The translations under genes were made by a program, and so were the position numbers. The notes under the pieces were generated by a model. It ran no database searches, was not told where the DNA came from, and saw nothing but the letters and a program-made list of their open reading frames with translations. Positions 1 through 64,000 of a DNA stretch of 64,000 nt are shown in pieces. The stretch is taken from assembly GCF_004801305.1 (NCBI RefSeq), contig NZ_SSOD01000002.1:62001-126000 (forward strand), written 5' to 3'. The stretch is from Pseudothauera rhizosphaerae (GTDB taxonomy: Bacteria; Pseudomonadota; Gammaproteobacteria; Burkholderiales; Rhodocyclaceae). Numbering within the stretch: the stretch's first letter is position 1; each line of letters begins with the position of its first letter.

Positions 1-630
1 GGCAACCAGTCCTTCCTCACCGCCATGCTGGCGCTGATCGACGACGAAGAACGGCTGGTGTTCGACGCCAGCAAGGAAGGGGCGGTCAATCGCCGCGTCG
101 CGGAGGCCGAGGAACTCATCTGTGCCACGCAAGTGGATGGCATCAAGATCCAGTTCCCCCTCGACGACATCCAGGAAGTCACCTTCGAGGGCCGCGACGC
201 CTTCCTCGCCGCGCGCCCCGACCGCCTGCTGCGCCTGCAGCGGCGCGAGTTCTACCGCCTCGTCGCGCCCATCACCCACGCCCTCAACTGCGTCATTCCC
301 CTGGCGCAGAAGGACGGCCCGCCCCGCCGCCTCGAAGTGCGCGTGCTGGACATTTCCGGCGGCGGGCTGGCCATCGCGGTGCCGGCGGACGAGGACGTCT
401 TCAGCCCGGGCCGGGAATTCGGCGATTGCCGCATCACCCTGCCCGACTTCGGCGCCATCACCGTGCGCATCAAGGTGCGCAACCTGTTCCGCGTCACCAA
501 CCGCAACGGCGTCGAAGTCCTGCGCGCCGGCTGCCAGTTCGTGGACCTCCCCGCCAGCGCCAACAACCTGATCCAGCGCTACATCTTCAAGGTGGAACGG
601 GACCGCAGCGCGCGGGAACGCGGGATGTGA
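1..630 (+). CDS. ycgR: YcgR/FlgZ-type flagellar brake protein, PilZ domain (5' truncated by window edge)
   Basis: The reading frame is open from base 1, so the true start lies outside the window; 209 residues are visible. The N-terminal part resembles the YcgR domain. It is followed by a PilZ domain with the c-di-GMP signature: an RxxxR motif (REFYR within QRREFYRL) and, about 35 residues later, DISGGG matching D/NxSxxG. In the family, c-di-GMP binding lets the protein contact the MotA/FliG interface and slow the motor. Its position next to a large flagellar cluster supports this role. I am sure of the PilZ domain; the specific YcgR call rests on the two-domain layout and context. Confidence 0.88.
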   Translation, partial: GNQSFLTAMLALIDDEERLVFDASKEGAVNRRVAEAEELICATQVDGIKIQFPLDDIQEVTFEGRDAFLAARPDRLLRLQRREFYRLVAPITHALNCVIPLAQKDGPPRRLEVRVLDISGGGLAIAVPADEDVFSPGREFGDCRITLPDFGAITVRIKVRNLFRVTNRNGVEVLRAGCQFVDLPASANNLIQRYIFKVERDRSARERGM

Positions 631-676
631 GGGGGACGGCGGCTCCCGGATTTGCCTTGGGCAAAGGCTTCACTAC

Positions 677-707
677 AATACATGTACACGTATTCGTTAA
701 CGGATAC
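677..707 (+). promoter_or_regulatory. Two overlapping near-palindromes, probable TA operator/promoter region
   Basis: Two imperfect 18-bp dyads overlap just upstream of the antitoxin ATG at 712: AATACATGTACACGTATT (677-694) and GTATTCGTTAACGGATAC (690-707). Each has two symmetrical mismatches. Type II antitoxins commonly autorepress through such sites; assignment as operator is inference from symmetry and position. Confidence 0.55.
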
Positions 708-711
708 TGCA

Positions 712-1002
712 ATGAACATTCGTGCCCATGATGTCGTTCCCATCAGCGAAGCCCGCGCCCGCCTCACCGAGCTTGCCGAAGAAGTGGTCGGAGCCGGGGC
801 CGAAAAGGTGCTTACCAAGAACGGCGCGAGCTTCGTGGCCCTTGTAGACGCCCGCAAGCTCGACTACTACCACGCGCTCGAAGCGGAGCACGCGGCGCTC
901 GTGCTGCTCGACGAAGCGGAAACCGGCCTGCGGCAAGTGCTCTCCGGCGAGCGAATATCGGCCGCAGCCCTCATGGAGACGCTGGGCCAAGCTGACGAAT
1001 GA
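712..1002 (+). CDS. Phd/YefM-family antitoxin
   Basis: This 96-residue protein starts MNIRAHDVVPISEARARLTELAEEV, the typical Phd/YefM N-terminal DNA-binding fold, and has an acidic helical C-terminus that would wrap the toxin. An in-frame ATG lies upstream at 652, but the ATG at 712 gives the family-typical N-terminus directly after the dyad operators. Its stop overlaps the next start (ATGA), so antitoxin and toxin are translationally coupled. The pair lies between the PilZ gene and the flagellar cluster and is probably an acquired or stability module. Confidence 0.8.
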   Translation: MNIRAHDVVPISEARARLTELAEEVVGAGAEKVLTKNGASFVALVDARKLDYYHALEAEHAALVLLDEAETGLRQVLSGERISAAALMETLGQADE

Positions 1003-1379
1003 CCCTGCCGCAGCGGGCAAGGGTCGAGGCGGCGCCGAACTTCCTCGCCAACCTGGATGACGCCCGGCGTTTTCTCCGTGATCAGGACGAGACGACCGCC
1101 CAGGCACGATTCGGCAAGCTGCGTGGAGATCTCCGTGAAATGGTTGCCGTGCTCGCCTGGACACCGGCCGGCGGCCGGCCCGCTCGCTTCCTGTCCGCGC
1201 GTTCGGCGCAAGCCCGCCTGCGAGCAGCGCGCATTCAGGCACTGGCTGCCGAAGCAGGACTGCCATATCTGCGCGAATACGTGATCGGCCGGTACATCGT
1301 GCTCTATGCCCACTCGGCAACCGAAGTCGTGTTGCTGGCGCTCAAGCACGAGCGGCAACTGGGCTACTCCGTCACGTAA
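999..1379 (+). CDS. RelE/ParE-superfamily toxin
   Basis: A 126-residue protein overlapping the Phd-type antitoxin by four bases. Features of the ParE/RelE fold are a helical N-terminus (LANLDDARRFL), the central block LREMVAVLAWTPAGGRP, and the C-terminal strand segment YVIGRYIVLYAHSATEVVLLALKHERQ. ParE members poison gyrase and RelE members cut mRNA on the ribosome; the sequence alone does not decide which. The family is usually about 95-100 residues, so this one carries some extra central sequence (around residues 60-85). Confidence 0.75.
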   Translation: MTLPQRARVEAAPNFLANLDDARRFLRDQDETTAQARFGKLRGDLREMVAVLAWTPAGGRPARFLSARSAQARLRAARIQALAAEAGLPYLREYVIGRYIVLYAHSATEVVLLALKHERQLGYSVT

Positions 1380-1394
1380 CGAGACTTTCAGCCC

Positions 1395-1434
1395 GGCCAT
1401 GCAAAACGCCGCCCGAAGGCGGCGTTGCATGGCC
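1395..1434. terminator. Bidirectional hairpin terminator between toxin and fliE
   Basis: A long stem, GGCCATGCAA...TTGCATGGCC closing on an inner ACGCC/GGCGT stem with a short GC-rich loop, lies between the convergent toxin (+) and fliE (-) genes. No strong T-tract is visible on either side, so efficiency is uncertain. Confidence 0.6.
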
Positions 1435-1451
1435 GTACGGCGACTGCCGCA

Positions 1452-1781
1452 TCAGACCGGCATGTTCATGATGTCCTGATACGCGGTGACCAGCCGGTTG
1501 CGCACCTGGACCATCTGCTGGAAGGACAGGCTGGCCTTCTGCAGGTCCACCATCACTTCCTGCAGGTTCACGTTGGGATCGCCGGCCGAGAAGTTCTCCG
1601 CCATGGCGCGCGCTTCCTTCTGCGCACTGCTCACGTCCACCAGGGCGTTCTGCAGCACCTGGGCGAAGTCCACGCCCTCCGCACCCTGCGCTGCGCCGCC
1701 CGCGGCCGGCTTTCCGGCGGCGGTTTGCGACACCGAGCGCAGTTCGTTCAGTACTTGGTCGATTCCGCGGCTATCCATCAT
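1452..1781 (-). CDS. fliE: Flagellar hook-basal body complex protein FliE
   Basis: A 109-residue protein matching FliE in length and ending (FQQMVQVRNRLVTAYQDIMNMPV). FliE sits between the MS ring and the proximal rod and is one of the first export substrates. It starts with two consecutive Met codons (1781 and 1778); either may be used. It is transcribed away from the fleSR/fliF region as a single gene, with its own strong sigma54 promoter at 1824-1839 and a hairpin terminator at 1395-1434. Confidence 0.95.
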   Translation of the reverse strand: MMDSRGIDQVLNELRSVSQTAAGKPAAGGAAQGAEGVDFAQVLQNALVDVSSAQKEARAMAENFSAGDPNVNLQEVMVDLQKASLSFQQMVQVRNRLVTAYQDIMNMPV

Positions 1782-1823
1782 CTTCCCCCGGCTCGCGGGT
1801 TTGCTTGGTCCTCAGTCTAGCAG

Positions 1824-1839
1824 AGCAACCGCCATGCCA
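1824..1839 (-). promoter_or_regulatory. sigma54 promoter of fliE
   Basis: On the minus strand TGGCATGGCGGTTGCT matches the -24/-12 consensus (TGGCACG-N4-TTGCW) with GG-N10-GC spacing exact. The predicted start site is near 1813, about 32 bases before the fliE ATG. An imperfect copy of the 17-bp dyad lies upstream at 1856-1872 and a perfect one at 2132-2148. Confidence 0.82.
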
Positions 1840-1938
1840 CCACCACGGATGGCACGCGGACAGCCCTGCCGCCGACGATGCAGCGCCGGCGCACTCACCG
1901 GATAAGTAGCAAGATACGGGCCGATCCACCGGGCCGAC

Positions 1939-3375
1939 TCAGACCTCGTAGCCTTCGTCCCGGTACTGCTGCAGCTTGTAGCGCAGGGTACGTTCGGAAA
2001 TCCCAAGCTTTTCAACGGTTTTCTTGCGCGAGCCGCCGAACTCGCGCAACGTTGAGAGGATGTGCTCCCGCTCCAGGTCCTTCATGTTGGCTGGCCGCGC
2101 GGACGGCGCGGCGGCGACGGGCGGCAAGGGAGCGGCAATATTTGCCGCTGCGGCACTCGCCCACTGGACGGCGGGGGGCGCTTGCCAGGCCGGCGCGGCC
2201 GATGCGGGCTGCGCCGGCGCCGGCATCGACACTGCCGCCTCCCCGCTCCAGTGGGGCAGGCACAGGCGCACGGTCTCGGGCAGCACGCTGTCGCCGGTGG
2301 TCAGGATCAGCACGCGGTGCATGGTGTTTTCCAGTTCGCGCACGTTGCCCGGCCAGTGGTAGGCCTGCAGCAACGCTTCGGCCGCGGGCGAGATGTGGGC
2401 CTGGCGCTTGAGGCGTTCCCCGTGGCGGGCGAGGAAGTGGCGGGCGAGCGGCAGCACGTCGCCGGGGCGCTCGCGCAGGGCGGGAATGGCGAGCGGGAAG
2501 ACGTTGAGACGGTAGTACAGGTCCTCGCGGAAGCGCCCGGCGGCGATCTCGCGCAGCATGTCCCGGTTGCTGGTGGCGAGCACGCGGATGTCGAGTTCCA
2601 CCGGTTTCTTGCCGCCCACCCGCTCCACTTCCCGCTCCTGCAGCACGCGCAGCAGCTTGGCCTGCAGGCCCAGGGGCATCTCGGAGATTTCGTCGAGCAG
2701 GATGGTGCCGTCCTGGGCCTGCTCGAACTTGCCCGGCTGGGCGCTCTGGGCGCCGGTGAAGGCGCCCTTTTCGTAGCCGAACAGGGTGGCTTCCAGCAGG
2801 TTCTCGGGAATGGCCGCACAGTTGATGGCGACGAAGGGCCCGCGCGCGCGCTCCGAATGGTGGTGGATGTAGCGCGCGAACACTTCCTTGCCGGTGCCGG
2901 ATTCACCGGTGAGCAGCACGGTGGCGTCGGTTTCCGCGACCCGCGCGGCGAGCGCGAGCAGGTTGCGGGTGTGGGGGTCCTCGGCCACGGTGTCGTCGGC
3001 CGAGGGCGGCACCGCGGCGTAGCGGCGCACGTGTTCGAGCAGCACGTCGGGCTCGAAGGGCTTCATCAGGAAGTCGCAGGCGCCGCCGCGCATGGCCGCC
3101 ACCGCCTTGTCCACGTCGCCGTAGGCGGTCATCAGCAGCACCGGCAACTGCGGCTGGCGGCTGCGCACCTCACCCAGCACCTGCAGGCCGTCCATGGGCT
3201 GCATGCGCAGGTCGGTGACCACCAGATTGAAGCTTTGCCGCTCCAGCTCGGCCAGCGCCGCCGGGCCGCCATCCACGCCGGTGACGCCGTGGCCGGCCAT
3301 CTCCAGCGTGAGGCAGACCGCGTCGCGCAGGGCTTCGTCGTCCTCGACGACCAGGATGTTGAGTTGTTCGATCAT
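1939..3375 (-). CDS. fleR: sigma54-dependent flagellar response regulator FleR/FlrC
   Basis: 478 residues with three domains. The receiver has acidic pocket EDD near residue 11 and phosphoacceptor D55 in VVTDLRM. The AAA+ sigma54-interaction domain has Walker A GESGTGKE at 157-164 and the sigma54-contact loop GAFTGA at 204-209. The C-terminal Fis-type helix-turn-helix contains SRKKTVEKLGISERTLRYKL. It overlaps the upstream kinase gene by four bases, giving a coupled two-component operon. In Pseudomonas and Vibrio this regulator activates basal-body and hook promoters. A Pro/Ala-rich linker of about 60 residues separates AAA+ and HTH domains. A perfect 17-bp dyad lies inside the linker-coding DNA (2132-2148). 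Confidence 0.93.
   Translation of the reverse strand: MIEQLNILVVEDDEALRDAVCLTLEMAGHGVTGVDGGPAALAELERQSFNLVVTDLRMQPMDGLQVLGEVRSRQPQLPVLLMTAYGDVDKAVAAMRGGACDFLMKPFEPDVLLEHVRRYAAVPPSADDTVAEDPHTRNLLALAARVAETDATVLLTGESGTGKEVFARYIHHHSERARGPFVAINCAAIPENLLEATLFGYEKGAFTGAQSAQPGKFEQAQDGTILLDEISEMPLGLQAKLLRVLQEREVERVGGKKPVELDIRVLATSNRDMLREIAAGRFREDLYYRLNVFPLAIPALRERPGDVLPLARHFLARHGERLKRQAHISPAAEALLQAYHWPGNVRELENTMHRVLILTTGDSVLPETVRLCLPHWSGEAAVSMPAPAQPASAAPAWQAPPAVQWASAAAANIAAPLPPVAAAPSARPANMKDLEREHILSTLREFGGSRKKTVEKLGISERTLRYKLQQYRDEGYEV
2132..2148. promoter_or_regulatory. 17-bp dyad GCGGCA-N5-TGCCGC inside fleR
   Basis: GCGGCAATATTTGCCGC is a perfect dyad of the class found beside several flagellar sigma54 promoters in this window. 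It lies about 290 bp upstream of the fliE promoter, a workable enhancer distance, although it is within a coding region. Function is inference. Confidence 0.4.
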
Positions 3376-4553
3376 GATTCGGCCTTGCCGTCGGTGTCGT
3401 TGCCTGCGTCACCGGCGGGCAGCGGGACGCTGAGCGTGAAGGTGGAGCCCTTGCCGGGCGCGGATTCCAGCGCGATCTCGCCGCCGTGGGCACGGGCCAC
3501 GCCGCGGGCGATGGCGAGCCCGAGGCCCGTGCCTTCGGCGCGGGTGGTAAAGAAGGGGTCGAACAGGCGCTCCTGCACCGCCGGCTCTATGCCGCGGCCG
3601 GTGTCGCGCACGGCGAACGCCACCTCGTCACCCGCCTGGCGCACGTGGCATTCGACCCGCCCGCCGGCTTCGGTGTGCTGGATGGCGTTTTCCAGCAGGT
3701 TGGTGAGCGCGCCGGCCAGCGCCTTGCGGTCGCCGTAAAGCTGCAGTTCGCCGCAGTCGCACTGGCTGGTGAATTCGACCTGGCGTGCGCGCGCCACCGG
3801 TTCCAGGGTGTGGGCGAGTTCGGCGGCCAGTTCGCACACGCCGAAATACTGCCGCCCCAGGCTGTCGCCGCGGGCGAACAGCAGCATGTCGCGGATCAGG
3901 CGTTCCAGGTAGCGCAGGCGCTCGATGGCCCGGTCGGCCACCCTGGTGCGCTCGGCGGGGCCCAGTTCGGGCTGGCGCAGGTTGCCGGTATACAGGAGCG
4001 CCGCGGCCAGCGGCGTGCGCAACTGGTGGGCGAGGCCGGCCACCATCTCGCCCATGGCCGCGAGGCGCTCGTTGCGCTCCGCGGTGAGGCGCATGCGGTG
4101 GGTCTCGGTGATGTCGTGCAGCAGCAGGATGCGCTCCTCACCGGACTCCAGCGCGGTTTCCGACACCGACAGGCGGCGCGGGCCGTCGGCCAGTTCGATG
4201 TTCAGTTCGCCGGGCGTCTCGGTGGCCTGCAGCGCGGCGGCCACCTCCACCCACCTGCGCCCGGTGATGCCGGTGCCGAACAGGATCTCTGCGGCGCGGT
4301 TGACCTGCACCAGCGTGCCGGCCCGGTCCAGCACCACCACGCCCGCCGGCAGAGCGCCCATGAGCACGGTCAGGCGTTCGGTGAGTTGCTCGACCCGCCC
4401 CTGCAGCCCGTTGTAGGCTTGGGAGAGCTCTTCCGAGGCGCGGCTGAACAGTTGGAAGGCTTCGGCCAGTTGCGCGGCATCCAGCCGCGGCGCGGCGCCC
4501 GCACTCGCCGGGGACGGCGCGGGATCGGCTGCGGAGTGCGGCTGGGTGGGCAT
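3372..4553 (-). CDS. fleS: Flagellar sensor histidine kinase FleS/FlrB
   Basis: 393 residues from the ATG at 4553, which has a GGGAG ribosome site; the frame continues upstream without conserved sequence. A helical N-terminus is followed by a PAS-like domain (LMGALPAGVVVLDRAGTLVQVNRAAE), a HisKA dimerisation domain with H-box GLAHQLRTPLAAALL, and a HATPase domain with N-box (NLLENAIQHT) and G-boxes (DTGRGIEP, GTGLGLAIARG). No membrane segments are visible, so it is cytosolic, as FleS/FlrB usually is. It is the partner of FleR, whose start overlaps its stop. A TAGACT -10-like element with TTACCA sixteen bases upstream (4587-4614) could be its promoter. Confidence 0.92.
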   Translation of the reverse strand: MPTQPHSAADPAPSPASAGAAPRLDAAQLAEAFQLFSRASEELSQAYNGLQGRVEQLTERLTVLMGALPAGVVVLDRAGTLVQVNRAAEILFGTGITGRRWVEVAAALQATETPGELNIELADGPRRLSVSETALESGEERILLLHDITETHRMRLTAERNERLAAMGEMVAGLAHQLRTPLAAALLYTGNLRQPELGPAERTRVADRAIERLRYLERLIRDMLLFARGDSLGRQYFGVCELAAELAHTLEPVARARQVEFTSQCDCGELQLYGDRKALAGALTNLLENAIQHTEAGGRVECHVRQAGDEVAFAVRDTGRGIEPAVQERLFDPFFTTRAEGTGLGLAIARGVARAHGGEIALESAPGKGSTFTLSVPLPAGDAGNDTDGKAES

Positions 4554-4626
4554 CGACGGGGCTCCCGGACAGTTTTCCACGGCTGGCAGTCTAGCCGCCG
4601 CGGGGTGTATGGTAACCGGCAAACAG

Positions 4627-4643
4627 GCGGCAAAAAATGCCGC
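4627..4643. promoter_or_regulatory. 17-bp dyad GCGGCA-N5-TGCCGC upstream of fliF
   Basis: GCGGCAAAAAATGCCGC has perfect 6-bp arms. It lies in the divergent fleS-fliF intergenic region, six bases upstream of the fliF -24 element. Candidate binding site for the FleR-type activator (inference). Confidence 0.55.
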
Positions 4644-4649
4644 TTTTCC

Positions 4650-4665
4650 CGGCATCGGATTTGCG
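4650..4665 (+). promoter_or_regulatory. sigma54 promoter of fliF operon
   Basis: CGGCATCGGATTTGCG has GG-N10-GC spacing and a good -12 TTGC. It is 55 bases upstream of the fliF ATG. A second, weaker GG-N10-GC match overlaps the dyad at 4617-4632. Confidence 0.7.
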
Positions 4666-4719
4666 CGTGCGGGCAGACAATGCCGCCATCCGTCAAAGGG
4701 ACCGCAACAGGAATCCAGC

Positions 4720-6384
4720 ATGGCCACTGCAGACACCACCGCCGATGCCGCCGCGGGCGCCTCGCAGGCACCGGGCTCGCCGCTTCAGCAGGTCATCCAG
4801 AACATCAAGGCCCTCGACCAGCGCCAGAAGCTGGCCGCGGGGGCGCTCCTCGCCCTGCTCGTGGCGCTGGTGATCGGGGCGCTGCTGTGGAACCGGGAGC
4901 CGGCCTATTCCACGCTGTTCGCCAATTTCGACGAGCGCGACGGCGGCGACATCGTGGCCGCGCTGCAGCAGCAGAACGTGCCCTACCGCCTCTCGCCCAC
5001 CGGCAACGCGATCCTGGTGCCTACCGCCCAGGTCCACGAGGTACGCCTGCGCCTGGCCGCCGCCGGGCTGCCCAAGGGCGGGCAGGTCGGCTTCGAGATC
5101 ATGGAAACGCAGAAGCTGGGCGTTTCCCAGTTCCACGAACAGGTCAATTACCAGCGCGCCCTCGAAGGCGAGTTGTCGCGCACCATCCAGTCCGTCGCCT
5201 CGGTGGCCAGTGCGCGCGTGCATCTGGCCATGCCCAAGCAGACCGCCTTCCTGCGCGACGACCAGAAGCCGACCGCCTCGGTCATGGTCAACATGCGCCC
5301 CGGCCGGGTGCTGGACAGCGCGCAGATCGCCGGCATCGTGCACCTGGTGTCGTCCAGCGTGCCACGCATGGTCGAATCCGGCGTGAGCATCGTGGACCAG
5401 AACGGCACCCTGCTCACCCGCCGGCCCGACGACGACGGCCGGCGCGGGCTGGACCCCAAGCAACTGCGCTACATCGAGGAAGTGGAGGCGGGCTACATCC
5501 GCCGCATCGAGAACATCCTGACGCCCATGCTGGGCTCCGCCAACTTCAGCGTACAGGCCACCGCCGACATCGACTTCAACGAAGTCGAGCAGACCGCGGA
5601 AACCTACAAGCCCAACCCGGCGCCCGAACAGGCCATCCGCAGCCAGCAGATCAACGAATCCCAGGAGCGCGAAGGCGGCCCCCAGGGCGTGCCCGGCGCC
5701 CTCACCAACCAGCCGCCGGTGCCGGCGACCGCACCCATCACCGCACCGCCGGTCGACGGCGGCACCGGCGACAACGGGGTGACGCAGAAGACCCGTTCCG
5801 CCGTCATCAACTACGAGGTGGACCGCACCATCCAGCACGTGCGCCAGTCCCTCGGCCAGGTCAAGCGCCTGTCCGTGGCGGTGGTGGTCAACCACCGCAG
5901 CGAGACCGACGCCGACGGCAAGCGTGTGAACGTGCCGCTCACCGAGCAGGAGGTGGCGCAGATCACCCGCCTGGTACGGGAAGCGATGGGCTTCAATGCC
6001 GCCCGCGGCGACAGCCTGAACGTGGCCGCCAGTTCCTTCGTCACGCCCGAAGCGGCCCCGGTGCCGCCGTGGAAGGAACCGGAAGTGGTCGAGATGGGCA
6101 AGGAAGGCCTGCGTTATCTCTTCATCCTGCTGGCGGTGCTGATCGCCTACTTCGCCATCGTCCGCCCGCTGCTGCGCGTGGTGATGCCGCCCAAGCCGGA
6201 AGCCGAGGACGAAGAGGAAGGCGAAGAGGAAGACGCCGAGGTGAGCCTGTCCGCCGCGGCGCTGGCCGGTGAAACCTACGAACAGCGCCTCGAACGGGCG
6301 CGCGAACTGGCGCGCGACGAACCGAAGCTGGTCGCCGATCTGCTCAAGCACTGGCTGGGCGTGAACGAGGAGGGCCGCAAATGA
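4720..6384 (+). CDS. fliF: Flagellar MS-ring protein FliF
   Basis: 554 residues from the ATG at 4720. The first membrane span is around residues 30-50 ([20 protein letters not shown]). The secretin-like ring-building motifs follow ([34 protein letters not shown]), then a Pro-rich periplasmic loop and a second membrane span ([23 protein letters not shown]). The acidic cytoplasmic tail ends with the FliG-binding segment. FliF forms the MS ring on which the motor and export gate assemble. It overlaps fliG by four bases (ATGA) and leads the fliFGHIJ operon. Confidence 0.96.
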
Positions 6385-7385
6385 ACACGACGCCCGAACA
6401 AGGCCTGGAAAAGGCCGCCCTGCTGCTGCTGACGCTGGGTCCGGACGAGGCGGCCGAGGTGCTCAAGCACATCGGCCCGCGGGAAGTGCAGAAGCTCGGC
6501 ATGAGGATGGCCACCCTGCCGCCCCAGCCCCGCAGCCGCGTGGAAGAACTGCTGGACGAACTGGAAGACCACGCGCGCAAGGGCGCGGCCATCCACGCCG
6601 ACGAGGAGCAGATCCGCGAGATGCTCACCAAGGCCCTCGGCGACGAGCGCGCGGCGCATCTGCTGTCGCGCATGCTGAGCGGCTCGGACACCGCCGGCAT
6701 CGAGAGCCTGAAGTGGATGGACGCACCCACCGCGGCCGACCTGATCAAGAACGAACACCCGCAGATCATCGCCACCATCCTGGTGCACCTGGAGTTCGAC
6801 CAGGCCGGCGAAATCCTCAAGTATTTCCCGGAACGCCTGCGCAACGACGTGGTGCTGCGCATCGCCACGCTGGACGGCGTGCAGCCGCAGGCCCTCAAGG
6901 AACTCAACGACGCCCTCACGCGCATGCTGTCGGGCGCCTCGTCGGTGAAGAAGGCCGCCATGGGCGGCGTGCGCCACGCGGCGGAGATCCTCAACTACGT
7001 GGGCACCGCCGCGGAGACCGCGGTCATCGACAACGTGCGCGAATACGATCCGGACCTGGCGCAGAAGATCCTCGACGAGATGTTCGTGTTCGAGAACCTG
7101 ATGGACATCGACGACCGCGGCATCCAGACCATCCTGCGCGAGGTGCAGTCCGATTCCCTCATCGTCGCCCTCAAGGGCGCCGCGCCCGAACTGCGCGAGA
7201 AGATCTTCAAGAACATGTCCAGCCGCGCCGCCGACATGCTGCGCGAGGATCTGGAGGCCAAGGGCCCGGTGCGCCTGTCCGAGGTGGAGGCCGAACAGAA
7301 GGAAATCCTCAAGATCGTCCGCCGCCTGGCGGAGGAAGGCCAGATCATGCTCGGCGCCAAGGGAGGCGAAGATGCCTTCGTCTGA
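6381..7385 (+). CDS. fliG: Flagellar motor switch protein FliG
   Basis: 334 residues, the usual length. The N-terminal FliF-binding part, armadillo-like middle domain with an EHPQ motif ([14 protein letters not shown]), and C-terminal domain carrying the charged torque helix ([22 protein letters not shown]) are all recognisable. FliG is the rotor protein that contacts the stator and transmits CheY-driven switching from FliM. Its start overlaps the fliF stop. Confidence 0.96.
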
Positions 7386-7403
7386 GCCTGAACGGAGCGT
7401 GCG

Positions 7404-8165
7404 ATGAGCATCTCGCGCCACCAGGCGGTGGGCGCCTACCGGCGCTGGGAGCCGCCCTCCTTCGACGAGCGGGCCGAGACGCCGGCGGTGGAAGCGCCGG
7501 CCGCCGACCCCGAACCGGACACCCCGCCCGCCGAAGCCGAAAGCCTGCTGCCGCCCGGCATCAAGCTGCCCACCGCCGAGGACATCGAGCGCCTGCAGGA
7601 GGCCGCGCGTGCCGAAGCCCATGCCGAGGGCCATGCGGAAGGCCGTGCTGCGGGCCATGCGGAAGGCCGTACCGAAGGCTATGCGGCCGGCCTGGAAGAA
7701 GGCCGCAAGGCCGGCTACGACGAAGGCCGCGCCCAGGCACAGGCCGAGGCCGAACGCTTCGCCGGCCTGGTGGGCGAACTGGATGCGGCCTTCGCCACGC
7801 TGGACCAGGGCGTGGCCGAGGAACTGATGGGCCTCGCCCTGGCGCTGACCCGCAAGATGGTGCGCGAAACCTTCGCCAGCCGCCCGGAGTCCGTCATCGA
7901 CACCCTGCGCGCGGCGCTGCAGGAACTGCCGCAGAACGACACCCGCATCCGCCTGCACCCGGACGATGCCGCCCTGGTGCGCGACTACCTGGGCGACCAA
8001 CTCGCCCACGGCGGGCACCGCCTGCTGGAGGACGACACGGTGACGCGCGGCGGCTGCTTGGTGGAAGCCGGCGGCACGCAGATAGACGCCACCGTCGAGA
8101 CGCGCTGGCGGCGCATCGTCGAAAGCCTCGGGCGCAGCGAAACCCGGTGGGAAGACCCGGCATGA
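7404..8165 (+). CDS. fliH: Flagellar assembly protein FliH
   Basis: 253 residues. The centre carries the FliH hallmark: about ten four-residue AxxxG-type steps with small residues at helix crossings ([15 protein letters not shown] and continuing to about residue 110). The C-terminal FliI-binding domain follows. FliH is the peripheral stalk and negative regulator of the FliI ATPase. The repeats are visible in the DNA as tandem copies of a short unit at about 7616-7730. The stop overlaps the fliI start by four bases. Confidence 0.92.
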
Positions 8166-9568
8166 GCGTCCGGCTGGCCGACACCTGGCGGACCTATCTC
8201 GCGGCCAACCGCGCCATGGCCGACGACGCCCGCCCCTTCGAACTCTCCGGCCGCCTCACGCGCATCAACGGGCTGGTCATGGAAGCCGCGGGGCTCAAGC
8301 TGCCCCTCGGTTCCGGCTGCCGCATCATGGTGCCCGGCGGCGGCTCGGTGGAAGCCGAGGTGGTCGGCTTCCACGGCGAGAAGCTCTACATGATGCCCAC
8401 CGAAGACGTCTTCGGGCTCGCCCCCGGCGCCCAGGTGCTGCCGCTGGAACACCCGCCCAACCGCCTCCAGCCCGGCCAGAATGCGCCCCACAACCGCCGC
8501 GCGGCGGACCGCGCCAAGCACCTGCCGGTGGGCGACGGACTGCTCGGCCGCGTCGTGGACGGCGCCGGCCGCCCCCTCGACAGCCTCGGCCCGCTGCACA
8601 CCGCCCTCACCCGCTCCCTGCAGAGCCGCCCCTTCAACCCCCTGTCGCGCGCGCCCATCGCCGCGCCGCTGGACGTGGGCATCCGCGCCATCAACAGCCT
8701 GCTCACCGTCGGCCGCGGCCAGCGCCTGGGCCTGTTCGCCGGCTCGGGCGTGGGCAAGTCGGTGCTGATCGGCATGATGGCGCGCTACACCTCGGCGGAC
8801 GTCATCGTCGTCGGCCTGATCGGCGAACGGGGCCGGGAGGTCAAGGAATTCATCGAGCACAGCCTGGGCCCGGAGGGCCTGGCCCGCTCCGTGGTGGTGG
8901 CGGCGCCGGCCGACACCAGCCCGCTGATGCGCCTGCAGGGCGCGGCCTACGCCACGACGATCGCCGAGCACTTCCGCGACCAGGGCAAGCAGGTGCTGCT
9001 GATCATGGATTCCCTGACCCGCTACGCCATGGCCCAGCGCGAGATCGCGCTCGCCATCGGCGAGCCGCCGGTCACGCGCGGCTACCCGCCCAGCGTGTTC
9101 GCGCGCCTGCCGGCACTGGTGGAGCGCGCCGGCAACGGCCCGGACGGCGGCGGCTCCATCACTGCCTTCTACACCGTGCTGGCCGAAGGCGACGACCAGC
9201 AGGACCCCATCGCCGACTCGGCGCGTGCCATCCTCGACGGCCACTTCGTGCTCTCCCGCGCGCTCGCGGACCAAGGCCACTACCCCGCCATCGACATCGA
9301 GCAGTCCATCTCCCGCGCCATGCACACCCTGGTGGGCGACGAACATTTCGATCTGGTGCGCCGCTTCAAGCAGCTCTTCTCCCGCTACCAGCGCTCCCGC
9401 GACCTGATCGCGGTGGGCGCCTACCAGCCCGGCTCGGACCCGCTGCTCGACACGGCGGTCGCGCTTTACCCTAAACTTGAGGCATTTCTGCAGCAGCGCA
9501 TCGACGAACGCGAAAACTACGACGATGCGGTCGCCCGGCTGTACCAGTTGTTCGCCCAGCCGGCCTGA
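8162..9568 (+). CDS. fliI: Flagellum-specific export ATPase FliI
   Basis: 468 residues from the ATG at 8162 that overlaps the fliH stop. It has the F1-ATPase beta-type fold with Walker A GSGVGKS at 194-200, Walker B region [17 protein letters not shown], and the flagellar/type III signature [23 protein letters not shown]. It energises unfolding and entry of export substrates at the membrane gate. Confidence 0.96.
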
Positions 9569-9596
9569 TCCGCCGCCCCGTCCCAAGGAGTCCTGA

Positions 9597-10043
9597 TTGA
9601 GCAAGCCCTCGCCTCTGCAGCCGCTGGCCGACCTGATGCAGACGCGCATGGACGACGCGGCGCGACGCCTGGGCGAGCTGATCGCCTCCGAGACCGAGGG
9701 CCGGCGCAAGCTGGAGATGCTGCAGGAGTACCGCGCCGAATATCACCAGCGCTTTCTCGAGGCGGCCGCCAACGGCATCGGTCCGGACGCCTGGCGCAAC
9801 TACAGCGCCTTCCTGGGCAAGATCGACGAGGCCATCGCCGCGCAGCGCGGCGCGGTGGAACTGTCGCGCCAGCGCACCGTGCAGGGCCAGCAGGTATGGA
9901 TCGGCCATCGCAACAAGGCCAAGGCCATCGACACCCTCACCCAGCGCCAGCACGCCGCGGAGCAACGCAAGGAAGCACGCCGCGAGCAGCGCCTGACCGA
10001 CGAGCACGCCGCCCGCCGCTTCCACGGCCCGCGCGAGGAATAG
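9597..10043 (+). CDS. fliJ: Flagellar export protein FliJ
   Basis: 148 residues, almost entirely helical coiled-coil and rich in Arg/Lys/Glu, as for FliJ, which sits in the FliI hexamer and couples it to FlhA. The start is a TTG at 9597, six bases after a good AAGGAG ribosome site (9585-9590); no ATG fits the conserved N-terminus (SKPSPLQPLADLMQTRMDDAARRLGEL). Confidence 0.88.
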   Translation: MSKPSPLQPLADLMQTRMDDAARRLGELIASETEGRRKLEMLQEYRAEYHQRFLEAAANGIGPDAWRNYSAFLGKIDEAIAAQRGAVELSRQRTVQGQQVWIGHRNKAKAIDTLTQRQHAAEQRKEARREQRLTDEHAARRFHGPREE

Positions 10044-10057
10044 GACCCGCCGGGGAC

Positions 10058-10073
10058 TGGCATGCCGCTTGCT
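10058..10073 (+). promoter_or_regulatory. sigma54 promoter of fliK
   Basis: TGGCATGCCGCTTGCT is a near-consensus -24/-12 element with exact GG-N10-GC spacing in the fliJ-fliK gap. It ends 36 bases before the fliK ATG, so fliK and possibly fliLMNOPQR can be transcribed independently of fliF. I see no 17-bp dyad beside it. Confidence 0.82.
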
Positions 10074-10109
10074 GATGATCTGGCGCACAAGCCAGAGAGG
10101 TAAGCCAAC

Positions 10110-11360
10110 ATGTCGTCACTGATCTCCGCCCAATCCCAGCTCAACGCCAGTTCGCAGACCGGGTTGCCGCCCTTCATGGCGCAAACGGCGCGCGACGGCC
10201 AGAGGGGCGACGACTTTTCGCACACGCTGCAGGGCCGCCTCGATGCGCCGCGCGAGCGCAGCTCCGAACGGGCGCCGGAACGCCCCGCCGAAGCGGGCGC
10301 GCAGCGAGAACCCGCCAGGACTCAACAGAACCGCCCGCCCCAAGCCGATCGCCAGGCAGAACGGGGCAAGGCGCACGATTCCGCGCGCAGCGAACCCACC
10401 GACGACACGGCCGAGGCAGCCTCCGAGCAGGCCGCCGCGGACACCGCGGAAGCGGATGCTGCGGCAAGCGCCGCCCAGACCGCCACGTCGGCAGCCGGCG
10501 GTGAACAGGCGGCAGAGTCCGCCACCGCCGCTGCCGCCTTGCCGGCAGCCCTTGCCGCCCTGCTGCCGGGCGCTGCCGACGAAACGGCCGCGACCGGCGA
10601 AACCGCCAAGGCCGAGCCGTCGCCCGTCCTGCCGTCCGGCGGCAAGGCCCGCCGCGCACCCGTCTCTGCGGATGACAGCAAGGGCAAAGCGCTGCAGAAT
10701 GCGCTCCCCGACAAGGGTGCCGCCGCCGAGCGGGCTGCGGACGCGAGCCCGGCCAAGATCGCTTCCCTCACCGCCGAGCTTCAGTCCCGCGGCAGTGCTG
10801 CCGTTACTGCATTCACGGAGAGCCCGGCCAAGGCCATGCGGGCCCTGCAGGGCGAGCCGCCCACGGCGCTGCACAGCGTGTTCGCGCCGCGTGGGGCCAA
10901 TCCGCTGCAGCCCGGGCCGCAGCTCCAGGTGGCGACGCCGGTGGGGCAGAACGGCTGGACCGAGGACGTGGGCTCGAAGCTGGTGTGGATGACGAACCGG
11001 GGCGAGTCCAAGGCCGAACTGGTGATCACGCCGCCCAACCTGGGCAAGGTGGAGGTGTCGATCAACATGAACGGCGAGCAGGCGAGCGCGCATTTCGTCG
11101 CCCACACACGGGAAGCCCGGGAGGCGCTGGAACAGGCGCTGCCGCGGCTGCGCGAGCTGATGCAGCAGGCCGGCGTGCAACTGGGCCAGACCAGCGTCAG
11201 CACCTCGGGCGAGCAGGGCGCGCAGCAGGATGAAGGCACGACCCGAGGCCGGCACGGGCGCGGCGGCGTCGGCGGGCTAGACGGGGCGGGCGGTACGGCC
11301 GCCGGCAGCAGTGGTGTATGGACGAAGCAGGGCCAGGGACTGGTGGACATCTTCGCCTGA
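10110..11360 (+). CDS. fliK: Flagellar hook-length control protein FliK
   Basis: 416 residues. The N-terminal two-thirds is low-complexity and Ala/Glu/Pro-rich, as in the secreted ruler part of FliK. The C-terminal domain (about residues 250-370) is the conserved Flg_hook domain: KLVWMTNRGESKAELVITPPNLGKVEVSI, then a stretch ending with LREALQ-like helices. FliK measures hook length and switches FlhB specificity. A Gly-rich tail (RGRHGRGGVGGLDGAGG) follows. An RBS GAGAGG lies before the ATG. Confidence 0.9.
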   Translation: MSSLISAQSQLNASSQTGLPPFMAQTARDGQRGDDFSHTLQGRLDAPRERSSERAPERPAEAGAQREPARTQQNRPPQADRQAERGKAHDSARSEPTDDTAEAASEQAAADTAEADAAASAAQTATSAAGGEQAAESATAAAALPAALAALLPGAADETAATGETAKAEPSPVLPSGGKARRAPVSADDSKGKALQNALPDKGAAAERAADASPAKIASLTAELQSRGSAAVTAFTESPAKAMRALQGEPPTALHSVFAPRGANPLQPGPQLQVATPVGQNGWTEDVGSKLVWMTNRGESKAELVITPPNLGKVEVSINMNGEQASAHFVAHTREAREALEQALPRLRELMQQAGVQLGQTSVSTSGEQGAQQDEGTTRGRHGRGGVGGLDGAGGTAAGSSGVWTKQGQGLVDIFA

Positions 11361-11453
11361 AGCACGGAAATTGGGGCTGCTCTGCCCCACTTATCCACGC
11401 TTCGCGGTCGACGCCCCTGACCGATAATCGGAACGTGGAAAAAGGAGAATGGC

Positions 11454-12017
11454 ATGGCCAAGGCGCCGGCGAAACCGGAAGTGGCGGCAACTGAAGCCCC
11501 CCCACCCAAGAAGAGCAAGCTGCTGATCGTGGTGCTGCTGATCGTGGTGCTGCTGTTCCTGGCCGCGGCGGCATTGGTCGGCGTGCTGCTGCTCGCCAAG
11601 AGCAAGGGCGGCGGCAATGCCGAATCCGCCGCCGCAAGCGGGGCGCCCGCCGTGCACAAGATCGACCTGTCCAAGCCTCCGGTGTTCGTGCAGCTCGAAA
11701 CCTTCACCGTCAACCTCGCCCGCGAGGAGGGCGACCACTACCTGCAGACGGTGATCGTGCTGCGCGTGGCGGACGCCACCGTGGGTTCCCAGGTCAGCGG
11801 CTTCATGCCCGAGATCCGCCATCGCATCAACCTGCTGCTGTCCAGCAAGACGCCGTCCGAAGTGGCTACGATAGAGGGGCGCGAACAACTCGCGCGCGAA
11901 ATCCTTGCCCAGGTCAACAGCGCGCTCGGCTTCAACCCGCCGCCCGGTGCGGTGCCGGGCATGGTGCCCGCCGCGCCGGTGCAGGGCGTGCTGTTCAACT
12001 CGTTCATCATCCAGTAA
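11454..12017 (+). CDS. fliL: Flagellar basal body-associated protein FliL
   Basis: 187 residues. A short Lys/Pro cytoplasmic N-terminus and one membrane span (LLIVVLLIVVLLFLAAAALVG) precede a periplasmic domain with the family pattern FVQLETFTVNLA...YLQTVIVLRVAD. FliL surrounds the stator units. The ATG at 11454 is preceded by AAAGGAG at six bases. The 93-bp gap from fliK contains a small GGGGC-loop-GCCCC hairpin but no clear promoter. Confidence 0.93.
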   Translation: MAKAPAKPEVAATEAPPPKKSKLLIVVLLIVVLLFLAAAALVGVLLLAKSKGGGNAESAAASGAPAVHKIDLSKPPVFVQLETFTVNLAREEGDHYLQTVIVLRVADATVGSQVSGFMPEIRHRINLLLSSKTPSEVATIEGREQLAREILAQVNSALGFNPPPGAVPGMVPAAPVQGVLFNSFIIQ

Positions 12018-12031
12018 CGGGACAGACCACC

Positions 12032-13045
12032 ATGTCCGCGGACTTTCTCTCCCAGGATGAAGTTGACGCCCTGCTGCGGGGCGTCAGCGGAGAGTCCGAC
12101 GAACCCGAGGCCGACGAAAGCGAGGCCGCCGGCGGCGTCAAGCCGTACAACCTGGCTACCCAGGAGCGCATCGTGCGTGGGCGCATGCCCACCATGGAGC
12201 TCATCAACGAGCGCTTCGCCCGCTATCTGCGCATCGGCCTGTTCAACTACATGCACCGCAACACCGAGGTGTCGGTGGGGCCGATCAAGGTGCAGAAGTA
12301 CGGCGAATTCGTGCGCAACCTGGTGGTGCCCACCAACCTCAACCTGATCACCGCCAAGCCCCTGCGCGGCACCGGCCTGGTGGTGTTCGACCCCAATCTG
12401 GTGTTCCTGGTGGTGGACAACATGTTCGGCGGCGACGGCCGCTTCCACACCCGGGTCGAGGGGCGCGACTTCACCCCCACCGAGCAGCGCATCATCCAGG
12501 GCATGCTCGACGTGGTGTTCGCCGAATACGGCAAGGCCTGGGCGCCGGTGTTCCACATCGAGATGGAATACGTGCGCTCGGAGATGAATTCCCAGTTCGC
12601 CAACATCGCCACGCCGTCGGAGATCGTCGTGTCCACCAGCTTCTCGCTGGAGATGAGTGGCGCGCAGGCGGAGATGCACATCTGCTTCCCCTACTCCATG
12701 GTCGAGCCGATCCGCGAGATGCTCTACTCGACCATGCAGAGCGATCATCTCACCCAGGACAAGCGCTGGATCAACCTGTTGTCCCGCCAGTTGCAGACCG
12801 CAGAGGTGGAACTGGTGTGCAACCTGGGCCAGTCGCGCGTAACCCTGCGCGACATCGTGAACATGCGCGTGGGCGACGTGATCCCGCTCAACGTGTCCGA
12901 TCTGGTGCAGATCGAGGCGGACGGCGTGCCGGTGCTGGAAGGGCACTACGGCGTGTTGAACGGCCAGTACGCGATCAAGGTGGAACGCTTCCTCGCCCCA
13001 GACGAAGCCGAATCCACGCCGATACCGGGAGCCCAAAATGGCTGA
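12032..13045 (+). CDS. fliM: Flagellar motor switch protein FliM
   Basis: 337 residues. The N-terminus has the CheY-binding peptide (LSQDEVDALL). The middle CheC-like domain contains the FliG-binding GGDGR loop (NMFGGDGRFHTRVEGRDFT). The C-terminal SpoA domain is also present. FliM forms the C-ring and receives phospho-CheY. Its stop overlaps the fliN start by eight bases. Confidence 0.96.
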   Translation: MSADFLSQDEVDALLRGVSGESDEPEADESEAAGGVKPYNLATQERIVRGRMPTMELINERFARYLRIGLFNYMHRNTEVSVGPIKVQKYGEFVRNLVVPTNLNLITAKPLRGTGLVVFDPNLVFLVVDNMFGGDGRFHTRVEGRDFTPTEQRIIQGMLDVVFAEYGKAWAPVFHIEMEYVRSEMNSQFANIATPSEIVVSTSFSLEMSGAQAEMHICFPYSMVEPIREMLYSTMQSDHLTQDKRWINLLSRQLQTAEVELVCNLGQSRVTLRDIVNMRVGDVIPLNVSDLVQIEADGVPVLEGHYGVLNGQYAIKVERFLAPDEAESTPIPGAQNG

Positions 13046-13523
13046 GAACCAAACCGAAGACGACCAAATCACCGAAGACGACTGGGCCGCCGCGATGATG
13101 GAGCAGGCCGCGTCCGAATCCGGCAGCGCCGACGCCGAAGCCGCCCAGGTGGCGGCCGACCTCGCCGCCGCCGCGGCCGAGGGCGAATCGCCCTACCAGG
13201 CCAAGCCGGCGAGCCATTTGTTCCCCGATTTCGGCACCCCCGGCGCGCGCAGCGGGACCATGAACGATTTCGACATGATCCTGGACATTCCCGTGCAGAT
13301 CACCGTCGAACTCGGCCGCACCAAGCTGTCCATCCGCAACCTGCTGCAGCTCGCCCACGGCTCGGTGGTGGAACTCGACGGACTGGCCGGCGAACCCATG
13401 GACGTGCTGGTCAACGGCACGCTGATCGCCCAGGGCGAAGTGGTGGTGGTGAACGACAAGTTCGGCATTCGCCTCACGGACATCATCACCCCCGCGGAAC
13501 GCATGCGGAAGATCCGCAGCTAG
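13038..13523 (+). CDS. fliN: Flagellar motor switch protein FliN
   Basis: 161 residues. An acidic Ala-rich N-terminal extension of about 75 residues precedes the conserved SpoA domain ([34 protein letters not shown], ending [13 protein letters not shown]). FliN forms the base of the C-ring and docks FliH. The start lies inside the 3' end of fliM, supporting coupled translation. Confidence 0.95.
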
Positions 13524-13533
13524 ACGACCGGTT

Positions 13534-13565
13534 CCGCAGCTTGCGCCGCAAGACGCAAGCTGCGG
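13534..13565. terminator. Strong hairpin between fliN and fliO
   Basis: A perfect 12-bp stem (CCGCAGCTTGCG / CGCAAGCTGCGG) with an 8-base loop lies 10 bases after the fliN stop, in a 162-bp gap. There is no T-tract, so it could be a weak terminator, an RNA-stability hairpin, or a mobile repeat. Confidence 0.45.
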
Positions 13566-13685
13566 CGAAGCGCCGGCCTACGACAAAGGGCCGAATAACC
13601 CCGCTTTTCCCCACCTGTTCCGGCCGCGTGCATGCGCGGCCGGCGCTTATCCTTGGGCCATCGTCCGTAAGCCGAGCCCAGTGCG

Positions 13686-14090
13686 ATGCGCCTCGCCCCC
13701 GCCCTCCTGTTCCCCCTCGCCGCGCCGGTCCTGGCGCAGGTCGAAAGCCCCGTGCCGGATGCCGGCACCAGCCTGGTCCAGATGCTGTTCGGGCTCGTCG
13801 TCGTCATCGCCATCCTGCTCGCCACCCTGTGGGCCCTCAAGCGCCTGTCCGGGCCGCGGGGCGCGGTGGGCCAGTTGCGGGTGCTCGGCGCCACGTCGGT
13901 CGGCCCGCGGGAGCGGGTGGTGCTGGTGGAACTGGGCAAGAAAGTGCTGGTGCTGGGCGTGGGCCAGGGCAACGTGCGCACGCTGCACGTCATGGAGGCC
14001 GACGAACTGCCCGCCGCACCGTCCGCTTCCGAAGGCCGCCCCGACTTCTCCGCCTGGCTCAGGCAATCCGTCGAACGCCGCCGGTCATGA
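13686..14090 (+). CDS. fliO: Flagellar biosynthetic protein FliO
   Basis: 134 residues: N-terminal signal-like segment ([18 protein letters not shown]), one membrane span ([21 protein letters not shown]) and a small cytoplasmic domain with the FliO pattern [31 protein letters not shown]. FliO helps assemble the FliPQR gate. It overlaps fliP by four bases (ATGA). Confidence 0.9.
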
Positions 14091-14839
14091 GCACCACCTT
14101 GCGTCCTCTCCACCTGCTTGCCGGCCTGCTGCTGGCCGCCGGCCCCCTGGCCGCGCTCGCCCAGGCGATGCCGGCCATCACCGCCGCACCGGCCCCCGGC
14201 GGCGGCACCAGCTACAGCCTGAGCGTGCAGACGCTGCTGCTGCTCACCTCCCTGTCCTTCATTCCCGCCGTCGTGCTGATGATGACGAGCTTCACCCGCA
14301 TCATCATCGTGCTCTCGCTGCTGCGCACGGCCCTGGGCACGCAGACCTCGCCACCCAACCAGGTGCTGCTCGGCCTGGCCCTGTTCCTGAGCTTCTTCAT
14401 CATGTCGCCGGTGGCCGAGAAGGTATACGTGGAGGCCTACCAGCCCATGGCCGAAGGGCAGATCGGCTTCGACACGGCGCTGGAACGCGCCGCCGTGCCC
14501 ATGAAGACCTTCATGCTCGCCCAGGTGCGGGAGCCGGACCTGTCGCTGTTCGCCCAGCTGGCCAAGGTGCCGCCGGTGGACAAGGCCGAGGACCTGCCCA
14601 TGCGCGTGGTGGTGCCGGCTTTCGTCACCTCGGAGCTGAAGACCGCGTTCCAGATCGGCTTCATCATCTTCATCCCCTTCATCATCATCGACATGGTGGT
14701 GGCCTCGGTGCTGATGTCCATGGGCATGATGATGATGAGCCCGGTCATCGTCTCGCTGCCGTTCAAGATCATGCTGTTCGTGCTGGTGGACGGCTGGACG
14801 CTGCTGGTCGGCTCGCTGGTGCGCAGCTTCGCGCTTTAG
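14087..14839 (+). CDS. fliP: Flagellar export gate protein FliP
   Basis: 250 residues from the ATG at 14087 overlapping the fliO stop. The cleavable signal peptide ends ALAQA. The family blocks are [44 protein letters not shown] and the Met-rich loop [10 protein letters not shown]. FliP forms the core of the export gate with FliQ and FliR. Confidence 0.97.
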
Positions 14840-14854
14840 GAACGGAACGCCGCC

Positions 14855-15124
14855 ATGACCCCCACCGCCGTCATCGATCTGGGCCGCCAGGCCGTGGAAG
14901 TGGCGCTGATGATCTCCGCGCCGCTGCTGCTCGCCGCGATGGTCACCGGCCTGCTGATCAGCATCTTCCAGGCCGCCACGCAGATCAACGAGATGACCCT
15001 GTCCTTCGTGCCCAAGGTGGTGGTGATGTTCGTCACCCTGGTGGTGGCCGGCCCCTGGCTGCTCACCAAGCTCACCGACTTCATGCGCCGGCTGTTCGAG
15101 TCCATCCCCGGCATGATCGGTTAG
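14855..15124 (+). CDS. fliQ: Flagellar export gate protein FliQ
   Basis: 89 residues with two membrane spans and the conserved block ISIFQAATQINEMTLSFVPK. It is an export-gate subunit lying 15 bases after fliP and 9 bases before fliR. Confidence 0.97.
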   Translation: MTPTAVIDLGRQAVEVALMISAPLLLAAMVTGLLISIFQAATQINEMTLSFVPKVVVMFVTLVVAGPWLLTKLTDFMRRLFESIPGMIG

Positions 15125-15133
15125 CGGCCCGTC

Positions 15134-15922
15134 ATGCTCAGCTTCACCTACGACCAGATCGCCACCTGGTTCGCGGGCCTGATGTACCCGCTGGCCCGCC
15201 TGCTGGGCATGTTCGCCAGCGCGCCGGTGTTCTCCAACCGCGCCGTACCCGCCCGCCTCAAGCTCGCCATCGGCCTGGGCATCACCATGGCCGTGGTCGC
15301 CGCCCTGCCCCCCCAGCCGTCCATCGACCCCGGCTCCTACATGGGCCTGCTGGTGCTGTTCTGGCAGATGGCCATCGGCGTGGCCATCGGCTTCATGATG
15401 CGCCTGGTGTTCGCCGCGGTGGACATGGCCGGTTCGCTGGTGGGCATGCAGATGGGCCTGTCCTTCGCCGTGTTCTTCAGCCCCACCACCGGCGGCCAGA
15501 CGGCCGTGCTGTCGGAATTCCTCGGCCTCGTCGCCACCCTGCTCTTCCTCGCCATCAACGGCCACCTGCTGATGGTGGACCTGCTGGTGCGCAGCTTCGA
15601 ATGGCTGCCCATCTCCACCACGCCGCTGGCCGCCGGCGGATGGCGCTACATCGTCCAGTACGGCAGCATGGTGTTCGCCATCGGCCTGCTGCTGTCGCTG
15701 CCCATGCTGACCGCGCTGCTGGTCACCAACATCGCCCTGGGCATCCTGACCCGCGCGGCGCCGCAACTGAACCTGTTCGCCATCGGTTTCCCCATTTCCC
15801 TGGCCATGGGCATCATCGTGCTGATGCTGGGGATGAACTACCTGGGCCCGGTCATCCTGAGTTTCTTCGAGCGCGGCTTCGGCGCCATCGACGCCATGCT
15901 GCAGGCGCTGGTGCAGGTTTAG
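15134..15922 (+). CDS. fliR: Flagellar export gate protein FliR
   Basis: 262 residues with about six membrane spans. Family blocks include PLARLLGMFASAPVFSNRAVPARLKLAIGLG and LLVTNIALGILTRAAPQLNLFAIGFP. It completes the FliPQR gate and ends this fli operon; the following DNA is accessory. Confidence 0.96.
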   Translation: MLSFTYDQIATWFAGLMYPLARLLGMFASAPVFSNRAVPARLKLAIGLGITMAVVAALPPQPSIDPGSYMGLLVLFWQMAIGVAIGFMMRLVFAAVDMAGSLVGMQMGLSFAVFFSPTTGGQTAVLSEFLGLVATLLFLAINGHLLMVDLLVRSFEWLPISTTPLAAGGWRYIVQYGSMVFAIGLLLSLPMLTALLVTNIALGILTRAAPQLNLFAIGFPISLAMGIIVLMLGMNYLGPVILSFFERGFGAIDAMLQALVQV

Positions 15923-15970
15923 GCCGTTCCAGGGGGGCGCGGGCTGTGGTCCTGGCCAAAGAATCCTCTC

Positions 15971-15998
15971 TTGCTCCGGCGCATAGACTGTATAAAAT
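15971..15998 (+). promoter_or_regulatory. Possible sigma70 promoter of the accessory patch
   Basis: TTGCTC, a 16-bp spacer and TAAAAT lie in a locally AT-rich stretch (15985-16050) that contrasts with the GC-rich surroundings, upstream of the ribbon-helix-helix gene. The -35 is weak. Confidence 0.3.
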
Positions 15999-16071
15999 TA
16001 CATATATCAACAACTTCCCATTGTTACACTGTTAGTGCATAGTTCGTGCTGCGTCATTATGGGGATGCAGG

Positions 16072-16275
16072 ATGGAGCAGACTAACTTCACTTGCCGTGT
16101 CGATGCCGACCTGAAGCAAGCCTTCCTTCGGGCGGCCAAGGCAAACGACCGGCCGGCTTCGGTGCTGATTCGCGATTTCATGCGGGAGTACGTTCAGCGG
16201 TCGATGCAGGGGCAGCAAGCCAGCCTGCCCTTCGAGCGACTGGCATCCGGCCAGCAGGGACTGCGTGCCGAGTGA
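16072..16275 (+). CDS. Small ribbon-helix-helix (antitoxin-like) protein
   Basis: 67 residues: NFTCRVDADLKQAFLRAAKANDRPASVLIRDFMREYV fits a beta strand followed by two helices, as in CopG/RelB-type DNA-binding proteins and antitoxins. The polar tail (QGQQASLPFERL) could be a toxin-binding segment, but no toxin gene follows within 120 bp. It starts an accessory patch after fliR. It may be an orphan antitoxin or a plasmid/ICE-type regulator; the exact role is unknown. Confidence 0.65.
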   Translation: MEQTNFTCRVDADLKQAFLRAAKANDRPASVLIRDFMREYVQRSMQGQQASLPFERLASGQQGLRAE

Positions 16276-16402
16276 GGCGGCGCATCCAGGCGCGATGAAC
16301 TCGGAGTAATGAAGGCGGCAGGCCAGTCGGCGGCAACCGACGGACCTGCCTGACCATGACCCGCCTTTCGAGGAGGCGAAACAATGGCTGCGAACACTTT
16401 AC

Positions 16403-17155
16403 ATGACGAACGAGCGGGAAGCGGATCTGGACAACGATGCCGAGACCGAGGAGCGGGAAGCCGATACGGCACCATCCGAAGCGGGCCAGGATCTGCTGAA
16501 ACTGCATGGCGGCAAACGGTTTTCGACCATCCTCGCGGACCCGCCGTGGCAATTCCAGAACCGGACGGGGAAGGTTGCGCCGGAGCACCGCCGCCTGTCC
16601 CGCTACGGCACGATGAACCTGGCTGAAATCATGGCCCTGCCGGTCGAGGAACTGGCGGCCGACACGGCGCACCTGTATCTGTGGGTGCCCAACGCCCTGC
16701 TGCCCGAAGGCATCAAGGTGCTGGAAGCCTGGGGCTTCACTTACAAGAGCAACCTGGTCTGGCACAAGGTCCGCAAGGACGGTGGCCCCGATGGCCGCGG
16801 AGTCGGTTTCTACTTCCGAAATGTCACAGAGCTGGTGCTGTTCGGCGTGCGCGGCAAGAACGCCCGCACGCTGCAACCCGGACGCACGCAGGTCAATTAC
16901 CTGGCGACCCGCAAGCGCGAGCACTCGCGCAAGCCGGACGAGTTTTACGACATCGTGGAGTCGTGCAGTCCGGGGCCTTACCTGGAACTGTTCGCGCGCG
17001 GTCCGCGCGAAGGGTGGTCGGTGTGGGGCAATCAGTCCGAGGACTACTACCCGGACTGGCCCACGTACTCCAACCACTCCCAGGCCGAGAACCGCGAGAG
17101 TTCGAGCGGCGGACAACTATCGATCGGCCTCACCGTTTCACCTGTCCCGGATTGA
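16403..17155 (+). CDS. MT-A70 family DNA adenine N6-methyltransferase
   Basis: 250 residues. The catalytic DPPW lies at 46-49 (STILADPPWQF). The SAM-binding end GPYLELFARGPREGW lies near residue 200, and EHSRKPDEFYDIVE is typical of MT-A70/IME4-like phage and island methyltransferases. The start is uncertain. The frame is open upstream to 16313 and reads sensibly (PPFEEAKQWLRTLY before the Met) but has no ATG/GTG/TTG. The only good ribosome site (GAGGAGG, 16371-16377) precedes an out-of-frame ATG at 16384. A 16-codon reading frame (16356-16406) ends over the 16403 ATG (ATGA) and could couple translation. No restriction gene is adjacent. Confidence 0.85.
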   Translation: MTNEREADLDNDAETEEREADTAPSEAGQDLLKLHGGKRFSTILADPPWQFQNRTGKVAPEHRRLSRYGTMNLAEIMALPVEELAADTAHLYLWVPNALLPEGIKVLEAWGFTYKSNLVWHKVRKDGGPDGRGVGFYFRNVTELVLFGVRGKNARTLQPGRTQVNYLATRKREHSRKPDEFYDIVESCSPGPYLELFARGPREGWSVWGNQSEDYYPDWPTYSNHSQAENRESSSGGQLSIGLTVSPVPD

Positions 17156-17256
17156 AGATCAGGGCTTCCACAGCTATCCATTAAAGAATCATGGGGTCAG
17201 GATGAGGTATCCCGGTTTCCATGGTTCAACGGCCACAGTCACGGGGAGACGACGCA

Positions 17257-17937
17257 ATGAGACCGGGTACCGCCACCGCCCTGCTTGCCGGGCTTCTCTT
17301 TCTCTCCACGGCCTCGGCCCAGGGCGACAGGCCAATCTACATTCAGTTCAACAAGGCAACGGACGAGATCCATACGATCCTCCGCAAGACACCGAAGCCC
17401 GCGCCAAAAGACATGATGCAAATCTCCAACATCGCGTGCAATGCGCTGCGCATGTTGCTGGAGAAAGAACCGCGCTTCAAGGCGGACATCGAGGCGCTGG
17501 CGGCGGCCGGGATCGAGAATCAGGCCCATCACAGACGGTTGGCCGACGATGTCCTGTTCTTCCTGGATTCCTTCATTGAAGAAGAACACCACTATCTCGT
17601 GCAGTCGGGGATATCCCCCGATTCTTCCGCCGACATCCTCATTGCGGCGGCGCTGGTACGATCCGCGTTGCGCGAGCCCCCCTCCGCGAACACCGTATAC
17701 GCGGACATCCTGAAGCTCCGCGACGAGGTCTGCCGCGTGGCGCGGGCGGTCACTGAGTCTGAGGCGGACAAAGATGCATACGAGGCCCGCAAACGGACGA
17801 TCAAGCGCTGGGCACTCGGCCTGGGCGGTGTGTCGCTCATCACAGCGGACGCCCTGTTCGCGGTTCCTTCGGGGGGCACGGCGTCGGCGTCGTTCGCGGT
17901 CGGCGGCGCTTCCGTAGGTGCAGCGATCTCCCAGTAG
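17257..17937 (+). CDS. Secreted protein of unknown function
   Basis: 226 residues from the ATG at 17257 (GGGGAG ribosome site nine bases upstream). A clear Sec signal peptide (about residues 1-22, ending TASAQG) precedes a helical, charged region (20-185). The C-terminus is hydrophobic and Gly/Ala/Ser-rich (WALGLGGVSLITADALFAV then GGTASASFAVGGASVGAAIS), looking like a membrane or glycine-zipper segment. I recognise no family. It belongs to the accessory patch between the two flagellar clusters; its stop lies six bases from the convergent OmpA-type gene. Confidence 0.7.
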   Translation: MRPGTATALLAGLLFLSTASAQGDRPIYIQFNKATDEIHTILRKTPKPAPKDMMQISNIACNALRMLLEKEPRFKADIEALAAAGIENQAHHRRLADDVLFFLDSFIEEEHHYLVQSGISPDSSADILIAAALVRSALREPPSANTVYADILKLRDEVCRVARAVTESEADKDAYEARKRTIKRWALGLGGVSLITADALFAVPSGGTASASFAVGGASVGAAISQ

Positions 17938-17943
17938 GTGGGC

Positions 17944-18957
17944 TTACCGGCTGCCGATCACCTCCACTTCCACGTGGCGGTCCGGCTGCAGGCAGGCGAT
18001 CAACTCGGAACGGGGGCCGACGCCGTCGCAGGCGTTGCCGGTGAGCGGCCGGCGTTCGCCCTTGCCCTGGGTGTAGATGCGGTCGGCGTCCACGCCCCGG
18101 CTCGCCAGGTAGTCCTTGACCGTGGCGGCCCGGCGCTCGGACAGGCGCTGGTTGTAGGCATCGGAACCCAGGCGGTCGGTGTGGCCGACGGCGAGGATCA
18201 GGTCCAGATTCAATCCCCGGGTGCGGGCGGCGAGTTGGTCGAGCTGGGCGCGGCCCGCAGGTCTGAGCACGGCCTTGTCGAAGTCGAACAGGGTGTCGGC
18301 GGACAGCCTGACCTTTTCGGCGTTCGCAGGCTGGGACCGGGACTGGGCCAATGCGGGCATCGGCGCCGACCCGGCTGCCGGGAGAGGCAGAGGCGCCAGC
18401 GTCGATGCCTGGGCGAGCGGTTCCGGGGCAGCGTATCCTGCCTGCGGCGCGATGCCGCCGTCGCCCTGGAGGCCGACGGGGAACTGGCGCGAGCCGACCA
18501 GGCGGATCTCGCCTTCGGCCATGCGGCGCGCGAGGGGGCGCTGGGAATCCATGCCCTCCTCGTAGCGCAGGATGTCGAAGCCCGCGTGGCCGCCTTGCGC
18601 CGCCAACTGGCGGGCGGCGCGCAGGAACACCTGGCGCGCCTCGCCCTCGCCGCCGGTCACCAGGCGCTTCATGCGCAGGTCGAGCTGCCAGGTGTCCTCG
18701 CCGGTACGGGTGGCGCCGATCTGCCAGTTGGGCGTCAGCGGATCGTGGATGGCGTAGGCGATCAGCCCGCCGCTGATCAGGGTGGAGGTGGCGATGCCGA
18801 CCTCGGAGGCTGCCTTCCTGATCAGGTGCACGCCGCCCACGGCACCGGCGGCGTTGCCGCCGTGCTCGGCCAGCCGGCGCCCGGTTTCGTTGTCCAGCGT
18901 GCTGGCGCAGGCGGTGCTCAGCACGGCCGCGGCAAGCGGCAGGAGGATACGGCGCAT
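17944..18957 (-). CDS. OmpA-family lipoprotein with C-terminal peptidoglycan-binding domain
   Basis: 337 residues from the ATG at 18957, preceded by GGGGAGAG; an in-frame ATG at 18981 is less likely. The signal ends in a lipobox-like LSTAC (Cys about 18). Residues 20-200 match no domain I can name (Gly-rich segment, then EDTWQLDLRMKRLV). The OmpA domain is at about 230-337, with TLFDFDKAVLRPAGRAQLD, GHTDRLGSDAYNQRLSERRAATVKDYL and a Cys pair near the end. It lies just downstream of flgL and may share its transcript. In the family it anchors the outer membrane to peptidoglycan; a link to flagella is not shown. Confidence 0.85.
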   Translation of the reverse strand: MRRILLPLAAAVLSTACASTLDNETGRRLAEHGGNAAGAVGGVHLIRKAASEVGIATSTLISGGLIAYAIHDPLTPNWQIGATRTGEDTWQLDLRMKRLVTGGEGEARQVFLRAARQLAAQGGHAGFDILRYEEGMDSQRPLARRMAEGEIRLVGSRQFPVGLQGDGGIAPQAGYAAPEPLAQASTLAPLPLPAAGSAPMPALAQSRSQPANAEKVRLSADTLFDFDKAVLRPAGRAQLDQLAARTRGLNLDLILAVGHTDRLGSDAYNQRLSERRAATVKDYLASRGVDADRIYTQGKGERRPLTGNACDGVGPRSELIACLQPDRHVEVEVIGSR

Positions 18958-18977
18958 CACACTCTCCCCTTTTCCGC

Positions 18978-20198
18978 TCACAGATAGTTGAACAGCGACA
19001 GGCCGGACACCTTGAGGAAGGACTGCTGCGCCGCCTGCAGGTAGGTCTGCTGCTGCGCCAGCCGCGACAGGGCTTCGACGAAGTCCACGTCCACCAGGTC
19101 CGAGATCGATTCGCTGTATTGCAGGTTCAGGTCGTCGCCCAGGGTCTGGATGCTCTGCGCCTCGACCAGTTGCGAGCCGATGCGGGCACGGGTCTTGAGG
19201 ACGTTCTCCAGCGCGGCGTCGATGTTCTGCAGCCCCACGGCCACCGCGCCGCCCGCCATGCCGGACGGGCCGGGGCGTTCCAGGGCATCGATCAGCATGC
19301 CCAGGTTGTCGAACACGTTGGGCGAGGAGGCGAACACCTCGAAGGCGTCGCCATCCTCGGGCGTGCCGCTGGCAAGATTCAACTCGAAGCCCAGCGCCGC
19401 GGTCACCGCCGGATCGTCGAGGGCGGTCACGCCGGTGGCCACCGGAATCCGGTCGGCCACGTCGGGCCGGTATTCGTAGATGTCCCAGGTGGGCGGATTG
19501 ACGCCGTCGTCGTGGTAGGTCACCTCGTAGCGCCGGCCGAGCAGGCTGACGTCCGCCGGGTCCGTCAGGGTGGCGCCGAGGGCCCCGTCGCCCTGGTTGG
19601 CGAGGCCGGCCGGGGTGGAGATCAGTTCGTCGCCGAACGCCCGCGTGCTGCCGAAGACGTCCGAACCCGGCAGGCTCACCGGCATGTAGCGCGAGGCCGA
19701 AACCTGAATGGTCTGGGTGCCCTGGTCGCCGTTGTAGCTCACCCCGGCCAGATTGCCGGTAAAGGGCTGTTCGTTGGCCTTGTAGCCGGAGAAAAGGTAG
19801 TCGCCCATGCCGTCCTTGCTGTTGGCCAGCGCCAGCAGCGCCTCGAACTGGGCACGCAGGTCGGTGGCCACGTAGCTCAGGTCGGTTTCATCGTAGACCC
19901 CGTTGCCCGCCTCCACGGTCTTGGTCCGCACGTACTGCAGGATGTCGGTGACGCCCGTGAGCTTGCTTTCCAGCAGGCCCATGCGGTCTTCGGCGTAGCC
20001 GGCATTGACCATGAACTGGGCGTTGACGCCTTTCGACTGGCCGATCTCCAGCGCGCGCGCGGCGGCGATGGGGTCGTCCGCGGGCGTGAGCACGCGCTTG
20101 CCGGAGGACAGTTGCTGCTGGGTGCGCAGAATGTCGCTCCATTGCTGCTGCATGGAGCCGACACCCTTCTGGTAGATCATGTTGGACGAGATGCGCAT
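18978..20198 (-). CDS. flgL: Flagellar hook-filament junction protein FlgL
   Basis: 406 residues from MRISSNMIYQKGV at 20198. The N-terminal flagellin-like helices (QQLSSGKRVLTPADDPIAAARAL) and C-terminal helices (LQYSESISDLVDVDFVEALSRLAQQQTYLQAAQQSFLKV) are conserved. It follows flgK at 11 bases. FlgL connects FlgK to the first flagellin. Confidence 0.95.
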   Translation of the reverse strand: MRISSNMIYQKGVGSMQQQWSDILRTQQQLSSGKRVLTPADDPIAAARALEIGQSKGVNAQFMVNAGYAEDRMGLLESKLTGVTDILQYVRTKTVEAGNGVYDETDLSYVATDLRAQFEALLALANSKDGMGDYLFSGYKANEQPFTGNLAGVSYNGDQGTQTIQVSASRYMPVSLPGSDVFGSTRAFGDELISTPAGLANQGDGALGATLTDPADVSLLGRRYEVTYHDDGVNPPTWDIYEYRPDVADRIPVATGVTALDDPAVTAALGFELNLASGTPEDGDAFEVFASSPNVFDNLGMLIDALERPGPSGMAGGAVAVGLQNIDAALENVLKTRARIGSQLVEAQSIQTLGDDLNLQYSESISDLVDVDFVEALSRLAQQQTYLQAAQQSFLKVSGLSLFNYL

Positions 20199-20209
20199 GG
20201 CGGTTCTCC

Positions 20210-22237
20210 TCAGCGCGCAATCGAAAGAATGGTGTCGAACAGGGTCTGCGCCACCGACATCACCTTGGCCGAACTCTGGTAGGCCAACTGGTAGCGCACC
20301 AGGTTGGCGGCCTCTTCGTCCAGATTCACGCCGGACAGGGCGTCGCGCGCGTCCGTCGCCTGGGTCAGCAGCGCCTCCTGGGCCTTCATGTGCACCTGGA
20401 CCTCGCGCGTCTTGTTGCCCACCAGGGTCACCATGCCGGCATACACCGACTGGAACGTGCCGGTGGCGTTGCCCGAACTGCCGGACAGCATCAGCTTGGT
20501 GGTCTGCAGTGCGCCCAGCAGCACGGCGTTGCGGCTGTCGGCCACGCCGGCCTCGGTGGGCGCGAAGCTCACCTCGGTGGTATCGCTCCACGATCCCTTG
20601 GCGGTGAACTCGAAGGCGAAGGCGGCCGGGTCGGCCGGGTCGTCGGCGGGATCGCTCAGATAGCGGAACAGCACGCCGCTGCTATCCACGTCCGGGTCGT
20701 AGGCGCCACCCGCCACCCAGCTTTGCGAGGCGGAGTCGAAGCGGTACAGCATGCCGCCGCCGCTCATGCTGAGGGTGTCGGTGGCGCTGTCGAAGCTCAG
20801 GCCGAGGGCGGTGAAGTCGGCAACGCCGTCGGCGTTGCCGTCGATGCCGTTGACCGACAGGGTGCGCACGCCGGTGATCACGTCGGACAGCGTGCCGTTG
20901 CCGGTGCCCACGGTGAGTGCGGCGCCCACCGGATCGCCGGCGGCCAGCTTGCGCGGATCGGAGATGCCCACGGAAATGTCCCGCGCGGCATAGCGCACCG
21001 GCTGGATCAGCAGGCCGTGCGGCGGAATGTCGGCCGCGCCGTTGGGCAGGGTGATCTGCAGCCCGCCGCCGCTGAAGCTCGGGGGCGGACCGGCATCCAC
21101 GGTCAGCGCGATGCTCTCGCCGGCCGTCGTGCGCAGCGCGTAGTTGGTGCCGTCGTAGGTGAGCAGGTAGTCGCTCGCGGTGAGCACGGAGTAATCGGTG
21201 ATCGTGGCCGTGGCGCCGGTCACCGCGGGCTTGAGCTGGGGCGTGGGGCTGTTGAAGAAGTCGTTGCCCAGCACGCCGTCCAGGTCTACGCCAAGGCTGT
21301 GCTGGGCGTTGAAGGCCTCGGCCACGCCCACGGCGATGAGGCCCAGGGAGTTCTGCGCCACGTCGAGCGTTTCGCGCCGGAAGGCGAGCAGGCCGCCGAG
21401 CGCGCCGCCGGTCAGCAACTGCTCCGGCAGGATGTTCTCCACGCCGGACTGGCTGACCAGCGCCACCACGTTGCGCTGCGGATCGTTGGGGTCGCGCACG
21501 GCGGCGAGGGTGGTCGCCGTGCTGCCCACCACCAGCCCCTGGCCCGAGCCGATGAACACGCTGATCGAGCCGTTGGCCTCTTCCACGGTTTCCACGCGGA
21601 TCAGCTCGTTCAGTTCGGCGATCAATTGCCCGCGCTGGTCGAGCAGATCGTTGGCGGCCACGGTGGGCCCGCTGACCTGCGCCAGGGTGATGCGCTGGTT
21701 CATCTCGGCGATGGCCGAGGCGTACATGTTGATCTGCGCCACCGTGGAAGTGATTTCGCTTTCCACCCCCTCGCGCACCTCGCTCATGCGCGCATCCAGG
21801 GTCTGGAAACGTGACACCAGCGCCTCGGCGGTGGAGATCAGCGACTGGCGCGCAGCCTCGCTGGTGGGATTGGCCGCCATCTCCTGCACGCCCTGGAAGA
21901 AACTCTCCAACGCCGGCGACAGGCCGGAGGTGGTGTCGCCAAGCAGGTTGTTGATCTGGCTGATGTGGGCCTCGTAGCGGGTGAGCTCGGACAGCCGGGT
22001 GCTGCTGGTGAGCACCTGGCTTTCCAGATAGGCGTTGTACTGGCGCGTGACGGCGGCGATCTTCGTCCCTTGGCCGAAGAAGCCCACGCCGGCGTAATAC
22101 GGCGTCTGCGTCGTCTGGATCACCGACTGGCGGTGATAACCCTCGACCGCCGCATTGGTGATGTTGTGCCCGGTGGTCAGCAATTGCGCCTGGGCGGCGT
22201 TGAGACCGGTCAACCCGATATTGAGCAGGCTGGACAT
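20210..22237 (-). CDS. flgK: Flagellar hook-associated protein FlgK
   Basis: 675 residues, long for the family because of an extended variable middle domain (about 340-590). The N-terminus (SLLNIGLTGLNAAQAQLLTTGHNITNA) and C-terminus (GVNLDEEAANLVRYQLAYQSSAKVM) are the conserved hook-associated ends that form the coiled-coil layer. It has a strong sigma54 promoter at 22275-22290 with a 17-bp dyad directly upstream, so flgKL can be transcribed apart from flgJ. Confidence 0.96.
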   Translation of the reverse strand: MSSLLNIGLTGLNAAQAQLLTTGHNITNAAVEGYHRQSVIQTTQTPYYAGVGFFGQGTKIAAVTRQYNAYLESQVLTSSTRLSELTRYEAHISQINNLLGDTTSGLSPALESFFQGVQEMAANPTSEAARQSLISTAEALVSRFQTLDARMSEVREGVESEITSTVAQINMYASAIAEMNQRITLAQVSGPTVAANDLLDQRGQLIAELNELIRVETVEEANGSISVFIGSGQGLVVGSTATTLAAVRDPNDPQRNVVALVSQSGVENILPEQLLTGGALGGLLAFRRETLDVAQNSLGLIAVGVAEAFNAQHSLGVDLDGVLGNDFFNSPTPQLKPAVTGATATITDYSVLTASDYLLTYDGTNYALRTTAGESIALTVDAGPPPSFSGGGLQITLPNGAADIPPHGLLIQPVRYAARDISVGISDPRKLAAGDPVGAALTVGTGNGTLSDVITGVRTLSVNGIDGNADGVADFTALGLSFDSATDTLSMSGGGMLYRFDSASQSWVAGGAYDPDVDSSGVLFRYLSDPADDPADPAAFAFEFTAKGSWSDTTEVSFAPTEAGVADSRNAVLLGALQTTKLMLSGSSGNATGTFQSVYAGMVTLVGNKTREVQVHMKAQEALLTQATDARDALSGVNLDEEAANLVRYQLAYQSSAKVMSVAQTLFDTILSIAR

Positions 22238-22274
22238 GGTGCTATTCCCGATTCGCTAGGTTTGCCCTGCTCTC

Positions 22275-22290
22275 TGCAATAAGCTTGCCA
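22275..22290 (-). promoter_or_regulatory. sigma54 promoter of flgKL
   Basis: On the minus strand TGGCAAGCTTATTGCA is an almost ideal -24/-12 element. It lies 38 bases upstream of the flgK ATG. Confidence 0.87.
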
Positions 22291-22298
22291 GGACAAAA

Positions 22299-22315
22299 GC
22301 GGCAAATTCCGCCGC
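22299..22315. promoter_or_regulatory. 17-bp dyad upstream of flgKL promoter
   Basis: GCGGCAAATTCCGCCGC keeps the outer GCGGC/GCCGC arms with one mismatch in the sixth pair. It sits eight bases upstream of the -24 element; a further near-copy lies inside flgJ at 22964-22980 (GCGGCAGCTTTTGCCGT). Candidate activator site. Confidence 0.5.
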
Positions 22316-22320
22316 CCGGA

Positions 22321-23388
22321 TCAGGCCGCGAGGGCGCTCTTCAGCGTGCTGCCGCCGATCACGCCAGCCAGCTTGGCGGCGTAGCGGGGGTCGGTGGCAT
22401 AGCCGGCCTGCTGCAGGCCGCGGGCGAAGCCGGCGGCGTCGGTCTGGCCGAGCACGCCCGCATAGCGCGGGCTGTCGGAGAGCAGGCGGGCGTAATCGCG
22501 GAAGGCCTCCGTGTAGGAACCGTAGCTGCGGAAGCGCGCCTGCTCACTGTAGGACGTGCCGCCGGCGTACTCCTTGACCGTGCGGGACACGGTCTCGCCC
22601 TGCCAGGCGCTGCCGGCCTTGATGTTGAAGAGGTTGTAGCTGGAGCGGCCGTCCGCATGGTGCAGGATCTTCTCGCCCCAGCCGGTTTCCAGCGCCGCGT
22701 GGGCGACGATGAAACGCGCCGGGATGCCGGTCTCCCGGCTCACGGCCTGGGCGTGGGGCCAGATTTCGCGCACGAAGGCTTCCTTGCCGGAAGGCGCCGT
22801 CCCCCCGCCCTCCTCCACCGCTGCGGAAGCCGCCACGGCGGACGTGCCGCCGACGGCGGCCCGCGCGGAGCCTCGCGCTGCCTGCAATTGCGCGATCAGC
22901 GCGCCGACCGGGTCGTCGCCGGCCGTTTCCGTTGCGGGCAGCAATCCTTGCCGCTCCAGGCTGGCGGCAGCTTTTGCCGTCTGGGCCGCCACGGCCAGGT
23001 CCAGGCCGTCCAGGCCGGTGCCACCCGACGCAGAGCCGCCCGTTTCCAGCGCGTCGATGGCGCTGCCGCCGCTCTTGCCGTTGAGCCCGCCGAGTTGGCG
23101 GAACAGCACGTCGCTCATGCCGTTGTTGCGGCTGTGGGCGAGCTGCAGGGCCAGTTGCTGATCGAGCAGGGACTGGTAGGTGCGGGTGTGCTCGTTGTCG
23201 AACAGGCCGTTCTGCGGCGTGGCCTGGCGCATGGCCTTGAGCGCCATCTGCAGGAACAGGGCTTCGAACTGCTTGGCGGCGGCACGCAGGGTCTCCGGCG
23301 AATCCGGCTGCTCGCGGGAGAGCCGCTGCAGGTCGCTGAGCGAACGCGGGTCGAGCGCGTTGAGCTGGAAGCCGCCATCGATGGCCAT
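22321..23388 (-). CDS. flgJ: Flagellar rod assembly protein / peptidoglycan hydrolase FlgJ
   Basis: 355 residues, dual-domain. The N-terminal rod-cap domain (LRAAAKQFEALFLQMALKAMRQA, then LFDNEHTRTYQSLLDQQLA) is followed by a linker of about 90 residues and a glucosaminidase domain at about 190-350. The acidic residue in AHAALETGWGEKIL is the presumed catalytic Glu. FlgJ caps the growing rod and opens the peptidoglycan. It lies nine bases after flgI. Confidence 0.95.
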   Translation of the reverse strand: MAIDGGFQLNALDPRSLSDLQRLSREQPDSPETLRAAAKQFEALFLQMALKAMRQATPQNGLFDNEHTRTYQSLLDQQLALQLAHSRNNGMSDVLFRQLGGLNGKSGGSAIDALETGGSASGGTGLDGLDLAVAAQTAKAAASLERQGLLPATETAGDDPVGALIAQLQAARGSARAAVGGTSAVAASAAVEEGGGTAPSGKEAFVREIWPHAQAVSRETGIPARFIVAHAALETGWGEKILHHADGRSSYNLFNIKAGSAWQGETVSRTVKEYAGGTSYSEQARFRSYGSYTEAFRDYARLLSDSPRYAGVLGQTDAAGFARGLQQAGYATDPRYAAKLAGVIGGSTLKSALAA

Positions 23389-23397
23389 GGCCGTGCC

Positions 23398-24531
23398 TCA
23401 GATCACCTCAAGTTCGGCGCGCAGGGCGCCGGCCGCCTTCATGGCCTGCAGGATGCTCACCAGGTCCATGGGCTTGGCGCCCAGGGCGTTGAGCGCCTTG
23501 ACCACGTCGGCCAGGTTGGTGCCGGCCTGCACGTCCACCATCTGCCCCGGTTCCTGTTCGATGTTGATCTCGCCGCGCTCGGTGATGACCGTGCGGCCGG
23601 GCGAGAAGGGCGCGGGCTGCGAGACGTCCTGCTCGGTCATCACGGTGACGGTGAGGTTGCCGTGGGCCACGGCCACGTTCTGCAGCTTGACCTGCTGGTT
23701 CATCACCACCGAACCGGTGCGCGAGTTGATGATGACGCGCGCGGCCTGCTGCACCGGCGTCACGTTGAGGCTCTCCAGCCGGCCGAGGAAAGCCACGCGG
23801 GCGGTCGGGTCCAGCGGCGCGCGGACCTGGATGGTGCGCCCGTCGAGGGCCTGCGCCGTGCCCGGCATGGTGGCGAGGTTGATGGCGTCCACCACCCGGC
23901 GCGCGGTGCCGAAATCGGTGTCGTGCAGTTCCAGCACCACGTGCTCGCCCTGCCCCAGCAGGGTCGGCACGCCGCGCTCCACCGTGGCGCCGGCGGGAAC
24001 GCGCCCGGCGGCCAGATGGTTGATGGTCTGGGAAGCACCGCCGGCCTGCGCGCCGGCGCCGCCCACGGCCAGGTTGCCCTGGGCAATGGCGTAGATCTGC
24101 CCGTCCACGCCCTTGAGGGGGGTCATCACCAGCGTGCCGCCGCGCAGGCTCTTGGCGTTGCCGATGGACGACACGGTGACGTCGATCTGCTGACCCGGCC
24201 GAGCGAAAGGCGGCAGGCTGGCGGTGACCATGACCGCGGCCACGTTCTTCAACTGCAGGTTGGTGCCCAGGGGCAGGGTCACGCCCATGTTGCCGAGCAT
24301 GTTGATGATGCTCTGCACGGTGAACGGCGTCTGGGTAGTCTGGTCGCCGCTGCCGTCCAGCCCCACCACCAGGCCGTAGCCCACGAGCTGGTTGTTGCGC
24401 ACCCCGGCCACCGAGGCCAGGTCCTTGATGCGTTCCGGCATGGCGTGGGCGGCGCCGGCTGCCAGCAGCGCGGCGCACAGGGCCGGAAGGAGGTGACGCA
24501 CAAGCGGGCGGACGAAGGAACGGAAAGCCAT
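23398..24531 (-). CDS. flgI: Flagellar P-ring protein FlgI
   Basis: 377 residues from the ATG at 24531. The signal peptide ends AAGAAHA. The mature protein begins ERIKDLASVAGVRNNQLVGYGLVVGLDGSGDQ, nearly invariant in FlgI, and ends with the conserved block VKALNALGAKPMDLVSILQAMKAAGALRAELEVI. It forms the periplasmic bushing around the rod with FlgH. Confidence 0.97.
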   Translation of the reverse strand: MAFRSFVRPLVRHLLPALCAALLAAGAAHAMPERIKDLASVAGVRNNQLVGYGLVVGLDGSGDQTTQTPFTVQSIINMLGNMGVTLPLGTNLQLKNVAAVMVTASLPPFARPGQQIDVTVSSIGNAKSLRGGTLVMTPLKGVDGQIYAIAQGNLAVGGAGAQAGGASQTINHLAAGRVPAGATVERGVPTLLGQGEHVVLELHDTDFGTARRVVDAINLATMPGTAQALDGRTIQVRAPLDPTARVAFLGRLESLNVTPVQQAARVIINSRTGSVVMNQQVKLQNVAVAHGNLTVTVMTEQDVSQPAPFSPGRTVITERGEINIEQEPGQMVDVQAGTNLADVVKALNALGAKPMDLVSILQAMKAAGALRAELEVI

Positions 24532-24542
24532 GATCCTGCTCC

Positions 24543-25220
24543 TCAGAACGGCGAGATGGCCACGAAGAAGCGCTGCAGCCAGCCCATGGAGTTGGCTTCG
24601 TCGATGAAGCCGCTGCCGCGGTATTCGATGCGCGCGTCGGCCACCTGGGTGGATTGGACGGTGTTGGCCGAACTCACGCTGACCGGGTTGATGACACCGG
24701 AGAAGCGGATGTATTCGTTGCCCTGGTTGATGGCGACCAGCTTCTCGCCGGACACCAGCAGGTTGCCGTTGGGATAGACGTCGATGACGGTGACCGAGAT
24801 GGTGCCGTTGAACACGTTGTTGGCCGCCGCCGCGCCCTGGCCAGTGAAGTCCGAATCCAGGCCGATGTCCAGCCCGGCGCCGTTGAGCTTGTTGGTGGCC
24901 ACCGACGGGATGTTGGGCGCGGTCAGGGTGATGCCGGCGGACAGGCCGCTGGAGCGCCCGGCGGCGGCGTTGGCGCTCTTGGAGGCGGTGTTCCGCTCCA
25001 CCAGGTTGATGGTGATGATGTCGCCGATATTGCGCGCGCGCCGGTCCTCGAAGAGCGGCCGCGCCTGGGCGTTCTGGAAGATGCTGCCGGTGGCCGGCAC
25101 GGCCTGGGCGCGCAGTTCGGGGCGCACGCTCATGGGCTGATGGACGGCGGTGGGCGGCGTGGAGTAGATGGAGGCACAGCCGCTCAAGAGGGCGGCGGCC
25201 AGCAAGGCAAGGGCTTTCAT
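24543..25220 (-). CDS. flgH: Flagellar L-ring lipoprotein FlgH
   Basis: 225 residues with lipobox LLSGC (Cys15). Conserved blocks are [25 protein letters not shown] and, at the C-terminus, [24 protein letters not shown]. It forms the outer-membrane L-ring. It lies in the flgFGHIJ block with short gaps. Confidence 0.97.
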
Positions 25221-25241
25221 GGCGATTCTCCGGCACCAGCC

Positions 25242-26024
25242 TCAGAGCTGGGTCAGCCGGCCGAGCATCTGGTCGGAAGTCTGGATGGCGCGGGAATTCA
25301 TCTCGTAGGCGCGCTGGGTGACGATCATGTTCACCAGTTCCTCGGCCACATTCACGTTGGACGATTCCAGGTAGTTCTGGTTGAGCACGCCGGCGCCGTT
25401 CAGGCCCGGCTGCTGGGGCGTGGCCACGCCGCTGGAGCCGGTTTCCAGGAACAGGTTCTCGCCCATGCTCTCCAGGCCGCCCGGGTTGATGAAGGTGGCG
25501 AGCTGGATGGTGCCGATCTGCACCGGCGCGGTCTGCCCGGCCAGCACCGCGCTGACCGTGCCGTCCTTGCCGATGGTGAGCGTGCGTGCCTCGGCCGGGA
25601 CGTTGATGTTGTCGGCCAGGCGGTAGCCGCTGGCGGTCACCATGTTGCCCTGGTCGTCGCGCTGGAAGGCGCCGTCGCGGGTGTAGGCGGTGGTGCCGTC
25701 GGGCAGTTCGATCTGGAAGAAGCCGTCGCCCTGGATGGCCACGTCGTAGGACTTGCCGGTATGCACCGGGTTGCCCTGGGTGAAGATGCGCTCCGTGGCC
25801 ACCGGGCGCACGCCGGTGCCGATCTGCAGCCCGGAACCGATCTCGGTCTGCTGCGTCGACTGCGCGCCGGGCTGGCGGATGGTCTGGTACATCAGATCCT
25901 CGAACACCGCGCGCTGGCGCTTGAAGCCGTTGGTGGAGACGTTGGCGAGGTTGTTGGAAATCACGTCCAGCGAAGTCTGCTGGGCGTCCAGCCCGGTGCG
26001 GGCGGTCCACAGGGAGCGGATCAT
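25242..26024 (-). CDS. flgG: Flagellar distal rod protein FlgG
   Basis: 260 residues, the standard length. N-terminus [41 protein letters not shown] and C-terminus [36 protein letters not shown] are diagnostic. A 143-bp gap separates it from flgF; it contains a hairpin and a CTAGACTG element about 70 bases upstream, so a second promoter here is possible. Confidence 0.97.
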
Positions 26025-26126
26025 GATGGCGTTCCTCTTGTGCTGTACCGGCGGCGGCCGTGGCCGCGTCGCCGGGCGATACGTTCAGGCTTCCAGTCTA
26101 GGCCGGCGGCAGGGCCGGCCATCCCG

Positions 26127-26156
26127 GGATTAGCCTCGCAAAAACCGTGCTAATCC
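26127..26156 (-). terminator. Hairpin between flgF and flgG
   Basis: An 8-bp inverted repeat (GGATTAGC / GCTAATCC) with a 14-base loop lies just after the flgF stop. It could attenuate transcription into flgG; no T-tract follows. Confidence 0.3.
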
Positions 26157-26167
26157 GGCCTCGAGTG

Positions 26168-26905
26168 TCAGCGCCAGGCCAGTACCTGGGAAGCGGCCTG
26201 GTCGTTCTGCTCGGCGGTCTGCAGCATGCGGGTCTGCATCTCGAACTGGCGGCCCAGGGAGATCATCGTCACCATCTGCTCGACCACGTTCACGTTGCTG
26301 CCTTCCAGGTAGCCGCCGGCAACTTTTACCGTGTCGTCTGCCGCTTGCGGCAAGCCGCCGGCAACGCGGAACAGGCCGTCCTCGCCGCGCGTGAGTTGGG
26401 ACTCGGGCGGGTTGACGAGCTTGAGCCGGTCCACCACGTTGATGATGTTCTGCTGCCCGCTCTGCCAGGTGGAGATGCTGCCGTCCGTGCCGATCTCGAT
26501 GGCGCTGTCCGGCGGAATGGTGATGGGCCCGCCCTCCCCCAGCACCGGCAGACCGCTGCGGGTCTGCAGCACGCCGTTGGGGCTCACTTCCAGGCTGCCG
26601 TCGCGGGTGTAGGCCTCGGAGCCGTCCGGCATCTGCACCGCCAGCCAGCCCTTGCCCTCCACCGCCACGTCGTAGGCGCGCCCGGTGTGCTGCAGCGGGC
26701 CCGGCGTAAAGTCGCTCGCCACGCTGGCATCGACCACGAAGGCGCGCGTGGGCAGGGCGTCGGTCTGGACCTCGACCGCGCGCAGCTTGTGCATCTCGGT
26801 GCGGAAGCCGGTGGTGCTGACGTTGGCCAGATTGTGCGACACCGCGGCCTGCTGGCCGAGGGTGTGCTTGGCGCCCGTCATCGCGGTGTAGATGAGGCGG
26901 TCCAT
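26168..26905 (-). CDS. flgF: Flagellar proximal rod protein FlgF
   Basis: 245 residues. N-terminus MDRLIYTAMTGAKHTLGQQAAVSHNLANVSTTGFR and C-terminus SNVNVVEQMVTMISLGRQFEMQTRMLQTAEQNDQAA are FlgF-specific. It forms part of the proximal rod. It lies 26 bases after flgE. Confidence 0.96.
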   Translation of the reverse strand: MDRLIYTAMTGAKHTLGQQAAVSHNLANVSTTGFRTEMHKLRAVEVQTDALPTRAFVVDASVASDFTPGPLQHTGRAYDVAVEGKGWLAVQMPDGSEAYTRDGSLEVSPNGVLQTRSGLPVLGEGGPITIPPDSAIEIGTDGSISTWQSGQQNIINVVDRLKLVNPPESQLTRGEDGLFRVAGGLPQAADDTVKVAGGYLEGSNVNVVEQMVTMISLGRQFEMQTRMLQTAEQNDQAASQVLAWR

Positions 26906-26931
26906 GGCGTTCTCCTAGACGTCGCCTACGT

Positions 26932-28272
26932 TCAGCGCAGGTTGACCAGGGTCTGCAGCAACTGGTCCTGGGTGCGGATGGATTGCGCGTTGGCCTGGTA
27001 GTTGCGCTGCTGGATGATCATGTTGACCAGTTCCTCGGTCAGATCCACATTGGATTCCTCCACCTGCCCCGAGGTCACGGAGCCCAGCACGCCGGTGCCG
27101 GGCGCGCCCACCGCGGGCTCGCCGGAGTCGTAGGACTCGGCCCACATGTTGCCGCCCAGCGAGATCAGGCCCTGGGGCGCGGAGAATTCGGCCAGCGCCA
27201 GCATGCCGATGGCGCGGGTCTGGCCGTTGGAATAGGTGCCTTGAAGCACGCCCGTGCTGCTGACCGAGAGGCTGGTGAGGCGGCCCGTGCTGTAGCCGTC
27301 CTGGCGCGGCGCGGTGGTCACCCCGTTGGCGGAATTCCACTGGGTGGACTTGGACAGGTCGAGGGAGAAGGCCAGGGCGTCGGCCCCGGTGCCGAGTTCG
27401 GCGGCGGTCCGGCTCATGGAGAAGATGCCGTTGTCGGCCACCGTGGCGTCCGGCACGCCGAATTCGGTGAACGCGATCTCGCCCAGGTGCTCCAGCGGCA
27501 GGCCCAGGTTGACGGTCGGGTCGGCCGGATCGGGCACCACGTCGTTGTCCAGACGGGCATACACGTCCCAGGTGTTCAGCGGGTCGCCCGTCACGGGGTC
27601 GCTCTGGCGCACGAAGTAGAGATTGAGCATCGAAGAGTTGCCCAGGCTGTCGTGCACCGTCATCGAGGTGGTGTAGTTGTAGCTGTCCACCGGAATGCTG
27701 GTCGCATTCAGGAAGCTGGTGATGTCGCTGCCCGGCGGCGTCTGGTCGAGCGGGTTGACCAGCGTGGAATTGAGATTGACGCCGACCGAGGCTTCGCCCG
27801 TCTCGCGCGGGGCGACGTTGGAGGTATCCACGTAGAGGACGGACGGCTCGCCCTGGAACACGGGCGGCGCCACGTTGGGATCGACCACCGCGTAGCCGGT
27901 GAGCTTGTAGCCGGTGGCGTTGATGATGAAGCCGTCGCGGCTGACGTCGAACTGGCCGTTGCGCGTGTAGGCGATGCTGCCGTCGGTACCCGCCATGCGG
28001 AAGAAGCCGTTGCCGGAGATCGCCATGTCCAGCGGATTGTTGGTCACGGTGGGGTTGCCCTGGGTGAAGTTCTGCCACACCGCCGCCACGCTGCTGCCGT
28101 TGCCGACCTGGAGCGAGGAGGCGCCGCCCAGCATGGAATTGGCGTACACGTCGGCGAACACCGTGTAGCCCGCCTTGAAGCCGACCGTGCTGGCGTTGGC
28201 GACGTTGTGGGAAATCGTGTCGAGCGCCCGGGAAGACGAGGCCAGCCCGCTCAAACCTTGGTGAAAAGCCAT
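26932..28272 (-). CDS. flgE: Flagellar hook protein FlgE
   Basis: 446 residues. The N-terminal rod/hook motif (MAFHQGLSGLASSSRALDTISHNVANASTVGFKAGYTVFAD), variable domains in the middle and the conserved C-terminus (EESNVDLTEELVNMIIQQRNYQANAQSIRTQDQLLQTLVNLR) are clear. It polymerises into the hook on the FlgD cap encoded just upstream. Confidence 0.97.
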   Translation of the reverse strand: MAFHQGLSGLASSSRALDTISHNVANASTVGFKAGYTVFADVYANSMLGGASSLQVGNGSSVAAVWQNFTQGNPTVTNNPLDMAISGNGFFRMAGTDGSIAYTRNGQFDVSRDGFIINATGYKLTGYAVVDPNVAPPVFQGEPSVLYVDTSNVAPRETGEASVGVNLNSTLVNPLDQTPPGSDITSFLNATSIPVDSYNYTTSMTVHDSLGNSSMLNLYFVRQSDPVTGDPLNTWDVYARLDNDVVPDPADPTVNLGLPLEHLGEIAFTEFGVPDATVADNGIFSMSRTAAELGTGADALAFSLDLSKSTQWNSANGVTTAPRQDGYSTGRLTSLSVSSTGVLQGTYSNGQTRAIGMLALAEFSAPQGLISLGGNMWAESYDSGEPAVGAPGTGVLGSVTSGQVEESNVDLTEELVNMIIQQRNYQANAQSIRTQDQLLQTLVNLR

Positions 28273-28287
28273 GATCGCTGCTCCAAA

Positions 28288-28965
28288 TCAAAGAATCTGC
28301 TTGATGTCGCTGAGCTTGAAGATGCCCAGGTCGCCGACCTGCAGGTCGGAACCGGTGGAATTCTTGATCACGCTGGTCACCGCGCCGAACTGCAGGGCGC
28401 GGGAGGTGACCGCCTCGCCGCCCTGGGTGGCGCTCACGGTGACCGTATACACCCCGTCCGCGGCACGGCTGCCGTCGATGGCCGTGCCGTCCCACACGTA
28501 GTTGTGGCTGCCGGCTTCCAGGCCGCTCAGTTCCAGCTTCGCCACCTCGTTGCCGGAGGCGTCGAGGACCGACAGCACCACCTCGTCGGCGGGGCCGTCC
28601 AGTTCGAAGCCGCCGACCGCGCCCGCCTCGGTCAGCACCAGACTGCGGCCTTCCACCAGCACGCCGCGGCCGATCAGTGCCGCGCTCTGCAGGCTCTCGC
28701 TCGACTCCTGCGCTTCCAGCAGCTTGGTCATCATGGTGTTGAGCTTTTCGATGCCTTCCACCGTGGAAAGCTGCGCCAGTTGCGAAGTCAGTTCCGCGTT
28801 CTCCATCGGATTCATCGGGTCCTGGTTCTGCAACTGCGTGGTCAGCAGCTTCAGGAAGCGGGTCTGTATCCCTTCGGCCGAGTTCTCGTCGGTCGTGGAA
28901 GTCTGCCGGGCGAGGCCCGCCAGGATGTCCTGCGCGGTCTGGGTGGTGGAACCGACGGTGCTCAT
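28288..28965 (-). CDS. flgD: Flagellar hook-capping protein FlgD
   Basis: 225 residues. The N-terminal block FLKLLTTQLQNQDPMNPMENAELTSQLAQLSTVEGIEKLN is the FlgD signature. A FlgD Ig-like/tudor domain at about 80-215 contains NYVWDGTAIDGSRAADGVYTV. It acts as the scaffold cap for hook assembly. Confidence 0.96.
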   Translation of the reverse strand: MSTVGSTTQTAQDILAGLARQTSTTDENSAEGIQTRFLKLLTTQLQNQDPMNPMENAELTSQLAQLSTVEGIEKLNTMMTKLLEAQESSESLQSAALIGRGVLVEGRSLVLTEAGAVGGFELDGPADEVVLSVLDASGNEVAKLELSGLEAGSHNYVWDGTAIDGSRAADGVYTVTVSATQGGEAVTSRALQFGAVTSVIKNSTGSDLQVGDLGIFKLSDIKQIL

Positions 28966-29008
28966 TTCGATCTCCTGCTTTCAACGGTGGCGGCGTACGG
29001 CAAACGGC

Positions 29009-29419
29009 TTACTGCCCGATCTGCAAGGTACGCTGGAGCAAGGTCCGTGCCGTGGTCATCACTTCCGCATTGTTCTGGTACGAACGGGAGGCCGAGATCA
29101 TGTTCACCATCTCCTCCACCACGTTCACGTTGGGCATCTCCACGTAGCCCTCGGCGTTGGCCGCCGGGTTGTGCGGCTCGTACACCAGGCGCATGGGTGC
29201 GGTGCTTTCGACCACCTCGGTCACCTGCACGCCCACCGCGCCGGGCCCGGCATCCGGCACCTGGCGGGCGGCGAAGACGACCTGCTTGGCCTTGTACGGC
29301 CGGCCGTCCTCGGCGATCACGCTGTCGGCGTTGGCGAGGTTGGAGGCGGTGGTGTTCAGGCGCAGCGACTGCGCGGTGAGCGCCGAACCGGCAATGCCGA
29401 AGACGTTGAGCATGCTCAT
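29009..29419 (-). CDS. flgC: Flagellar proximal rod protein FlgC
   Basis: 136 residues. N-terminus [33 protein letters not shown] and C-terminus [42 protein letters not shown] are diagnostic. It lies 14 bases after flgB and is a rod subunit. Confidence 0.97.
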
Positions 29420-29433
29420 GGCGGTCTACCTCC

Positions 29434-29838
29434 TCACTGGCCGCTGATGGCGGTCTGCATGCCGCGCAGCAGGCCGTTGATGAAGGTCACGCTGGCCTCG
29501 TAATGGACGGCGTTCTCCGCGAAGGCCGCGCGCTCGGTATCCATGTCCACCGTGTTGCCGTCCACCGCGGACTGCAGTTCCTGGCGGTACTGGACGAAGC
29601 GCGCGAGGGCGTTGTCCTCGGTCAGGCTCAGGTGGCGCGCGGAGGTGGCGTTCAGCGCCAGCGGCTGGGAGCGCCTGTCCATCGTTCCCTGCAGCACGCC
29701 GCGGAAATCGATGTCCTGCGCCTTGTAGCCGGGGGTGTCGGCGTTGGCGATGTTGGAGGCCAGCAACTGCTGGCGGTAGGCCTGGACGTCGAGCGCCCGC
29801 TGGTGATTCATCAATGCGTTGTCGAGCAGATTCTTCAT
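29434..29838 (-). CDS. flgB: Flagellar proximal rod protein FlgB
   Basis: 134 residues from the ATG at 29838 (GAGG ribosome site). N-terminus LLDNALMNHQRALDVQAYRQQLLASNIANADTPGYKAQDIDF is typical. It leads the flgBCDEFGHIJ operon. The 251-bp divergent region to flgA contains a perfect 17-bp dyad and a weak sigma54-like element. Confidence 0.96.
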   Translation of the reverse strand: MKNLLDNALMNHQRALDVQAYRQQLLASNIANADTPGYKAQDIDFRGVLQGTMDRRSQPLALNATSARHLSLTEDNALARFVQYRQELQSAVDGNTVDMDTERAAFAENAVHYEASVTFINGLLRGMQTAISGQ

Positions 29839-29998
29839 GGCTTCACCTCGTATTCCCGGTGCCCGCCGCGTGCATCCGCCAGCCCGGCACCGGTTCCATT
29901 GCACCTTCCATGCCAGCGATCCTACTTCCGCGACCTCCGCCCCCTTGGCGCGATAAGACCGGTAAACCGCGGTCTATTCGCCGGCTGATTTCGCCGCT

Positions 29999-30014
29999 TG
30001 CGGCCCGCCCGCCG
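29999..30014 (-). promoter_or_regulatory. Possible sigma54 promoter of flgB operon
   Basis: On the minus strand CGGCGGGCGGGCCGCA has the GG-N10-GC spacing but a poor -12 (CCGCA). Its position, seven bases downstream of the dyad at 30022-30038, matches the arrangement seen at flgK and fliF; otherwise the match could be chance in GC-rich DNA. Confidence 0.35.
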
Positions 30015-30021
30015 GCAAACG

Positions 30022-30038
30022 GCGGCAAGCTTTGCCGC
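30022..30038. promoter_or_regulatory. 17-bp dyad in the flgB-flgA divergent region
   Basis: GCGGCAAGCTTTGCCGC has perfect arms. It is placed to serve flgB, flgA or both. Candidate FleR-type activator site. Confidence 0.5.
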
Positions 30039-30089
30039 ACGCGAAGCGGAGCTTGCCCCCACGGCACCGGCCGTGGTGCAATCGCCCCC

Positions 30090-30800
30090 ATGTCAGTCCG
30101 ATTTTCCGTTCGTGGCGGCGCGGCCCGCCTGCTGTGCGGCCTCGCTCTCGCCGTTTCCTTCGCCTCCGCCGCAGCCCAGCAGGCCGCCGAGCCGGTGCGC
30201 GCCACCGCCCTGCGCTTCCTGCAGGCCGAAGCCGCTGGTCTGCCCGGCGAGGTGAAGGTTTCCGTCGGCGAGCTGGACCCCAACAATCGCCTGCCGCCCT
30301 GTGCGGAGCTGGCCGCCTTCTTCCCCGCCGGCGCGCGCGCCTGGGGGCAGACCAACGTGGGCGTGCGCTGCGATTCGCCGGTGACCTGGACCGCCTACCT
30401 GCCCGCGCGCGTGGAGGTCGTGGCCGACTACCTGGTCGTCGCGCGTGCCCTGCGCCCCGGCCAGATCGTCGGCAGCGACGACCTGCGCCTCGAACAGGGC
30501 GACCTCGCCGCGCTGCCGGCCAACACCCTCACCGACCCGACCCAGGCCGTCGGCCACCACGCCCGCATCGCCGTGGCAGCCGGCGCCGCCCTGCGCGCCA
30601 GCCACCTGCGCCTGCCGCCGGCGGTGCGCCAGGGCCAGGACGTGCGCGTGGTCAGTGGCGGGCCGGGTTTCAGCGTCACCAGCGAAGGGCGGGCGCTCAA
30701 CGCCGCCGCGGAAGGGGAAAGCGTGCGCGTGCGCCTGCCCGGCGGGCAGGTGGTGTCCGGCATCGCCCGCAACGGCGGGGTGGTGGAAGTACCGCAATGA
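30090..30800 (+). CDS. flgA: Flagellar basal body P-ring formation chaperone FlgA
   Basis: 236 residues from the ATG at 30090. The signal peptide ends FASAAAQQ. The C-terminal SAF-type domain (VVARALRPGQIVGSDDLRLEQGDLAALP) and ending with RQGQDVRVVSGGPGFSVTSEGRALN and GQVVSGIARNGGVVEV are conserved. It is the periplasmic chaperone for FlgI. Transcribed divergently from flgB. Confidence 0.93.
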   Translation: MSVRFSVRGGAARLLCGLALAVSFASAAAQQAAEPVRATALRFLQAEAAGLPGEVKVSVGELDPNNRLPPCAELAAFFPAGARAWGQTNVGVRCDSPVTWTAYLPARVEVVADYLVVARALRPGQIVGSDDLRLEQGDLAALPANTLTDPTQAVGHHARIAVAAGAALRASHLRLPPAVRQGQDVRVVSGGPGFSVTSEGRALNAAAEGESVRVRLPGGQVVSGIARNGGVVEVPQ

Positions 30801-30852
30801 CCGGGGAAGATGTGCCGCGCCGGCAGGCATGGCAAAAAAGCCGCTAAATGAC

Positions 30853-30879
30853 TAAAGTTTTTCAAAGTCCTGCCGACAT
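30853..30879 (+). promoter_or_regulatory. sigma28 (FliA) promoter of flgM
   Basis: TAAAGTTT, an 11-bp spacer, then GCCGACAT: the first half is exact and the second differs at two bases from the sigma28 consensus TAAAGTTT-N11-GCCGATAA. It ends 33 bases before the flgM ATG. Confidence 0.88.
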
Positions 30880-30912
30880 ACCATCCAGGATGCGCATATC
30901 TGGAGTCATGCC

Positions 30913-31212
30913 ATGAAGATCGATAGCTCCCTGAAGCCGGTTGCCGGGCCCACCGCGGGCCAGCCCAAGGGCCGTGCCGAGGCTGGTGGCAATGCCGCGG
31001 CGGGCGAGACGGTGGAACTGTCGTCCCTGTCGACCACGCTGCAGAAAGCCGAAACGGCCATCGCCAGTGCCCCCGAGGTGGATAGCAAGCGGGTCGAGGA
31101 AATCCGCCAGGCCATCAGCGAAGGCCGTTTCAAGGTCGACCCCGGCCGCATTGCGGACGGCCTGCTCGACAGCGTGCGGCAACTGCTCGCCGGCCAGCCC
31201 GAACAGCCGTGA
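30913..31212 (+). CDS. flgM: Anti-sigma28 factor FlgM
   Basis: 99 residues. The N-terminal half is disordered (Gly/Ala/Pro-rich). The C-terminal helices bind sigma28 (VDSKRVEEIRQAISEGRFKVDPGRIADGLLDSVRQLL). FlgM blocks FliA until export through the finished hook. Its own sigma28 promoter gives the usual feedback. The stop overlaps the flgN GTG start (GTGA). Confidence 0.94.
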   Translation: MKIDSSLKPVAGPTAGQPKGRAEAGGNAAAGETVELSSLSTTLQKAETAIASAPEVDSKRVEEIRQAISEGRFKVDPGRIADGLLDSVRQLLAGQPEQP

Positions 31213-31679
31213 GCCCTGCCGAGCGCCTTCAGTTCGCCCGCCTCATCGAAATGGAGGCGACGCAGTTGCGCGCCTTCGTCGATCTGCTGCAGCGCGAGGA
31301 AGCGCTGCTGCTGGCCGGCGACACGGACGCCCTGCTCTCCCTCACGCAGGAAAAGACCTCCCTCTACCACACCCAGCAGCGTCTGCACGAAGCCCGCGTG
31401 CAGTTGCTCAAGCGCTTGGGCCAGGACGACCCCGCCCAGGCCATCCACGCCCTGTGCCAGGACCTGCCCGACACCCGCCGCCAGTGGGACGAAGTGCTGC
31501 GCCTGGCCGCCGAGGCGCGGGAGCGCAACACGCTCAACGGCCGGCTGATCGTCGAGCGCCTGCAGCACAACCAGGGCGCGCTGGACATCCTCCTCAAGGC
31601 CGCCAACCGCCCGCAACTCTACGACGCCGACGGCAACCCCCGCGCCAGCGGCAGCGGCCGCCTGCTCGGCAGCGCCTGA
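31209..31679 (+). CDS. flgN: Flagellar chaperone FlgN
   Basis: 156 residues from a GTG at 31209 that overlaps the flgM stop by four bases. It is a helical protein with the FlgN pattern (LQREEALLLAGDTDALLSLTQEKTSLYHTQQRL ... ERNTLNGRLIVERLQHNQGALDILLKAA). It chaperones FlgK and FlgL. Confidence 0.9.
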   Translation: MSPAERLQFARLIEMEATQLRAFVDLLQREEALLLAGDTDALLSLTQEKTSLYHTQQRLHEARVQLLKRLGQDDPAQAIHALCQDLPDTRRQWDEVLRLAAEARERNTLNGRLIVERLQHNQGALDILLKAANRPQLYDADGNPRASGSGRLLGSA

Positions 31680-31743
31680 CGCGCCTTCCCTCTTTCCCGC
31701 TCCCGCCGTATCCTTGCGCCCGTTCCACTGCAACGGGTCCGCG

Positions 31744-33720
31744 ATGACAGGCAAGCAGCAATACGACGAATCCTCCTTCCGTGTCCTGAAGGGCCTCGAG
31801 CCGGTACGCGAGCGCCCGGGCATGTACACCCGCACCGACAGCCCGGCGCACATCGTCCAGGAAGTCATCGACAACGCCGCCGACGAGGCGCTGGCCGGCT
31901 TTGCGAAGAAGATCCACGTCACCCTGCACCTGGACGGCTCGGTCAGCGTGGCCGACGACGGCCGCGGCATCCCGGTCGGCCTGCACGCGGAAGAAGGCGT
32001 GCCGGTGGTGGTGCTGGCCTACACCCGCCTGCACGCCGGCGGCAAGTTCAACAAGCGCGAGGGCAACTCCGCCTACGCCTTCTCCGGCGGCCTGCACGGC
32101 GTCGGCGTGGCGGTCACCAACGCGCTCTCCACCCGCATCGAGGTGGAAGTCAAGCGCGAAGGCAAGCAGTACCGTATCGACTTCGCCGAAGGCGGCGAGC
32201 GCATCGGCGCGCTGCAGACCGTGGGCGATTGCGGCCGCCAGAGCGGCACCCGGGTGCGCGTGTGGCCCGATCCGAAATACTTCGACAACCCCAGGATTCC
32301 CCTCGGCGAGGTCGAACGCCTGCTGCGCTCCAAGGCCGTGCTGCTGCCCGGCGTGGCCGTGCAGCTCGACATCGAGCAGGCTGCCGGCCCCGCGCTTACC
32401 AAGCGCTGGAGCTATCCGGAGGGGCTGGCCGGCTATCTCAAGGAACTGGCCGGCGACCTGGAACCGGTCGCCCCCATCTACACCGCCGAAGGCTATGCCG
32501 GCGCCGACGACGCCAACTTCGCCCCGGGGGAAGGCGCGGCCTGGGCCGTGGCCTGGTTCGAAGGCGCGGTGCCGAGCGAGTCCTATGTGAACCTGATCCC
32601 CACCGTGGCCGGCGGCACCCACGAATCCGGCCTGCGCTCCGGGGTGTTCGAGGCGGTGAAATCCTTCATCGAACACCACGCACTGCTCCCGCGCGGCATC
32701 AAGCTGCAGCAGGAGGACGTGTGCGGGCGCATGAGCTTCGTGCTCTCGGCGCGCCTGCTGGACCCGCAGTTCCAGGGCCAGGTCAAGGAAAAGCTCAACT
32801 CCCGCGAGGCGGTCAAGCTCGTCTCCGGGCAAATCCGCGACCCCCTCGAAATCTGGCTCAACAACCACGTGGACGCCGGCAAGGCCATTGCCGAACTCTC
32901 CATCCGCCAGGCCCAGGCGCGCCAGAAGAGCGCGCAGAAGGTGGAGCGCAAGAAGAGCTCCGGCGTGGCCGTGCTGCCCGGCAAGCTCTCCGACTGCGAA
33001 TCCGAGGACATCGCCGAAAACGAACTCTTCCTGGTGGAAGGCGACTCGGCCGGCGGCTCGGCCAAGATGGCGCGCAACAAGGAAACCCAGGCCATCCTGC
33101 CCCTGCGCGGCAAGGTGCAGAACGCCTGGGAGATCGACCCCGACCGCCTGCTCGCCAATGCCGAAATCCACGACATCGCCGTGGCCCTGGGCGTGGATGC
33201 CCACACCGCCGGCAGCGAGCCGGACCTCTCCGGCCTGCGCTACGGCAAGGTCATCATCATGTCCGACGCCGACGTGGACGGCGCCCACATCCAGACCCTG
33301 CTGCTCACCCTCTTCTTCCGCCACTTCCCCCGGCTCATCGAGCACGGCCACATCTACGTCGCCCAGCCCCCGCTCTACCGCGTAGACGTACCCGCCCAAG
33401 GCAAGAAGCGCCCCGCGCGCCGCCTCTACGCGCTGGACGAAGGCGAACTGGCCGCCATCCGCGACCGCGTGGTGCAGGAAGGCATCCGCCCGGACAGCAT
33501 AGAGGTCGGCCGCTTCAAGGGCCTGGGCGAGATGAACCCCGACCAGCTCCGCGAAACCACCATGGACCCGGCCACCCGCCGCGTGCTGCCGGTGGCCGTG
33601 CGCGCGGACGCGCTGGAAGACACGCTGCGCATGTTCACGCTGCTGATGGGCAAGGGCGAAGCTTCGGGGCGGCGGGCGTGGATGGAGGAGAAAGGCGATA
33701 CGGTGGAGGCGGACATTTGA
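31744..33720 (+). CDS. parE: DNA topoisomerase IV subunit B (ParE)
   Basis: 658 residues from the ATG at 31744. The GHKL ATPase has EVIDNAADEALAG and GRGIPVGLH; the TOPRIM has LVEGDSAGGSAKM; DADVDGAHI and a C-terminal FKGLGEMNPDQL follow. Length and lack of the GyrB insertion favour ParE over GyrB. It decatenates chromosomes with ParC, encoded 3 kb downstream. Unrelated to the ParE-type toxin at 999-1379. Confidence 0.95.
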   Translation: MTGKQQYDESSFRVLKGLEPVRERPGMYTRTDSPAHIVQEVIDNAADEALAGFAKKIHVTLHLDGSVSVADDGRGIPVGLHAEEGVPVVVLAYTRLHAGGKFNKREGNSAYAFSGGLHGVGVAVTNALSTRIEVEVKREGKQYRIDFAEGGERIGALQTVGDCGRQSGTRVRVWPDPKYFDNPRIPLGEVERLLRSKAVLLPGVAVQLDIEQAAGPALTKRWSYPEGLAGYLKELAGDLEPVAPIYTAEGYAGADDANFAPGEGAAWAVAWFEGAVPSESYVNLIPTVAGGTHESGLRSGVFEAVKSFIEHHALLPRGIKLQQEDVCGRMSFVLSARLLDPQFQGQVKEKLNSREAVKLVSGQIRDPLEIWLNNHVDAGKAIAELSIRQAQARQKSAQKVERKKSSGVAVLPGKLSDCESEDIAENELFLVEGDSAGGSAKMARNKETQAILPLRGKVQNAWEIDPDRLLANAEIHDIAVALGVDAHTAGSEPDLSGLRYGKVIIMSDADVDGAHIQTLLLTLFFRHFPRLIEHGHIYVAQPPLYRVDVPAQGKKRPARRLYALDEGELAAIRDRVVQEGIRPDSIEVGRFKGLGEMNPDQLRETTMDPATRRVLPVAVRADALEDTLRMFTLLMGKGEASGRRAWMEEKGDTVEADI

Positions 33721-33794
33721 CCCACCCCCGGTAGCGACCAATGATCGCCACCGGGTATATACTCGCGGTATCCATCGTCTACCGGAGGACCGCC

Positions 33795-34025
33795 ATGGAA
33801 ACCGCCAAGCTCTTCACCAACGGCCGCAGCCAGGCTGTGCGGCTGCCCAAGGAATACCGCTTCGAAGGCGACGAAGTGTTCATCAAGCGCGTCGGCGACG
33901 CGGTCGTGCTGCTGCCGCGCCGCGGCTGGGGCACGCTGTTCGGCGCCCTCGACCAGTTCGAACCGGGTTTCACCTTGGAACGCCGGCAACCGCCCCAGCA
34001 GCAGCGCGAGGACCTGCTGCCGTGA
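33795..34025 (+). CDS. vapB: VapB/VagC-type antitoxin (AbrB-like)
   Basis: 76 residues from the ATG at 33795 (GGAGG ribosome site). METAKLFTNGRSQAVRLPKEYRFEGDEVFIKRVGDAVVLLPR is a swapped-hairpin AbrB/MazE DNA-binding domain. The C-terminal tail would cover the toxin active site. It overlaps vapC by four bases. A TATACT -10-like element lies at 33758-33763. Confidence 0.9.
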   Translation: METAKLFTNGRSQAVRLPKEYRFEGDEVFIKRVGDAVVLLPRRGWGTLFGALDQFEPGFTLERRQPPQQQREDLLP

Positions 34026-34462
34026 GATTCATGCTCGATACCAACATCTGCATCTATCTCATCAACCAGCGTCCCGCCCATGTGCGCGGGCACTTCGAAC
34101 AGCATCCGGTAGGCGACATCGGTATCTCGGCGATCACCGCCGGCGAACTGGCCTACGGCGTGGCGAAGAGCGGATCGGCGCGCAACCGTGCTGCGCTGGA
34201 AACCTTCCTGCTGCCGCTGGAAATCGCCCCTTTCGACGACCGGGCCATGTGGCGCTACGCCGAAGTGCGCTGTGCCCTGGAAACCGCCGGCACGCCCATC
34301 GGCCCCCTCGACACCCAGATCGCCGCCCATGCGCTGGCACTGGGCTGCACGCTGGTTACCAACAACCTGCGCGAATTCGACCGCGTTGCCGGCCTCGCGC
34401 TGGAAAATTGGGCGGAGCCGCTGCTCCACGAAACACTCGCCCCATACATCTCCTCCTCGTAA
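34022..34462 (+). CDS. vapC: VapC-type PIN-domain RNase toxin
   Basis: 146 residues from a GTG overlapping the antitoxin stop (a Met also lies at codon 4). PIN acidic residues are visible: D6 in MLDTN, E42 in ITAGELAYGV, D97 in GPLDTQIAAHAL. The fourth conserved position reads LVTNNLREFDRV. VapC members cut specific tRNAs or rRNA. The cassette ends in a strong hairpin and sits between parE and parC. Confidence 0.92.
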   Translation: MRFMLDTNICIYLINQRPAHVRGHFEQHPVGDIGISAITAGELAYGVAKSGSARNRAALETFLLPLEIAPFDDRAMWRYAEVRCALETAGTPIGPLDTQIAAHALALGCTLVTNNLREFDRVAGLALENWAEPLLHETLAPYISSS

Positions 34463-34505
34463 GTACGAAGAACTGAGCTGTTTCGCAACGTATGAGCAAA
34501 AGGAA

Positions 34506-34541
34506 GGGCCACGGTCTCCTGCAAGCAGGAAACCGTGGCCC
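34506..34541. terminator. Strong bidirectional hairpin terminator
   Basis: GGGCCACGGT ... ACCGTGGCCC with an internal TCCTGC/GCAGGA stem, between convergent vapC (+) and the binding-protein gene (-). Confidence 0.72.
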
Positions 34542-34597
34542 CGATCATCCCGACAGCGCCCGCCCGGGGCGGTACGCGAGGGTCTGGCGGCTGGCGG

Positions 34598-35764
34598 TCA
34601 GCGGCCGAAACTGCCGCGGCTGATGACGGCCAGATCGACGTAATCCATGCCCACGTTGCGGCGCGACGAAAAGGCAAGGTTCATTCCGCCCACGTCCCAG
34701 TCGCCCATGCTTTCGAGCGCGGCGATCAGGCGTTCGCGGGTCAGGTCGCGGCCGCCGCGGCGCAGGGCTTCGGTGAAGCTGCGTGCCGCCACGTAGCCTT
34801 CGAGCGAGGCGTAGGAGAGGGGAACATTGTTCGCCTGGGCGGCCTGGCGGTATTCGCGCACGAAGGGATAGTCGATCCGGAACGGCGAGGGCATCACCTG
34901 CGCGACGACCAGGCCGTGCGCCTTTTCGCCCAGGTCGCGGACCAGTTGCGTGCTGCTGATCACGGAGAGGCCATAGACCATCGGCTGGACGGGCGATTCC
35001 TGCAGCAGGCGCAGGAAGACCGAGGAGCTTTCCCCGGCGGTGATCATGATGACCGCGGCCGGCGAAACCGAGACGATCTTGCGCACGGTCTCGACGGCGT
35101 CCGCACCACTCGACTCGATGGGCGCGACCACGGCGGGCGTGAGGTCGCGCTTGGCGAGCGCCGCCCGGGCCGCGTCGTAGCCGGCCTGGCCGAAGGGGTC
35201 GGCGTGGTGGACGATGCCGATGGACTTCACGCCGACCTTGGTCAGGTGATCCACGATCTTCTCGACTTCCTGGGCATAGGAGGCGCGCACGTGGAACACG
35301 TAGGGATTGCGTGGCTCGCGCAGGGATTCGGCGCCGCTGTAGGGGGCGAACAGGGGAATCCTGGCGGTCGTGGCGACCTGGGCCGCCTGCAGGCTGGGGC
35401 CGGTACCGAAGCTGGCGAACAGCGCGAAGACCTTGTGCTGGAAAACCAGGGCCTGGGTGTTCTCGGCCGCCCGGTTGGGATCGTAGGCATCGTCCAGCGT
35501 GACCAGGCGGATGCGGCGGCCGTTCACGCCACCGCGTTCGTTGACCTGGTTGAAATACAGGTTGGCGCCGCCGATGTATTCCTTGTTCAGTTCGGCGAGC
35601 GGTCCACTGAGGGCGCCGGTATGGCCGAGGACGACGGTGTCGTTGTCCACGCCGGGTTCGGCGAAGGCGGTGCCGCCCAGGAGCAGCGCGGCAGTGGCGA
35701 CGAGAGTGGCGATACGGCGGGCGATGCGGGGCGGAACAAAGGGTTGGGCGCGCAAGCGTGCCAT
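34598..35764 (-). CDS. ABC transporter periplasmic binding protein, branched-chain amino acid type
   Basis: 388 residues from the ATG at 35764 (GGAG ribosome site). The Sec signal ends LLLGGTAFA. The mature part has the Leu/Ile/Val-binding fold: DNDTVVLGHTGALSGPLAELNKEYIGGANLYFNQVNERGGVNGRRIRLVTLDDAYDP. It is a type I periplasmic binding protein (LivK-like; the ligand cannot be told). No permease or ATPase gene is nearby, so it is an orphan that may serve a distant transporter or a sensor. Confidence 0.85.
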   Translation of the reverse strand: MARLRAQPFVPPRIARRIATLVATAALLLGGTAFAEPGVDNDTVVLGHTGALSGPLAELNKEYIGGANLYFNQVNERGGVNGRRIRLVTLDDAYDPNRAAENTQALVFQHKVFALFASFGTGPSLQAAQVATTARIPLFAPYSGAESLREPRNPYVFHVRASYAQEVEKIVDHLTKVGVKSIGIVHHADPFGQAGYDAARAALAKRDLTPAVVAPIESSGADAVETVRKIVSVSPAAVIMITAGESSSVFLRLLQESPVQPMVYGLSVISSTQLVRDLGEKAHGLVVAQVMPSPFRIDYPFVREYRQAAQANNVPLSYASLEGYVAARSFTEALRRGGRDLTRERLIAALESMGDWDVGGMNLAFSSRRNVGMDYVDLAVISRGSFGR

Positions 35765-36030
35765 GGGATATCTCCGTTGCAGGTGGTCAATCGAACGCGG
35801 CCCTCGTCGATGCAAGGGTGGCCCGCGTGCCGCTCGCGGCGTCCTTACGGACATTCTCGCCGGCGGCCGGAAATCTCCTCTGGCGCGGAATATAACAAAC
35901 TCATGTCTTTTGGCCACTGCCATCCATCCATTTGACGTACGAGATTCGGGGAATCCGGCAAGCCGCCCGGGCTGGCATCCCCGGAATGCTCCTTGCTTCG
36001 CCGAGCGGACCAGCATCCCGAGCCCCCGCC

Positions 36031-36549
36031 ATGACCCGTCCCGCGCCCAAGGAAAACCTCATCAACTTCGGCCCGCTGCCAACTCACATCAATGCCCTGC
36101 TGCAGGAAGGCGTGGGCTGCCACCGCAGCGATCCGGCGCGGGCCCGCGCCCTGTTCCGCCACGCCATCGAGATCGCGCCGGGCGCGCTGCCGGCCTACCG
36201 CTGCCTGTTGAAACTGCAGAACCAGCAGCGCGAGTTCGACGATGCGCTGTCGGTGGCGACGGAGGGGCTGGCCGAGGCGGCCCACCAAGCGCGTGTGGGC
36301 CCGGACTGGCACACCTGGACGGCCGCCGACGCGGGCGACGACAAGCGCCGCAGCGTACCCCAGCGCTTCCTGCTGCTGTTCCTCAAGGCCATGGCCTTCA
36401 TCGAGTTGCGCCGTGGCAACGTGGCTGCCAGCCGCGAACTGGTCACCAAGCTCCAGGAGCTGGACCCGGAAGACGGGTGCGGCCACTCGGTGATCGCCGC
36501 CATGCTCGACGGCGTGGATGACGACGCCGAGACCGGGTCCGACTACTAA
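36031..36549 (+). CDS. Small TPR-like protein
   Basis: 172 residues from the ATG at 36031. Helix pairs with TPR spacing (VGCHRSDPARARALFRHAIEIAPGALPAYRCLLKLQNQQREFDDALSVATEGL, then FLLLFLKAMAFIELRRGNVAASRELVTKLQELDPED) suggest two or three tetratricopeptide repeats. Cytosolic, no signal. Probably an adaptor; the partner is unknown. It lies alone between the binding protein and parC. Confidence 0.65.
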   Translation: MTRPAPKENLINFGPLPTHINALLQEGVGCHRSDPARARALFRHAIEIAPGALPAYRCLLKLQNQQREFDDALSVATEGLAEAAHQARVGPDWHTWTAADAGDDKRRSVPQRFLLLFLKAMAFIELRRGNVAASRELVTKLQELDPEDGCGHSVIAAMLDGVDDDAETGSDY

Positions 36550-36572
36550 CCCGGCAACTCGATACGCTACGT

Positions 36573-36639
36573 CCGTTCGGGCTGAGCTTGTCGAAGCCCG
36601 CGTCCTGCAACCGCCCTTCGACAGGCTCAGGGCGAACGG
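36573..36639. repeat. Inverted-repeat element upstream of parC
   Basis: Two 24-base arms (36573-36596 and 36616-36639) are near-perfect inverted copies containing GCTGAGCTTGTCGAAG / CTTCGACAGGCTCAGG, separated by 19 bases. This TTCGACAGGCTCAG-type repeat is a familiar intergenic element of many proteobacterial genomes. It may fold as a terminator-like hairpin after the TPR gene. Confidence 0.7.
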
Positions 36640-36817
36640 TTCTTGTGTCGCGTCTCCTTGGGGGGAACGGCGCGTTGCGGTTGCGACAAGCGCCGCGCCG
36701 GTGTTGTGGCATCCGCGACGGCCCGCGGTCGCGGCCGGCTCGCGTCAGGTCACGCGGACAGGGTAAGATCGCCCCTCTTCCGGCGGCCGTCGCGCCCCGG
36801 CCCTGAATTCCGCTGCA

Positions 36818-39211
36818 ATGCCCATGAGCAACGACACTCCCGACCTGTTCGGCGACATCGCCCCCACACCTGCCGCCACTCCCGCCGTCTCGCCGCAGCC
36901 CCCTGCCCCGCCCGCGCCGCCTGCGAACGGCAGCAACGGCAGCAACGGCAACGGCGACGCCAGCCTGCCGCTGGACCGCTACGCCGAGCGCGCCTATCTC
37001 GCCTACGCCATGAGCGTGGTCAAGTCGCGCGCCCTGCCTCAGGTGGAGGACGGCCTCAAGCCGGTGCAGCGCCGCATCCTCTACGCCATGAACGAGATGC
37101 GCCTGGCGGCCGGCGCCAAGCACGTGAAGTCCGCCCGCGTGGTCGGCGATGTGATCGGCAAATACCACCCCCACGGCGATTCCAGCGTGTACGACGCCAT
37201 GGTGCGCGTGGCGCAGGACTTCTCGCTGCGCTATCCGCTGGTGGACGGCCAGGGCAACTTCGGCTCGCGGGACGGGGATTCGGCCGCGGCCATGCGCTAC
37301 ACCGAATGCCGCCTGACGCCCATCGCCGAACTGCTGCTGGCCGAGATCGACCGCGACACGGTGGATTTCGTCCCCAACTACGACGGCGCCTTCGAAGAGC
37401 CCAAGCTGCTGCCCGCGCGCCTGCCCTTCGTGCTGCTCAACGGCGCCTCCGGCATCGCGGTGGGCATGGCCACCGAGGTTCCACCCCACAACCTGCGCGA
37501 GGTGGCCGAAGCCGTCTGCCACCTGATCCGCAACCCCGACGCGGGCCTGGACGACATCCTGCCGCTGCTGCCGGGCCCGGACTTCCCCGGCGGCGGCCAG
37601 CTCATCTCGCCGGCCGAGGCCATCCGCGACGCCTACACCGGCGGGCGCGGCAGCCTGCGCCTGCGCGCGCGCTGGCGGGTCGAGGAAATGGCCCGCGGCC
37701 AGTGGCGCGTGATCGTGCATGAACTGCCCCACGGCGTGTCCACCGCCCAGGTGCTGGCCGAGATCGAGGCGCTCACCAACCCGCAGCCGCGCACCGGCAA
37801 GAAGGACGTGAGCCAGGAGCAGAAGCAGCTCAAGCAACTGGTGCTGGGCGTGCTGGAAACGGTGCGCGACGAATCCTCCGAGGCCGCGCCGGTGCGCATC
37901 GTGCTGGAGCCACGCTCGAGCCGCATCGACCGGGACGAGTTCATGGCCGTACTGCTCGCCCACACCGGGCTGGAGAGCAGCACCTCGGTGAACCTCACCA
38001 TGATCGGCACCGACGGCCGGCCGCAGCAGAAGGGCCTGGTGCAGATCCTGCGCGAGTGGATCGCCTTCCGCTTCGCCACCGTGGAACGCCGCACCCGCCA
38101 CCGCCTTTCCGAGGTCGACCGCCGCATCCACATCCTGGACGGGCGCATGATCGCCTACCTGAACATCGAGGAAGTGATCCGCGTCATCCGCGAGTCCGAC
38201 GAACCCAAGCCCGCGCTGATCGACGCCTTCGGCCTCTCCGAGATCCAGGCCGAGGACATCCTGGAAATCCGCCTGCGCCAGCTCGCCCGCCTGGAAGGCA
38301 TCCGGATCGAGAAGGAACTGGCCGAACTGCGGGAAGAACGCGAAGGCCTGCAGCACCTGCTCGACAGCCGCGGCGCGATGACGAAGCTGATCCTGCGCGA
38401 GATCGCCGACGACGCGAAGAAGTACGGCGACGCCCGCCGCACCCTGATCGAGACCGTCGCCCCGGTAGCCGCGGCCGAGATCAGCGTGGCCGACGAACCG
38501 GCGACCGTCATCGTCTCCAGGAACGGCTGGGTGCGCAGCCGCCAGGGCCACGGCATCGACCCGGCCGCCATCGGCTACAAGGCCGGCGACTTCGCCTTCG
38601 CGGTGATCGAAACGCGCACCACCTGGCCGCTGGTGGTCATCGACACCAACGGCCGCGCCTACACGGTCAAGGTCTCCGATCTGCCCGGCGGGCGCGGCGA
38701 CGGCACGCCCATCGCCACGCTGGTGGACTTCCAGGACGGCGGCAAGCTCGCCCAGGCCGTCTCCGCCAGCCCGGAGTCATCCTGGCTGTTCGCCAACTCC
38801 GGCGGCTACGGCTTCATCTGCACGGTCAATGAAGCCACCAGCCGTCAGCGTGCCGGCAAGGCCTTCATGACGTTGGAAAAGGGCGAGAAGGTGCTGGCGC
38901 CGGCCCCGGCGCAGGGCGAGTGGATCGCCGCGGCCTCGGAACACGGCCGCATCCTGGTGTTCGCCAGGAGCGAGATGAAGGTGCAGGCCGGCGGCCGCGG
39001 CGTCATCGTAATGGCGCTGGACGACGGCGAGGCGCTGGCCGCGGTGGCGGTGCCGCCCGCGGATGCGATGCTGACGGTGGAAGGCACGGGGCGCGGCGGC
39101 AAGGCCACGCGGATCGAACTCAAGCCTGCGCAACTGGAGACCCTGCGCCACCGCCGCGCGCGCAAGGGTGCGCCGCTGGCGCCGAAGATCAAGCCGGAAC
39201 GCCTGGGCTGA
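36818..39211 (+). CDS. parC: DNA topoisomerase IV subunit A (ParC)
   Basis: 797 residues; a second ATG six bases later (36824) is an equally possible start. After a low-complexity N-terminus (Asn/Gly/Pro, to about residue 47), the breakage-reunion domain begins [44 protein letters not shown]. It includes [34 protein letters not shown] and the catalytic Tyr in [17 protein letters not shown]. The C-terminal beta-pinwheel is short, as for ParC. It pairs with ParE. Confidence 0.95.
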
Positions 39212-39220
39212 TGAAAACAG

Positions 39221-39255
39221 GACGGGGCGGACCGCATGGCGCGGACCGCCCCGTC
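39221..39255. terminator. Bidirectional terminator between parC and hemerythrin gene
   Basis: A 10-bp stem GACGGGGCGG / CCGCCCCGTC, followed on the plus strand by TTCCCCTTTTCCC, lies between convergent genes. Confidence 0.75.
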
Positions 39256-39300
39256 GTTCCCCTTTTCCCGTTCGGCGGCCGGACTACCGTACCGCGGCGT

Positions 39301-39777
39301 TCAGCGCCAGAACTGCCACCAGCGCCGGTGGGCGGTCATGGCGTGGCGCATTTCCGGCACCCATTCCGGCTGGCTGCCGTGCTCCAGGTACCAGGCACCG
39401 AAGCGCTTGTCGGATTCGCCGATGTGGCGCATCAGCCAGACGCGCAGGAAGTGCAGCAGTTCGAAGGTGATCGAGGCTTCGCCGGAATCGAGCTTCTGCT
39501 GCAGGGCACGCACCTGGTCGATCAAGGCCTCGTGATGGACGCGGTGCTCGGCGTAGTCCGGGTAGCCGGAATCGCGCATCATGTGCTCTTCCGCAGCGAA
39601 ATGGGTACGGGTGTAATCCACCAGTTCGTCGAGCGTGCCGCGCACCGCGGCCGATCCCCGGTGTTCGCGCACCGCCGCATGCAACTGGTTGAGGAGGTCT
39701 ACGAGCTCCACGTGCTGGTCGTCGATTTCATCGACGCCGACGCTGAATTCGTCGCTCCACTGGAAAAGTTCGGCCAT
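39301..39777 (-). CDS. Bacteriohemerythrin (di-iron O2-binding protein)
   Basis: 158 residues from the ATG at 39777 (GGAGG ribosome site). The hemerythrin ligands are in order: DDQHVELVDLLNQLH, THFAAEEHMM, HRVHHEALIDQV and VWLMRHIGESDK. The C-terminus is Trp-rich (RRWWQFW). Bacterial members bind O2, supply it to oxidases or sense it. Upstream at 39836-39849 is an FNR/ANR-like box about 65 bases from the start, suggesting induction at low oxygen. It lies beside motCD but has its own control region. Confidence 0.93.
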   Translation of the reverse strand: MAELFQWSDEFSVGVDEIDDQHVELVDLLNQLHAAVREHRGSAAVRGTLDELVDYTRTHFAAEEHMMRDSGYPDYAEHRVHHEALIDQVRALQQKLDSGEASITFELLHFLRVWLMRHIGESDKRFGAWYLEHGSQPEWVPEMRHAMTAHRRWWQFWR

Positions 39778-39835
39778 CTGAGTGCCCCTCCGCAATAGCA
39801 GGTTGCAATGATGTGACAGCGGAGGGGGTGCGATA

Positions 39836-39849
39836 TTGATGCGCGTCAA
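39836..39849 (-). promoter_or_regulatory. FNR/ANR-type box upstream of bacteriohemerythrin
   Basis: On the minus strand TTGACGCGCATCAA differs from the TTGAT-N4-ATCAA consensus at one base. A CATCAT -10-like hexamer lies at 39808-39813, placing the box at about -41.5 from a predicted start near 39801, the class II activator position. Confidence 0.6.
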
Positions 39850-39878
39850 GAATCCGCTGGACGCGCGGCGGGAATCCG

Positions 39879-40742
39879 CTAGCCCGGTTCGGCGGCGGAT
39901 TCTTCGGGCAGGATGGAGCGGATGGGATCGCCCGGGCGGATGCGTCCCGGCATGTCGCCGGGCGGCGGTTCGGCGAGCATGGATTCGATCAGGATGGTCA
40001 CGCGGCGGTTGCGCGCACGGCCCTGTTCGTCCCCGTTCGGCGCCACCGGGCGCTGGTCCGCGTACCCCGCGGCGGTCAGGCGGTCGGGGTCCACCCCGGC
40101 CTCCACGAACAGGCGCACCACCGACGACGCGCGCACGGCCGACAGTTCCCAGTTGGAGGGGAAGCGGAAGTTGTTGATGGGCAGGTTGTCGGTATGGCCT
40201 TCGACGGTCACCGGGAAGGTCGCCGGCGCCAGCACGCGCGCCACGGCCTGCAGTGCGGCGACCGCCTCGGACCCCAGCGTGGCCTCGGCCGGGGCGAACA
40301 GCACGCTGGCGTTGATTTCCACGCGGATGCCGAACGCGCCCTCGGTTACGGTGACCTGGCCGTTGCGGGTGAGCGGGCCGAGCACGCGGCGGATTTCGTC
40401 CGCCATGCTGTTCATGCGCCGGGCCATCTCGCGCAGGCGGACCGCAGCCGCGGTGTCGGCCTCGGTTTCCACCCGTTCGGGACTCCTGCGCACGATGGGC
40501 GGCAGCATGGAGCCGGAGATCACCGCCGGTTCGGTGATGTGCTTGGAGCCCTCCAGCAGCGCGCCGCTGCGGAAGGCCTGCATCAGGGAATCGGACAGGA
40601 TGCGGTACTTGCCCTCGTTGATGGAACTGAGGGAGTACATGACCACGAAGAAGGCGAACAGCAGGGTGATGAAGTCGGCGTAGGACACCATCCAGCGTTC
40701 GTGGTTGTCGTGTTCCTCTTCCCCTCTGCGTCGCCGTCCCAT
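39879..40742 (-). CDS. motD: Flagellar stator protein MotD (MotB family)
   Basis: 287 residues. The N-terminal plug and span contain the proton-carrying Asp (WMVSYADFITLLFAFFVVMYSLSS, D23). The C-terminal OmpA-like peptidoglycan anchor has VEGHTDNLPINNFRFPSNWELSAVRASSVVRLFV. Pairing with motC next to fliA matches the MotC/MotD type rather than MotA/MotB. Couples proton flow to rotation. Confidence 0.93.
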   Translation of the reverse strand: MGRRRRGEEEHDNHERWMVSYADFITLLFAFFVVMYSLSSINEGKYRILSDSLMQAFRSGALLEGSKHITEPAVISGSMLPPIVRRSPERVETEADTAAAVRLREMARRMNSMADEIRRVLGPLTRNGQVTVTEGAFGIRVEINASVLFAPAEATLGSEAVAALQAVARVLAPATFPVTVEGHTDNLPINNFRFPSNWELSAVRASSVVRLFVEAGVDPDRLTAAGYADQRPVAPNGDEQGRARNRRVTILIESMLAEPPPGDMPGRIRPGDPIRSILPEESAAEPG

Positions 40743-40769
40743 GGCAGCCCGCCTCCTGTGTACCGCCGG

Positions 40770-41510
40770 CTAGACGATGTAGCCCTGCATGCGCCCTTCG
40801 ATGATGCGCGGGTTGTCGCCGTTGGCGATGCCGACCAGACCGTCCACCAGCATCTCGCGCTGCCACGTCATGCCGCCGATGTGCGCCATCAGCTTCTTGG
40901 CGATGGGCAGGAAGATCAGGTTGGCCGAGCCCACGCCGTAGATGGTGGCGACGAAGGCCACCGCGATGCCGGCACCGAGCTTGGACGGATCGGAAAGGTT
41001 TTCCATGACGTGGATGAGGCCCATCACGGCACCCAGGATGCCGATGGTGGGCGCATAGCCGCCGGCCGCTTCCCATATCCTGGCGCCCTGCTTCATCTGC
41101 GCTTCCCAGGCGGAAATCTCCACGTCCATGACCTCGCGCAGGCGTTCGGGCTCGACGCCATCCACCAGCAGCTGCAGGCCTTTCTGCATGAAGGGTTCGG
41201 GCAGGCGCGGAATCTGGTCTTCCAGTGCGAGCAGGCCCTCCTTGCGCGCGGTGTGGCTCCAGCTCACCACCAGGGCGATCAGTTCGGCGGGCGCGGCCAC
41301 CGGCGGCAGGAAGACCCATTTGCCCATGCGCGCGCCGTCGATGAACACGCGCAGCGGGCTCTGCAGCATGACCGCGCCGAGCGTGCCGCCGAACACGATG
41401 AGGGCCGCGGTGGGCTGGATCAGGGAGCCGATGTGGCCGCCTTCGAGGGCCTGGCCCACCACGATGGCCGCAAGACCCAAAGTGAGGCCGACGAGGCTGA
41501 TACTGTCCAT
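40770..41510 (-). CDS. motC: Flagellar stator protein MotC (MotA family)
   Basis: 246 residues, four membrane spans, with the MotA-family cytoplasmic charged loop and the conserved C-terminal block GGYAPTIGILGAVMGLIHVMENLSDPSKLGAGIAVAFVATIYGVGSANLIFLPIAKKL. It lies 27 bases upstream of motD and 27 bases after fliA, in one operon. Confidence 0.94.
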   Translation of the reverse strand: MDSISLVGLTLGLAAIVVGQALEGGHIGSLIQPTAALIVFGGTLGAVMLQSPLRVFIDGARMGKWVFLPPVAAPAELIALVVSWSHTARKEGLLALEDQIPRLPEPFMQKGLQLLVDGVEPERLREVMDVEISAWEAQMKQGARIWEAAGGYAPTIGILGAVMGLIHVMENLSDPSKLGAGIAVAFVATIYGVGSANLIFLPIAKKLMAHIGGMTWQREMLVDGLVGIANGDNPRIIEGRMQGYIV

Positions 41511-41537
41511 GTAGTCTGTCTCCGGGCTCCGCCGCGA

Positions 41538-42311
41538 TCAGGTTCCGGCGGGCTGCTTCTTGGGCGGGCGGCCGCGCCGGGCGCCGGTGGGCGCGGGGGC
41601 GCCCTGGCCGAACACGCTCGCGCGCAGGCGGGCGATGGCCTGGCTGTGCAACTGGCACACGCGCGATTCGGTGACGCCCAGCACTTCGCCGATCTCCCGC
41701 AGGTTGAGCTCCTCGTCATAATACAGCGCCATGACGAGCTTCTCCCGCTCGGGCAGGCCGTCGATGGCCCGCACCAGACCGCCGCGCATGTCGGCGTCCT
41801 CGAGCAGGTCGGCGGGGTTGGTTTCATGCACGCCGAGATGGCGTTCGAAGTAGTCCTCGCCCTCGCCGTCGGTGAAATCCTCGAAATACACCAGTTGATA
41901 GCCGCGCGCATCCTGCAGCAGGCGCTGGTAGTCGGCCAGCGGCAGGTCGAGGGCGGCGGCGAGTTCGGTTTCGGTGGGCTGGCGGCCGTGCTGCTGCTCC
42001 AGCGTGTGGATGGCGCTCTCGATGCGGCGCATGTCGCGCCGCAGGCTGCGCGGCAGCCAGTCGTTCTCGCGCAGGCCGTCGAGCATGGCGCCGCGGATGC
42101 GCTGCACGGCGTAGGTTTCGAACTGGGCGCCGAGGCCGTCCTCGTAGCGGCCGATGGCGTCGAGCAGGCCCATCAGGCCGTTCTGGATCAGGTCCTCGAC
42201 TTCCACGCTGGCCGGCAGCTTCGCCATCAGGTGATAGGCGATGCGCTTGACCAGCGGGGCATAGGCCTCCACCAGGTGGTCCTTGTCGAGATTCCCTTCG
42301 GCGTCGTACAT
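41538..42311 (-). CDS. fliA: Flagellar sigma factor FliA (sigma28)
   Basis: 257 residues from the ATG at 42311, which gives the family N-terminus (MYDAEGNLDKDHLVEAYAPLVKRIAYHLMAKLPASVEVEDLIQ). A second in-frame ATG at 42434 has a better ribosome site (GGAGG, nine bases) and would add 41 unconserved residues, so the start is unsettled. Sigma regions 2, 3 and 4 are present (LNLREIGEVLGVTESRVCQLHSQAIARL). The C-terminus has an extra basic Pro-rich tail (GARRGRPPKKQPAGT). Its target promoter is seen at flgM; FlgM is its anti-sigma. Confidence 0.94.
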   Translation of the reverse strand: MYDAEGNLDKDHLVEAYAPLVKRIAYHLMAKLPASVEVEDLIQNGLMGLLDAIGRYEDGLGAQFETYAVQRIRGAMLDGLRENDWLPRSLRRDMRRIESAIHTLEQQHGRQPTETELAAALDLPLADYQRLLQDARGYQLVYFEDFTDGEGEDYFERHLGVHETNPADLLEDADMRGGLVRAIDGLPEREKLVMALYYDEELNLREIGEVLGVTESRVCQLHSQAIARLRASVFGQGAPAPTGARRGRPPKKQPAGT

Positions 42312-42439
42312 CCAGGTGACCTGAATTTTCTTCCTGCGGCTGGTTTCGGACGCCGGACCGTCTCCAGACCCGGCGGCCCGCCATTTTCCCGCACCGGAGC
42401 CGGGATGACCAGTTGAATATGTCAGGCCCAGCATGATCC

Positions 42440-43240
42440 CTACCTCCGCAGCGTCCGGGGCGGCGCAGCCCCCGGTCCGAGGGACGCGAGCCGGTGCAGG
42501 AAGGCGTGTTCGGCCTCGCGCGGGCTGCTCTGGGCGACGGGATGGGCGAGGCCGGTGGCGAGGTCGTCCCGTTCCACCTCGCCGAGCCAGGCGAGCGCGA
42601 CACCCACGTGGCGGCGCACCAGCCCTTCCAGGCTGGCGAAGAAGGCCGCCGCGTCGCTGCGGCTGCGGGCGCGGGCGACGGCCACGTGCAGGGAACCGGC
42701 GCCGGCGGCGGCCAGTTGCTTGATCAGCCGGTAGGCTTCGGTGGCGCCGCTGGCGCTGGCCTCGGCCACCACCAGGCGGCGCGGCGCCGCATAGACGAAG
42801 GGCGAGGGATCGTCGGCCGCCTGCGCGTCGGCATGGATGAGCATGAAACCGGTGTGGCGCTGGATCTGCTGCAGGGCGCCGAGCAGGACCTCGCGCCGCT
42901 GTTCGTCCAGCAGCGGCAGCGCCAGCGCAGCCGCGGAGGTGGCGATGCGGCCGAGCAGGCCGGGCATGGGCTGCAGCAGTTCGCCCGGGGTGGCGCGGCC
43001 GTCCACCACGCTGAGCAGGTCCGGCCCCTGGCGCAGCGCCAGGCGCGCGGCCAGGCTGGCCTCGCTGGGGGCCTCGTCGAGCAGGATCACGCGCTCGCCG
43101 CGGCCGGCGATGGCGTGGGCGGCGCGCAGCGCGTTGTGCGCGCCGTGGCGCCCGGTGGCATACAGCGCCACCACGGTCGGGGGCGCGCGGCGGAACAGGC
43201 GGCGCAGCCCGGCGGCCTGGTCTTCGCGCGGGTCGATCAC
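42440..43240 (-). CDS. flhG: FlhG/FleN-like MinD-family protein with degenerate P-loop
   Basis: 266 residues from a GTG at 43240, two bases after the flhF stop, with GGGAG upstream. The N-terminus keeps the DQAxxLR activation motif (DQAAGLRRLF, residues 8-17) with which FlhG stimulates FlhF GTPase. The deviant Walker A (normally GKGGVGKT) reads ATGRHGAHN around 28-36, lacking both lysines, and the A' region reads VILLDEAP. The rest keeps the MinD-like pattern. It probably retains the FlhF-regulating role but not normal ATP cycling. Identification rests on position between flhF and fliA plus the helix motif. Confidence 0.8.
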   Translation of the reverse strand: MIDPREDQAAGLRRLFRRAPPTVVALYATGRHGAHNALRAAHAIAGRGERVILLDEAPSEASLAARLALRQGPDLLSVVDGRATPGELLQPMPGLLGRIATSAAALALPLLDEQRREVLLGALQQIQRHTGFMLIHADAQAADDPSPFVYAAPRRLVVAEASASGATEAYRLIKQLAAAGAGSLHVAVARARSRSDAAAFFASLEGLVRRHVGVALAWLGEVERDDLATGLAHPVAQSSPREAEHAFLHRLASLGPGAAPPRTLRR

Positions 43241-43242
43241 GA

Positions 43243-44712
43243 TCAGGCTCCCGCGCCGCCCGCGGCCAACTGCAGGCCGGCCTCGTCGCCCTGCAGCTTC
43301 CACGGCGAGCCTTCCGCCTGCTCCCGCAGCGCGCGGTGCAGCAGGTAGGCGCGGTTGGGCAGGTGCAGGTCTTCCGGCACGCGCTGGCCGTTGGCCACGT
43401 AGAACAGTTCCAGTTCGCGGCGCACCGCCACGTCGATGCACGGCGCCAGCGAGGCGGCCTCGTCCACCTTGGTGAGGATGCAGCCGGCCAGATTCGGGCC
43501 CTGGTAGGCACGCACCACGTCGTCCAGCGTATCGCCGCGGCAGGTGGCGTTGAGCAGCAGCAGGCGGCGCACGTTGCCGGCACCCAGCAGCATCGCGGCC
43601 TGCTCGGCCACCATGCGGTCGCGCTGGCTCACGCCCACGGTATCGATCAGCACCATGTGCTTGTTGCGCAGTTCGGCCAGGGTCTGGCGCAGGTCGGCGG
43701 CGTCGCGCACGGAGAACACGGGCACGCCGAGGATGCGGCCGTAGATGCGCAGTTGTTCCTGGGCGCCGATGCGGTAGCCGTCGGTGGTGATCAGCGCCAG
43801 CTTGTCGGCGCCGTGGCGCACCACGCAGCGGGCGGCGAGCTTGGCGGTGGTGGTGGTCTTGCCCACGCCGGTGGGGCCGACCAGGGCGTACACGCCGCCG
43901 CGGTCGATGAGGTCGGCATCCGACGACATGGCGCGCAGTTCGCGGTTGAGGGCGGTACTGACCGCCTTGCGCGCCTCGGCCGGGGTGGCCTCCTCGCCCA
44001 CCGCCTGCACCAGGCGGCGGGCGAGCACCGCGGAGAAGCCGGCTTCCAGCAGGTCGCCGACCAGTTCGGCGCGTGCCGGGGCCTGGCGCTTGGCCTCGCC
44101 CCAGGCGAAGCCGGCGAGCTGGCGTTCGATCATGCCGCGAATGCCGGTGAGTTCGGCCATCAGCTTGGTATTGGCTTCCTGCAGTTCGCGCACGCGGGCG
44201 TCCTGCTCGCGGGTTTCGCGTTCGCGCTCCGCGCTGCGGGCGGGCGCATCTTCGGTGACCGCCGGCCTGCGCGCCGCGGCGGTGCCGGCCGCCTGCGCGG
44301 CCGCGATGGCCTCGGCCCACGGGTCGGTCGCCGGGGCGGGTGCGGTGGCGCGGCTCCGGGGCGGATAGTCGGCGTGTTCGACGCGCGGCGGATTGAAGGC
44401 GCGCATGACCGGTTCGGCAGGACGGACCGGCGCGGTGCGCGCGACCGCGGCACCGAGGCTGACGCGGTAGTCGTCCTCGTCCTCGGCCCGCGCGGCCTTG
44501 GCGGCGGCGACGGGTTTGGCGGCGGGTTTGGCGGTCCGGGGCGCGGGACGTGCGGACGGCAACGCTCCGACGGCGTCGGCCGGCAGCGCCAGGATCTCGA
44601 CCCCGCCATTGACCGCCCGGTTGGAGAGCACGATGGCGTCGGCGCCGAGCTCCTCCTTGAGCGCGCGCAGGGCTTCGCGGGCGGTTTGGGCAAAGTAGCG
44701 TTTGACGTTCAT
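43243..44712 (-). CDS. flhF: Flagellar biosynthesis GTPase FlhF
   Basis: 489 residues. The N-terminal B domain (MNVKRYFAQTAREALRALKEELGADAIVLSNR) leads a long Ala/Pro/Arg-rich linker (50-165). The SRP-type NG GTPase starts near 190, with G1 GPTGVGKTTTTAKLAA at 279-291 and later ITTDGYRIGAQEQLRIY, DTVGVSQRD and TKVDEAASL. FlhF sets flagellar position and number, usually polar. It lies in the flhBA-flhFG-fliA-motCD run. Confidence 0.94.
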   Translation of the reverse strand: MNVKRYFAQTAREALRALKEELGADAIVLSNRAVNGGVEILALPADAVGALPSARPAPRTAKPAAKPVAAAKAARAEDEDDYRVSLGAAVARTAPVRPAEPVMRAFNPPRVEHADYPPRSRATAPAPATDPWAEAIAAAQAAGTAAARRPAVTEDAPARSAERERETREQDARVRELQEANTKLMAELTGIRGMIERQLAGFAWGEAKRQAPARAELVGDLLEAGFSAVLARRLVQAVGEEATPAEARKAVSTALNRELRAMSSDADLIDRGGVYALVGPTGVGKTTTTAKLAARCVVRHGADKLALITTDGYRIGAQEQLRIYGRILGVPVFSVRDAADLRQTLAELRNKHMVLIDTVGVSQRDRMVAEQAAMLLGAGNVRRLLLLNATCRGDTLDDVVRAYQGPNLAGCILTKVDEAASLAPCIDVAVRRELELFYVANGQRVPEDLHLPNRAYLLHRALREQAEGSPWKLQGDEAGLQLAAGGAGA

Positions 44713-44839
44713 GGTGTTTCTCCGACTCCGACGACCGCGCTCGCAGCGCAGGATGGTTCCGATTATGGCCGCCGCCCGGCCCCGGGATAGGGCGGAATAA
44801 ACCGGATTTCCCCCGCCTATTCCCCCGCTGCGGAAGACC

Positions 44840-46936
44840 TCAGGCCGCCGCGCCTATCATCGCGGTGACGCGGATGGTGCGCGCTTCGGGCACTTCGGAA
44901 TTGGCGATGACCTTGAGCGAGGGCACGGCGCGGCGCAGGAAGCGCGACAGCAGCATGCGCAATTGCACCGGCACCAGCAGCACCGGCGGCAGGCCGATGT
45001 CCTCCTGGCGCTGGGCGATCTGGGCGGTCTGGCGCAGCAGCGTGTCGGCCAGCCCCGGTTCGATGGCGCCGCCCTCGCCGCCGGCGCTCATGGCCTGCAG
45101 CAGGATGCGCTCCAACCCCGGTTCCAGGGCCATGACCTGCAGTTCCGCGTTGCCCGGGAACAGGCTCTGCACGATGGCGCGGCCGAGGGCCTCGCGCACC
45201 TTGCCGGTGAGTTCCACCGGGTCCTGGCTGCGCACCGAGTGTTCGGCGAGCACCTCGATGATGGTGCGCATGTCGCGGATGTTGACGCCCTCGTCCAGCA
45301 GGTTCTGCAGCACGCGCTGCACCGTGGACACCGGCAGCAGCTTGGGCACCAGGTCTTCGATGAGCTTGGGCGATTCCTTGCCCACATGGTCCAGCAGGGC
45401 CTGGGTTTCCTGGCGGCCGAGGAGTTCGGCGGCGTGGTCGAGGATGAGGTGGTTGAGATGGGTCGCCACCACGGTGCTGGCGTCCACCACCGTGTAGCCC
45501 AGCGCGTGCGCCTGCTCCCGCTGGCCGGCGTCGATCCAGTAGGCCGGCAGGCCGAAGGCCGGGTCCTTGGTCTCGCGCCCCTGCAGCGGGCCGGTGACGC
45601 GGCCCGGGTTGATCGCCAGGTACTGGCCGGGGTAGGCCTCGCCGCCGCCCACCTCCACGCCCTTCAAGGCGATGCGGTAGGCGTTGGGCTTGAGTTCCAG
45701 GTTGTCGCGGATATGCACCGGCGCGGACAGGAAGCCCACCTCCTGGGCGAACTTCTTGCGCAGGCCGCGGATGCGCTTGAGCAGTTCCCCGTCCTGGCCC
45801 TTGTCCACCATGGGGATGAGCCGATATCCCACCTCCAGGCCCAGCACGTCCACCGGCGCCACGTCGTTCCAGCTCGCTTCCTGCGCTTCCTGGGCCGGCG
45901 CAGCGGCGGCAGCGGCCTGGGCCGCGGCTTCGGGCGTCTCGGCGGAGGCCTGGCGCTTCTTCATCTGCTGCCAGCCCAGCGTCGCGATGAGCGCCGCCAG
46001 CAGCAGGAAGACGAAGTTGGGCATGCCGGGAATCATGCCCAGCACGCCGATGATGGCGGCGGTGAGGAACATCACCTGCGGGTTGGCGAACACCTGGCCG
46101 ATGACCAGGCTGCCGATGTCCCCTTCGTCCCCCACGCGGGAGACCACCAGGCCGGCGGCCACCGAGATGATCAGCGCCGGAATCTGCGCCACTAGGCCGT
46201 CGCCGATGGTCAGCAGGGCATAGGTGTGCCCGGCGTCGCCGATGGCCATGTCGTGCTGGATGACGCCGATGAAGAGCCCGCCGATGATGTTGATGATCAG
46301 GATCAGGATGCCCGCCACCGCGTCGCCGCGCACGAACTTGGAGGCACCGTCCATGGCGCCGAAGAAGTCGGATTCCTGGGCGATCTCCTTGCGGCGGCGC
46401 TTGGCTTCCTTCTCCTCGATGAGACCGGCGTTCAGGTCCGCGTCGATGGCCATCTGCTTGCCCGGCATGGCGTCCAGGGTGAAGCGCGCGCTCACTTCGG
46501 CGATGCGCCCGGCGCCCTTGGTGATCACCACGAAGTTGATCACCGTGAGGATGACGAACACCACGATGCCGACGGCCACGTTGCCGCCCACCAGCACGGC
46601 GCCGAAGGCCTCGATGACCTTGCCCGCCGCGTCGCCGCCCGCGTGGCCTTCCATGAGCACGATGCGGGTGGAGGCCACGTTCAGCGACAGGCGCAGCAGC
46701 GTGGTGACCAGCAGCACGGTGGGGAAGACGGAGAATTCCAGGGGCTTCTTCGTGTACATCGCCACCATCATCACCATCACCGACACCGCGATGTTGAAGG
46801 TGAAGAACACGTCCAGCAGGAACACCGGCAGCGGCAGCACCATCATGGACAGGATCATGACGATGAGCAGCGGCGCCGCGAGCTGGCGCATGCGGGCCGG
46901 GGTGAGCAGTTCACGCAGGCTGAGGATGTCGTTCAT
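44840..46936 (-). CDS. flhA: Flagellar export gate protein FlhA
   Basis: 698 residues. Eight or so membrane spans fill the first 330 residues, with the conserved FHIPEP-type loop (RIAEVSARFTLDAMPGKQMAIDADLNAGLI). The cytoplasmic domain has substrate/chaperone docking and the block TVVDASTVVATHLNHLILDHAAELLGRQETQ. It is the ion-coupled core of the export gate. It overlaps flhB by four bases. Confidence 0.97.
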   Translation of the reverse strand: MNDILSLRELLTPARMRQLAAPLLIVMILSMMVLPLPVFLLDVFFTFNIAVSVMVMMVAMYTKKPLEFSVFPTVLLVTTLLRLSLNVASTRIVLMEGHAGGDAAGKVIEAFGAVLVGGNVAVGIVVFVILTVINFVVITKGAGRIAEVSARFTLDAMPGKQMAIDADLNAGLIEEKEAKRRRKEIAQESDFFGAMDGASKFVRGDAVAGILILIINIIGGLFIGVIQHDMAIGDAGHTYALLTIGDGLVAQIPALIISVAAGLVVSRVGDEGDIGSLVIGQVFANPQVMFLTAAIIGVLGMIPGMPNFVFLLLAALIATLGWQQMKKRQASAETPEAAAQAAAAAAPAQEAQEASWNDVAPVDVLGLEVGYRLIPMVDKGQDGELLKRIRGLRKKFAQEVGFLSAPVHIRDNLELKPNAYRIALKGVEVGGGEAYPGQYLAINPGRVTGPLQGRETKDPAFGLPAYWIDAGQREQAHALGYTVVDASTVVATHLNHLILDHAAELLGRQETQALLDHVGKESPKLIEDLVPKLLPVSTVQRVLQNLLDEGVNIRDMRTIIEVLAEHSVRSQDPVELTGKVREALGRAIVQSLFPGNAELQVMALEPGLERILLQAMSAGGEGGAIEPGLADTLLRQTAQIAQRQEDIGLPPVLLVPVQLRMLLSRFLRRAVPSLKVIANSEVPEARTIRVTAMIGAAA

Positions 46937-48093
46937 TCAAGCGGTTCCGTGGTTCGGTCGGGCGCGCCCGGGTCCATGCCTGCGGGCACCTGCAGGGCGG
47001 TGGGCGCCTGGGGCGGCAGGCCGCCCTGGGCCATCCAGTTGTTGAGCTGATAGACGTAGGCCAGCACTTCGGCCACCGCGGTGTACAGCCCGGCGGGGAT
47101 GGCCTGTTCCAGTTCGCAATGGGCGTAGAGGGCGCGGGCCAGGGGCGGCGCCTCCAGCATCGGCACGTCGTGCTCGCGGGCGATCTCGCGGATCTTCAGG
47201 GCGGTTTCGCCGCGGCCCTTGGCCACGACGACCGGAGCGCCCATCTTCGCGGCGTCGTACTTGAGCGCCACGGAGAAGTGGGTCGGGTTGGTGACCACCA
47301 CGTCCGCCTCGGGCACCGCGGCCATCATGCGCTTGCGCGCCATCTCCCGCTGCATCTGGCGGATGCGCCCCTTGAGCTGCGGGTCGCCTTCCTGTTCCTT
47401 GCTCTCGCGCTTGACCTCTTCCTTCGTCATGCGCAGCTTCTTGTGGTATTGCCAGAGCTGGAAGGGCACGTCCAGCAGCGCCAGCAGGCCCAGACTGGCG
47501 GCGATCATCAGGGTGGTGAACAGCACCGTCTCGGCGAAGTCCGGCATGCCCACTTCCAGCGGCTCGATCATCAGGTCGAAGATGTGGTCGCGGGTGTTCC
47601 ACAGCACCATTGCGCCGATGCCGCCCACCAGCAGCGCCTTCAGGGCGGCCTTGACCATCTCCATCAGGCCGTGGGTGGAGAACATCCGCCCCAGGCCCTT
47701 GAGCGGGTCCATGCGGTCGAACTTGAGGCCGAGCACCTTGGGCGAGAACACCAGCCCGCCCAGCGCGATGGGCGCGGCCACCGCCGCCAGCAGCAGGGCG
47801 CCGAACAGGGGCAGCATGGTGATCAGCGCGCCGCCCAGGATGTCGTGCAGGCGGTCGAGCAGCAGCGTGTGGTCGAAGGCGGCCTCGCGCTCGAAGTGGA
47901 AGCCGCGGCGGATCAGCATATGCATGCGCTCGGCGAACCAGCCGCCCAGCATCCACAGCGTCGCCACCCCGGTCATGATGACCAGGAAGGTGGACAGCTC
48001 ACGCGACTGCGGAACCTGCCCTTCCTCGCGGGCCTGCTCCAGTCGCCTGGCTGAGGGCTGTTCTGTCTTCTCGAGATCGCTGTCTTCGGCCAT
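46933..48093 (-). CDS. flhB: Flagellar export specificity switch FlhB
   Basis: 386 residues with four membrane spans and the self-cleaving NPTH motif at 269-272 (VVVTNPTHFSVALKYD), the switch responding to FliK. The N-terminal EKTEQPSARRLEQAREEGQVPQSRE is also typical. A C-terminal extension is Pro-rich. First gene of its operon; a 9-bp-arm dyad lies upstream at 48167-48189. Confidence 0.97.
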   Translation of the reverse strand: MAEDSDLEKTEQPSARRLEQAREEGQVPQSRELSTFLVIMTGVATLWMLGGWFAERMHMLIRRGFHFEREAAFDHTLLLDRLHDILGGALITMLPLFGALLLAAVAAPIALGGLVFSPKVLGLKFDRMDPLKGLGRMFSTHGLMEMVKAALKALLVGGIGAMVLWNTRDHIFDLMIEPLEVGMPDFAETVLFTTLMIAASLGLLALLDVPFQLWQYHKKLRMTKEEVKRESKEQEGDPQLKGRIRQMQREMARKRMMAAVPEADVVVTNPTHFSVALKYDAAKMGAPVVVAKGRGETALKIREIAREHDVPMLEAPPLARALYAHCELEQAIPAGLYTAVAEVLAYVYQLNNWMAQGGLPPQAPTALQVPAGMDPGAPDRTTEPLE

Positions 48094-48166
48094 GGCCGGC
48101 TCCGGGCCCGTCCCGCGACGCTGGCGTCAGCGCGGACGGATGTGGACACGCGGCAATTATGGCCGG

Positions 48167-48189
48167 CCACCGGCAAGTCCTGCCGGTGG
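48167..48189. promoter_or_regulatory. Dyad upstream of flhB
   Basis: CCACCGGCA / TGCCGGTGG arms with the 5-base spacer AGTCC. The core CGGCAAGTCCTGCCG is identical to that at 50582-50596. It is a variant of the 17-bp flagellar dyad. I find no canonical GG-N10-GC promoter on the flhB side. Confidence 0.45.
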
Positions 48190-48235
48190 ATAAGGCGGGG
48201 TAAAACGGTTCAATTCGGCGCTTGGGGCGCGGGAG

Positions 48236-48694
48236 TCACTGCGGCGCCGGCAGGCGCTCCAGGCCGCGGATGCGTGTCCCCGCGGCGATGCCCTTGTCCG
48301 CGAACCAGCCCTTGTTCATCTCCAGCGCGTAGCGGGCGGCGTTGGCCGCGCAGTGGCTTTCCTCGCTGTGGGGCGTCATGTCGGCGATGTTGAGGATGCG
48401 CCCGTCCCCGTCGATGAAGGCCACCGACAACGGCACGTAGGTGTTCTTCATCCACATGCAGTGGCGCGCATCCTGGGGAAAGACGAACACCATGCCGCGC
48501 TGCCCCGCCAGCATGCGCCGGTTCATCAGGCCGATCTGGCGCGTCTGCGGCGTGTGCGCCAGTTCCGCCTCGATGCGGTACATGCCCGCACCCAGCTCGA
48601 ACACCGGCATGGCCTGCTGGGCGGCCGCGGGCAGGGCGGGCAGCAGGGCCGCCAGCGCGGCAAGGGCGAAGCGCGGAAGAACGGAGGGCGTCAT
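48236..48694 (-). CDS. DUF192 family periplasmic protein
   Basis: 152 residues from the ATG at 48694 (an upstream in-frame ATG at 48727 is less likely). The signal peptide ends LPAAAQQ. The DUF192 core is IEAELAHTPQTRQIGLMNRRMLAGQRGMVFVFPQDARHCMWMKNTYVPLSVAFID ... GWFADKGI. The family is widespread, periplasmic and poorly characterised. It lies downstream of the small nafY-linked gene on the same strand and could be co-transcribed. Confidence 0.88.
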   Translation of the reverse strand: MTPSVLPRFALAALAALLPALPAAAQQAMPVFELGAGMYRIEAELAHTPQTRQIGLMNRRMLAGQRGMVFVFPQDARHCMWMKNTYVPLSVAFIDGDGRILNIADMTPHSEESHCAANAARYALEMNKGWFADKGIAAGTRIRGLERLPAPQ

Positions 48695-48752
48695 GGCAAG
48701 GGCAGGCGGATGGACGACGGCCCGCATTCTACGCCGCCATCCGCCGCCCCGT

Positions 48753-49019
48753 TCAACGCATGACGGCCAGCGCCGCCACCGCCGCGGTGAGCGCCGGCAC
48801 CACTTCTGCGCCGTCGCCCGCGGCGAGCAGCTCCTGCGCGTGCTCGATCAGCGCCTGCGCTTCGTCTTCCTGGTTGCCCACCTTCAGCTCCGCGGCGAAG
48901 CGGCCGATGCTGCCCGCCACCAGGCGGGTGATGCGGCCGTTCTCGCCGGTCACTTTCGAGGTCCTGATGGCGTTGGCGATCAGGTCGGTGACGATGGCGT
49001 GGTAATCCTTGTCGGCCAT
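48753..49019 (-). CDS. Small helical protein downstream of nafY, unknown function
   Basis: 88 residues, mainly helical (DYHAIVTDLIANAIRTSKVTGENGRITRLVAGSIGRFAAELKVG). No signal, no Cys, no recognised domain. It starts 10 bases after nafY and is therefore probably on the NifA/sigma54-controlled transcript. A role in nitrogenase maturation is inferred from position only. Confidence 0.7.
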   Translation of the reverse strand: MADKDYHAIVTDLIANAIRTSKVTGENGRITRLVAGSIGRFAAELKVGNQEDEAQALIEHAQELLAAGDGAEVVPALTAAVAALAVMR

Positions 49020-49029
49020 GGCAGCCTCC

Positions 49030-49767
49030 TCAGTCGTCCACCATCTCGGCGTTGTAGTTCTTCAGCCGCTGGCCGGCCGCCACCCCGAGGATCTTGGCCA
49101 GCCAGGGCGGCGGCGAATTGCTCATCATGTGCTGGAACTCGGCCAGCACCTCGGCCGCCGCGCCGCCCTGGATGCGCTTGATGGGGTAGATGCCGCCCTT
49201 GATCACCTTGGCCGCCGCCGGACCGCCCACCGAGACCACATAGACCACGTGGCAGTCGGAGATGAGCTGCACCCGGTAGCCGTTCTTGTCCTCGGCGAAA
49301 TCGGCCTCCAGCGCGTCCCGCACGCCCACCAGCCGGACTTCCGTGGCGGACACCTGGTAGACCAGGTAGCGGATACAGGAACCGAAATGCCCGTTGAGCG
49401 CCTCGCCGCTGTCGGAGGCCAGGGCCACGCGCACCGAGGCGGGCATGTCGCCGTCCGCGTAGTCCTGCACCGGGGGCAGCATCTCGCCGTCGCTGTCGCC
49501 CCACAGGATGCGCACGGCGAGCTTCATCGCCTCCAGGCCAATGCCGATGTCCTCGCCGTCCTCCTCGCCGTCGGCACTGGCGAAGGCGGTCTTGAGGTCG
49601 GTGACGGTAACCGTGCGCAGGTCGTCCACATCGATCTGGCGGTCGCTGCCGAGGCGGTTCTGCAGCACGTCTATCAGTTGCGGCAGGGAAATGCCGGGCA
49701 TGGCCCGCGCCGCCAGCGCCACGCGCAGCGCGGCATCACGGGTGATGGGGGGTTCGCTCTCTTGCAT
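49030..49767 (-). CDS. nafY: NafY/NifX-family FeMo-cofactor-binding protein
   Basis: 245 residues from the ATG at 49767 (AGGAG ribosome site), close to the size of Azotobacter NafY. The N-terminal helical domain (about 1-95: RVALAARAMPGISLPQLIDVLQNRLG, then DDLRTVTVTDLKT) looks like the NafY apo-nitrogenase-binding part. The core domain (about 110-225) is the dinitrogenase Fe-Mo-cofactor fold with NGHFGSCIRYLVYQVS. H127 in GHFG is the likely cofactor ligand, and a Cys occurs in SDCHVVYVV. Upstream lie a sigma54 promoter, an IHF site and a NifA UAS, so expression should follow nitrogen fixation. No other nif genes are in the window. Confidence 0.85.
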   Translation of the reverse strand: MQESEPPITRDAALRVALAARAMPGISLPQLIDVLQNRLGSDRQIDVDDLRTVTVTDLKTAFASADGEEDGEDIGIGLEAMKLAVRILWGDSDGEMLPPVQDYADGDMPASVRVALASDSGEALNGHFGSCIRYLVYQVSATEVRLVGVRDALEADFAEDKNGYRVQLISDCHVVYVVSVGGPAAAKVIKGGIYPIKRIQGGAAAEVLAEFQHMMSNSPPPWLAKILGVAAGQRLKNYNAEMVDD

Positions 49768-49802
49768 GGGGAAGGCTCCTCTGTCGGGGTTTTCCCTTGC
49801 AA

Positions 49803-49818
49803 AGCATGATGGGTGCCA
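49803..49818 (-). promoter_or_regulatory. sigma54 promoter of nafY
   Basis: On the minus strand TGGCACCCATCATGCT keeps an exact TGGCAC -24 and GG-N10-GC spacing. It lies 36 bases upstream of the nafY start, with start site near 49793. Confidence 0.82.
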
Positions 49819-49844
49819 AACTGCTGCGGCACGAAACTTCTTAG

Positions 49845-49857
49845 CAAGCAATTGATT
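49845..49857 (-). promoter_or_regulatory. IHF site between NifA UAS and nafY promoter
   Basis: On the minus strand AATCAATTGCTTG matches the IHF consensus WATCAA-N4-TTR exactly, in an AT-rich bend region placed between enhancer and promoter as in nif promoters. Confidence 0.65.
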
Positions 49858-49905
49858 TTATTGATTTAATATTGCCGACGTACGTAGATCGCGGCTCTGC
49901 GGCCA

Positions 49906-49921
49906 TGTCGCATGCTCGACA
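49906..49921. promoter_or_regulatory. NifA upstream activator sequence of nafY
   Basis: TGTCGCATGCTCGACA is a TGT-N10-ACA element, itself a near-palindrome, about 115-130 bases upstream of the predicted start site: the classic NifA UAS form and distance. Confidence 0.78.
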
Positions 49922-49957
49922 GCCATCCGCTTTTTCCCGGCGGATGGAGCAAAGCCG

Positions 49958-50524
49958 TCAGCGCCCCCCGGTCGCCGGCAGACGCGCTTCCACCTCCCGC
50001 CACTGCCCGGGCGCCAGGCCCTCCAGCAGCCACGGGCCGATCGCCACCCGCAGCAGGCGCAGCGTGGGATGGCCGACCTTGGCGGTCATGCGCCGCACCT
50101 GGCGGTTCTTGCCCTCGCGCAGCACGATCTCCAGCCAGCTCGTCGGCACCGTCTTGCGGAAACGCACCGGCGGATCGCGCGGCCACAGCCAGTCCGGCTC
50201 GGCCACGCGGCGCGCCTCGCACGGCCGGGTGACGAAATCGCCCAGGTCCACGCCCGCGCGCAGCGCGGCCAGCGCCGCCTCGTCCGGCTCGCCCTCCACC
50301 TGCACCAGATAGGTCTTGGGCAGCTTGTGGCGCGGGTCGGCGATGCGGTGCTGCAGGGTGCCGTCATCGGTGAGCAGCAGCAGGCCCTCGCTGTCGGTAT
50401 CCAGCCGGCCGGCGGCATACACGCCGGGCACCGGCACGCAGTCCTTCAGGGTCTGGCGGCCGTCCTCGGCGGTGAACTGGCACAGCACGCCGTAGGGCTT
50501 GTTGAGGAGGATCAGGCGGGACAT
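49958..50524 (-). CDS. rluE: 23S rRNA pseudouridine synthase RluE
   Basis: 188 residues from the ATG at 50524. The RsuA/RluB/RluE-type catalytic block [19 protein letters not shown] carries the catalytic Asp. [12 protein letters not shown] and [28 protein letters not shown] follow. Lack of an N-terminal S4 domain and the short length fit RluE (23S U2457). It is divergent from the HD-GYP gene. Confidence 0.9.
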
Positions 50525-50580
50525 GGTCACCGGTTGCAAACGGACGGCGCGAGGGTAACCCGAAAGGCGCTGCGCCGGGG

Positions 50581-50597
50581 GCGGCAAGTCCTGCCGC
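50581..50597. promoter_or_regulatory. 17-bp dyad abutting the HD-GYP gene promoter
   Basis: GCGGCAAGTCCTGCCGC, perfect arms, ends exactly where the -24 TGGCACG begins. Confidence 0.55.
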
Positions 50598-50613
50598 TGG
50601 CACGCTTCTCGCA
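50598..50613 (+). promoter_or_regulatory. sigma54 promoter of the HD-GYP-like gene
   Basis: TGGCACGCTTCTCGCA has a perfect -24 and GG-N10-GC spacing; the -12 differs at one base (TCGCA for TTGCA). It is 58 bases upstream of the ATG at 50672. Confidence 0.8.
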
Positions 50614-50671
50614 AATTGCGCGCATGACGCGGCCGTGCCGGCCGTACCGACTTTGCCACGGAGCCTGCCCG

Positions 50672-51832
50672 ATGACCGCCTCGCTGCTGCGCCCCATCGT
50701 CCTCCCGCCCGGCCTCGCCGGCCGCCCCGCCCCCTGCGACCTGTTCGATGAACGCGGCACCCTGCTCGCCCGCGAGGGCAGCCCGCTTAGCCCGCGCGCC
50801 ATGGACGCCCCCCACCTGCGCCGGCTGTATTGCCGTGCCGGCCAGGTGCCGCAACTGGCCCAGCCCGCGCCGCTGCGCGTCCTGCGTGACGTGGGCGAGA
50901 CCCTGGCGATGCTGGATGCGCTGCTCCAATCCGGCCACCCGCCCGCCGCGGACGCGTTCACCGAACTGGCCGTCCACTGCCACGCCGCCTGGCGCTTCGA
51001 CCCCGACGCCTGCATCGGCTACGCCCGCCTCGCCCGCCCCATTTCGCCCGCCGTCGGCCACGTCCTGCTCGCCGCCCTGTTCGCCGCCGAGATCGGCGAC
51101 GCCCACGGCCTGCCCCAGGACTCCGTGCTCGACCTGATCGGCGCTGCGCTGACCATGAACCTCGGCAGCCATGCGTTGCACGACCGCATGCACGCCCAGC
51201 ACGGGGCGCCGGACGCCGCCGCCCGCAGCGCCCTCCTCGACCATCCGCGCCGCGCCGCCACCCTGCTCGCCGCCAGCGGCGGCCTGCCGCCGGACTGGCT
51301 GCGCGCGGTCGCCCAGCATCACGAAAACCTGGACGGCAGCGGCTATCCACAGGGCCTGCGGCGCGGCGAGATCGCGCTGGGCGCGCGCATCCTGCGCGTG
51401 GCCGACGTCTTCGCCGCCCGCCTGCGCGGCCGCCGCACGCGCCTGCCGCGCTACTGGAACGCCGCCAAGGCCGGCACTTCGGAACGCCTGATCCGCCACG
51501 TCTTCGGCAAGGACCTGGAAATCCTCGACCCCCACCTCGTGCGCCTGCTGCTCGTGCGCCTCGGTAGCTTCCCACCGGGCAGCCTGGTGCGCCTGTCCAA
51601 CGGAGAACTGGCGATCATCAACCGCCGTACCGGCACCGACGGCAAGCCCCGCGAGGCCCTGTCCCTGCTCGATGCCCGCGGCCGCCTGCACGGCGAACCG
51701 CGCCAGCGCCCGCTCGGTACGCAGGACTGCCGCGTCCAGGGCTACGCCCACGACGACCAGCTACACCGCCTGCCGGACTACGACTGGCCGGCGCTGTGGG
51801 GGTATGGGGAATACGGCGGGAAGGTGCACTGA
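50672..51832 (+). CDS. Degenerate HD-GYP-domain protein, flagellar-type sigma54 promoter
   Basis: 386 residues from the ATG at 50672. The middle (about 100-300) is HD-GYP-like, with the signature [14 protein letters not shown] at 216-229, intact GYP and [13 protein letters not shown]. The position where catalytic HD is expected reads LTMNLGSH (160-167), so the metal-binding HD dyad is missing. The N-terminus (to about 70) and the C-terminal [18 protein letters not shown] domain are typical of HD-GYP phosphodiesterase relatives. Catalysis of c-di-GMP breakdown is doubtful; binding or a protein-interaction role is possible. Its promoter links it to the flagellar regulon. Confidence 0.8.
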
Positions 51833-51837
51833 AGGAT

Positions 51838-51925
51838 TGGCGGAAGCGCAGGGATTCGAACCCTGGATACCTTGCGGTATGCCGGTTTTCAAGACCGGTG
51901 CATTCAACCACTCTGCCACGCTTCC
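51838..51925 (-). tRNA. tRNA-Ser (UGA)
   Basis: An 88-nt cloverleaf with CCA encoded. The acceptor GGAAGCG pairs with CGCTTCC; the anticodon loop CTTGAAA gives UGA; a long variable arm and TTCGAATC T-loop confirm a serine tRNA. It starts six bases after the convergent HD-GYP gene stop. The first 36 bases are exactly duplicated upstream at 52041-52076. Confidence 0.97.
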
Positions 51926-52040
51926 TTACTTTCGCACTGCCTGAACGGCCGCAAGGGGCCTGACGGCCCCGCCGGTTTTAGCTGCGCGCCGCCAGGCGGC
52001 GCTTCGCTAGCGCCCCGCATCCTGCCGGATGCGGCTGCGC

Positions 52041-52076
52041 CAAGACCGGTGCATTCAACCACTCTGCCACGCTTCC
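52041..52076 (-). repeat. Exact duplicate of the tRNA-Ser 5' half
   Basis: These 36 bases are identical to 51890-51925 (acceptor strand, D-arm and start of the anticodon stem). The copy is 151 bp upstream of the intact gene, between it and the only visible -10 (52108-52113). The 115 bp between copies contain small hairpins but no gene. It is a tRNA fragment, not a functional tRNA. Confidence 0.9.
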
Positions 52077-52107
52077 GCATCGCCCGGCCTTGCACCGGGA
52101 GCGCGCG

Positions 52108-52113
52108 ATTATA
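52108..52113 (-). promoter_or_regulatory. -10 element probably driving tRNA-Ser
   Basis: A perfect TATAAT (minus strand) overlaps the rlmD stop codon and lies about 32 bases upstream of the duplicated tRNA fragment. No convincing -35. Confidence 0.45.
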
Positions 52114-53440
52114 CCCCCGGCGCGTTCGCCGCTTGCGCGCCCACGTGGTCGAACACCGCCACCGACTCCACATGGGAGGTCTGCGGGAACATGTTGGCGA
52201 TGCCGGCGCCGCTGAGCACGTAGCCCTTTTCATGCACCAGCACCGCCGCGTCCCGCGCCAGCGTGGCGGGGTTACAGGACACGTAGACGATGCGCGCCGG
52301 ACGCTGTTGCGGACTCAGGGCCTTGACCACGGCGATGGCGCCCTCCCGCGGCGGGTCGATGAGCAGCTTGTCCAGCGGGCCCAGCGCGGCCAGGCTGTCC
52401 TCGGTGGTCTCGAACAGGTTGGCGGCGTAGAAGCGGGTCCGGCGGGCCAGTCCGTTGCGCTTGGCGTTGTCGGCGGCGCGGCGCACCATGGCCTCGCTGC
52501 CCTCCACTCCCACCACTTCGGCGCCGCGGCGCGCGATAGGCAGGCTGAAGTTGCCCAGGCCGCAGAAGAGATCGGCAACGCGCTCCCCGGGCCGCGGGTC
52601 CAGCAACTGCAGGGCACGGCGGATCAAGAGGCGGTTGATATGCACGTTGACCTGGGTGAAGTCGGTGGGATGGAAATCCATGCGCAGACCGAATTCCGGC
52701 AGCGTGTAGGCGAGGCCCGACGCGTCCTTGGGCCACAGGGACCGGGCGCTGTCCGGCCCGCCGGGCTGCTGCCACACCTGCACGCCGTGGGCGTCGGCGA
52801 AGGCGGCCAGGCGTTTCTCGTCCGTGGCGGAAAACGGCAGCAGGTGGCGGAACACCAGCACGGTAAGGCCGTCGCCCAGGGCAATTTCCACCTGGGGCAC
52901 GCGATCGGGAATGGATAGCCCCGCAATCAGTTCGTGCAGCGCCGGCAGCATGGCCGAGACGTGCACCGGCAGCACCGGACAGGTCTGCATGTCGGCCACG
53001 TAGCTGGAGCGGCGCTGGTGGAAACCCACCAGCACCCCGCCCTTGCTCGGCACCAGGCGCACGGTGAGGCGCGCCCGGTCGCGGTAGGCCCAGGCCGGGC
53101 CGTGGATGGCGGCATGGACGATGCCCGGCCTGACCCGCCCCACATGCCACAGGGCGTCCTCCAGCACACGCTGCTTGACCGCGGCCTGGGCCGTGGCATC
53201 CAGGTGCTGCATGGAACAGCCGCCGCATACGCCGTAGTGCGGGCAGCGCGGCGCCACGCGCTGGGCGCTGGCCCTGAGCACGCGCACCGTGTGGGCCTGC
53301 TCGTAGGTGGGACGGCTGCGGTGCACCTCGTATTCCACCGTCTCGCCGGGCAGCGCGCCTTCGATGAACACCGCCTTGCCGTCCACGCGGGCGATGCCAC
53401 GGCCTTCATGATCGAGGGACTGGATGACGGCGACGGGCAT
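52109..53440 (-). CDS. rlmD: 23S rRNA (uracil-C5)-methyltransferase RlmD
   Basis: 443 residues. An N-terminal TRAM domain ([25 protein letters not shown]) leads to iron-sulfur cysteines ([14 protein letters not shown]). The SAM methyltransferase domain has [14 protein letters not shown] and the nucleophile Cys in [12 protein letters not shown]. It methylates U1939 of 23S rRNA. Confidence 0.95.
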
Positions 53441-53519
53441 GGGGCGTTCCGGCGGGAAAAGAGCGCAATTCTACCGGCCGCGGGGCGGAATTTCCCGCCC
53501 GCGCCTATAATCCGGGCCC

Positions 53520-54641
53520 ATGACGACCACCTTGCTCGGGGGCCTCTCGCCCCGCCAGTTCCTCGAGGAATACTGGCAAAAGAAACCGCTGCTCGTGCGC
53601 CAAGCGCTACCCGGCTTCACCGGCGTCGTGAGCCGCGAGGAACTCTTCGACCTCGCCTGCGACCCGGACGTGGAATCGCGCTGGGTGCGCCACGACGGCG
53701 ACACCTGGGAAGTGGAACACGGCCCCCAACGGCGCAGCCGGCTGCGGGGCAAGCGCACGCCATGGACGGTGCTGGTGCAGGGGCTGAACCTGTGGGTGCC
53801 GGACGGCGACGAACTGCTGCACCGCTTCGACTTCATCCCCCAGGCACGCCTGGACGACCTGATGGTGAGCTACGCGGTGGACGGCGGCGGCGTCGGCCCC
53901 CACTTCGACAATTACGACGTCTTCCTGCTGCAGGGCATCGGGAAGCGGCGCTGGCGCATCGGCGACCAGAAGGACCACAGCCTGGTGGAAGGCGCCCCGC
54001 TGCGCATCCTGAAGGACTTCCGCCCCACCCACGACTGGATACTGGAGCCGGGCGACCTGCTCTACCTGCCGCCCCACTGGGCCCACGACGGCATCGCGGT
54101 GGGTGAATGCACGACCTACTCCATCGGTTTCCGCACGCCCACGGCGCAGGAACTCGGCGTCGAATTCCTCGGCTGGATGCAGGAGCGGGTGTGCCTGGAC
54201 AGCGTGTATGCCGACCCCGACCTCGCCCCGCAGGAAAACTCGGGACAGATCCCCGAGGCCATGGTGGACCAGGTCGCTGCCATGCTTCGGGCCATCCGCT
54301 GGGACCGGGGCATGGTGGCGGACTTCCTCGGCGAATACCTCACCGAACCCAAGCCCCACGTGTTCTTCGACCCGCCGGACGAGCCGCTGTCCGCCGCCCG
54401 CTTCGCCCGCCAGGTGGGCAAGGCCGGCTACCGCCTGGACGCGCGCTCCGTCCTGCTGTTCCGCGACGGCCGCTTCTTCCTCAATGGCGAGGCCGTCGAA
54501 GTACCGGCGGCTGAGAGCGACACGCTGGCACAACTCGCCCACCACCGCCGGCTGCCACCCGGCACCGCCTTCTCGCCGGCCCTGCTCGCGCTGCTGCACG
54601 ACTGGTATCGCGCCGGCTTCGGACATCCGCAGGAGGCCTGA
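53520..54641 (+). CDS. roxA: Ribosomal protein L16 arginine hydroxylase RoxA (YcfD), cupin/JmjC type
   Basis: 373 residues. N-terminus FLEEYWQKKPLLVRQALPGF; iron-binding HFD in GGGVGPHFDNYDVFLLQGIGKRRWRIG and the distal His in LEPGDLLYLPPHWAHDGIA. It is a 2-oxoglutarate/Fe(II) oxygenase acting on L16. The C-terminal winged-helix part is present. Followed at four bases by the next gene. Confidence 0.92.
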   Translation: MTTTLLGGLSPRQFLEEYWQKKPLLVRQALPGFTGVVSREELFDLACDPDVESRWVRHDGDTWEVEHGPQRRSRLRGKRTPWTVLVQGLNLWVPDGDELLHRFDFIPQARLDDLMVSYAVDGGGVGPHFDNYDVFLLQGIGKRRWRIGDQKDHSLVEGAPLRILKDFRPTHDWILEPGDLLYLPPHWAHDGIAVGECTTYSIGFRTPTAQELGVEFLGWMQERVCLDSVYADPDLAPQENSGQIPEAMVDQVAAMLRAIRWDRGMVADFLGEYLTEPKPHVFFDPPDEPLSAARFARQVGKAGYRLDARSVLLFRDGRFFLNGEAVEVPAAESDTLAQLAHHRRLPPGTAFSPALLALLHDWYRAGFGHPQEA

Positions 54642-54645
54642 CCCG

Positions 54646-55137
54646 ATGAGCGACACGACCGAACAGACTTTCGACACCTACGCGGCCTATCGCGCCGCCC
54701 TGCTCGACGCCGTCGAACGCGCGGAGCGCACGATCGTGCTGTTCGATCCCGATCTTGGCGAGACCGGCCTCGAATCGCCCGCGGGCGCCGAGGCGGTGGG
54801 CCGCTTCCTGCGCCAGGCCAGCGGGGAAGACTGCCTGCGCGTCCTGCTCGCCAGCACCGACCTGCTGGACAAGCACAGCCCGCGCCTGCTCCATTTGCTG
54901 GCCACCCATGCGCACAGGTTCGCGGTGCGCATCGGCAGCGGCGAAACCCTGCAGCCGCAACCCCAGCCCTTTGCGGTCGTCGACGGCAAACATCTGGTCA
55001 CCCGCTTCCACCGCGACCGTCCGCGGGGCAAGGCCAGCCTCGATGCGCCGGCTGACTGCGCACCCTTTTTCGCTCAATTTGAAACAATGTGGATAAACGC
55101 CCAGCCGGCGCAAAGCGGCGCCACGCTTGGAATCTGA
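54646..55137 (+). CDS. Conserved hypothetical protein downstream of roxA
   Basis: 163 residues from the ATG at 54646 with AGGAGG ten bases upstream, inside the end of roxA. Soluble alpha/beta pattern (AERTIVLFDPDLGETGLES, CLRVLLASTDLLDKHSPRLLHLLATHAHRF, FAVVDGKHLVTRFHRDRPRG). It loosely resembles the phospholipase-D-like fold without the HKD motif. Co-transcribed with roxA. Function not known. Confidence 0.75.
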   Translation: MSDTTEQTFDTYAAYRAALLDAVERAERTIVLFDPDLGETGLESPAGAEAVGRFLRQASGEDCLRVLLASTDLLDKHSPRLLHLLATHAHRFAVRIGSGETLQPQPQPFAVVDGKHLVTRFHRDRPRGKASLDAPADCAPFFAQFETMWINAQPAQSGATLGI

Positions 55138-55306
55138 GCGCATTACGGGTGATCCCGCAGTGCACCGGAAGCGCCGCCTTCCGATGGATTCCGCATTCCC
55201 CGGGTGCTAGCATTTTGTGCATCGCACGCTCGCCGCAGATGCCCGTGAACAGTGGCGTGCGGGCGATCACTGCTGTCCGTATACCCAATCGACTAGGAAG
55301 ATAACA

Positions 55307-55648
55307 ATGAAGCATACCTCTCTGCTGCTCGCCGCCCTGCTCGCAGTCGCCGTTACCGCTTGCGGCCAGAAGGAAGAAGCCGCTCCGGCACCGGCCGAGC
55401 AAGCCGTCCCCGCCGTGCCGGCCGCTCCCGCTGCCCCGGTTGCACCGACCGAATCGGCCGCGCCCGCTGAACCGGCCGCCGCTACCGAAGAGGTGAAGGA
55501 AGGCGAATCCACCGCCGAAGCCATCGAACAGAAGGCCGGCGAAGCGGTCGAGGCGGCCAAGGAAGCCGTCGACGCGGCTGCCGAAGCCGCCAAGGAAGCG
55601 GGCAGCGCCGCCGTCGACGCGGCCAAGGAAGCCCTGCCGCAGAAGTAA
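55307..55648 (+). CDS. Small Ala/Glu/Lys-rich lipoprotein
   Basis: 113 residues from the ATG at 55307. Signal and lipobox VTAC (Cys19). A Pro/Ala-rich linker leads to an amphipathic helix of tandem EAxxAAKEA-like units (about 75-110). Probably an outer-membrane-anchored extended or coiled-coil protein; no specific function recognised. It ends in a perfect terminator. Confidence 0.8.
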   Translation: MKHTSLLLAALLAVAVTACGQKEEAAPAPAEQAVPAVPAAPAAPVAPTESAAPAEPAAATEEVKEGESTAEAIEQKAGEAVEAAKEAVDAAAEAAKEAGSAAVDAAKEALPQK

Positions 55649-55664
55649 TCCTGCCGCATCAGGC

Positions 55665-55706
55665 GTCAACGACAAAGCCGGCCCGCGGGCCGGCTTTGTC
55701 GTTGAC
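55665..55706. terminator. Perfect bidirectional hairpin terminator
   Basis: A perfectly palindromic 21-bp-arm structure (GTCAACGACAAAGCCGGCC and its complement) centred on CCGCGG, with TTTG/CAAA flanks, between the lipoprotein gene (+) and bamC (-). Confidence 0.85.
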
Positions 55707-55748
55707 CGGGGCCGGCCGTGCGGCCTCGCGGCCGCAGGCCATGTCCGC

Positions 55749-56879
55749 TCAGCGCAATTGCTGCTGCAGCAGGTCCAGCATGCGCCGCGCCGTCGCCGAG
55801 CTGTCCTCTCCGCCTTCGCGGCTGAGCACCGAGACCAGGGTCTGCTCGCCTTCGCCGCGCAGGCGCAGGCGATACTCGCTGCCACCCTCGGCCACCTTGT
55901 CGTTGCTGCGCCAGAACGCCAGGCGGGAGAGGAAGCCTTCCTTGCGCGCGCTCTCGTTGTCCGCCTCGGGATCCACGTAGCGCACGTAGTACAGGCCCTG
56001 CGCCCGGTCGCGGTCTTCCACCGTGAAGCCGATGCGATCCAGCGCCAAGCCGACGCGGCGCCACGCGCGGTCGAAGGATTCATCCACCGTCAGCGTCACC
56101 CGGCCGTCAGCCGCAGTCTGCAGGCGTGCCCGCTCGGCTTCCGGAGCGGTGGCGAGCTGGGCGGCGGCGCGCGCTTCATCCGCGCCCAGGCGGACCATCA
56201 GGCGGCGCAGCATCTCGGCCTCGAGCTCCGGGTCGGCCGGGCGCGGTTGCCAGATGGTGTGGTCCTTGGCTTCGGTGGGATAGATTTCCATCATGCCGCG
56301 GTGGCTGATGTAGACCTCCACCGTGTCGCCGTCCTTGCCCTGCTCGATGCGGGTGCGGAACTTGTCGCGCTCGGGCGTGGAATAGAGGCCGTCGAGCACT
56401 CTGCCGATGGTGGAGCGGATGAAGTCCTGCGGGAGCTTGGCGCGGTCCTCGGCCCAGTCGGTTTCCATGACGCCGATCTCGGGCCGGTCGACGTTGAGGA
56501 CGAAGCCGAGTTCCAGCCAGAAGTCCTTGATCTGCGGCCACAGCCTGTCGGCGCTGCCCGGCACCACCAGCCAGCGCTGGGAACCGGCGCGCTCGATGCG
56601 CATCTGCTCCACGGCGGGGATGACCTCGGTACCGGACTGGGGCTGCGTGGCACGGTCGGCGCTGTAAGCCGAATAGGTGGCCACGCCGCGCGGCGACATG
56701 TCGGGCACCAAGTAGCGGTCGTCGCGCGTGGGCGCGGTGAGATCCGGCGGGATTTCGAGCGGCGGCAGCGTGCGCGCGCTCTTGTAGTCGATCTTCTTGG
56801 ATTCGAGGCTGGAGCACCCGGCCAGCGCCGCCAGCGACAGGGCCAGGAGGGATACGGCGATACGCGAAGAGCGGTTCAT
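55749..56879 (-). CDS. bamC: Outer membrane assembly lipoprotein BamC
   Basis: 376 residues. Lipobox LAALAGC (Cys22), the unstructured BamD-binding segment (KKIDYKSARTLPPLEIPPDLTAPTRDDRY), then two helix-grip domains (about 95-210 and 245-370). Downstream of dapA on the same strand, the usual dapA-bamC order. Confidence 0.93.
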   Translation of the reverse strand: MNRSSRIAVSLLALSLAALAGCSSLESKKIDYKSARTLPPLEIPPDLTAPTRDDRYLVPDMSPRGVATYSAYSADRATQPQSGTEVIPAVEQMRIERAGSQRWLVVPGSADRLWPQIKDFWLELGFVLNVDRPEIGVMETDWAEDRAKLPQDFIRSTIGRVLDGLYSTPERDKFRTRIEQGKDGDTVEVYISHRGMMEIYPTEAKDHTIWQPRPADPELEAEMLRRLMVRLGADEARAAAQLATAPEAERARLQTAADGRVTLTVDESFDRAWRRVGLALDRIGFTVEDRDRAQGLYYVRYVDPEADNESARKEGFLSRLAFWRSNDKVAEGGSEYRLRLRGEGEQTLVSVLSREGGEDSSATARRMLDLLQQQLR

Positions 56880-56905
56880 TGGGTTCCTGCAGTCGAGAAG
56901 AATGT

Positions 56906-57784
56906 TCAGACGTTGATGCCGGCCTGGCGCATGGCCGCACGCACGCGCTCATGCAGGCCTTGCACGAGCGGCGTGAGCGGCAGGCGGATGCCGGACCCGA
57001 TCAGCCCCATCTGCTCGACCGCCCACTTCACCGGGATGGGGTTGGCCTCGCAGAACAGGTCGCGGTGCAGGCCGACCAGACGGGCGTTGATCTCGCGCGT
57101 GCGGCGCGCGTCGCCTTCCAGCGCGGCGGCGCACATCTCGTGCATGGCGCGCGGAGCGACGTTGGCGGTGACCGAGATGGTGCCGTGGCCGCCGAGCAGG
57201 ATGAAGCAGGCGGCGGTCATGTCGTCGCCGCTGTACAGCGCGAAGCCGGCCGGCGCGCGCGCGACCAGGTCGCAGGCGCGGTCGATGCTGCCGGTGGCGT
57301 CCTTGATGCCGACCACGTTGGGGATCTCGGCCAGGCGCAGCGTCGTGTCGTTGGCCAGGTCGGCCACCGTGCGGCCGGGCACGTTGTAGAGGATCAGCGG
57401 CAGTTCGACCGCTTCGGCGATGGCGCGGAAGTGGCGGTACAGGCCTTCCTGGCCGGGCTTGTTGTAGTAGGGCACCACCGACAGGTGGGCGGAGGCGCCC
57501 GCATCGGCCGCGAAGCGGGCCAGTTCGATGGCCTCGGCGGTGGAGTTCGCCCCGGTACCGGCGATCACCGGGATGCGCCCGGCGGCGTACTCCACGGCCG
57601 CCTTGATCAGTTCGCAATGCTCGTCGACATCGACCGTGGGCGACTCGCCGGTGGTGCCAACGATGACGATGCCGTCGGTGCCCTCAGCGACGTGGAAGTC
57701 GACCAGGCTCTTCAGACGGGGGAAATCCAGGCTGCCATCCTCGTACATGGGGGTGACGATGGCGACTATCGATCCGGTAATCAT
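56906..57784 (-). CDS. dapA: 4-hydroxy-tetrahydrodipicolinate synthase DapA
   Basis: 292 residues from the ATG at 57784, exactly the family length (a TTG four codons upstream is less likely). [33 protein letters not shown]; the proton-relay Tyr in [17 protein letters not shown]; the Schiff-base Lys in [10 protein letters not shown]. First step of the lysine/diaminopimelate branch. Confidence 0.96.
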
Positions 57785-57889
57785 GGCGGTGGCCAATACG
57801 GTAAAGCTCGCATTCTAACCGATAGCGACAACGCGGCCAGTCCGGTTTGCGGACGGTGTGACGGGTGCCCGCATGCACCATACCCCTGA

Positions 57890-58816
57890 TCAGAGATCGG
57901 CCAGCGCCTTGACGTGGGACACCACCGAGCGCGCCAGCGAGGACAGGGAATAGCCGCCTTCCAGCACGGAGATGATGCGCTTGTGGCCGCACTCGGCCGC
58001 CAGCGCCTTGATCTGCTGGGTGACCCAGATGTAATCGGCCTCGACCAGACCGAGCGAACCCATGTCGTCCTCGTAATGCGCATCGAAGCCCGCGGAGATG
58101 AAGATCGCCTGCGGATTGTGGTTGCGCAGCGCGGGGATCCACATGTCGCTGACGATCTGGCGGAAGGCGTCGCCGCGCGTACCCGCCGGCACCGGCACGT
58201 TGCACATGTGCCTGGGGGAATTCTCGGCGCCGCAATACGGGTAGAACGGATGCTGGAAGATGCTCGCCATGGTCACCCGCGGATCGTCGCGGAAGATGTC
58301 CTCGGTGCCGTTGCCATGGTGCACGTCGAAGTCCACGATGGCCACGCGCTCCAGGCCGTGCACCTCGAGCGCGTGCAGGGCGGCGATGGCCACGTTGTTG
58401 AGGAAGCAGAAGCCCATGGCCTTGTCGCGTTCGGCATGGTGTCCCGGCGGACGGATGGCGCAGAAGGCGTTCTCCACCTCGCCCTTCAGCACCAGGTCGG
58501 TGGCCAGCACGCCGGCCCCGGCGGAACGCAGCGCCGCCTTCATGGTGTGCGGGCTCATGGCCGTGTCCGGGTCCAGGTGGCGGATGCCGTGCTCGGGCAG
58601 ATTCGCGGTCAGTTCGTCGAGGTAGCTCAGCGGATGCGCCCGCGTGATCTGTTCGGGCGTGGCATAGGGAGCGTCGTAGAACGACAGGTAGAGATCCAGC
58701 CCGGCGGCGATCAGGCGGTCGTTGATCGCGGACAGGCGGTCCGGGCACTCGGGGTGGAAGGTGCCCATGTCATGCAGCCAGCATTCGCGGTGCGTGATGA
58801 ACGCAGTCGTCGTCAT
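57890..58816 (-). CDS. Histone deacetylase / acetoin-utilisation (AcuC-like) family protein
   Basis: 308 residues from the ATG at 58816. The arginase/deacetylase fold has the paired catalytic His in IRPPGHHAERDKAMGFCFLNNVA and metal ligands in DFDVHHGNGTEDIF and SAGFDAHYEDDMG. Bacterial members deacetylate small molecules, polyamines or proteins; the substrate is not evident. Divergent from moxR. Confidence 0.9.
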   Translation of the reverse strand: MTTTAFITHRECWLHDMGTFHPECPDRLSAINDRLIAAGLDLYLSFYDAPYATPEQITRAHPLSYLDELTANLPEHGIRHLDPDTAMSPHTMKAALRSAGAGVLATDLVLKGEVENAFCAIRPPGHHAERDKAMGFCFLNNVAIAALHALEVHGLERVAIVDFDVHHGNGTEDIFRDDPRVTMASIFQHPFYPYCGAENSPRHMCNVPVPAGTRGDAFRQIVSDMWIPALRNHNPQAIFISAGFDAHYEDDMGSLGLVEADYIWVTQQIKALAAECGHKRIISVLEGGYSLSSLARSVVSHVKALADL

Positions 58817-58956
58817 ACTCCCTCTCTCCGTGCAACCGAACTTTCCCGCCCCTGCGGACTTCAAACCGCGCGGTGGCGGCAGACGGCGGGGCTGATGTGT
58901 TTGTCGTCTATTATCACCGCTTCCCGGCCAATTTCACAGTGTGCTCATAAAGACCG

Positions 58957-59874
58957 ATGCCCTACCGCCACGTCACCCGCCTGCTCGAAGCCGCCAGCCA
59001 GATCATCCTCGGCAAGGAGCACGAACTGCGCCTCGCCCTCACCTGCGCGATCGCCCGCGGCCACCTGCTGATCGAGGACGTGCCCGGCGTGGGCAAGACC
59101 ACGCTCGCCCACGTCATGGCGCGGCTGATCGGCCTGCAGTTCCAGCGCATCCAGTTCACCAGCGACCTGCTGCCGGCCGACATCATCGGCGTGTCGGTGT
59201 TCGACCGCGACAGCAGCACCTTCCGCTTCCATCCCGGCCCGGTGTTCGCCCAACTCATCCTCGCCGACGAGGTCAACCGCGCCACGCCGAAAACCCAGAG
59301 CGCGCTGCTGGAGGCGATGGAGGAACACCAGGTCACCGCCGACGGGCAGACGCTGCCGCTGCCCGAGCCCTTCTTCGTCATCGCCACGCAGAACCCGGTG
59401 GACCAGATCGGCACTTTCCCCCTGCCCGAAAGCCAGCTCGACCGCTTCCTGATGCGCATCCGCCTGGGCTACCCCGACCGCGCCGCAGAACGCGCCCTGC
59501 TGATGGGCGAGGACCGGCGCAGCGTGCTCGAACGGCGCGAGCCGGTGATCGGCCCGCAGGATCTCCTCGACCTGCAGCGCACCGCCCGCGGGCTGACCGT
59601 GACCGACCGGCTTATCGACTACGTACACGCCCTGGTCGTGTCGACGCGGCGCAATGGCGAACTCACCGCCGGCCTGAGCCCGCGTGCCGGCCTCGGGCTG
59701 CTGTCGGCGGCACGCGCCTGGGCGCTGGTGGACGGGCGCGACCACGTGCTGCCCGAAGACGTCCAGGCAGTGTTCCCCCATGTCGCCGGCCACCGCCTGC
59801 ACCTGGCCGCCGACGGGCGTCCGGCCCCGGCCGAAACCCTGCACCGCATGATCGAGGCGGTCGCCCTGAACTGA
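58957..59874 (+). CDS. MoxR-family AAA+ ATPase
   Basis: 305 residues. Walker A EDVPGVGKTTLA, Walker B LILADEVNRATPKTQSALLEAMEEHQVT, sensor FVIATQNPVDQIGTFPLPESQLDRF. MoxR proteins act as chaperones. Here it leads an operon with DUF58 and a transglutaminase-like membrane protein, a common trio. The stop overlaps the next start by one base. Confidence 0.94.
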   Translation: MPYRHVTRLLEAASQIILGKEHELRLALTCAIARGHLLIEDVPGVGKTTLAHVMARLIGLQFQRIQFTSDLLPADIIGVSVFDRDSSTFRFHPGPVFAQLILADEVNRATPKTQSALLEAMEEHQVTADGQTLPLPEPFFVIATQNPVDQIGTFPLPESQLDRFLMRIRLGYPDRAAERALLMGEDRRSVLERREPVIGPQDLLDLQRTARGLTVTDRLIDYVHALVVSTRRNGELTAGLSPRAGLGLLSAARAWALVDGRDHVLPEDVQAVFPHVAGHRLHLAADGRPAPAETLHRMIEAVALN

Positions 59875-60860
59875 TGAGCGTCTTCCCCGCCAGCACGGCT
59901 GCCGCCCTCAAACCGCACCTGGAGCGCTGGCTGCGCCGTCCGCTGCGCCCGGAGGCGGCACCCATCCGCCTCCTGCAGCGGCGCATCTACGTGCTGCCCA
60001 GCGCCGCCGGGCTGGCCTTCGCGGCCGCACTGCTGGTCATGCTGCTGGCCTCCATCAACTATGAACTCAGCCTCGGCTTCGCGCTGACCTTTCTCCTCGG
60101 CGGCGTCGGCCTGGCGAGCATGGTGCACGCCTTCCGCAACCTGCTGCACCTGGAGATCCGCCCGCTGCGCAGCGAGCCGGTATTCTGCGGCGAGCCCGCG
60201 CGCTTCGCGCTGTTGCTGGAGAACGGCCGCGAGGCAGCCCGTCCGGCGCTGTGTCTGGCGACGGCGGAATCCGCCGCCATGGCGGACGTGCCGGCCGGCG
60301 ACAGCACCGAGGCGGTGGTCGAACGCCCCACCACCCGCCGCGGCTGGCTGCCGCTGGGCCGCGTCACCGTGGAGACGCGCTATCCCCTCGGGCTGGTGCG
60401 CGCCTGGAGCACCGTCCACCCGGACCTGCGCTGCCTGGTCTACCCCGCGCCCGAGACCGACCCGCCGCCGCTGCCCTTGGACGGCGGCACCCGCGACGGC
60501 AACCTGCGCCGTGCCGCGGGCGAGGACGACTTCGCCGGCCTGCGCCAGCACCAGCGCGCCGACTCACCGCGCCACATCGCGTGGAAGGCCTTCGCCCGCG
60601 GCGGCCCGCTGCTGGTCAAGCAGTTCTCCGGCTCCGCCGGCGGCGAAGTGGCACTGGACTGGCACGCGCTGCCCCCCGCTCTCGACGAGGAGGCCCGCCT
60701 TGCCCGTCTGGCCGCCTGGTTGCTCGCCGCCCACGGCGCCGGGCGCGAATTCTCCCTGCGCATGGACGACGCCAGCCTGCCCCGTGGCGGCGGCGCCCGC
60801 CACCTGCACGAAGCGCTGAAACTCCTCGCCCTGCACGGGAGGAGAAACCATGAGGGCTGA
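59874..60860 (+). CDS. DUF58 domain membrane protein
   Basis: 328 residues from the ATG at 59874 (TGATG overlap with moxR). Two membrane spans (about 45-90: LPSAAGLAFAAALLVMLLASINYELSLGFALTFLLGGVGLASM). The DUF58 core has GNLRRAAGEDDFAGLRQHQRADSPRHIAWKAFARGGPLLVKQF. It overlaps the next gene by 11 bases. Works with MoxR in an envelope-related role (inferred from the family). Confidence 0.9.
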   Translation: MSVFPASTAAALKPHLERWLRRPLRPEAAPIRLLQRRIYVLPSAAGLAFAAALLVMLLASINYELSLGFALTFLLGGVGLASMVHAFRNLLHLEIRPLRSEPVFCGEPARFALLLENGREAARPALCLATAESAAMADVPAGDSTEAVVERPTTRRGWLPLGRVTVETRYPLGLVRAWSTVHPDLRCLVYPAPETDPPPLPLDGGTRDGNLRRAAGEDDFAGLRQHQRADSPRHIAWKAFARGGPLLVKQFSGSAGGEVALDWHALPPALDEEARLARLAAWLLAAHGAGREFSLRMDDASLPRGGGARHLHEALKLLALHGRRNHEG

Positions 60861-62790
60861 GGCCCACGGCACCGCGGAGCGCTGGCTGCTCGCCACCGGG
60901 TTGCTCACCGTGATGCCCCATGCGCTCCACCTGCCCGCCTGGTTGATCGCCGCCTGCGCCGTGCTGCTCGCCACCTACGGCTGGCTGGGCCGGCAGCCCC
61001 ACGCGCAGCCGCCGCGGGTTCTGCTGCTGCTCGTGGCGGCAGGCATCGCAGCGGGCATCAGGCTGCATTACGAACACCTCTTCGGCAAGGACCCGGGCGT
61101 GGCGCTCCTCGCCGCCCTGCTCTGCCTCAAGCTGCTCGAAGGCCGCGGCGCGCGCGACGTGCGCGTGGCGGTGCTGCTCGCCTTCTTCCTCCAGCTCGGG
61201 CTGTTCTTCTACAACCAGACGCCGGCCGTGGCCGCACTGGCGCTGGCCGGTACGCTGGCCGCCACCGCCACCCTGCTCGCCCTGCACCGTCCGCGGGCTC
61301 CGGTACGCGAACACTTGCGCACCGCCGCCTTGCTGCTCGCCCAGGCGGCACCCTTCATGCTCGTGCTGTTCGTGCTCTTCCCCCGCGTGCAGGGGCCGTT
61401 GTGGGGCCTGCCGGCCGATGCCCACAGCGCGGTCAGCGGGCTCACCGACACCATGTCGCCGGGGTCGATCAGCGAACTCAGCCTGTCCGACGACATCGCC
61501 TTCCGCGCCGAATTCGCCGGCCCGCCCCCGCCCCCCGCGCAACGCTACTGGCGCGGCCCGGTACTGACGGAGTTCGACGGCCGCACCTGGCACCTGCTGC
61601 GCCCCACTTTCGACACTGCTCCCGCCTACCGACCCGACGGGCCGGTGTACGAATACCGCCTGACGCTGGAACCCCACAACCGGCGCTGGCTACTCGCCCT
61701 GGACTACGCCGACGCGGGGCTCGGGGGCGTGCGCTACGCCAGCGACTTCCAACTGTTCGCCGAACGGCCGGTGCGCAGCCGCGCCCGCTTCACCGTGCGC
61801 TCCCGCCCGCAGGCCGCCGTCGGGCTCGCCGAGAGCGAGGCGGTGCTCGCCGCCGCCACCCGCCTGCCGGCCCAGGGCAACCCCCGCACGCACGCCCTGG
61901 CCGGCGAACTGGCAACCGGCAATCCATCGCCGCAGCAAGTCCTGCAGCGGGCCCTCGACCACTTCCGCGGCGGCGCCTACACCTACACCCTCAGCCCGCC
62001 CCTGCTGGAAACCGACCCCATCGACGGCTTCCTGTTCGATACCCGCGAAGGCTTCTGCGAGCACTTCGCCGGCAGCTTCGTGTTCCTGATGCGTGCGGCG
62101 GGTGTGCCGGCGCGGGTGGTGACCGGCTACCAGGGCGGCGAGATCAACCCGGTGGACGGCGCGATGGTGGTACGCCAGTCCAATGCCCACGCCTGGGCCG
62201 AAGTCTGGCTGCCGAGCGAGGGCTGGCGGCGCATCGACCCCACGGCGGAGGCCGCACCCATGCGCATCGAGTCCGGCCTGAGCGCCTCCCTGCGCGAAGG
62301 CGACCCGCGCCCACTGCTGATGCGCAGCGGCTTTTCCTGGCTGCGCCAGTTCCGCCACCGCTGGGAAGCGCTCGCCAACGACTGGAATCAGTGGGTTCTT
62401 GGCTACAATCCGGACAGACAGCGCGATCTGCTGGAACGGCTCGGGTTTGCCGACGCGGACTGGCGGATGCTGACCATGCTGATGAGCGCCGCCGCCTCCG
62501 TGCTGGCGGCAGCCCTGTTCGGCTGGGCCTTCATCCGCCGCCGCCACGCCGACCCGCTGGACCGCGCCTGGCAGACATTCTGCGCCAAGACCGCCCGCCG
62601 CGGACTGGCGCGCCAGCCGTGGGAAGGCCCGGCGGACTTCGCCCGCCGGCTGGCCGCGGCCTTCCCGGCCCAGGCCGCCGAACTCGGCCGCATCGCGCAC
62701 GACTATGCCCAGTTGCGCTACCGCAGCCCCGGCACGCCGGCAGACGTGCGCGCCCTGAGCCAACGCATCCGGAGACTCACCCTTTCATGA
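60850..62790 (+). CDS. tgpA: TgpA-like transglutaminase membrane protein
   Basis: 646 residues. About five N-terminal membrane spans (DUF3488) lead to a periplasmic transglutaminase domain with the Cys-His-Asp triad: DTREGFCEHFAGSFVFLMRAAGVPARVVTGY, NAHAWAEVWL, RRIDPTA. One more span near 545 and a C-terminal DUF4129-like part complete it. Matches Pseudomonas TgpA in layout. Its stop overlaps the mltB start by four bases. Confidence 0.9.
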   Translation: MRAEAHGTAERWLLATGLLTVMPHALHLPAWLIAACAVLLATYGWLGRQPHAQPPRVLLLLVAAGIAAGIRLHYEHLFGKDPGVALLAALLCLKLLEGRGARDVRVAVLLAFFLQLGLFFYNQTPAVAALALAGTLAATATLLALHRPRAPVREHLRTAALLLAQAAPFMLVLFVLFPRVQGPLWGLPADAHSAVSGLTDTMSPGSISELSLSDDIAFRAEFAGPPPPPAQRYWRGPVLTEFDGRTWHLLRPTFDTAPAYRPDGPVYEYRLTLEPHNRRWLLALDYADAGLGGVRYASDFQLFAERPVRSRARFTVRSRPQAAVGLAESEAVLAAATRLPAQGNPRTHALAGELATGNPSPQQVLQRALDHFRGGAYTYTLSPPLLETDPIDGFLFDTREGFCEHFAGSFVFLMRAAGVPARVVTGYQGGEINPVDGAMVVRQSNAHAWAEVWLPSEGWRRIDPTAEAAPMRIESGLSASLREGDPRPLLMRSGFSWLRQFRHRWEALANDWNQWVLGYNPDRQRDLLERLGFADADWRMLTMLMSAAASVLAAALFGWAFIRRRHADPLDRAWQTFCAKTARRGLARQPWEGPADFARRLAAAFPAQAAELGRIAHDYAQLRYRSPGTPADVRALSQRIRRLTLS

Positions 62791-63779
62791 CCCCGACCGC
62801 CCGCCACCTGATCGCCGCCGCCGCGCTGGCCGTGCCGCTGGCCGCCGCGGCCTCCTACGTGCATCGCGAGGAGGCGCGCGAGTTCGCGCGCGAAATGAGC
62901 GATGCCCACGGCTTCGACGTCACCGAGCTGTATGCCGTGCTCAACCGCGCCCGCCACGAACAGAAGGTGATCGAACTGATCCGCCCGCCGGCCACGCCGG
63001 CCGAGCGCTCCTGGCAGCGCTACCGTGCCCGCTTCCTCGACGGCAAGCGCATCGAAGGCGGCGTGGCGTTCTGGCGCCAGCACCGCGACACGGTACGGCG
63101 TGCCAGCGCCGAGTTCGGCGTGCCCGAGGAGGTCATCGTCGCCATCATCGGCGTGGAAACCTTCTACGGCCGCCACACCGGCAATTTCGAAACGGTTTCG
63201 GCGCTCGCCACGCTGGCCTTCGACTACCCGCCGCGTGCCCCCCTGTTCCGCCGTGAACTGGAGCAACTGCTGCTGCTCGCCCGCGAACAGCGGCGCGACC
63301 CCTTCAGCTACTACGGCTCCTACGCCGGCGCGGTCGGCTACCCCCAGTTCCTGCCCAGCAGCGTGCGCCATTACGCGGTGGATTTCGACGGCGACGGGCG
63401 CATCGACTTCGACGCCAGCCCGGCGGACGCCATCGGCAGCGTGGCCAACTACCTGAGCACCCACGGCTGGCAGGCCGGGCAGCCGGTGGCCGAGCCCGCG
63501 CGCCTGGCGCCGGGCACGGCGGCGCAGGCGCTGGTGGATGCCGGCATCGACCCCAGCCTGGCGCCTGAAACGCTGACGGAGGCGGGCGTCACCCGCCTGG
63601 ACGGCAGCCCCGCCGCGGCCACCGCGACCCTGGTGGATCTGATCACGCCCAACGCGGACACCGAATACTGGCTGGGCTACCGCAACTTCTACGTGATCAC
63701 CCGCTACAACCGCAGCAGCTTCTACGCGATGGCGGTGTTCCAGCTCGCCGAGGCGCTGCGCCGGGCGAACGGCGAATAG
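62787..63779 (+). CDS. mltB: Lytic murein transglycosylase B
   Basis: 330 residues from the ATG at 62787. The signal-like N-terminus has no lipobox. The catalytic Glu is in EVIVAIIGVETFYGRHTGNFETVSALATLAFDYP; YYGSYAGAVGYPQFLPSSVRHYAVDFDGDGRIDF is the MltB signature. Cleaves peptidoglycan to 1,6-anhydro products. Last gene of the moxR operon. Confidence 0.94.
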   Translation: MTPTARHLIAAAALAVPLAAAASYVHREEAREFAREMSDAHGFDVTELYAVLNRARHEQKVIELIRPPATPAERSWQRYRARFLDGKRIEGGVAFWRQHRDTVRRASAEFGVPEEVIVAIIGVETFYGRHTGNFETVSALATLAFDYPPRAPLFRRELEQLLLLAREQRRDPFSYYGSYAGAVGYPQFLPSSVRHYAVDFDGDGRIDFDASPADAIGSVANYLSTHGWQAGQPVAEPARLAPGTAAQALVDAGIDPSLAPETLTEAGVTRLDGSPAAATATLVDLITPNADTEYWLGYRNFYVITRYNRSSFYAMAVFQLAEALRRANGE

Positions 63780-63795
63780 CGCCAGTCGCAACCGG

Positions 63796-64000
63796 TCAGA
63801 GCAGAACATCCTTGGAAATGCCGCGCCGCTTGAGGATGCGGCGCAACTGGGCGAGCGCCTCGAGCTGGATCTGGCGCACGCGCTCACGCGTGAGGCCCAG
63901 GCGGGCGGCCAGTTCCTCCAGCGTCATCAGTTCGCACTCGTCCAGCCCGTAGCGGTGGCGGATCACCAGCCGCTGCTTGTCGTTGAGCATGGCGATCCAC
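63796..64000 (-). CDS. rpoS: RNA polymerase sigma factor RpoS, C-terminal region 4 (5' part outside window)
   Basis: The last 68 residues are visible; the frame continues past the window edge (WIAMLNDKQRLVIRHRYGL). Sigma region 4 with TLEELAARLGLTRERVRQIQLEALAQLRRILKRRGISKDVLL resembles betaproteobacterial RpoS more than RpoD or RpoH, but other sigma70 group members cannot be fully excluded from the tail alone. Confidence 0.8.
   Translation of the reverse strand, partial: WIAMLNDKQRLVIRHRYGLDECELMTLEELAARLGLTRERVRQIQLEALAQLRRILKRRGISKDVLL

Follow-up and report, generated by a model that had tools for sequence, protein, structure and literature searches.

A recurrent dyad at flagellar genes as a candidate FlrC operator, located inside flrC and nested in putative early promoters

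Comparison of the window, by which we mean the whole 64-kb stretch of DNA analysed, with related genomes showed that copies of the dyad GCGGCA-N5-TGCCGC near flagellar genes follow the presence of flrBC, and that their geometry falls into two classes. The dyad most likely serves as the FlrC site, a candidate operator for this response regulator of the FlrBC pair. Based on sequence comparison, we judge it probable that late sigma54 genes would be activated, and early genes repressed, through this operator. We infer both the binding of FlrC to the dyad and the repression of the early genes, the evidence for repression being the position of the dyad. On balance, we also lean towards a wider reading, in which the enhancer driving the next operon is a moving part of the flrC coding sequence, the nesting at fliF and flhB forms a switch by which the late class turns off the early class, and the dyad has disappeared and re-emerged across genera.

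The initial annotation listed perfect copies of the dyad at 2132, 4627, 30022 and 50581, and all four were present, versus a mean of 0.07 and a maximum of 1 in 100 dinucleotide shuffles of the window, as expected of a real motif. The whole 4.6-Mb genome held seven perfect dyads, four of them in the window; the binomial probability of this clustering (~1e-6) is post hoc, as the window was chosen for its dyads. Two of the other three shared a common centre in similar ORFs on contig C21, and the third lay within an ORF on contig C23. Among the variants that had been listed, those at 22299 and 22964 (one mismatch each) and 48170 (two mismatches) were retained, but the half-site at 1856, with two mismatches and a weight matrix score below 11, was at chance level and was dropped. 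Two further dyads were found, one on the flhB -10 (48150, score 17.4) and one forming a pair with 22964 (22938, score 14.8). Weak variants mean little by themselves, since 41 sequences in the window had two or fewer mismatches versus 25 expected. The description of all copies as lying in or near flagellar control regions was inexact: 2132 is within the flrC coding sequence, 22938 and 22964 are within flgJ, and 50581 is between an rluE-like gene and the HD-domain gene (Table 1).

Table 1. Features of the window discussed in the text
Feature	Coordinates	Strand	Remarks
fliE sigma54 promoter TGGCATGGCGGTTGCT	1824..1839	-	11/12 consensus positions
flrC	1939..3375	-	Response regulator, AAA+ sigma54 activator, Fis-type HTH; probable dyad reader
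Perfect dyad in flrC	2132..2148		From codon 410, Ala-Ala-Asn-Ile-Ala-Ala, in linker between AAA+ lid and HTH; proposed fliE enhancer
flrB	3372..4559 (start approximate)	-	Sensor kinase; HisKA and HATPase_c; divergent from fliF
FlhDC-box-like palindrome AAACAG-N16-CTTTTC upstream of fliF	4621..4648	+	Dyad fills centre
Perfect dyad between flrB and fliF	4627..4643		Centre 42 bp from ACAAT
Candidate fliF -10 GACAAT	4676..4681	+	Conserved as xACAAT/xAGAAT
flgK sigma54 promoter TGGCAAGCTTATTGCA	22275..22290	-	11/12
One-mismatch dyad adjoining flgK -24 box	22299..22315
Tandem one-mismatch dyads (22938, 22964) in flgJ	22938..22980		~0.7 kb upstream of flgK
flgB sigma54 promoter TGGCATGGAAGGTGCA	29900..29915	-	10/12, conserved
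Perfect dyad, proposed flgB upstream enhancer	30022..30038		Centre 116 bp from -24 GG
Dyad CCGGCCATAATTGCCGC on flhB -10	48150..48166		Centred on CATAAT (48161-48156, - strand)
Second flhB dyad	48170..48186		20 bp upstream of first
FlhDC-box-like palindrome GAATTG-N17-TTATCC upstream of flhB	48188..48216	-	55 bp upstream of -10
Perfect dyad abutting HD-domain gene promoter	50581..50597		Kept in 1/3 named relatives
HD-domain gene sigma54 promoter TGGCACGCTTCTCGCA	50598..50613	+	11/12; kept in 3/3 named relatives
HD-domain (HD-GYP-like) gene	50672..51832	+	PF13487

Summed over genomes, perfect dyads were about as frequent as the mirror control, with 295 versus 276 in the 51 genomes with FlrC and 32 versus 39 in the 10 genomes without it, and there was no clear genome-wide excess of the dyad over this control. 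The dyad signal is one of position rather than of total count, and the genome-wide scan that had been proposed as a refuting check must be read with that caution. The matrix score threshold applied to dyads varied by test (13, 14, 15 or 18).

The activator of FleR/FlrC type that the initial annotation had recognised in the window is flrC, on the evidence of its Pfam domains (Response_reg, residues 7-117; Sigma54_activat, 131-295; AAA_lid_14, 301-368; HTH_8, 432-471). The FlrC-type combination of a receiver, an AAA+ sigma54 domain, a Fis-type HTH and a linked kinase was complete, and the GAFTGA motif was found at residue 204 as well as in 32 of 41 family sequences. Among NCBIfam models, the window FlrC matched FlbD (NF050807) best, with a score of 414.7 that is below the curated cut-off of 750 bits.

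Searches of 61 genomes of the family identified FlrC (E<=1e-100) in 51. Three genomes (G055, G002 and G048) are flagellated and have FliE, FliF, FlgB, FlgK and FlhC, with no FlrC at that threshold and no FlrB or FlrC match in their fliF loci. In the stretches read from these genomes, comprising the fliF (L236-L238) and flg (L241-L243) loci, there was no dyad scoring above 13. In these stretches the dyad was gone in all three flagellated genomes that lack flrBC beside fliF, a small sample (n=3) in which G002 is 83% complete. Two other genomes (G035 and G041) have flrB beside fliF and the fliF dyad was present in both; the flgB locus of G035 (L120) had no dyad. In other families of the class only two dyads were found in 38 flrC neighbourhoods, drawn from 74 other genomes with FlrC and including two loci (L214 and L216) with no readable FlrC frame. 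The FlrC proteins of those families mostly have a different recognition helix, although the correlation between HTH type and dyad is weak because both follow phylogeny. Shared ancestry likewise means that none of the counts across genomes given here are independent.

It is highly improbable, in our view, that a regulator we have not seen, such as a FleQ-like protein, takes the place of FlrC as reader of the dyad. The assignment to FlrC comes from sequence comparison, and the search for FleQ was one with no demonstrated positive control, as none of the 14 control genomes gave a clear FleQ (PF06490, the FleQ N-terminal domain, had matches in E. coli and Caulobacter only). Against such a regulator are the absence of dyads where flrBC is absent and the lack of any convincing FleQ match in the family: PF06490 matches above cut-off occurred in 36 of 61 genomes and were weak (best E 2.3e-7), and several fell on receiver domains, that of flrC itself among them. 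Of the two readers suggested by the initial annotation, the FleR/FlrC-type protein is hence the best candidate and FleQ was left without support. The proposed regulon also held in part, in that the dyads mark a flagellar set that is conserved in the family and only partly so in the order.

The dyad associated with fliE is usually located within flrC, at codons that differ by genus, or within fliE itself. It was present (score >13) in 38 of 40 flrC-fliE regions, obtained from the window and 40 neighbourhoods (L068-L107), one of which (L102) has neither fliE nor fliF, leaving n=40 for both genes. The two regions with no dyad (L098 and L107) also had no recognisable fliE sigma54 site. In 41 flrC sequences there were 41 dyads with a score above 14 versus 1.4 in synonymous shuffles, and 21 perfect dyads versus 0.27. 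Where second dyads occurred they were 19-24 bp from the first. Across genera the dyad was found at several flrC codons (in the AAA+ lid or the linker), in the gap, or within fliE. Outside the family, an flrC-internal dyad was present in 15 of 22 loci of the order (22 of the 23 loci retrieved, L290 having no readable frame, from 93 matching genomes), and 13 of these 15 were from two families.

Chance in a GC-rich genome, or conservation of Ala-rich segments at the protein level, would accord with the near-equality of dyad and mirror totals and with the finding that 39 of 41 intragenic flrC dyads in the family are in one frame. We nevertheless regard this explanation as hardly credible, based on the synonymous shuffles, the differing codons among genera, the use of two frames outside the family, and the fixed geometry of dyads at non-coding promoters. 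In addition, at least 26 of 32 instances of the dyad codon whose third base is free of the pattern ended in A or T, versus 21% elsewhere in flrC. We relied on this one codon because the figure for all dyad codons (A or T in 89 of 160) is in part forced by the pattern itself (GCA, NNT).

A dyad was also found near flgB in 25 of 30 family loci (score >14), at a variable distance. Two of the 25 distances (30 and 358) were set aside as outliers before the test, and the remaining 23 clustered at the helical repeat (R 0.76). For flgB and flgK, 30 loci each were retrieved, of 53 and 51 matching genomes, respectively. Binding at unusual positions, even ones downstream of the promoter, is a feature of both V. 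cholerae FlrC and P. aeruginosa FleQ. At the late sigma54 promoters (fliE, flgB, flgK and flagellin), one or two dyads occupied by FlrC dimers would act as a looping enhancer, which may be upstream or downstream of the promoter and is often in coding sequence, chiefly that of flrC. In the window's family, the flrC-internal enhancer dyad would encode Ala-Ala-x-x-Ala-Ala, and the presence of the dyad may thereby have shaped the protein.

At fliF and flhB the spacing of the dyads was fixed. There was no dyad in 14 of 40 fliF loci and 13 of 30 flhB loci (from 54 matching genomes). In 23 of 26 loci the centre of the fliF dyad and an ACAAT-like -10 were exactly 42 bp apart, and in 13 of 17 loci the flhB dyad had its centre on the -10. 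The left arm of the fliF palindrome is 55 bp upstream of the -10, and the flhB geometry is identical; these AT-rich palindromic arms appear to resemble the E. coli FlhDC box, and both promoters look like the FlhDC/sigma70 type. A sigma70 -35/-10 pair assembled by eye from the conserved TTGC and the ACAAT at fliF was rejected, as its spacing of 8-9 bp was unfit. FlhC was found in 47 of the 61 genomes. Looser FlhDC-like arms (10/12 matches, spacing 17) were present in 27 of 37 fliF regions from genomes with FlhC and in 7 of 7 from genomes without it, and only stricter arms combined with the fixed -10 spacing separated the two groups.

That FlhDC of this lineage recognises the dyad as part of its own site is, we believe, very unlikely. 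The fliF dyad is within an FlhDC-like palindrome, and all seven fliF loci counted as FlhC-negative have no dyad, G031 being placed among them despite a weak FlhC-like match above cut-off (E 9.8e-10). However, dyads in fliE were retained in four loci from genomes with no FlhC (L094, L095, L105 and L106), as well as in G031 (L097), which argues that the dyad is not FlhDC's own site. The genomes counted as FlhC-negative also kept dyads elsewhere. Moreover, flhB arms of the same type enclose other sequences, G055, which has FlhC and no FlrC, retains the fliF arms and not the dyad, and flgB dyads have no conserved arms.

A different possibility, which we consider unlikely, is that FlrC on the dyad solely activates, at fliF and flhB as elsewhere. 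Seven fliF promoters have the dyad followed at fixed spacing by a GGAAC-N4-CTTGC element that could be a sigma54 promoter, so activation would fit there too, and in the window the flgK and HD-domain gene dyads are promoter-proximal at good sigma54 sites. On the other hand, the -24 GG at fliF is missing in the window's clade, and a dyad on the -10, as at most flhB loci with a dyad, should block RNA polymerase. We therefore prefer repression by FlrC at these promoters, which look FlhDC-activated and sigma70-dependent and in which the dyad is locked in register, in the centre of the FlhDC-like box at fliF and, at flhB, either over the -10 or two turns further upstream. Active FlrC on the locked dyads would shut the early genes, such that the late activator turns off the early class. 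The box centre at fliF would thus hold another operator, unlike enterobacterial FlhDC class II promoters.

The dual role proposed for FlrC, as late sigma54 activator and early repressor, resembles that of Caulobacter FlbD, an NtrC-type protein described as activating middle sigma54 genes and repressing early fliF via ftr4 (PMC3930126, in part). It differs in having the linked kinase FlrB, and in that the early activator here looks FlhDC-like where that of Caulobacter is CtrA. Vibrio FlrC and Pseudomonas FleR, for which activation of sigma54 rod and hook genes is described (PMC7064773, in part), have the same architecture, kinase partner and role as the window FlrC; unlike those systems, this family has no convincing FleQ/FlrA and commonly has FlhC. 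Our literature search found no published site with this dyad within its reach, which did not extend to the primary FlrC and FlbD binding papers. Intragenic sigma54 promoters are reported in E. coli and Salmonella (PMC4591121 and PMC3844500, in part), but those are polymerase sites, whereas here the activator would have its site within the gene that encodes it. Among the Desulfovibrio operons for which no site was predicted, nearly half were concerned with flagella or motility (PMC4641369, in part). Sites hidden in genes may explain why flagellar sigma54 promoters seem to have no upstream sites. The dyad would give the flagellar activator of one beta-proteobacterial group a concrete operator candidate and would be a case of enhancer turnover between coding positions while the target promoter stays constant, and it makes late-to-early flagellar feedback testable through a few base changes.

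The initial annotation had four dyads 0-8 bp upstream of a GG-N10-GC element. This was accurate for flgK, where dyad 22299 is next to TGGCAAGCTTATTGCA at 22290, and for the HD-domain gene, where TGGCACGCTTCTCGCA begins immediately after the dyad. It was not so for flgB, whose good sigma54 site at 29915 is ~107 bp from dyad 30022, or for fliF, where the GG-N10-GC scores only 8/12 and its GG is lost in the closest relatives. As a norm, hugging of the -24 box was mostly wrong, since distances to sigma54 promoters vary and it is those at fliF and flhB that are fixed. The window dyads set hard against the sigma54 box at flgK and the HD-domain gene are a feature for which the two-class scheme gives no account. 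Among the 30 flgK loci, a dyad adjoining the -24 box was found besides the window only in L143. A dyad (score >14) was present in 21 of these loci, and in 14 of the 21, including the window, it was 0.6-0.8 kb upstream.

All four perfect copies of GCGGCA-N5-TGCCGC claimed in the initial annotation (2132, 4627, 30022 and 50581) were confirmed, against a mean of 0.07 and a maximum of 1 in shuffled sequence. A whole-genome scan identified seven perfect dyads in the 4.6-Mb genome; the other three each lie in an ORF, with no flagellar context seen. A looser genome scan, together with the 20 kb upstream of the window (L192), added two dyads in the same flagellar region. This looser scan also gave many matches elsewhere, with the mirror control even more frequent (36/32 vs 24/30), and therefore only strong, conserved sites carry weight; no clear excess was found in the genome-wide dyad total, a point against the scheme proposed below. 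One protein of the window has its nearest named relatives in Pseudothauera and Thauera, which makes an origin in the Rhodocyclaceae probable. On contig C21, dyads with an identical centre were observed in two ORFs that resemble each other and are separated by about 6.5 kb (L005, L006). One of them is shorter, and the pair looks like a duplicated or mobile gene. Two small adjoining ORFs at 33741-34462 of the window have, by eye, a VapB/VapC-type toxin-antitoxin look.

Dyads of the flagellar region (window coordinates unless prefixed L192)
Dyad	Score	Location	Associated promoter or gene
L192:11804	19.4	8.2 kb before window	51 bp before TGGCACGCATCTCGCT, good sigma54 site; flagellin gene downstream
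L192:15601	18.2	4.4 kb before window	upstream of TGGCACGAAACCTGCT, good sigma54 site; flaG/fliD region
2132		inside flrC, from codon 410, linker between AAA+ lid and HTH	0.3 kb upstream of fliE sigma54 promoter at 1839
4627		between flrB and fliF	
22299		adjoins flgK -24 box	flgK
22938/22964		inside flgJ	
30022		116 bp (centre to GG) from promoter	flgB promoter at 29915
48150 and 48170		at flhB	
50581		abuts sigma54 site	HD-domain gene

Counts for comparison were obtained from related genomes and are therefore not independent of one another; 40 flrC-fliE neighbourhoods (39 relatives and the window) were compared. The 3' part of flrC (nt 901 to the end, 20 kb in all) contained 21 perfect dyads. 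The initial 900 bp of flrC, fliF and the flrB body each contained none, and their one-mismatch dyads numbered 3, 3 and 1 (mirror controls 0, 2 and 1). Synonymous shuffles of 41 flrC sequences gave an expectation of 0.27 perfect dyads. By weight matrix, which was trained on 56 flrC- and fliF-region sites and is partly circular for those two regions, 41 dyads were found spread over 33 of the 41 sequences, vs 1.4 in synonymous shuffles. One dyad codon has a third base that the pattern does not fix; in at least 26 of 32 cases this base was A or T, compared to 21% for the rest of flrC. The place of the dyad varied, lying at flrC codons of about 320-337 (lid) or 386-421 (linker), in the flrC-fliE gap (where locus L096 has its best site, and L084 and L087 their second), or downstream of the promoter at fliE codons 58-63 (L094, L095, L097, L105 and L106). 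In total 38 of 40 regions had a dyad scoring above 13, and the two without one (L098 and L107) also had no GG-N10-GC element of at least 8/12 before fliE. The dyad was again within flrC at 15 of 22 loci from the order's other families, at about nt 1120-1190, with two families supplying 13 of the 15. As these copies occupy frames 0 and 2, an Ala-Ala motif of the protein does not by itself account for the dyad.

At flgB the dyad was present in 25 of 30 loci, 23 of them at 84 to 118 bp, with distances that cluster in step with the DNA helix (R 0.76 for a repeat of 10.5-11 bp; the best value was reached by 0 of 5000 uniform sets, phylogeny ignored). At flgK it was present in 21 of 30. In 14 of these it lay within an open frame, in frame 0, at 0.6-0.8 kb upstream (in the window this open frame is flgJ), and in the remainder at -140 to -168, -78, or -40 to -46. 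A set of 80 strong sites had 34 weaker-or-equal neighbours within 70 bp, 23 of these 19-24 bp away (strong-strong pairs counted twice), and the mirror control had none. The earlier claim that the dyad hugs the promoter held at flgK and the HD-domain gene but not at flgB. The scheme proposed below does not explain these hugging dyads, which count against it; at the HD-domain gene, the dyad was kept in one of three named relatives and the sigma54 box in all three.

The dyads at fliF and flhB were positioned differently. At fliF, where 26 of 40 loci had a dyad, an ACAAT/AGAAT-type element followed the dyad centre at a distance of exactly 42 bp in 23. The flanks of the dyad formed a RAATWG-N16-TATTC-like palindrome, and in most of the listed loci the left arm of this palindrome begins 54-55 bp ahead of the element. 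At flhB a similar palindrome occurs at an equal distance, with other letters enclosed. At spacing 16, with at most two matches per region, the 44 regions upstream of fliF gave 19 palindromes and the 30 flhB regions gave 15, compared to 5 and 3 in five-fold shuffles. The flhB dyad was present in 17 of 30 loci, 13 centred on the -10 and the other four exactly 18.5-19.5 bp upstream, and the window has both placements. The dyad was missing from a considerable fraction of the fliF and flhB loci, which also counts against the scheme. On the flrB strand at about 4590-4640, a possible -10, TACCAT, was seen by eye in several relatives 17 bp from a T run within the fliF dyad, so this dyad might reach into the flrBC promoter as well.

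We take the outer palindrome to resemble the E. coli FlhDC box. A gene for FlhC is present in 47 of the 61 family genomes, that of the window among them. None of seven fliF loci scored as lacking FlhC, one of which (G031) has a weak FlhC match, had the dyad (p 0.0002 ignoring phylogeny), and none had strict arms (11/12) with a -10 at 54-56 bp among the matches listed. Looser arms (10/12, spacing 17) were found in 27 of 37 fliF regions with FlhC and in all seven without it, and therefore arms alone prove nothing. Genomes with FlrC but without FlhC retained dyads.

Three flagellated genomes (G055, G002 and G048) with fliE, fliF, flgB, flgK and FlhC had no FlrC at 1e-100, no FlrB/FlrC match in their fliF loci, and no dyad above 13 in any of the fliF and flg stretches examined; in G055 the outer palindrome and -10 at fliF were kept and the dyad was gone. 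The fliF dyad was present in G035 and G041, which have flrB beside fliF, with none at the G035 flgB locus. Genome G043 had dyads inside flrB and fliE and none at fliF. In other families of the class, 38 neighbourhoods contained two dyads above 15. A helix position of FlrC was E in 41/41 family sequences, and P in 26/35 and E in 5/35 of those typed from other families of the class. The initial annotation had left the reader as FleR or a FleQ-like protein; these presence and absence patterns point to FlrC, the FleR/FlrC type. At the level of sequence, the comparisons showed conservation, two geometries and co-loss with FlrBC for the dyad, which is very probably FlrC's operator, a real one in a known kind of circuit.

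The arrangement, with intragenic moving enhancers and an operator, very probably that of FlrC, nested in an FlhDC-like box, appears unusual, and no description of it was found in the literature searched. An expression study of Azoarcus olearius mentions flhDC and flagellar genes and, in the part available, says nothing of FlrC sites (PMC8467165).

The two groups of dyads, roaming and locked, match a general rule. Looping enhancers of sigma54 activators tolerate changes of distance and side, and are therefore free to wander, coding DNA included; repressor sites must keep register. Based on this general knowledge, the roaming dyads at sigma54 promoters would be looping enhancers of FlrC and the locked dyads at fliF and flhB would be repressor sites, such that active FlrC would shut these early genes. 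We propose for FlrC the same double use as that of Caulobacter FlbD, which activates middle genes and represses the early gene fliF at ftr4 (PMC3930126). FlrBC-type signalling is reported to require the MS ring, rotor and export apparatus (PMC7064773). Both fliF and flhB belong to that early set, and their shutoff upon FlrC activation would therefore make sense. A second FlhB-like protein (37% identity) is encoded on a different contig (G000:C18:75784-76848) and may belong to a different export system.
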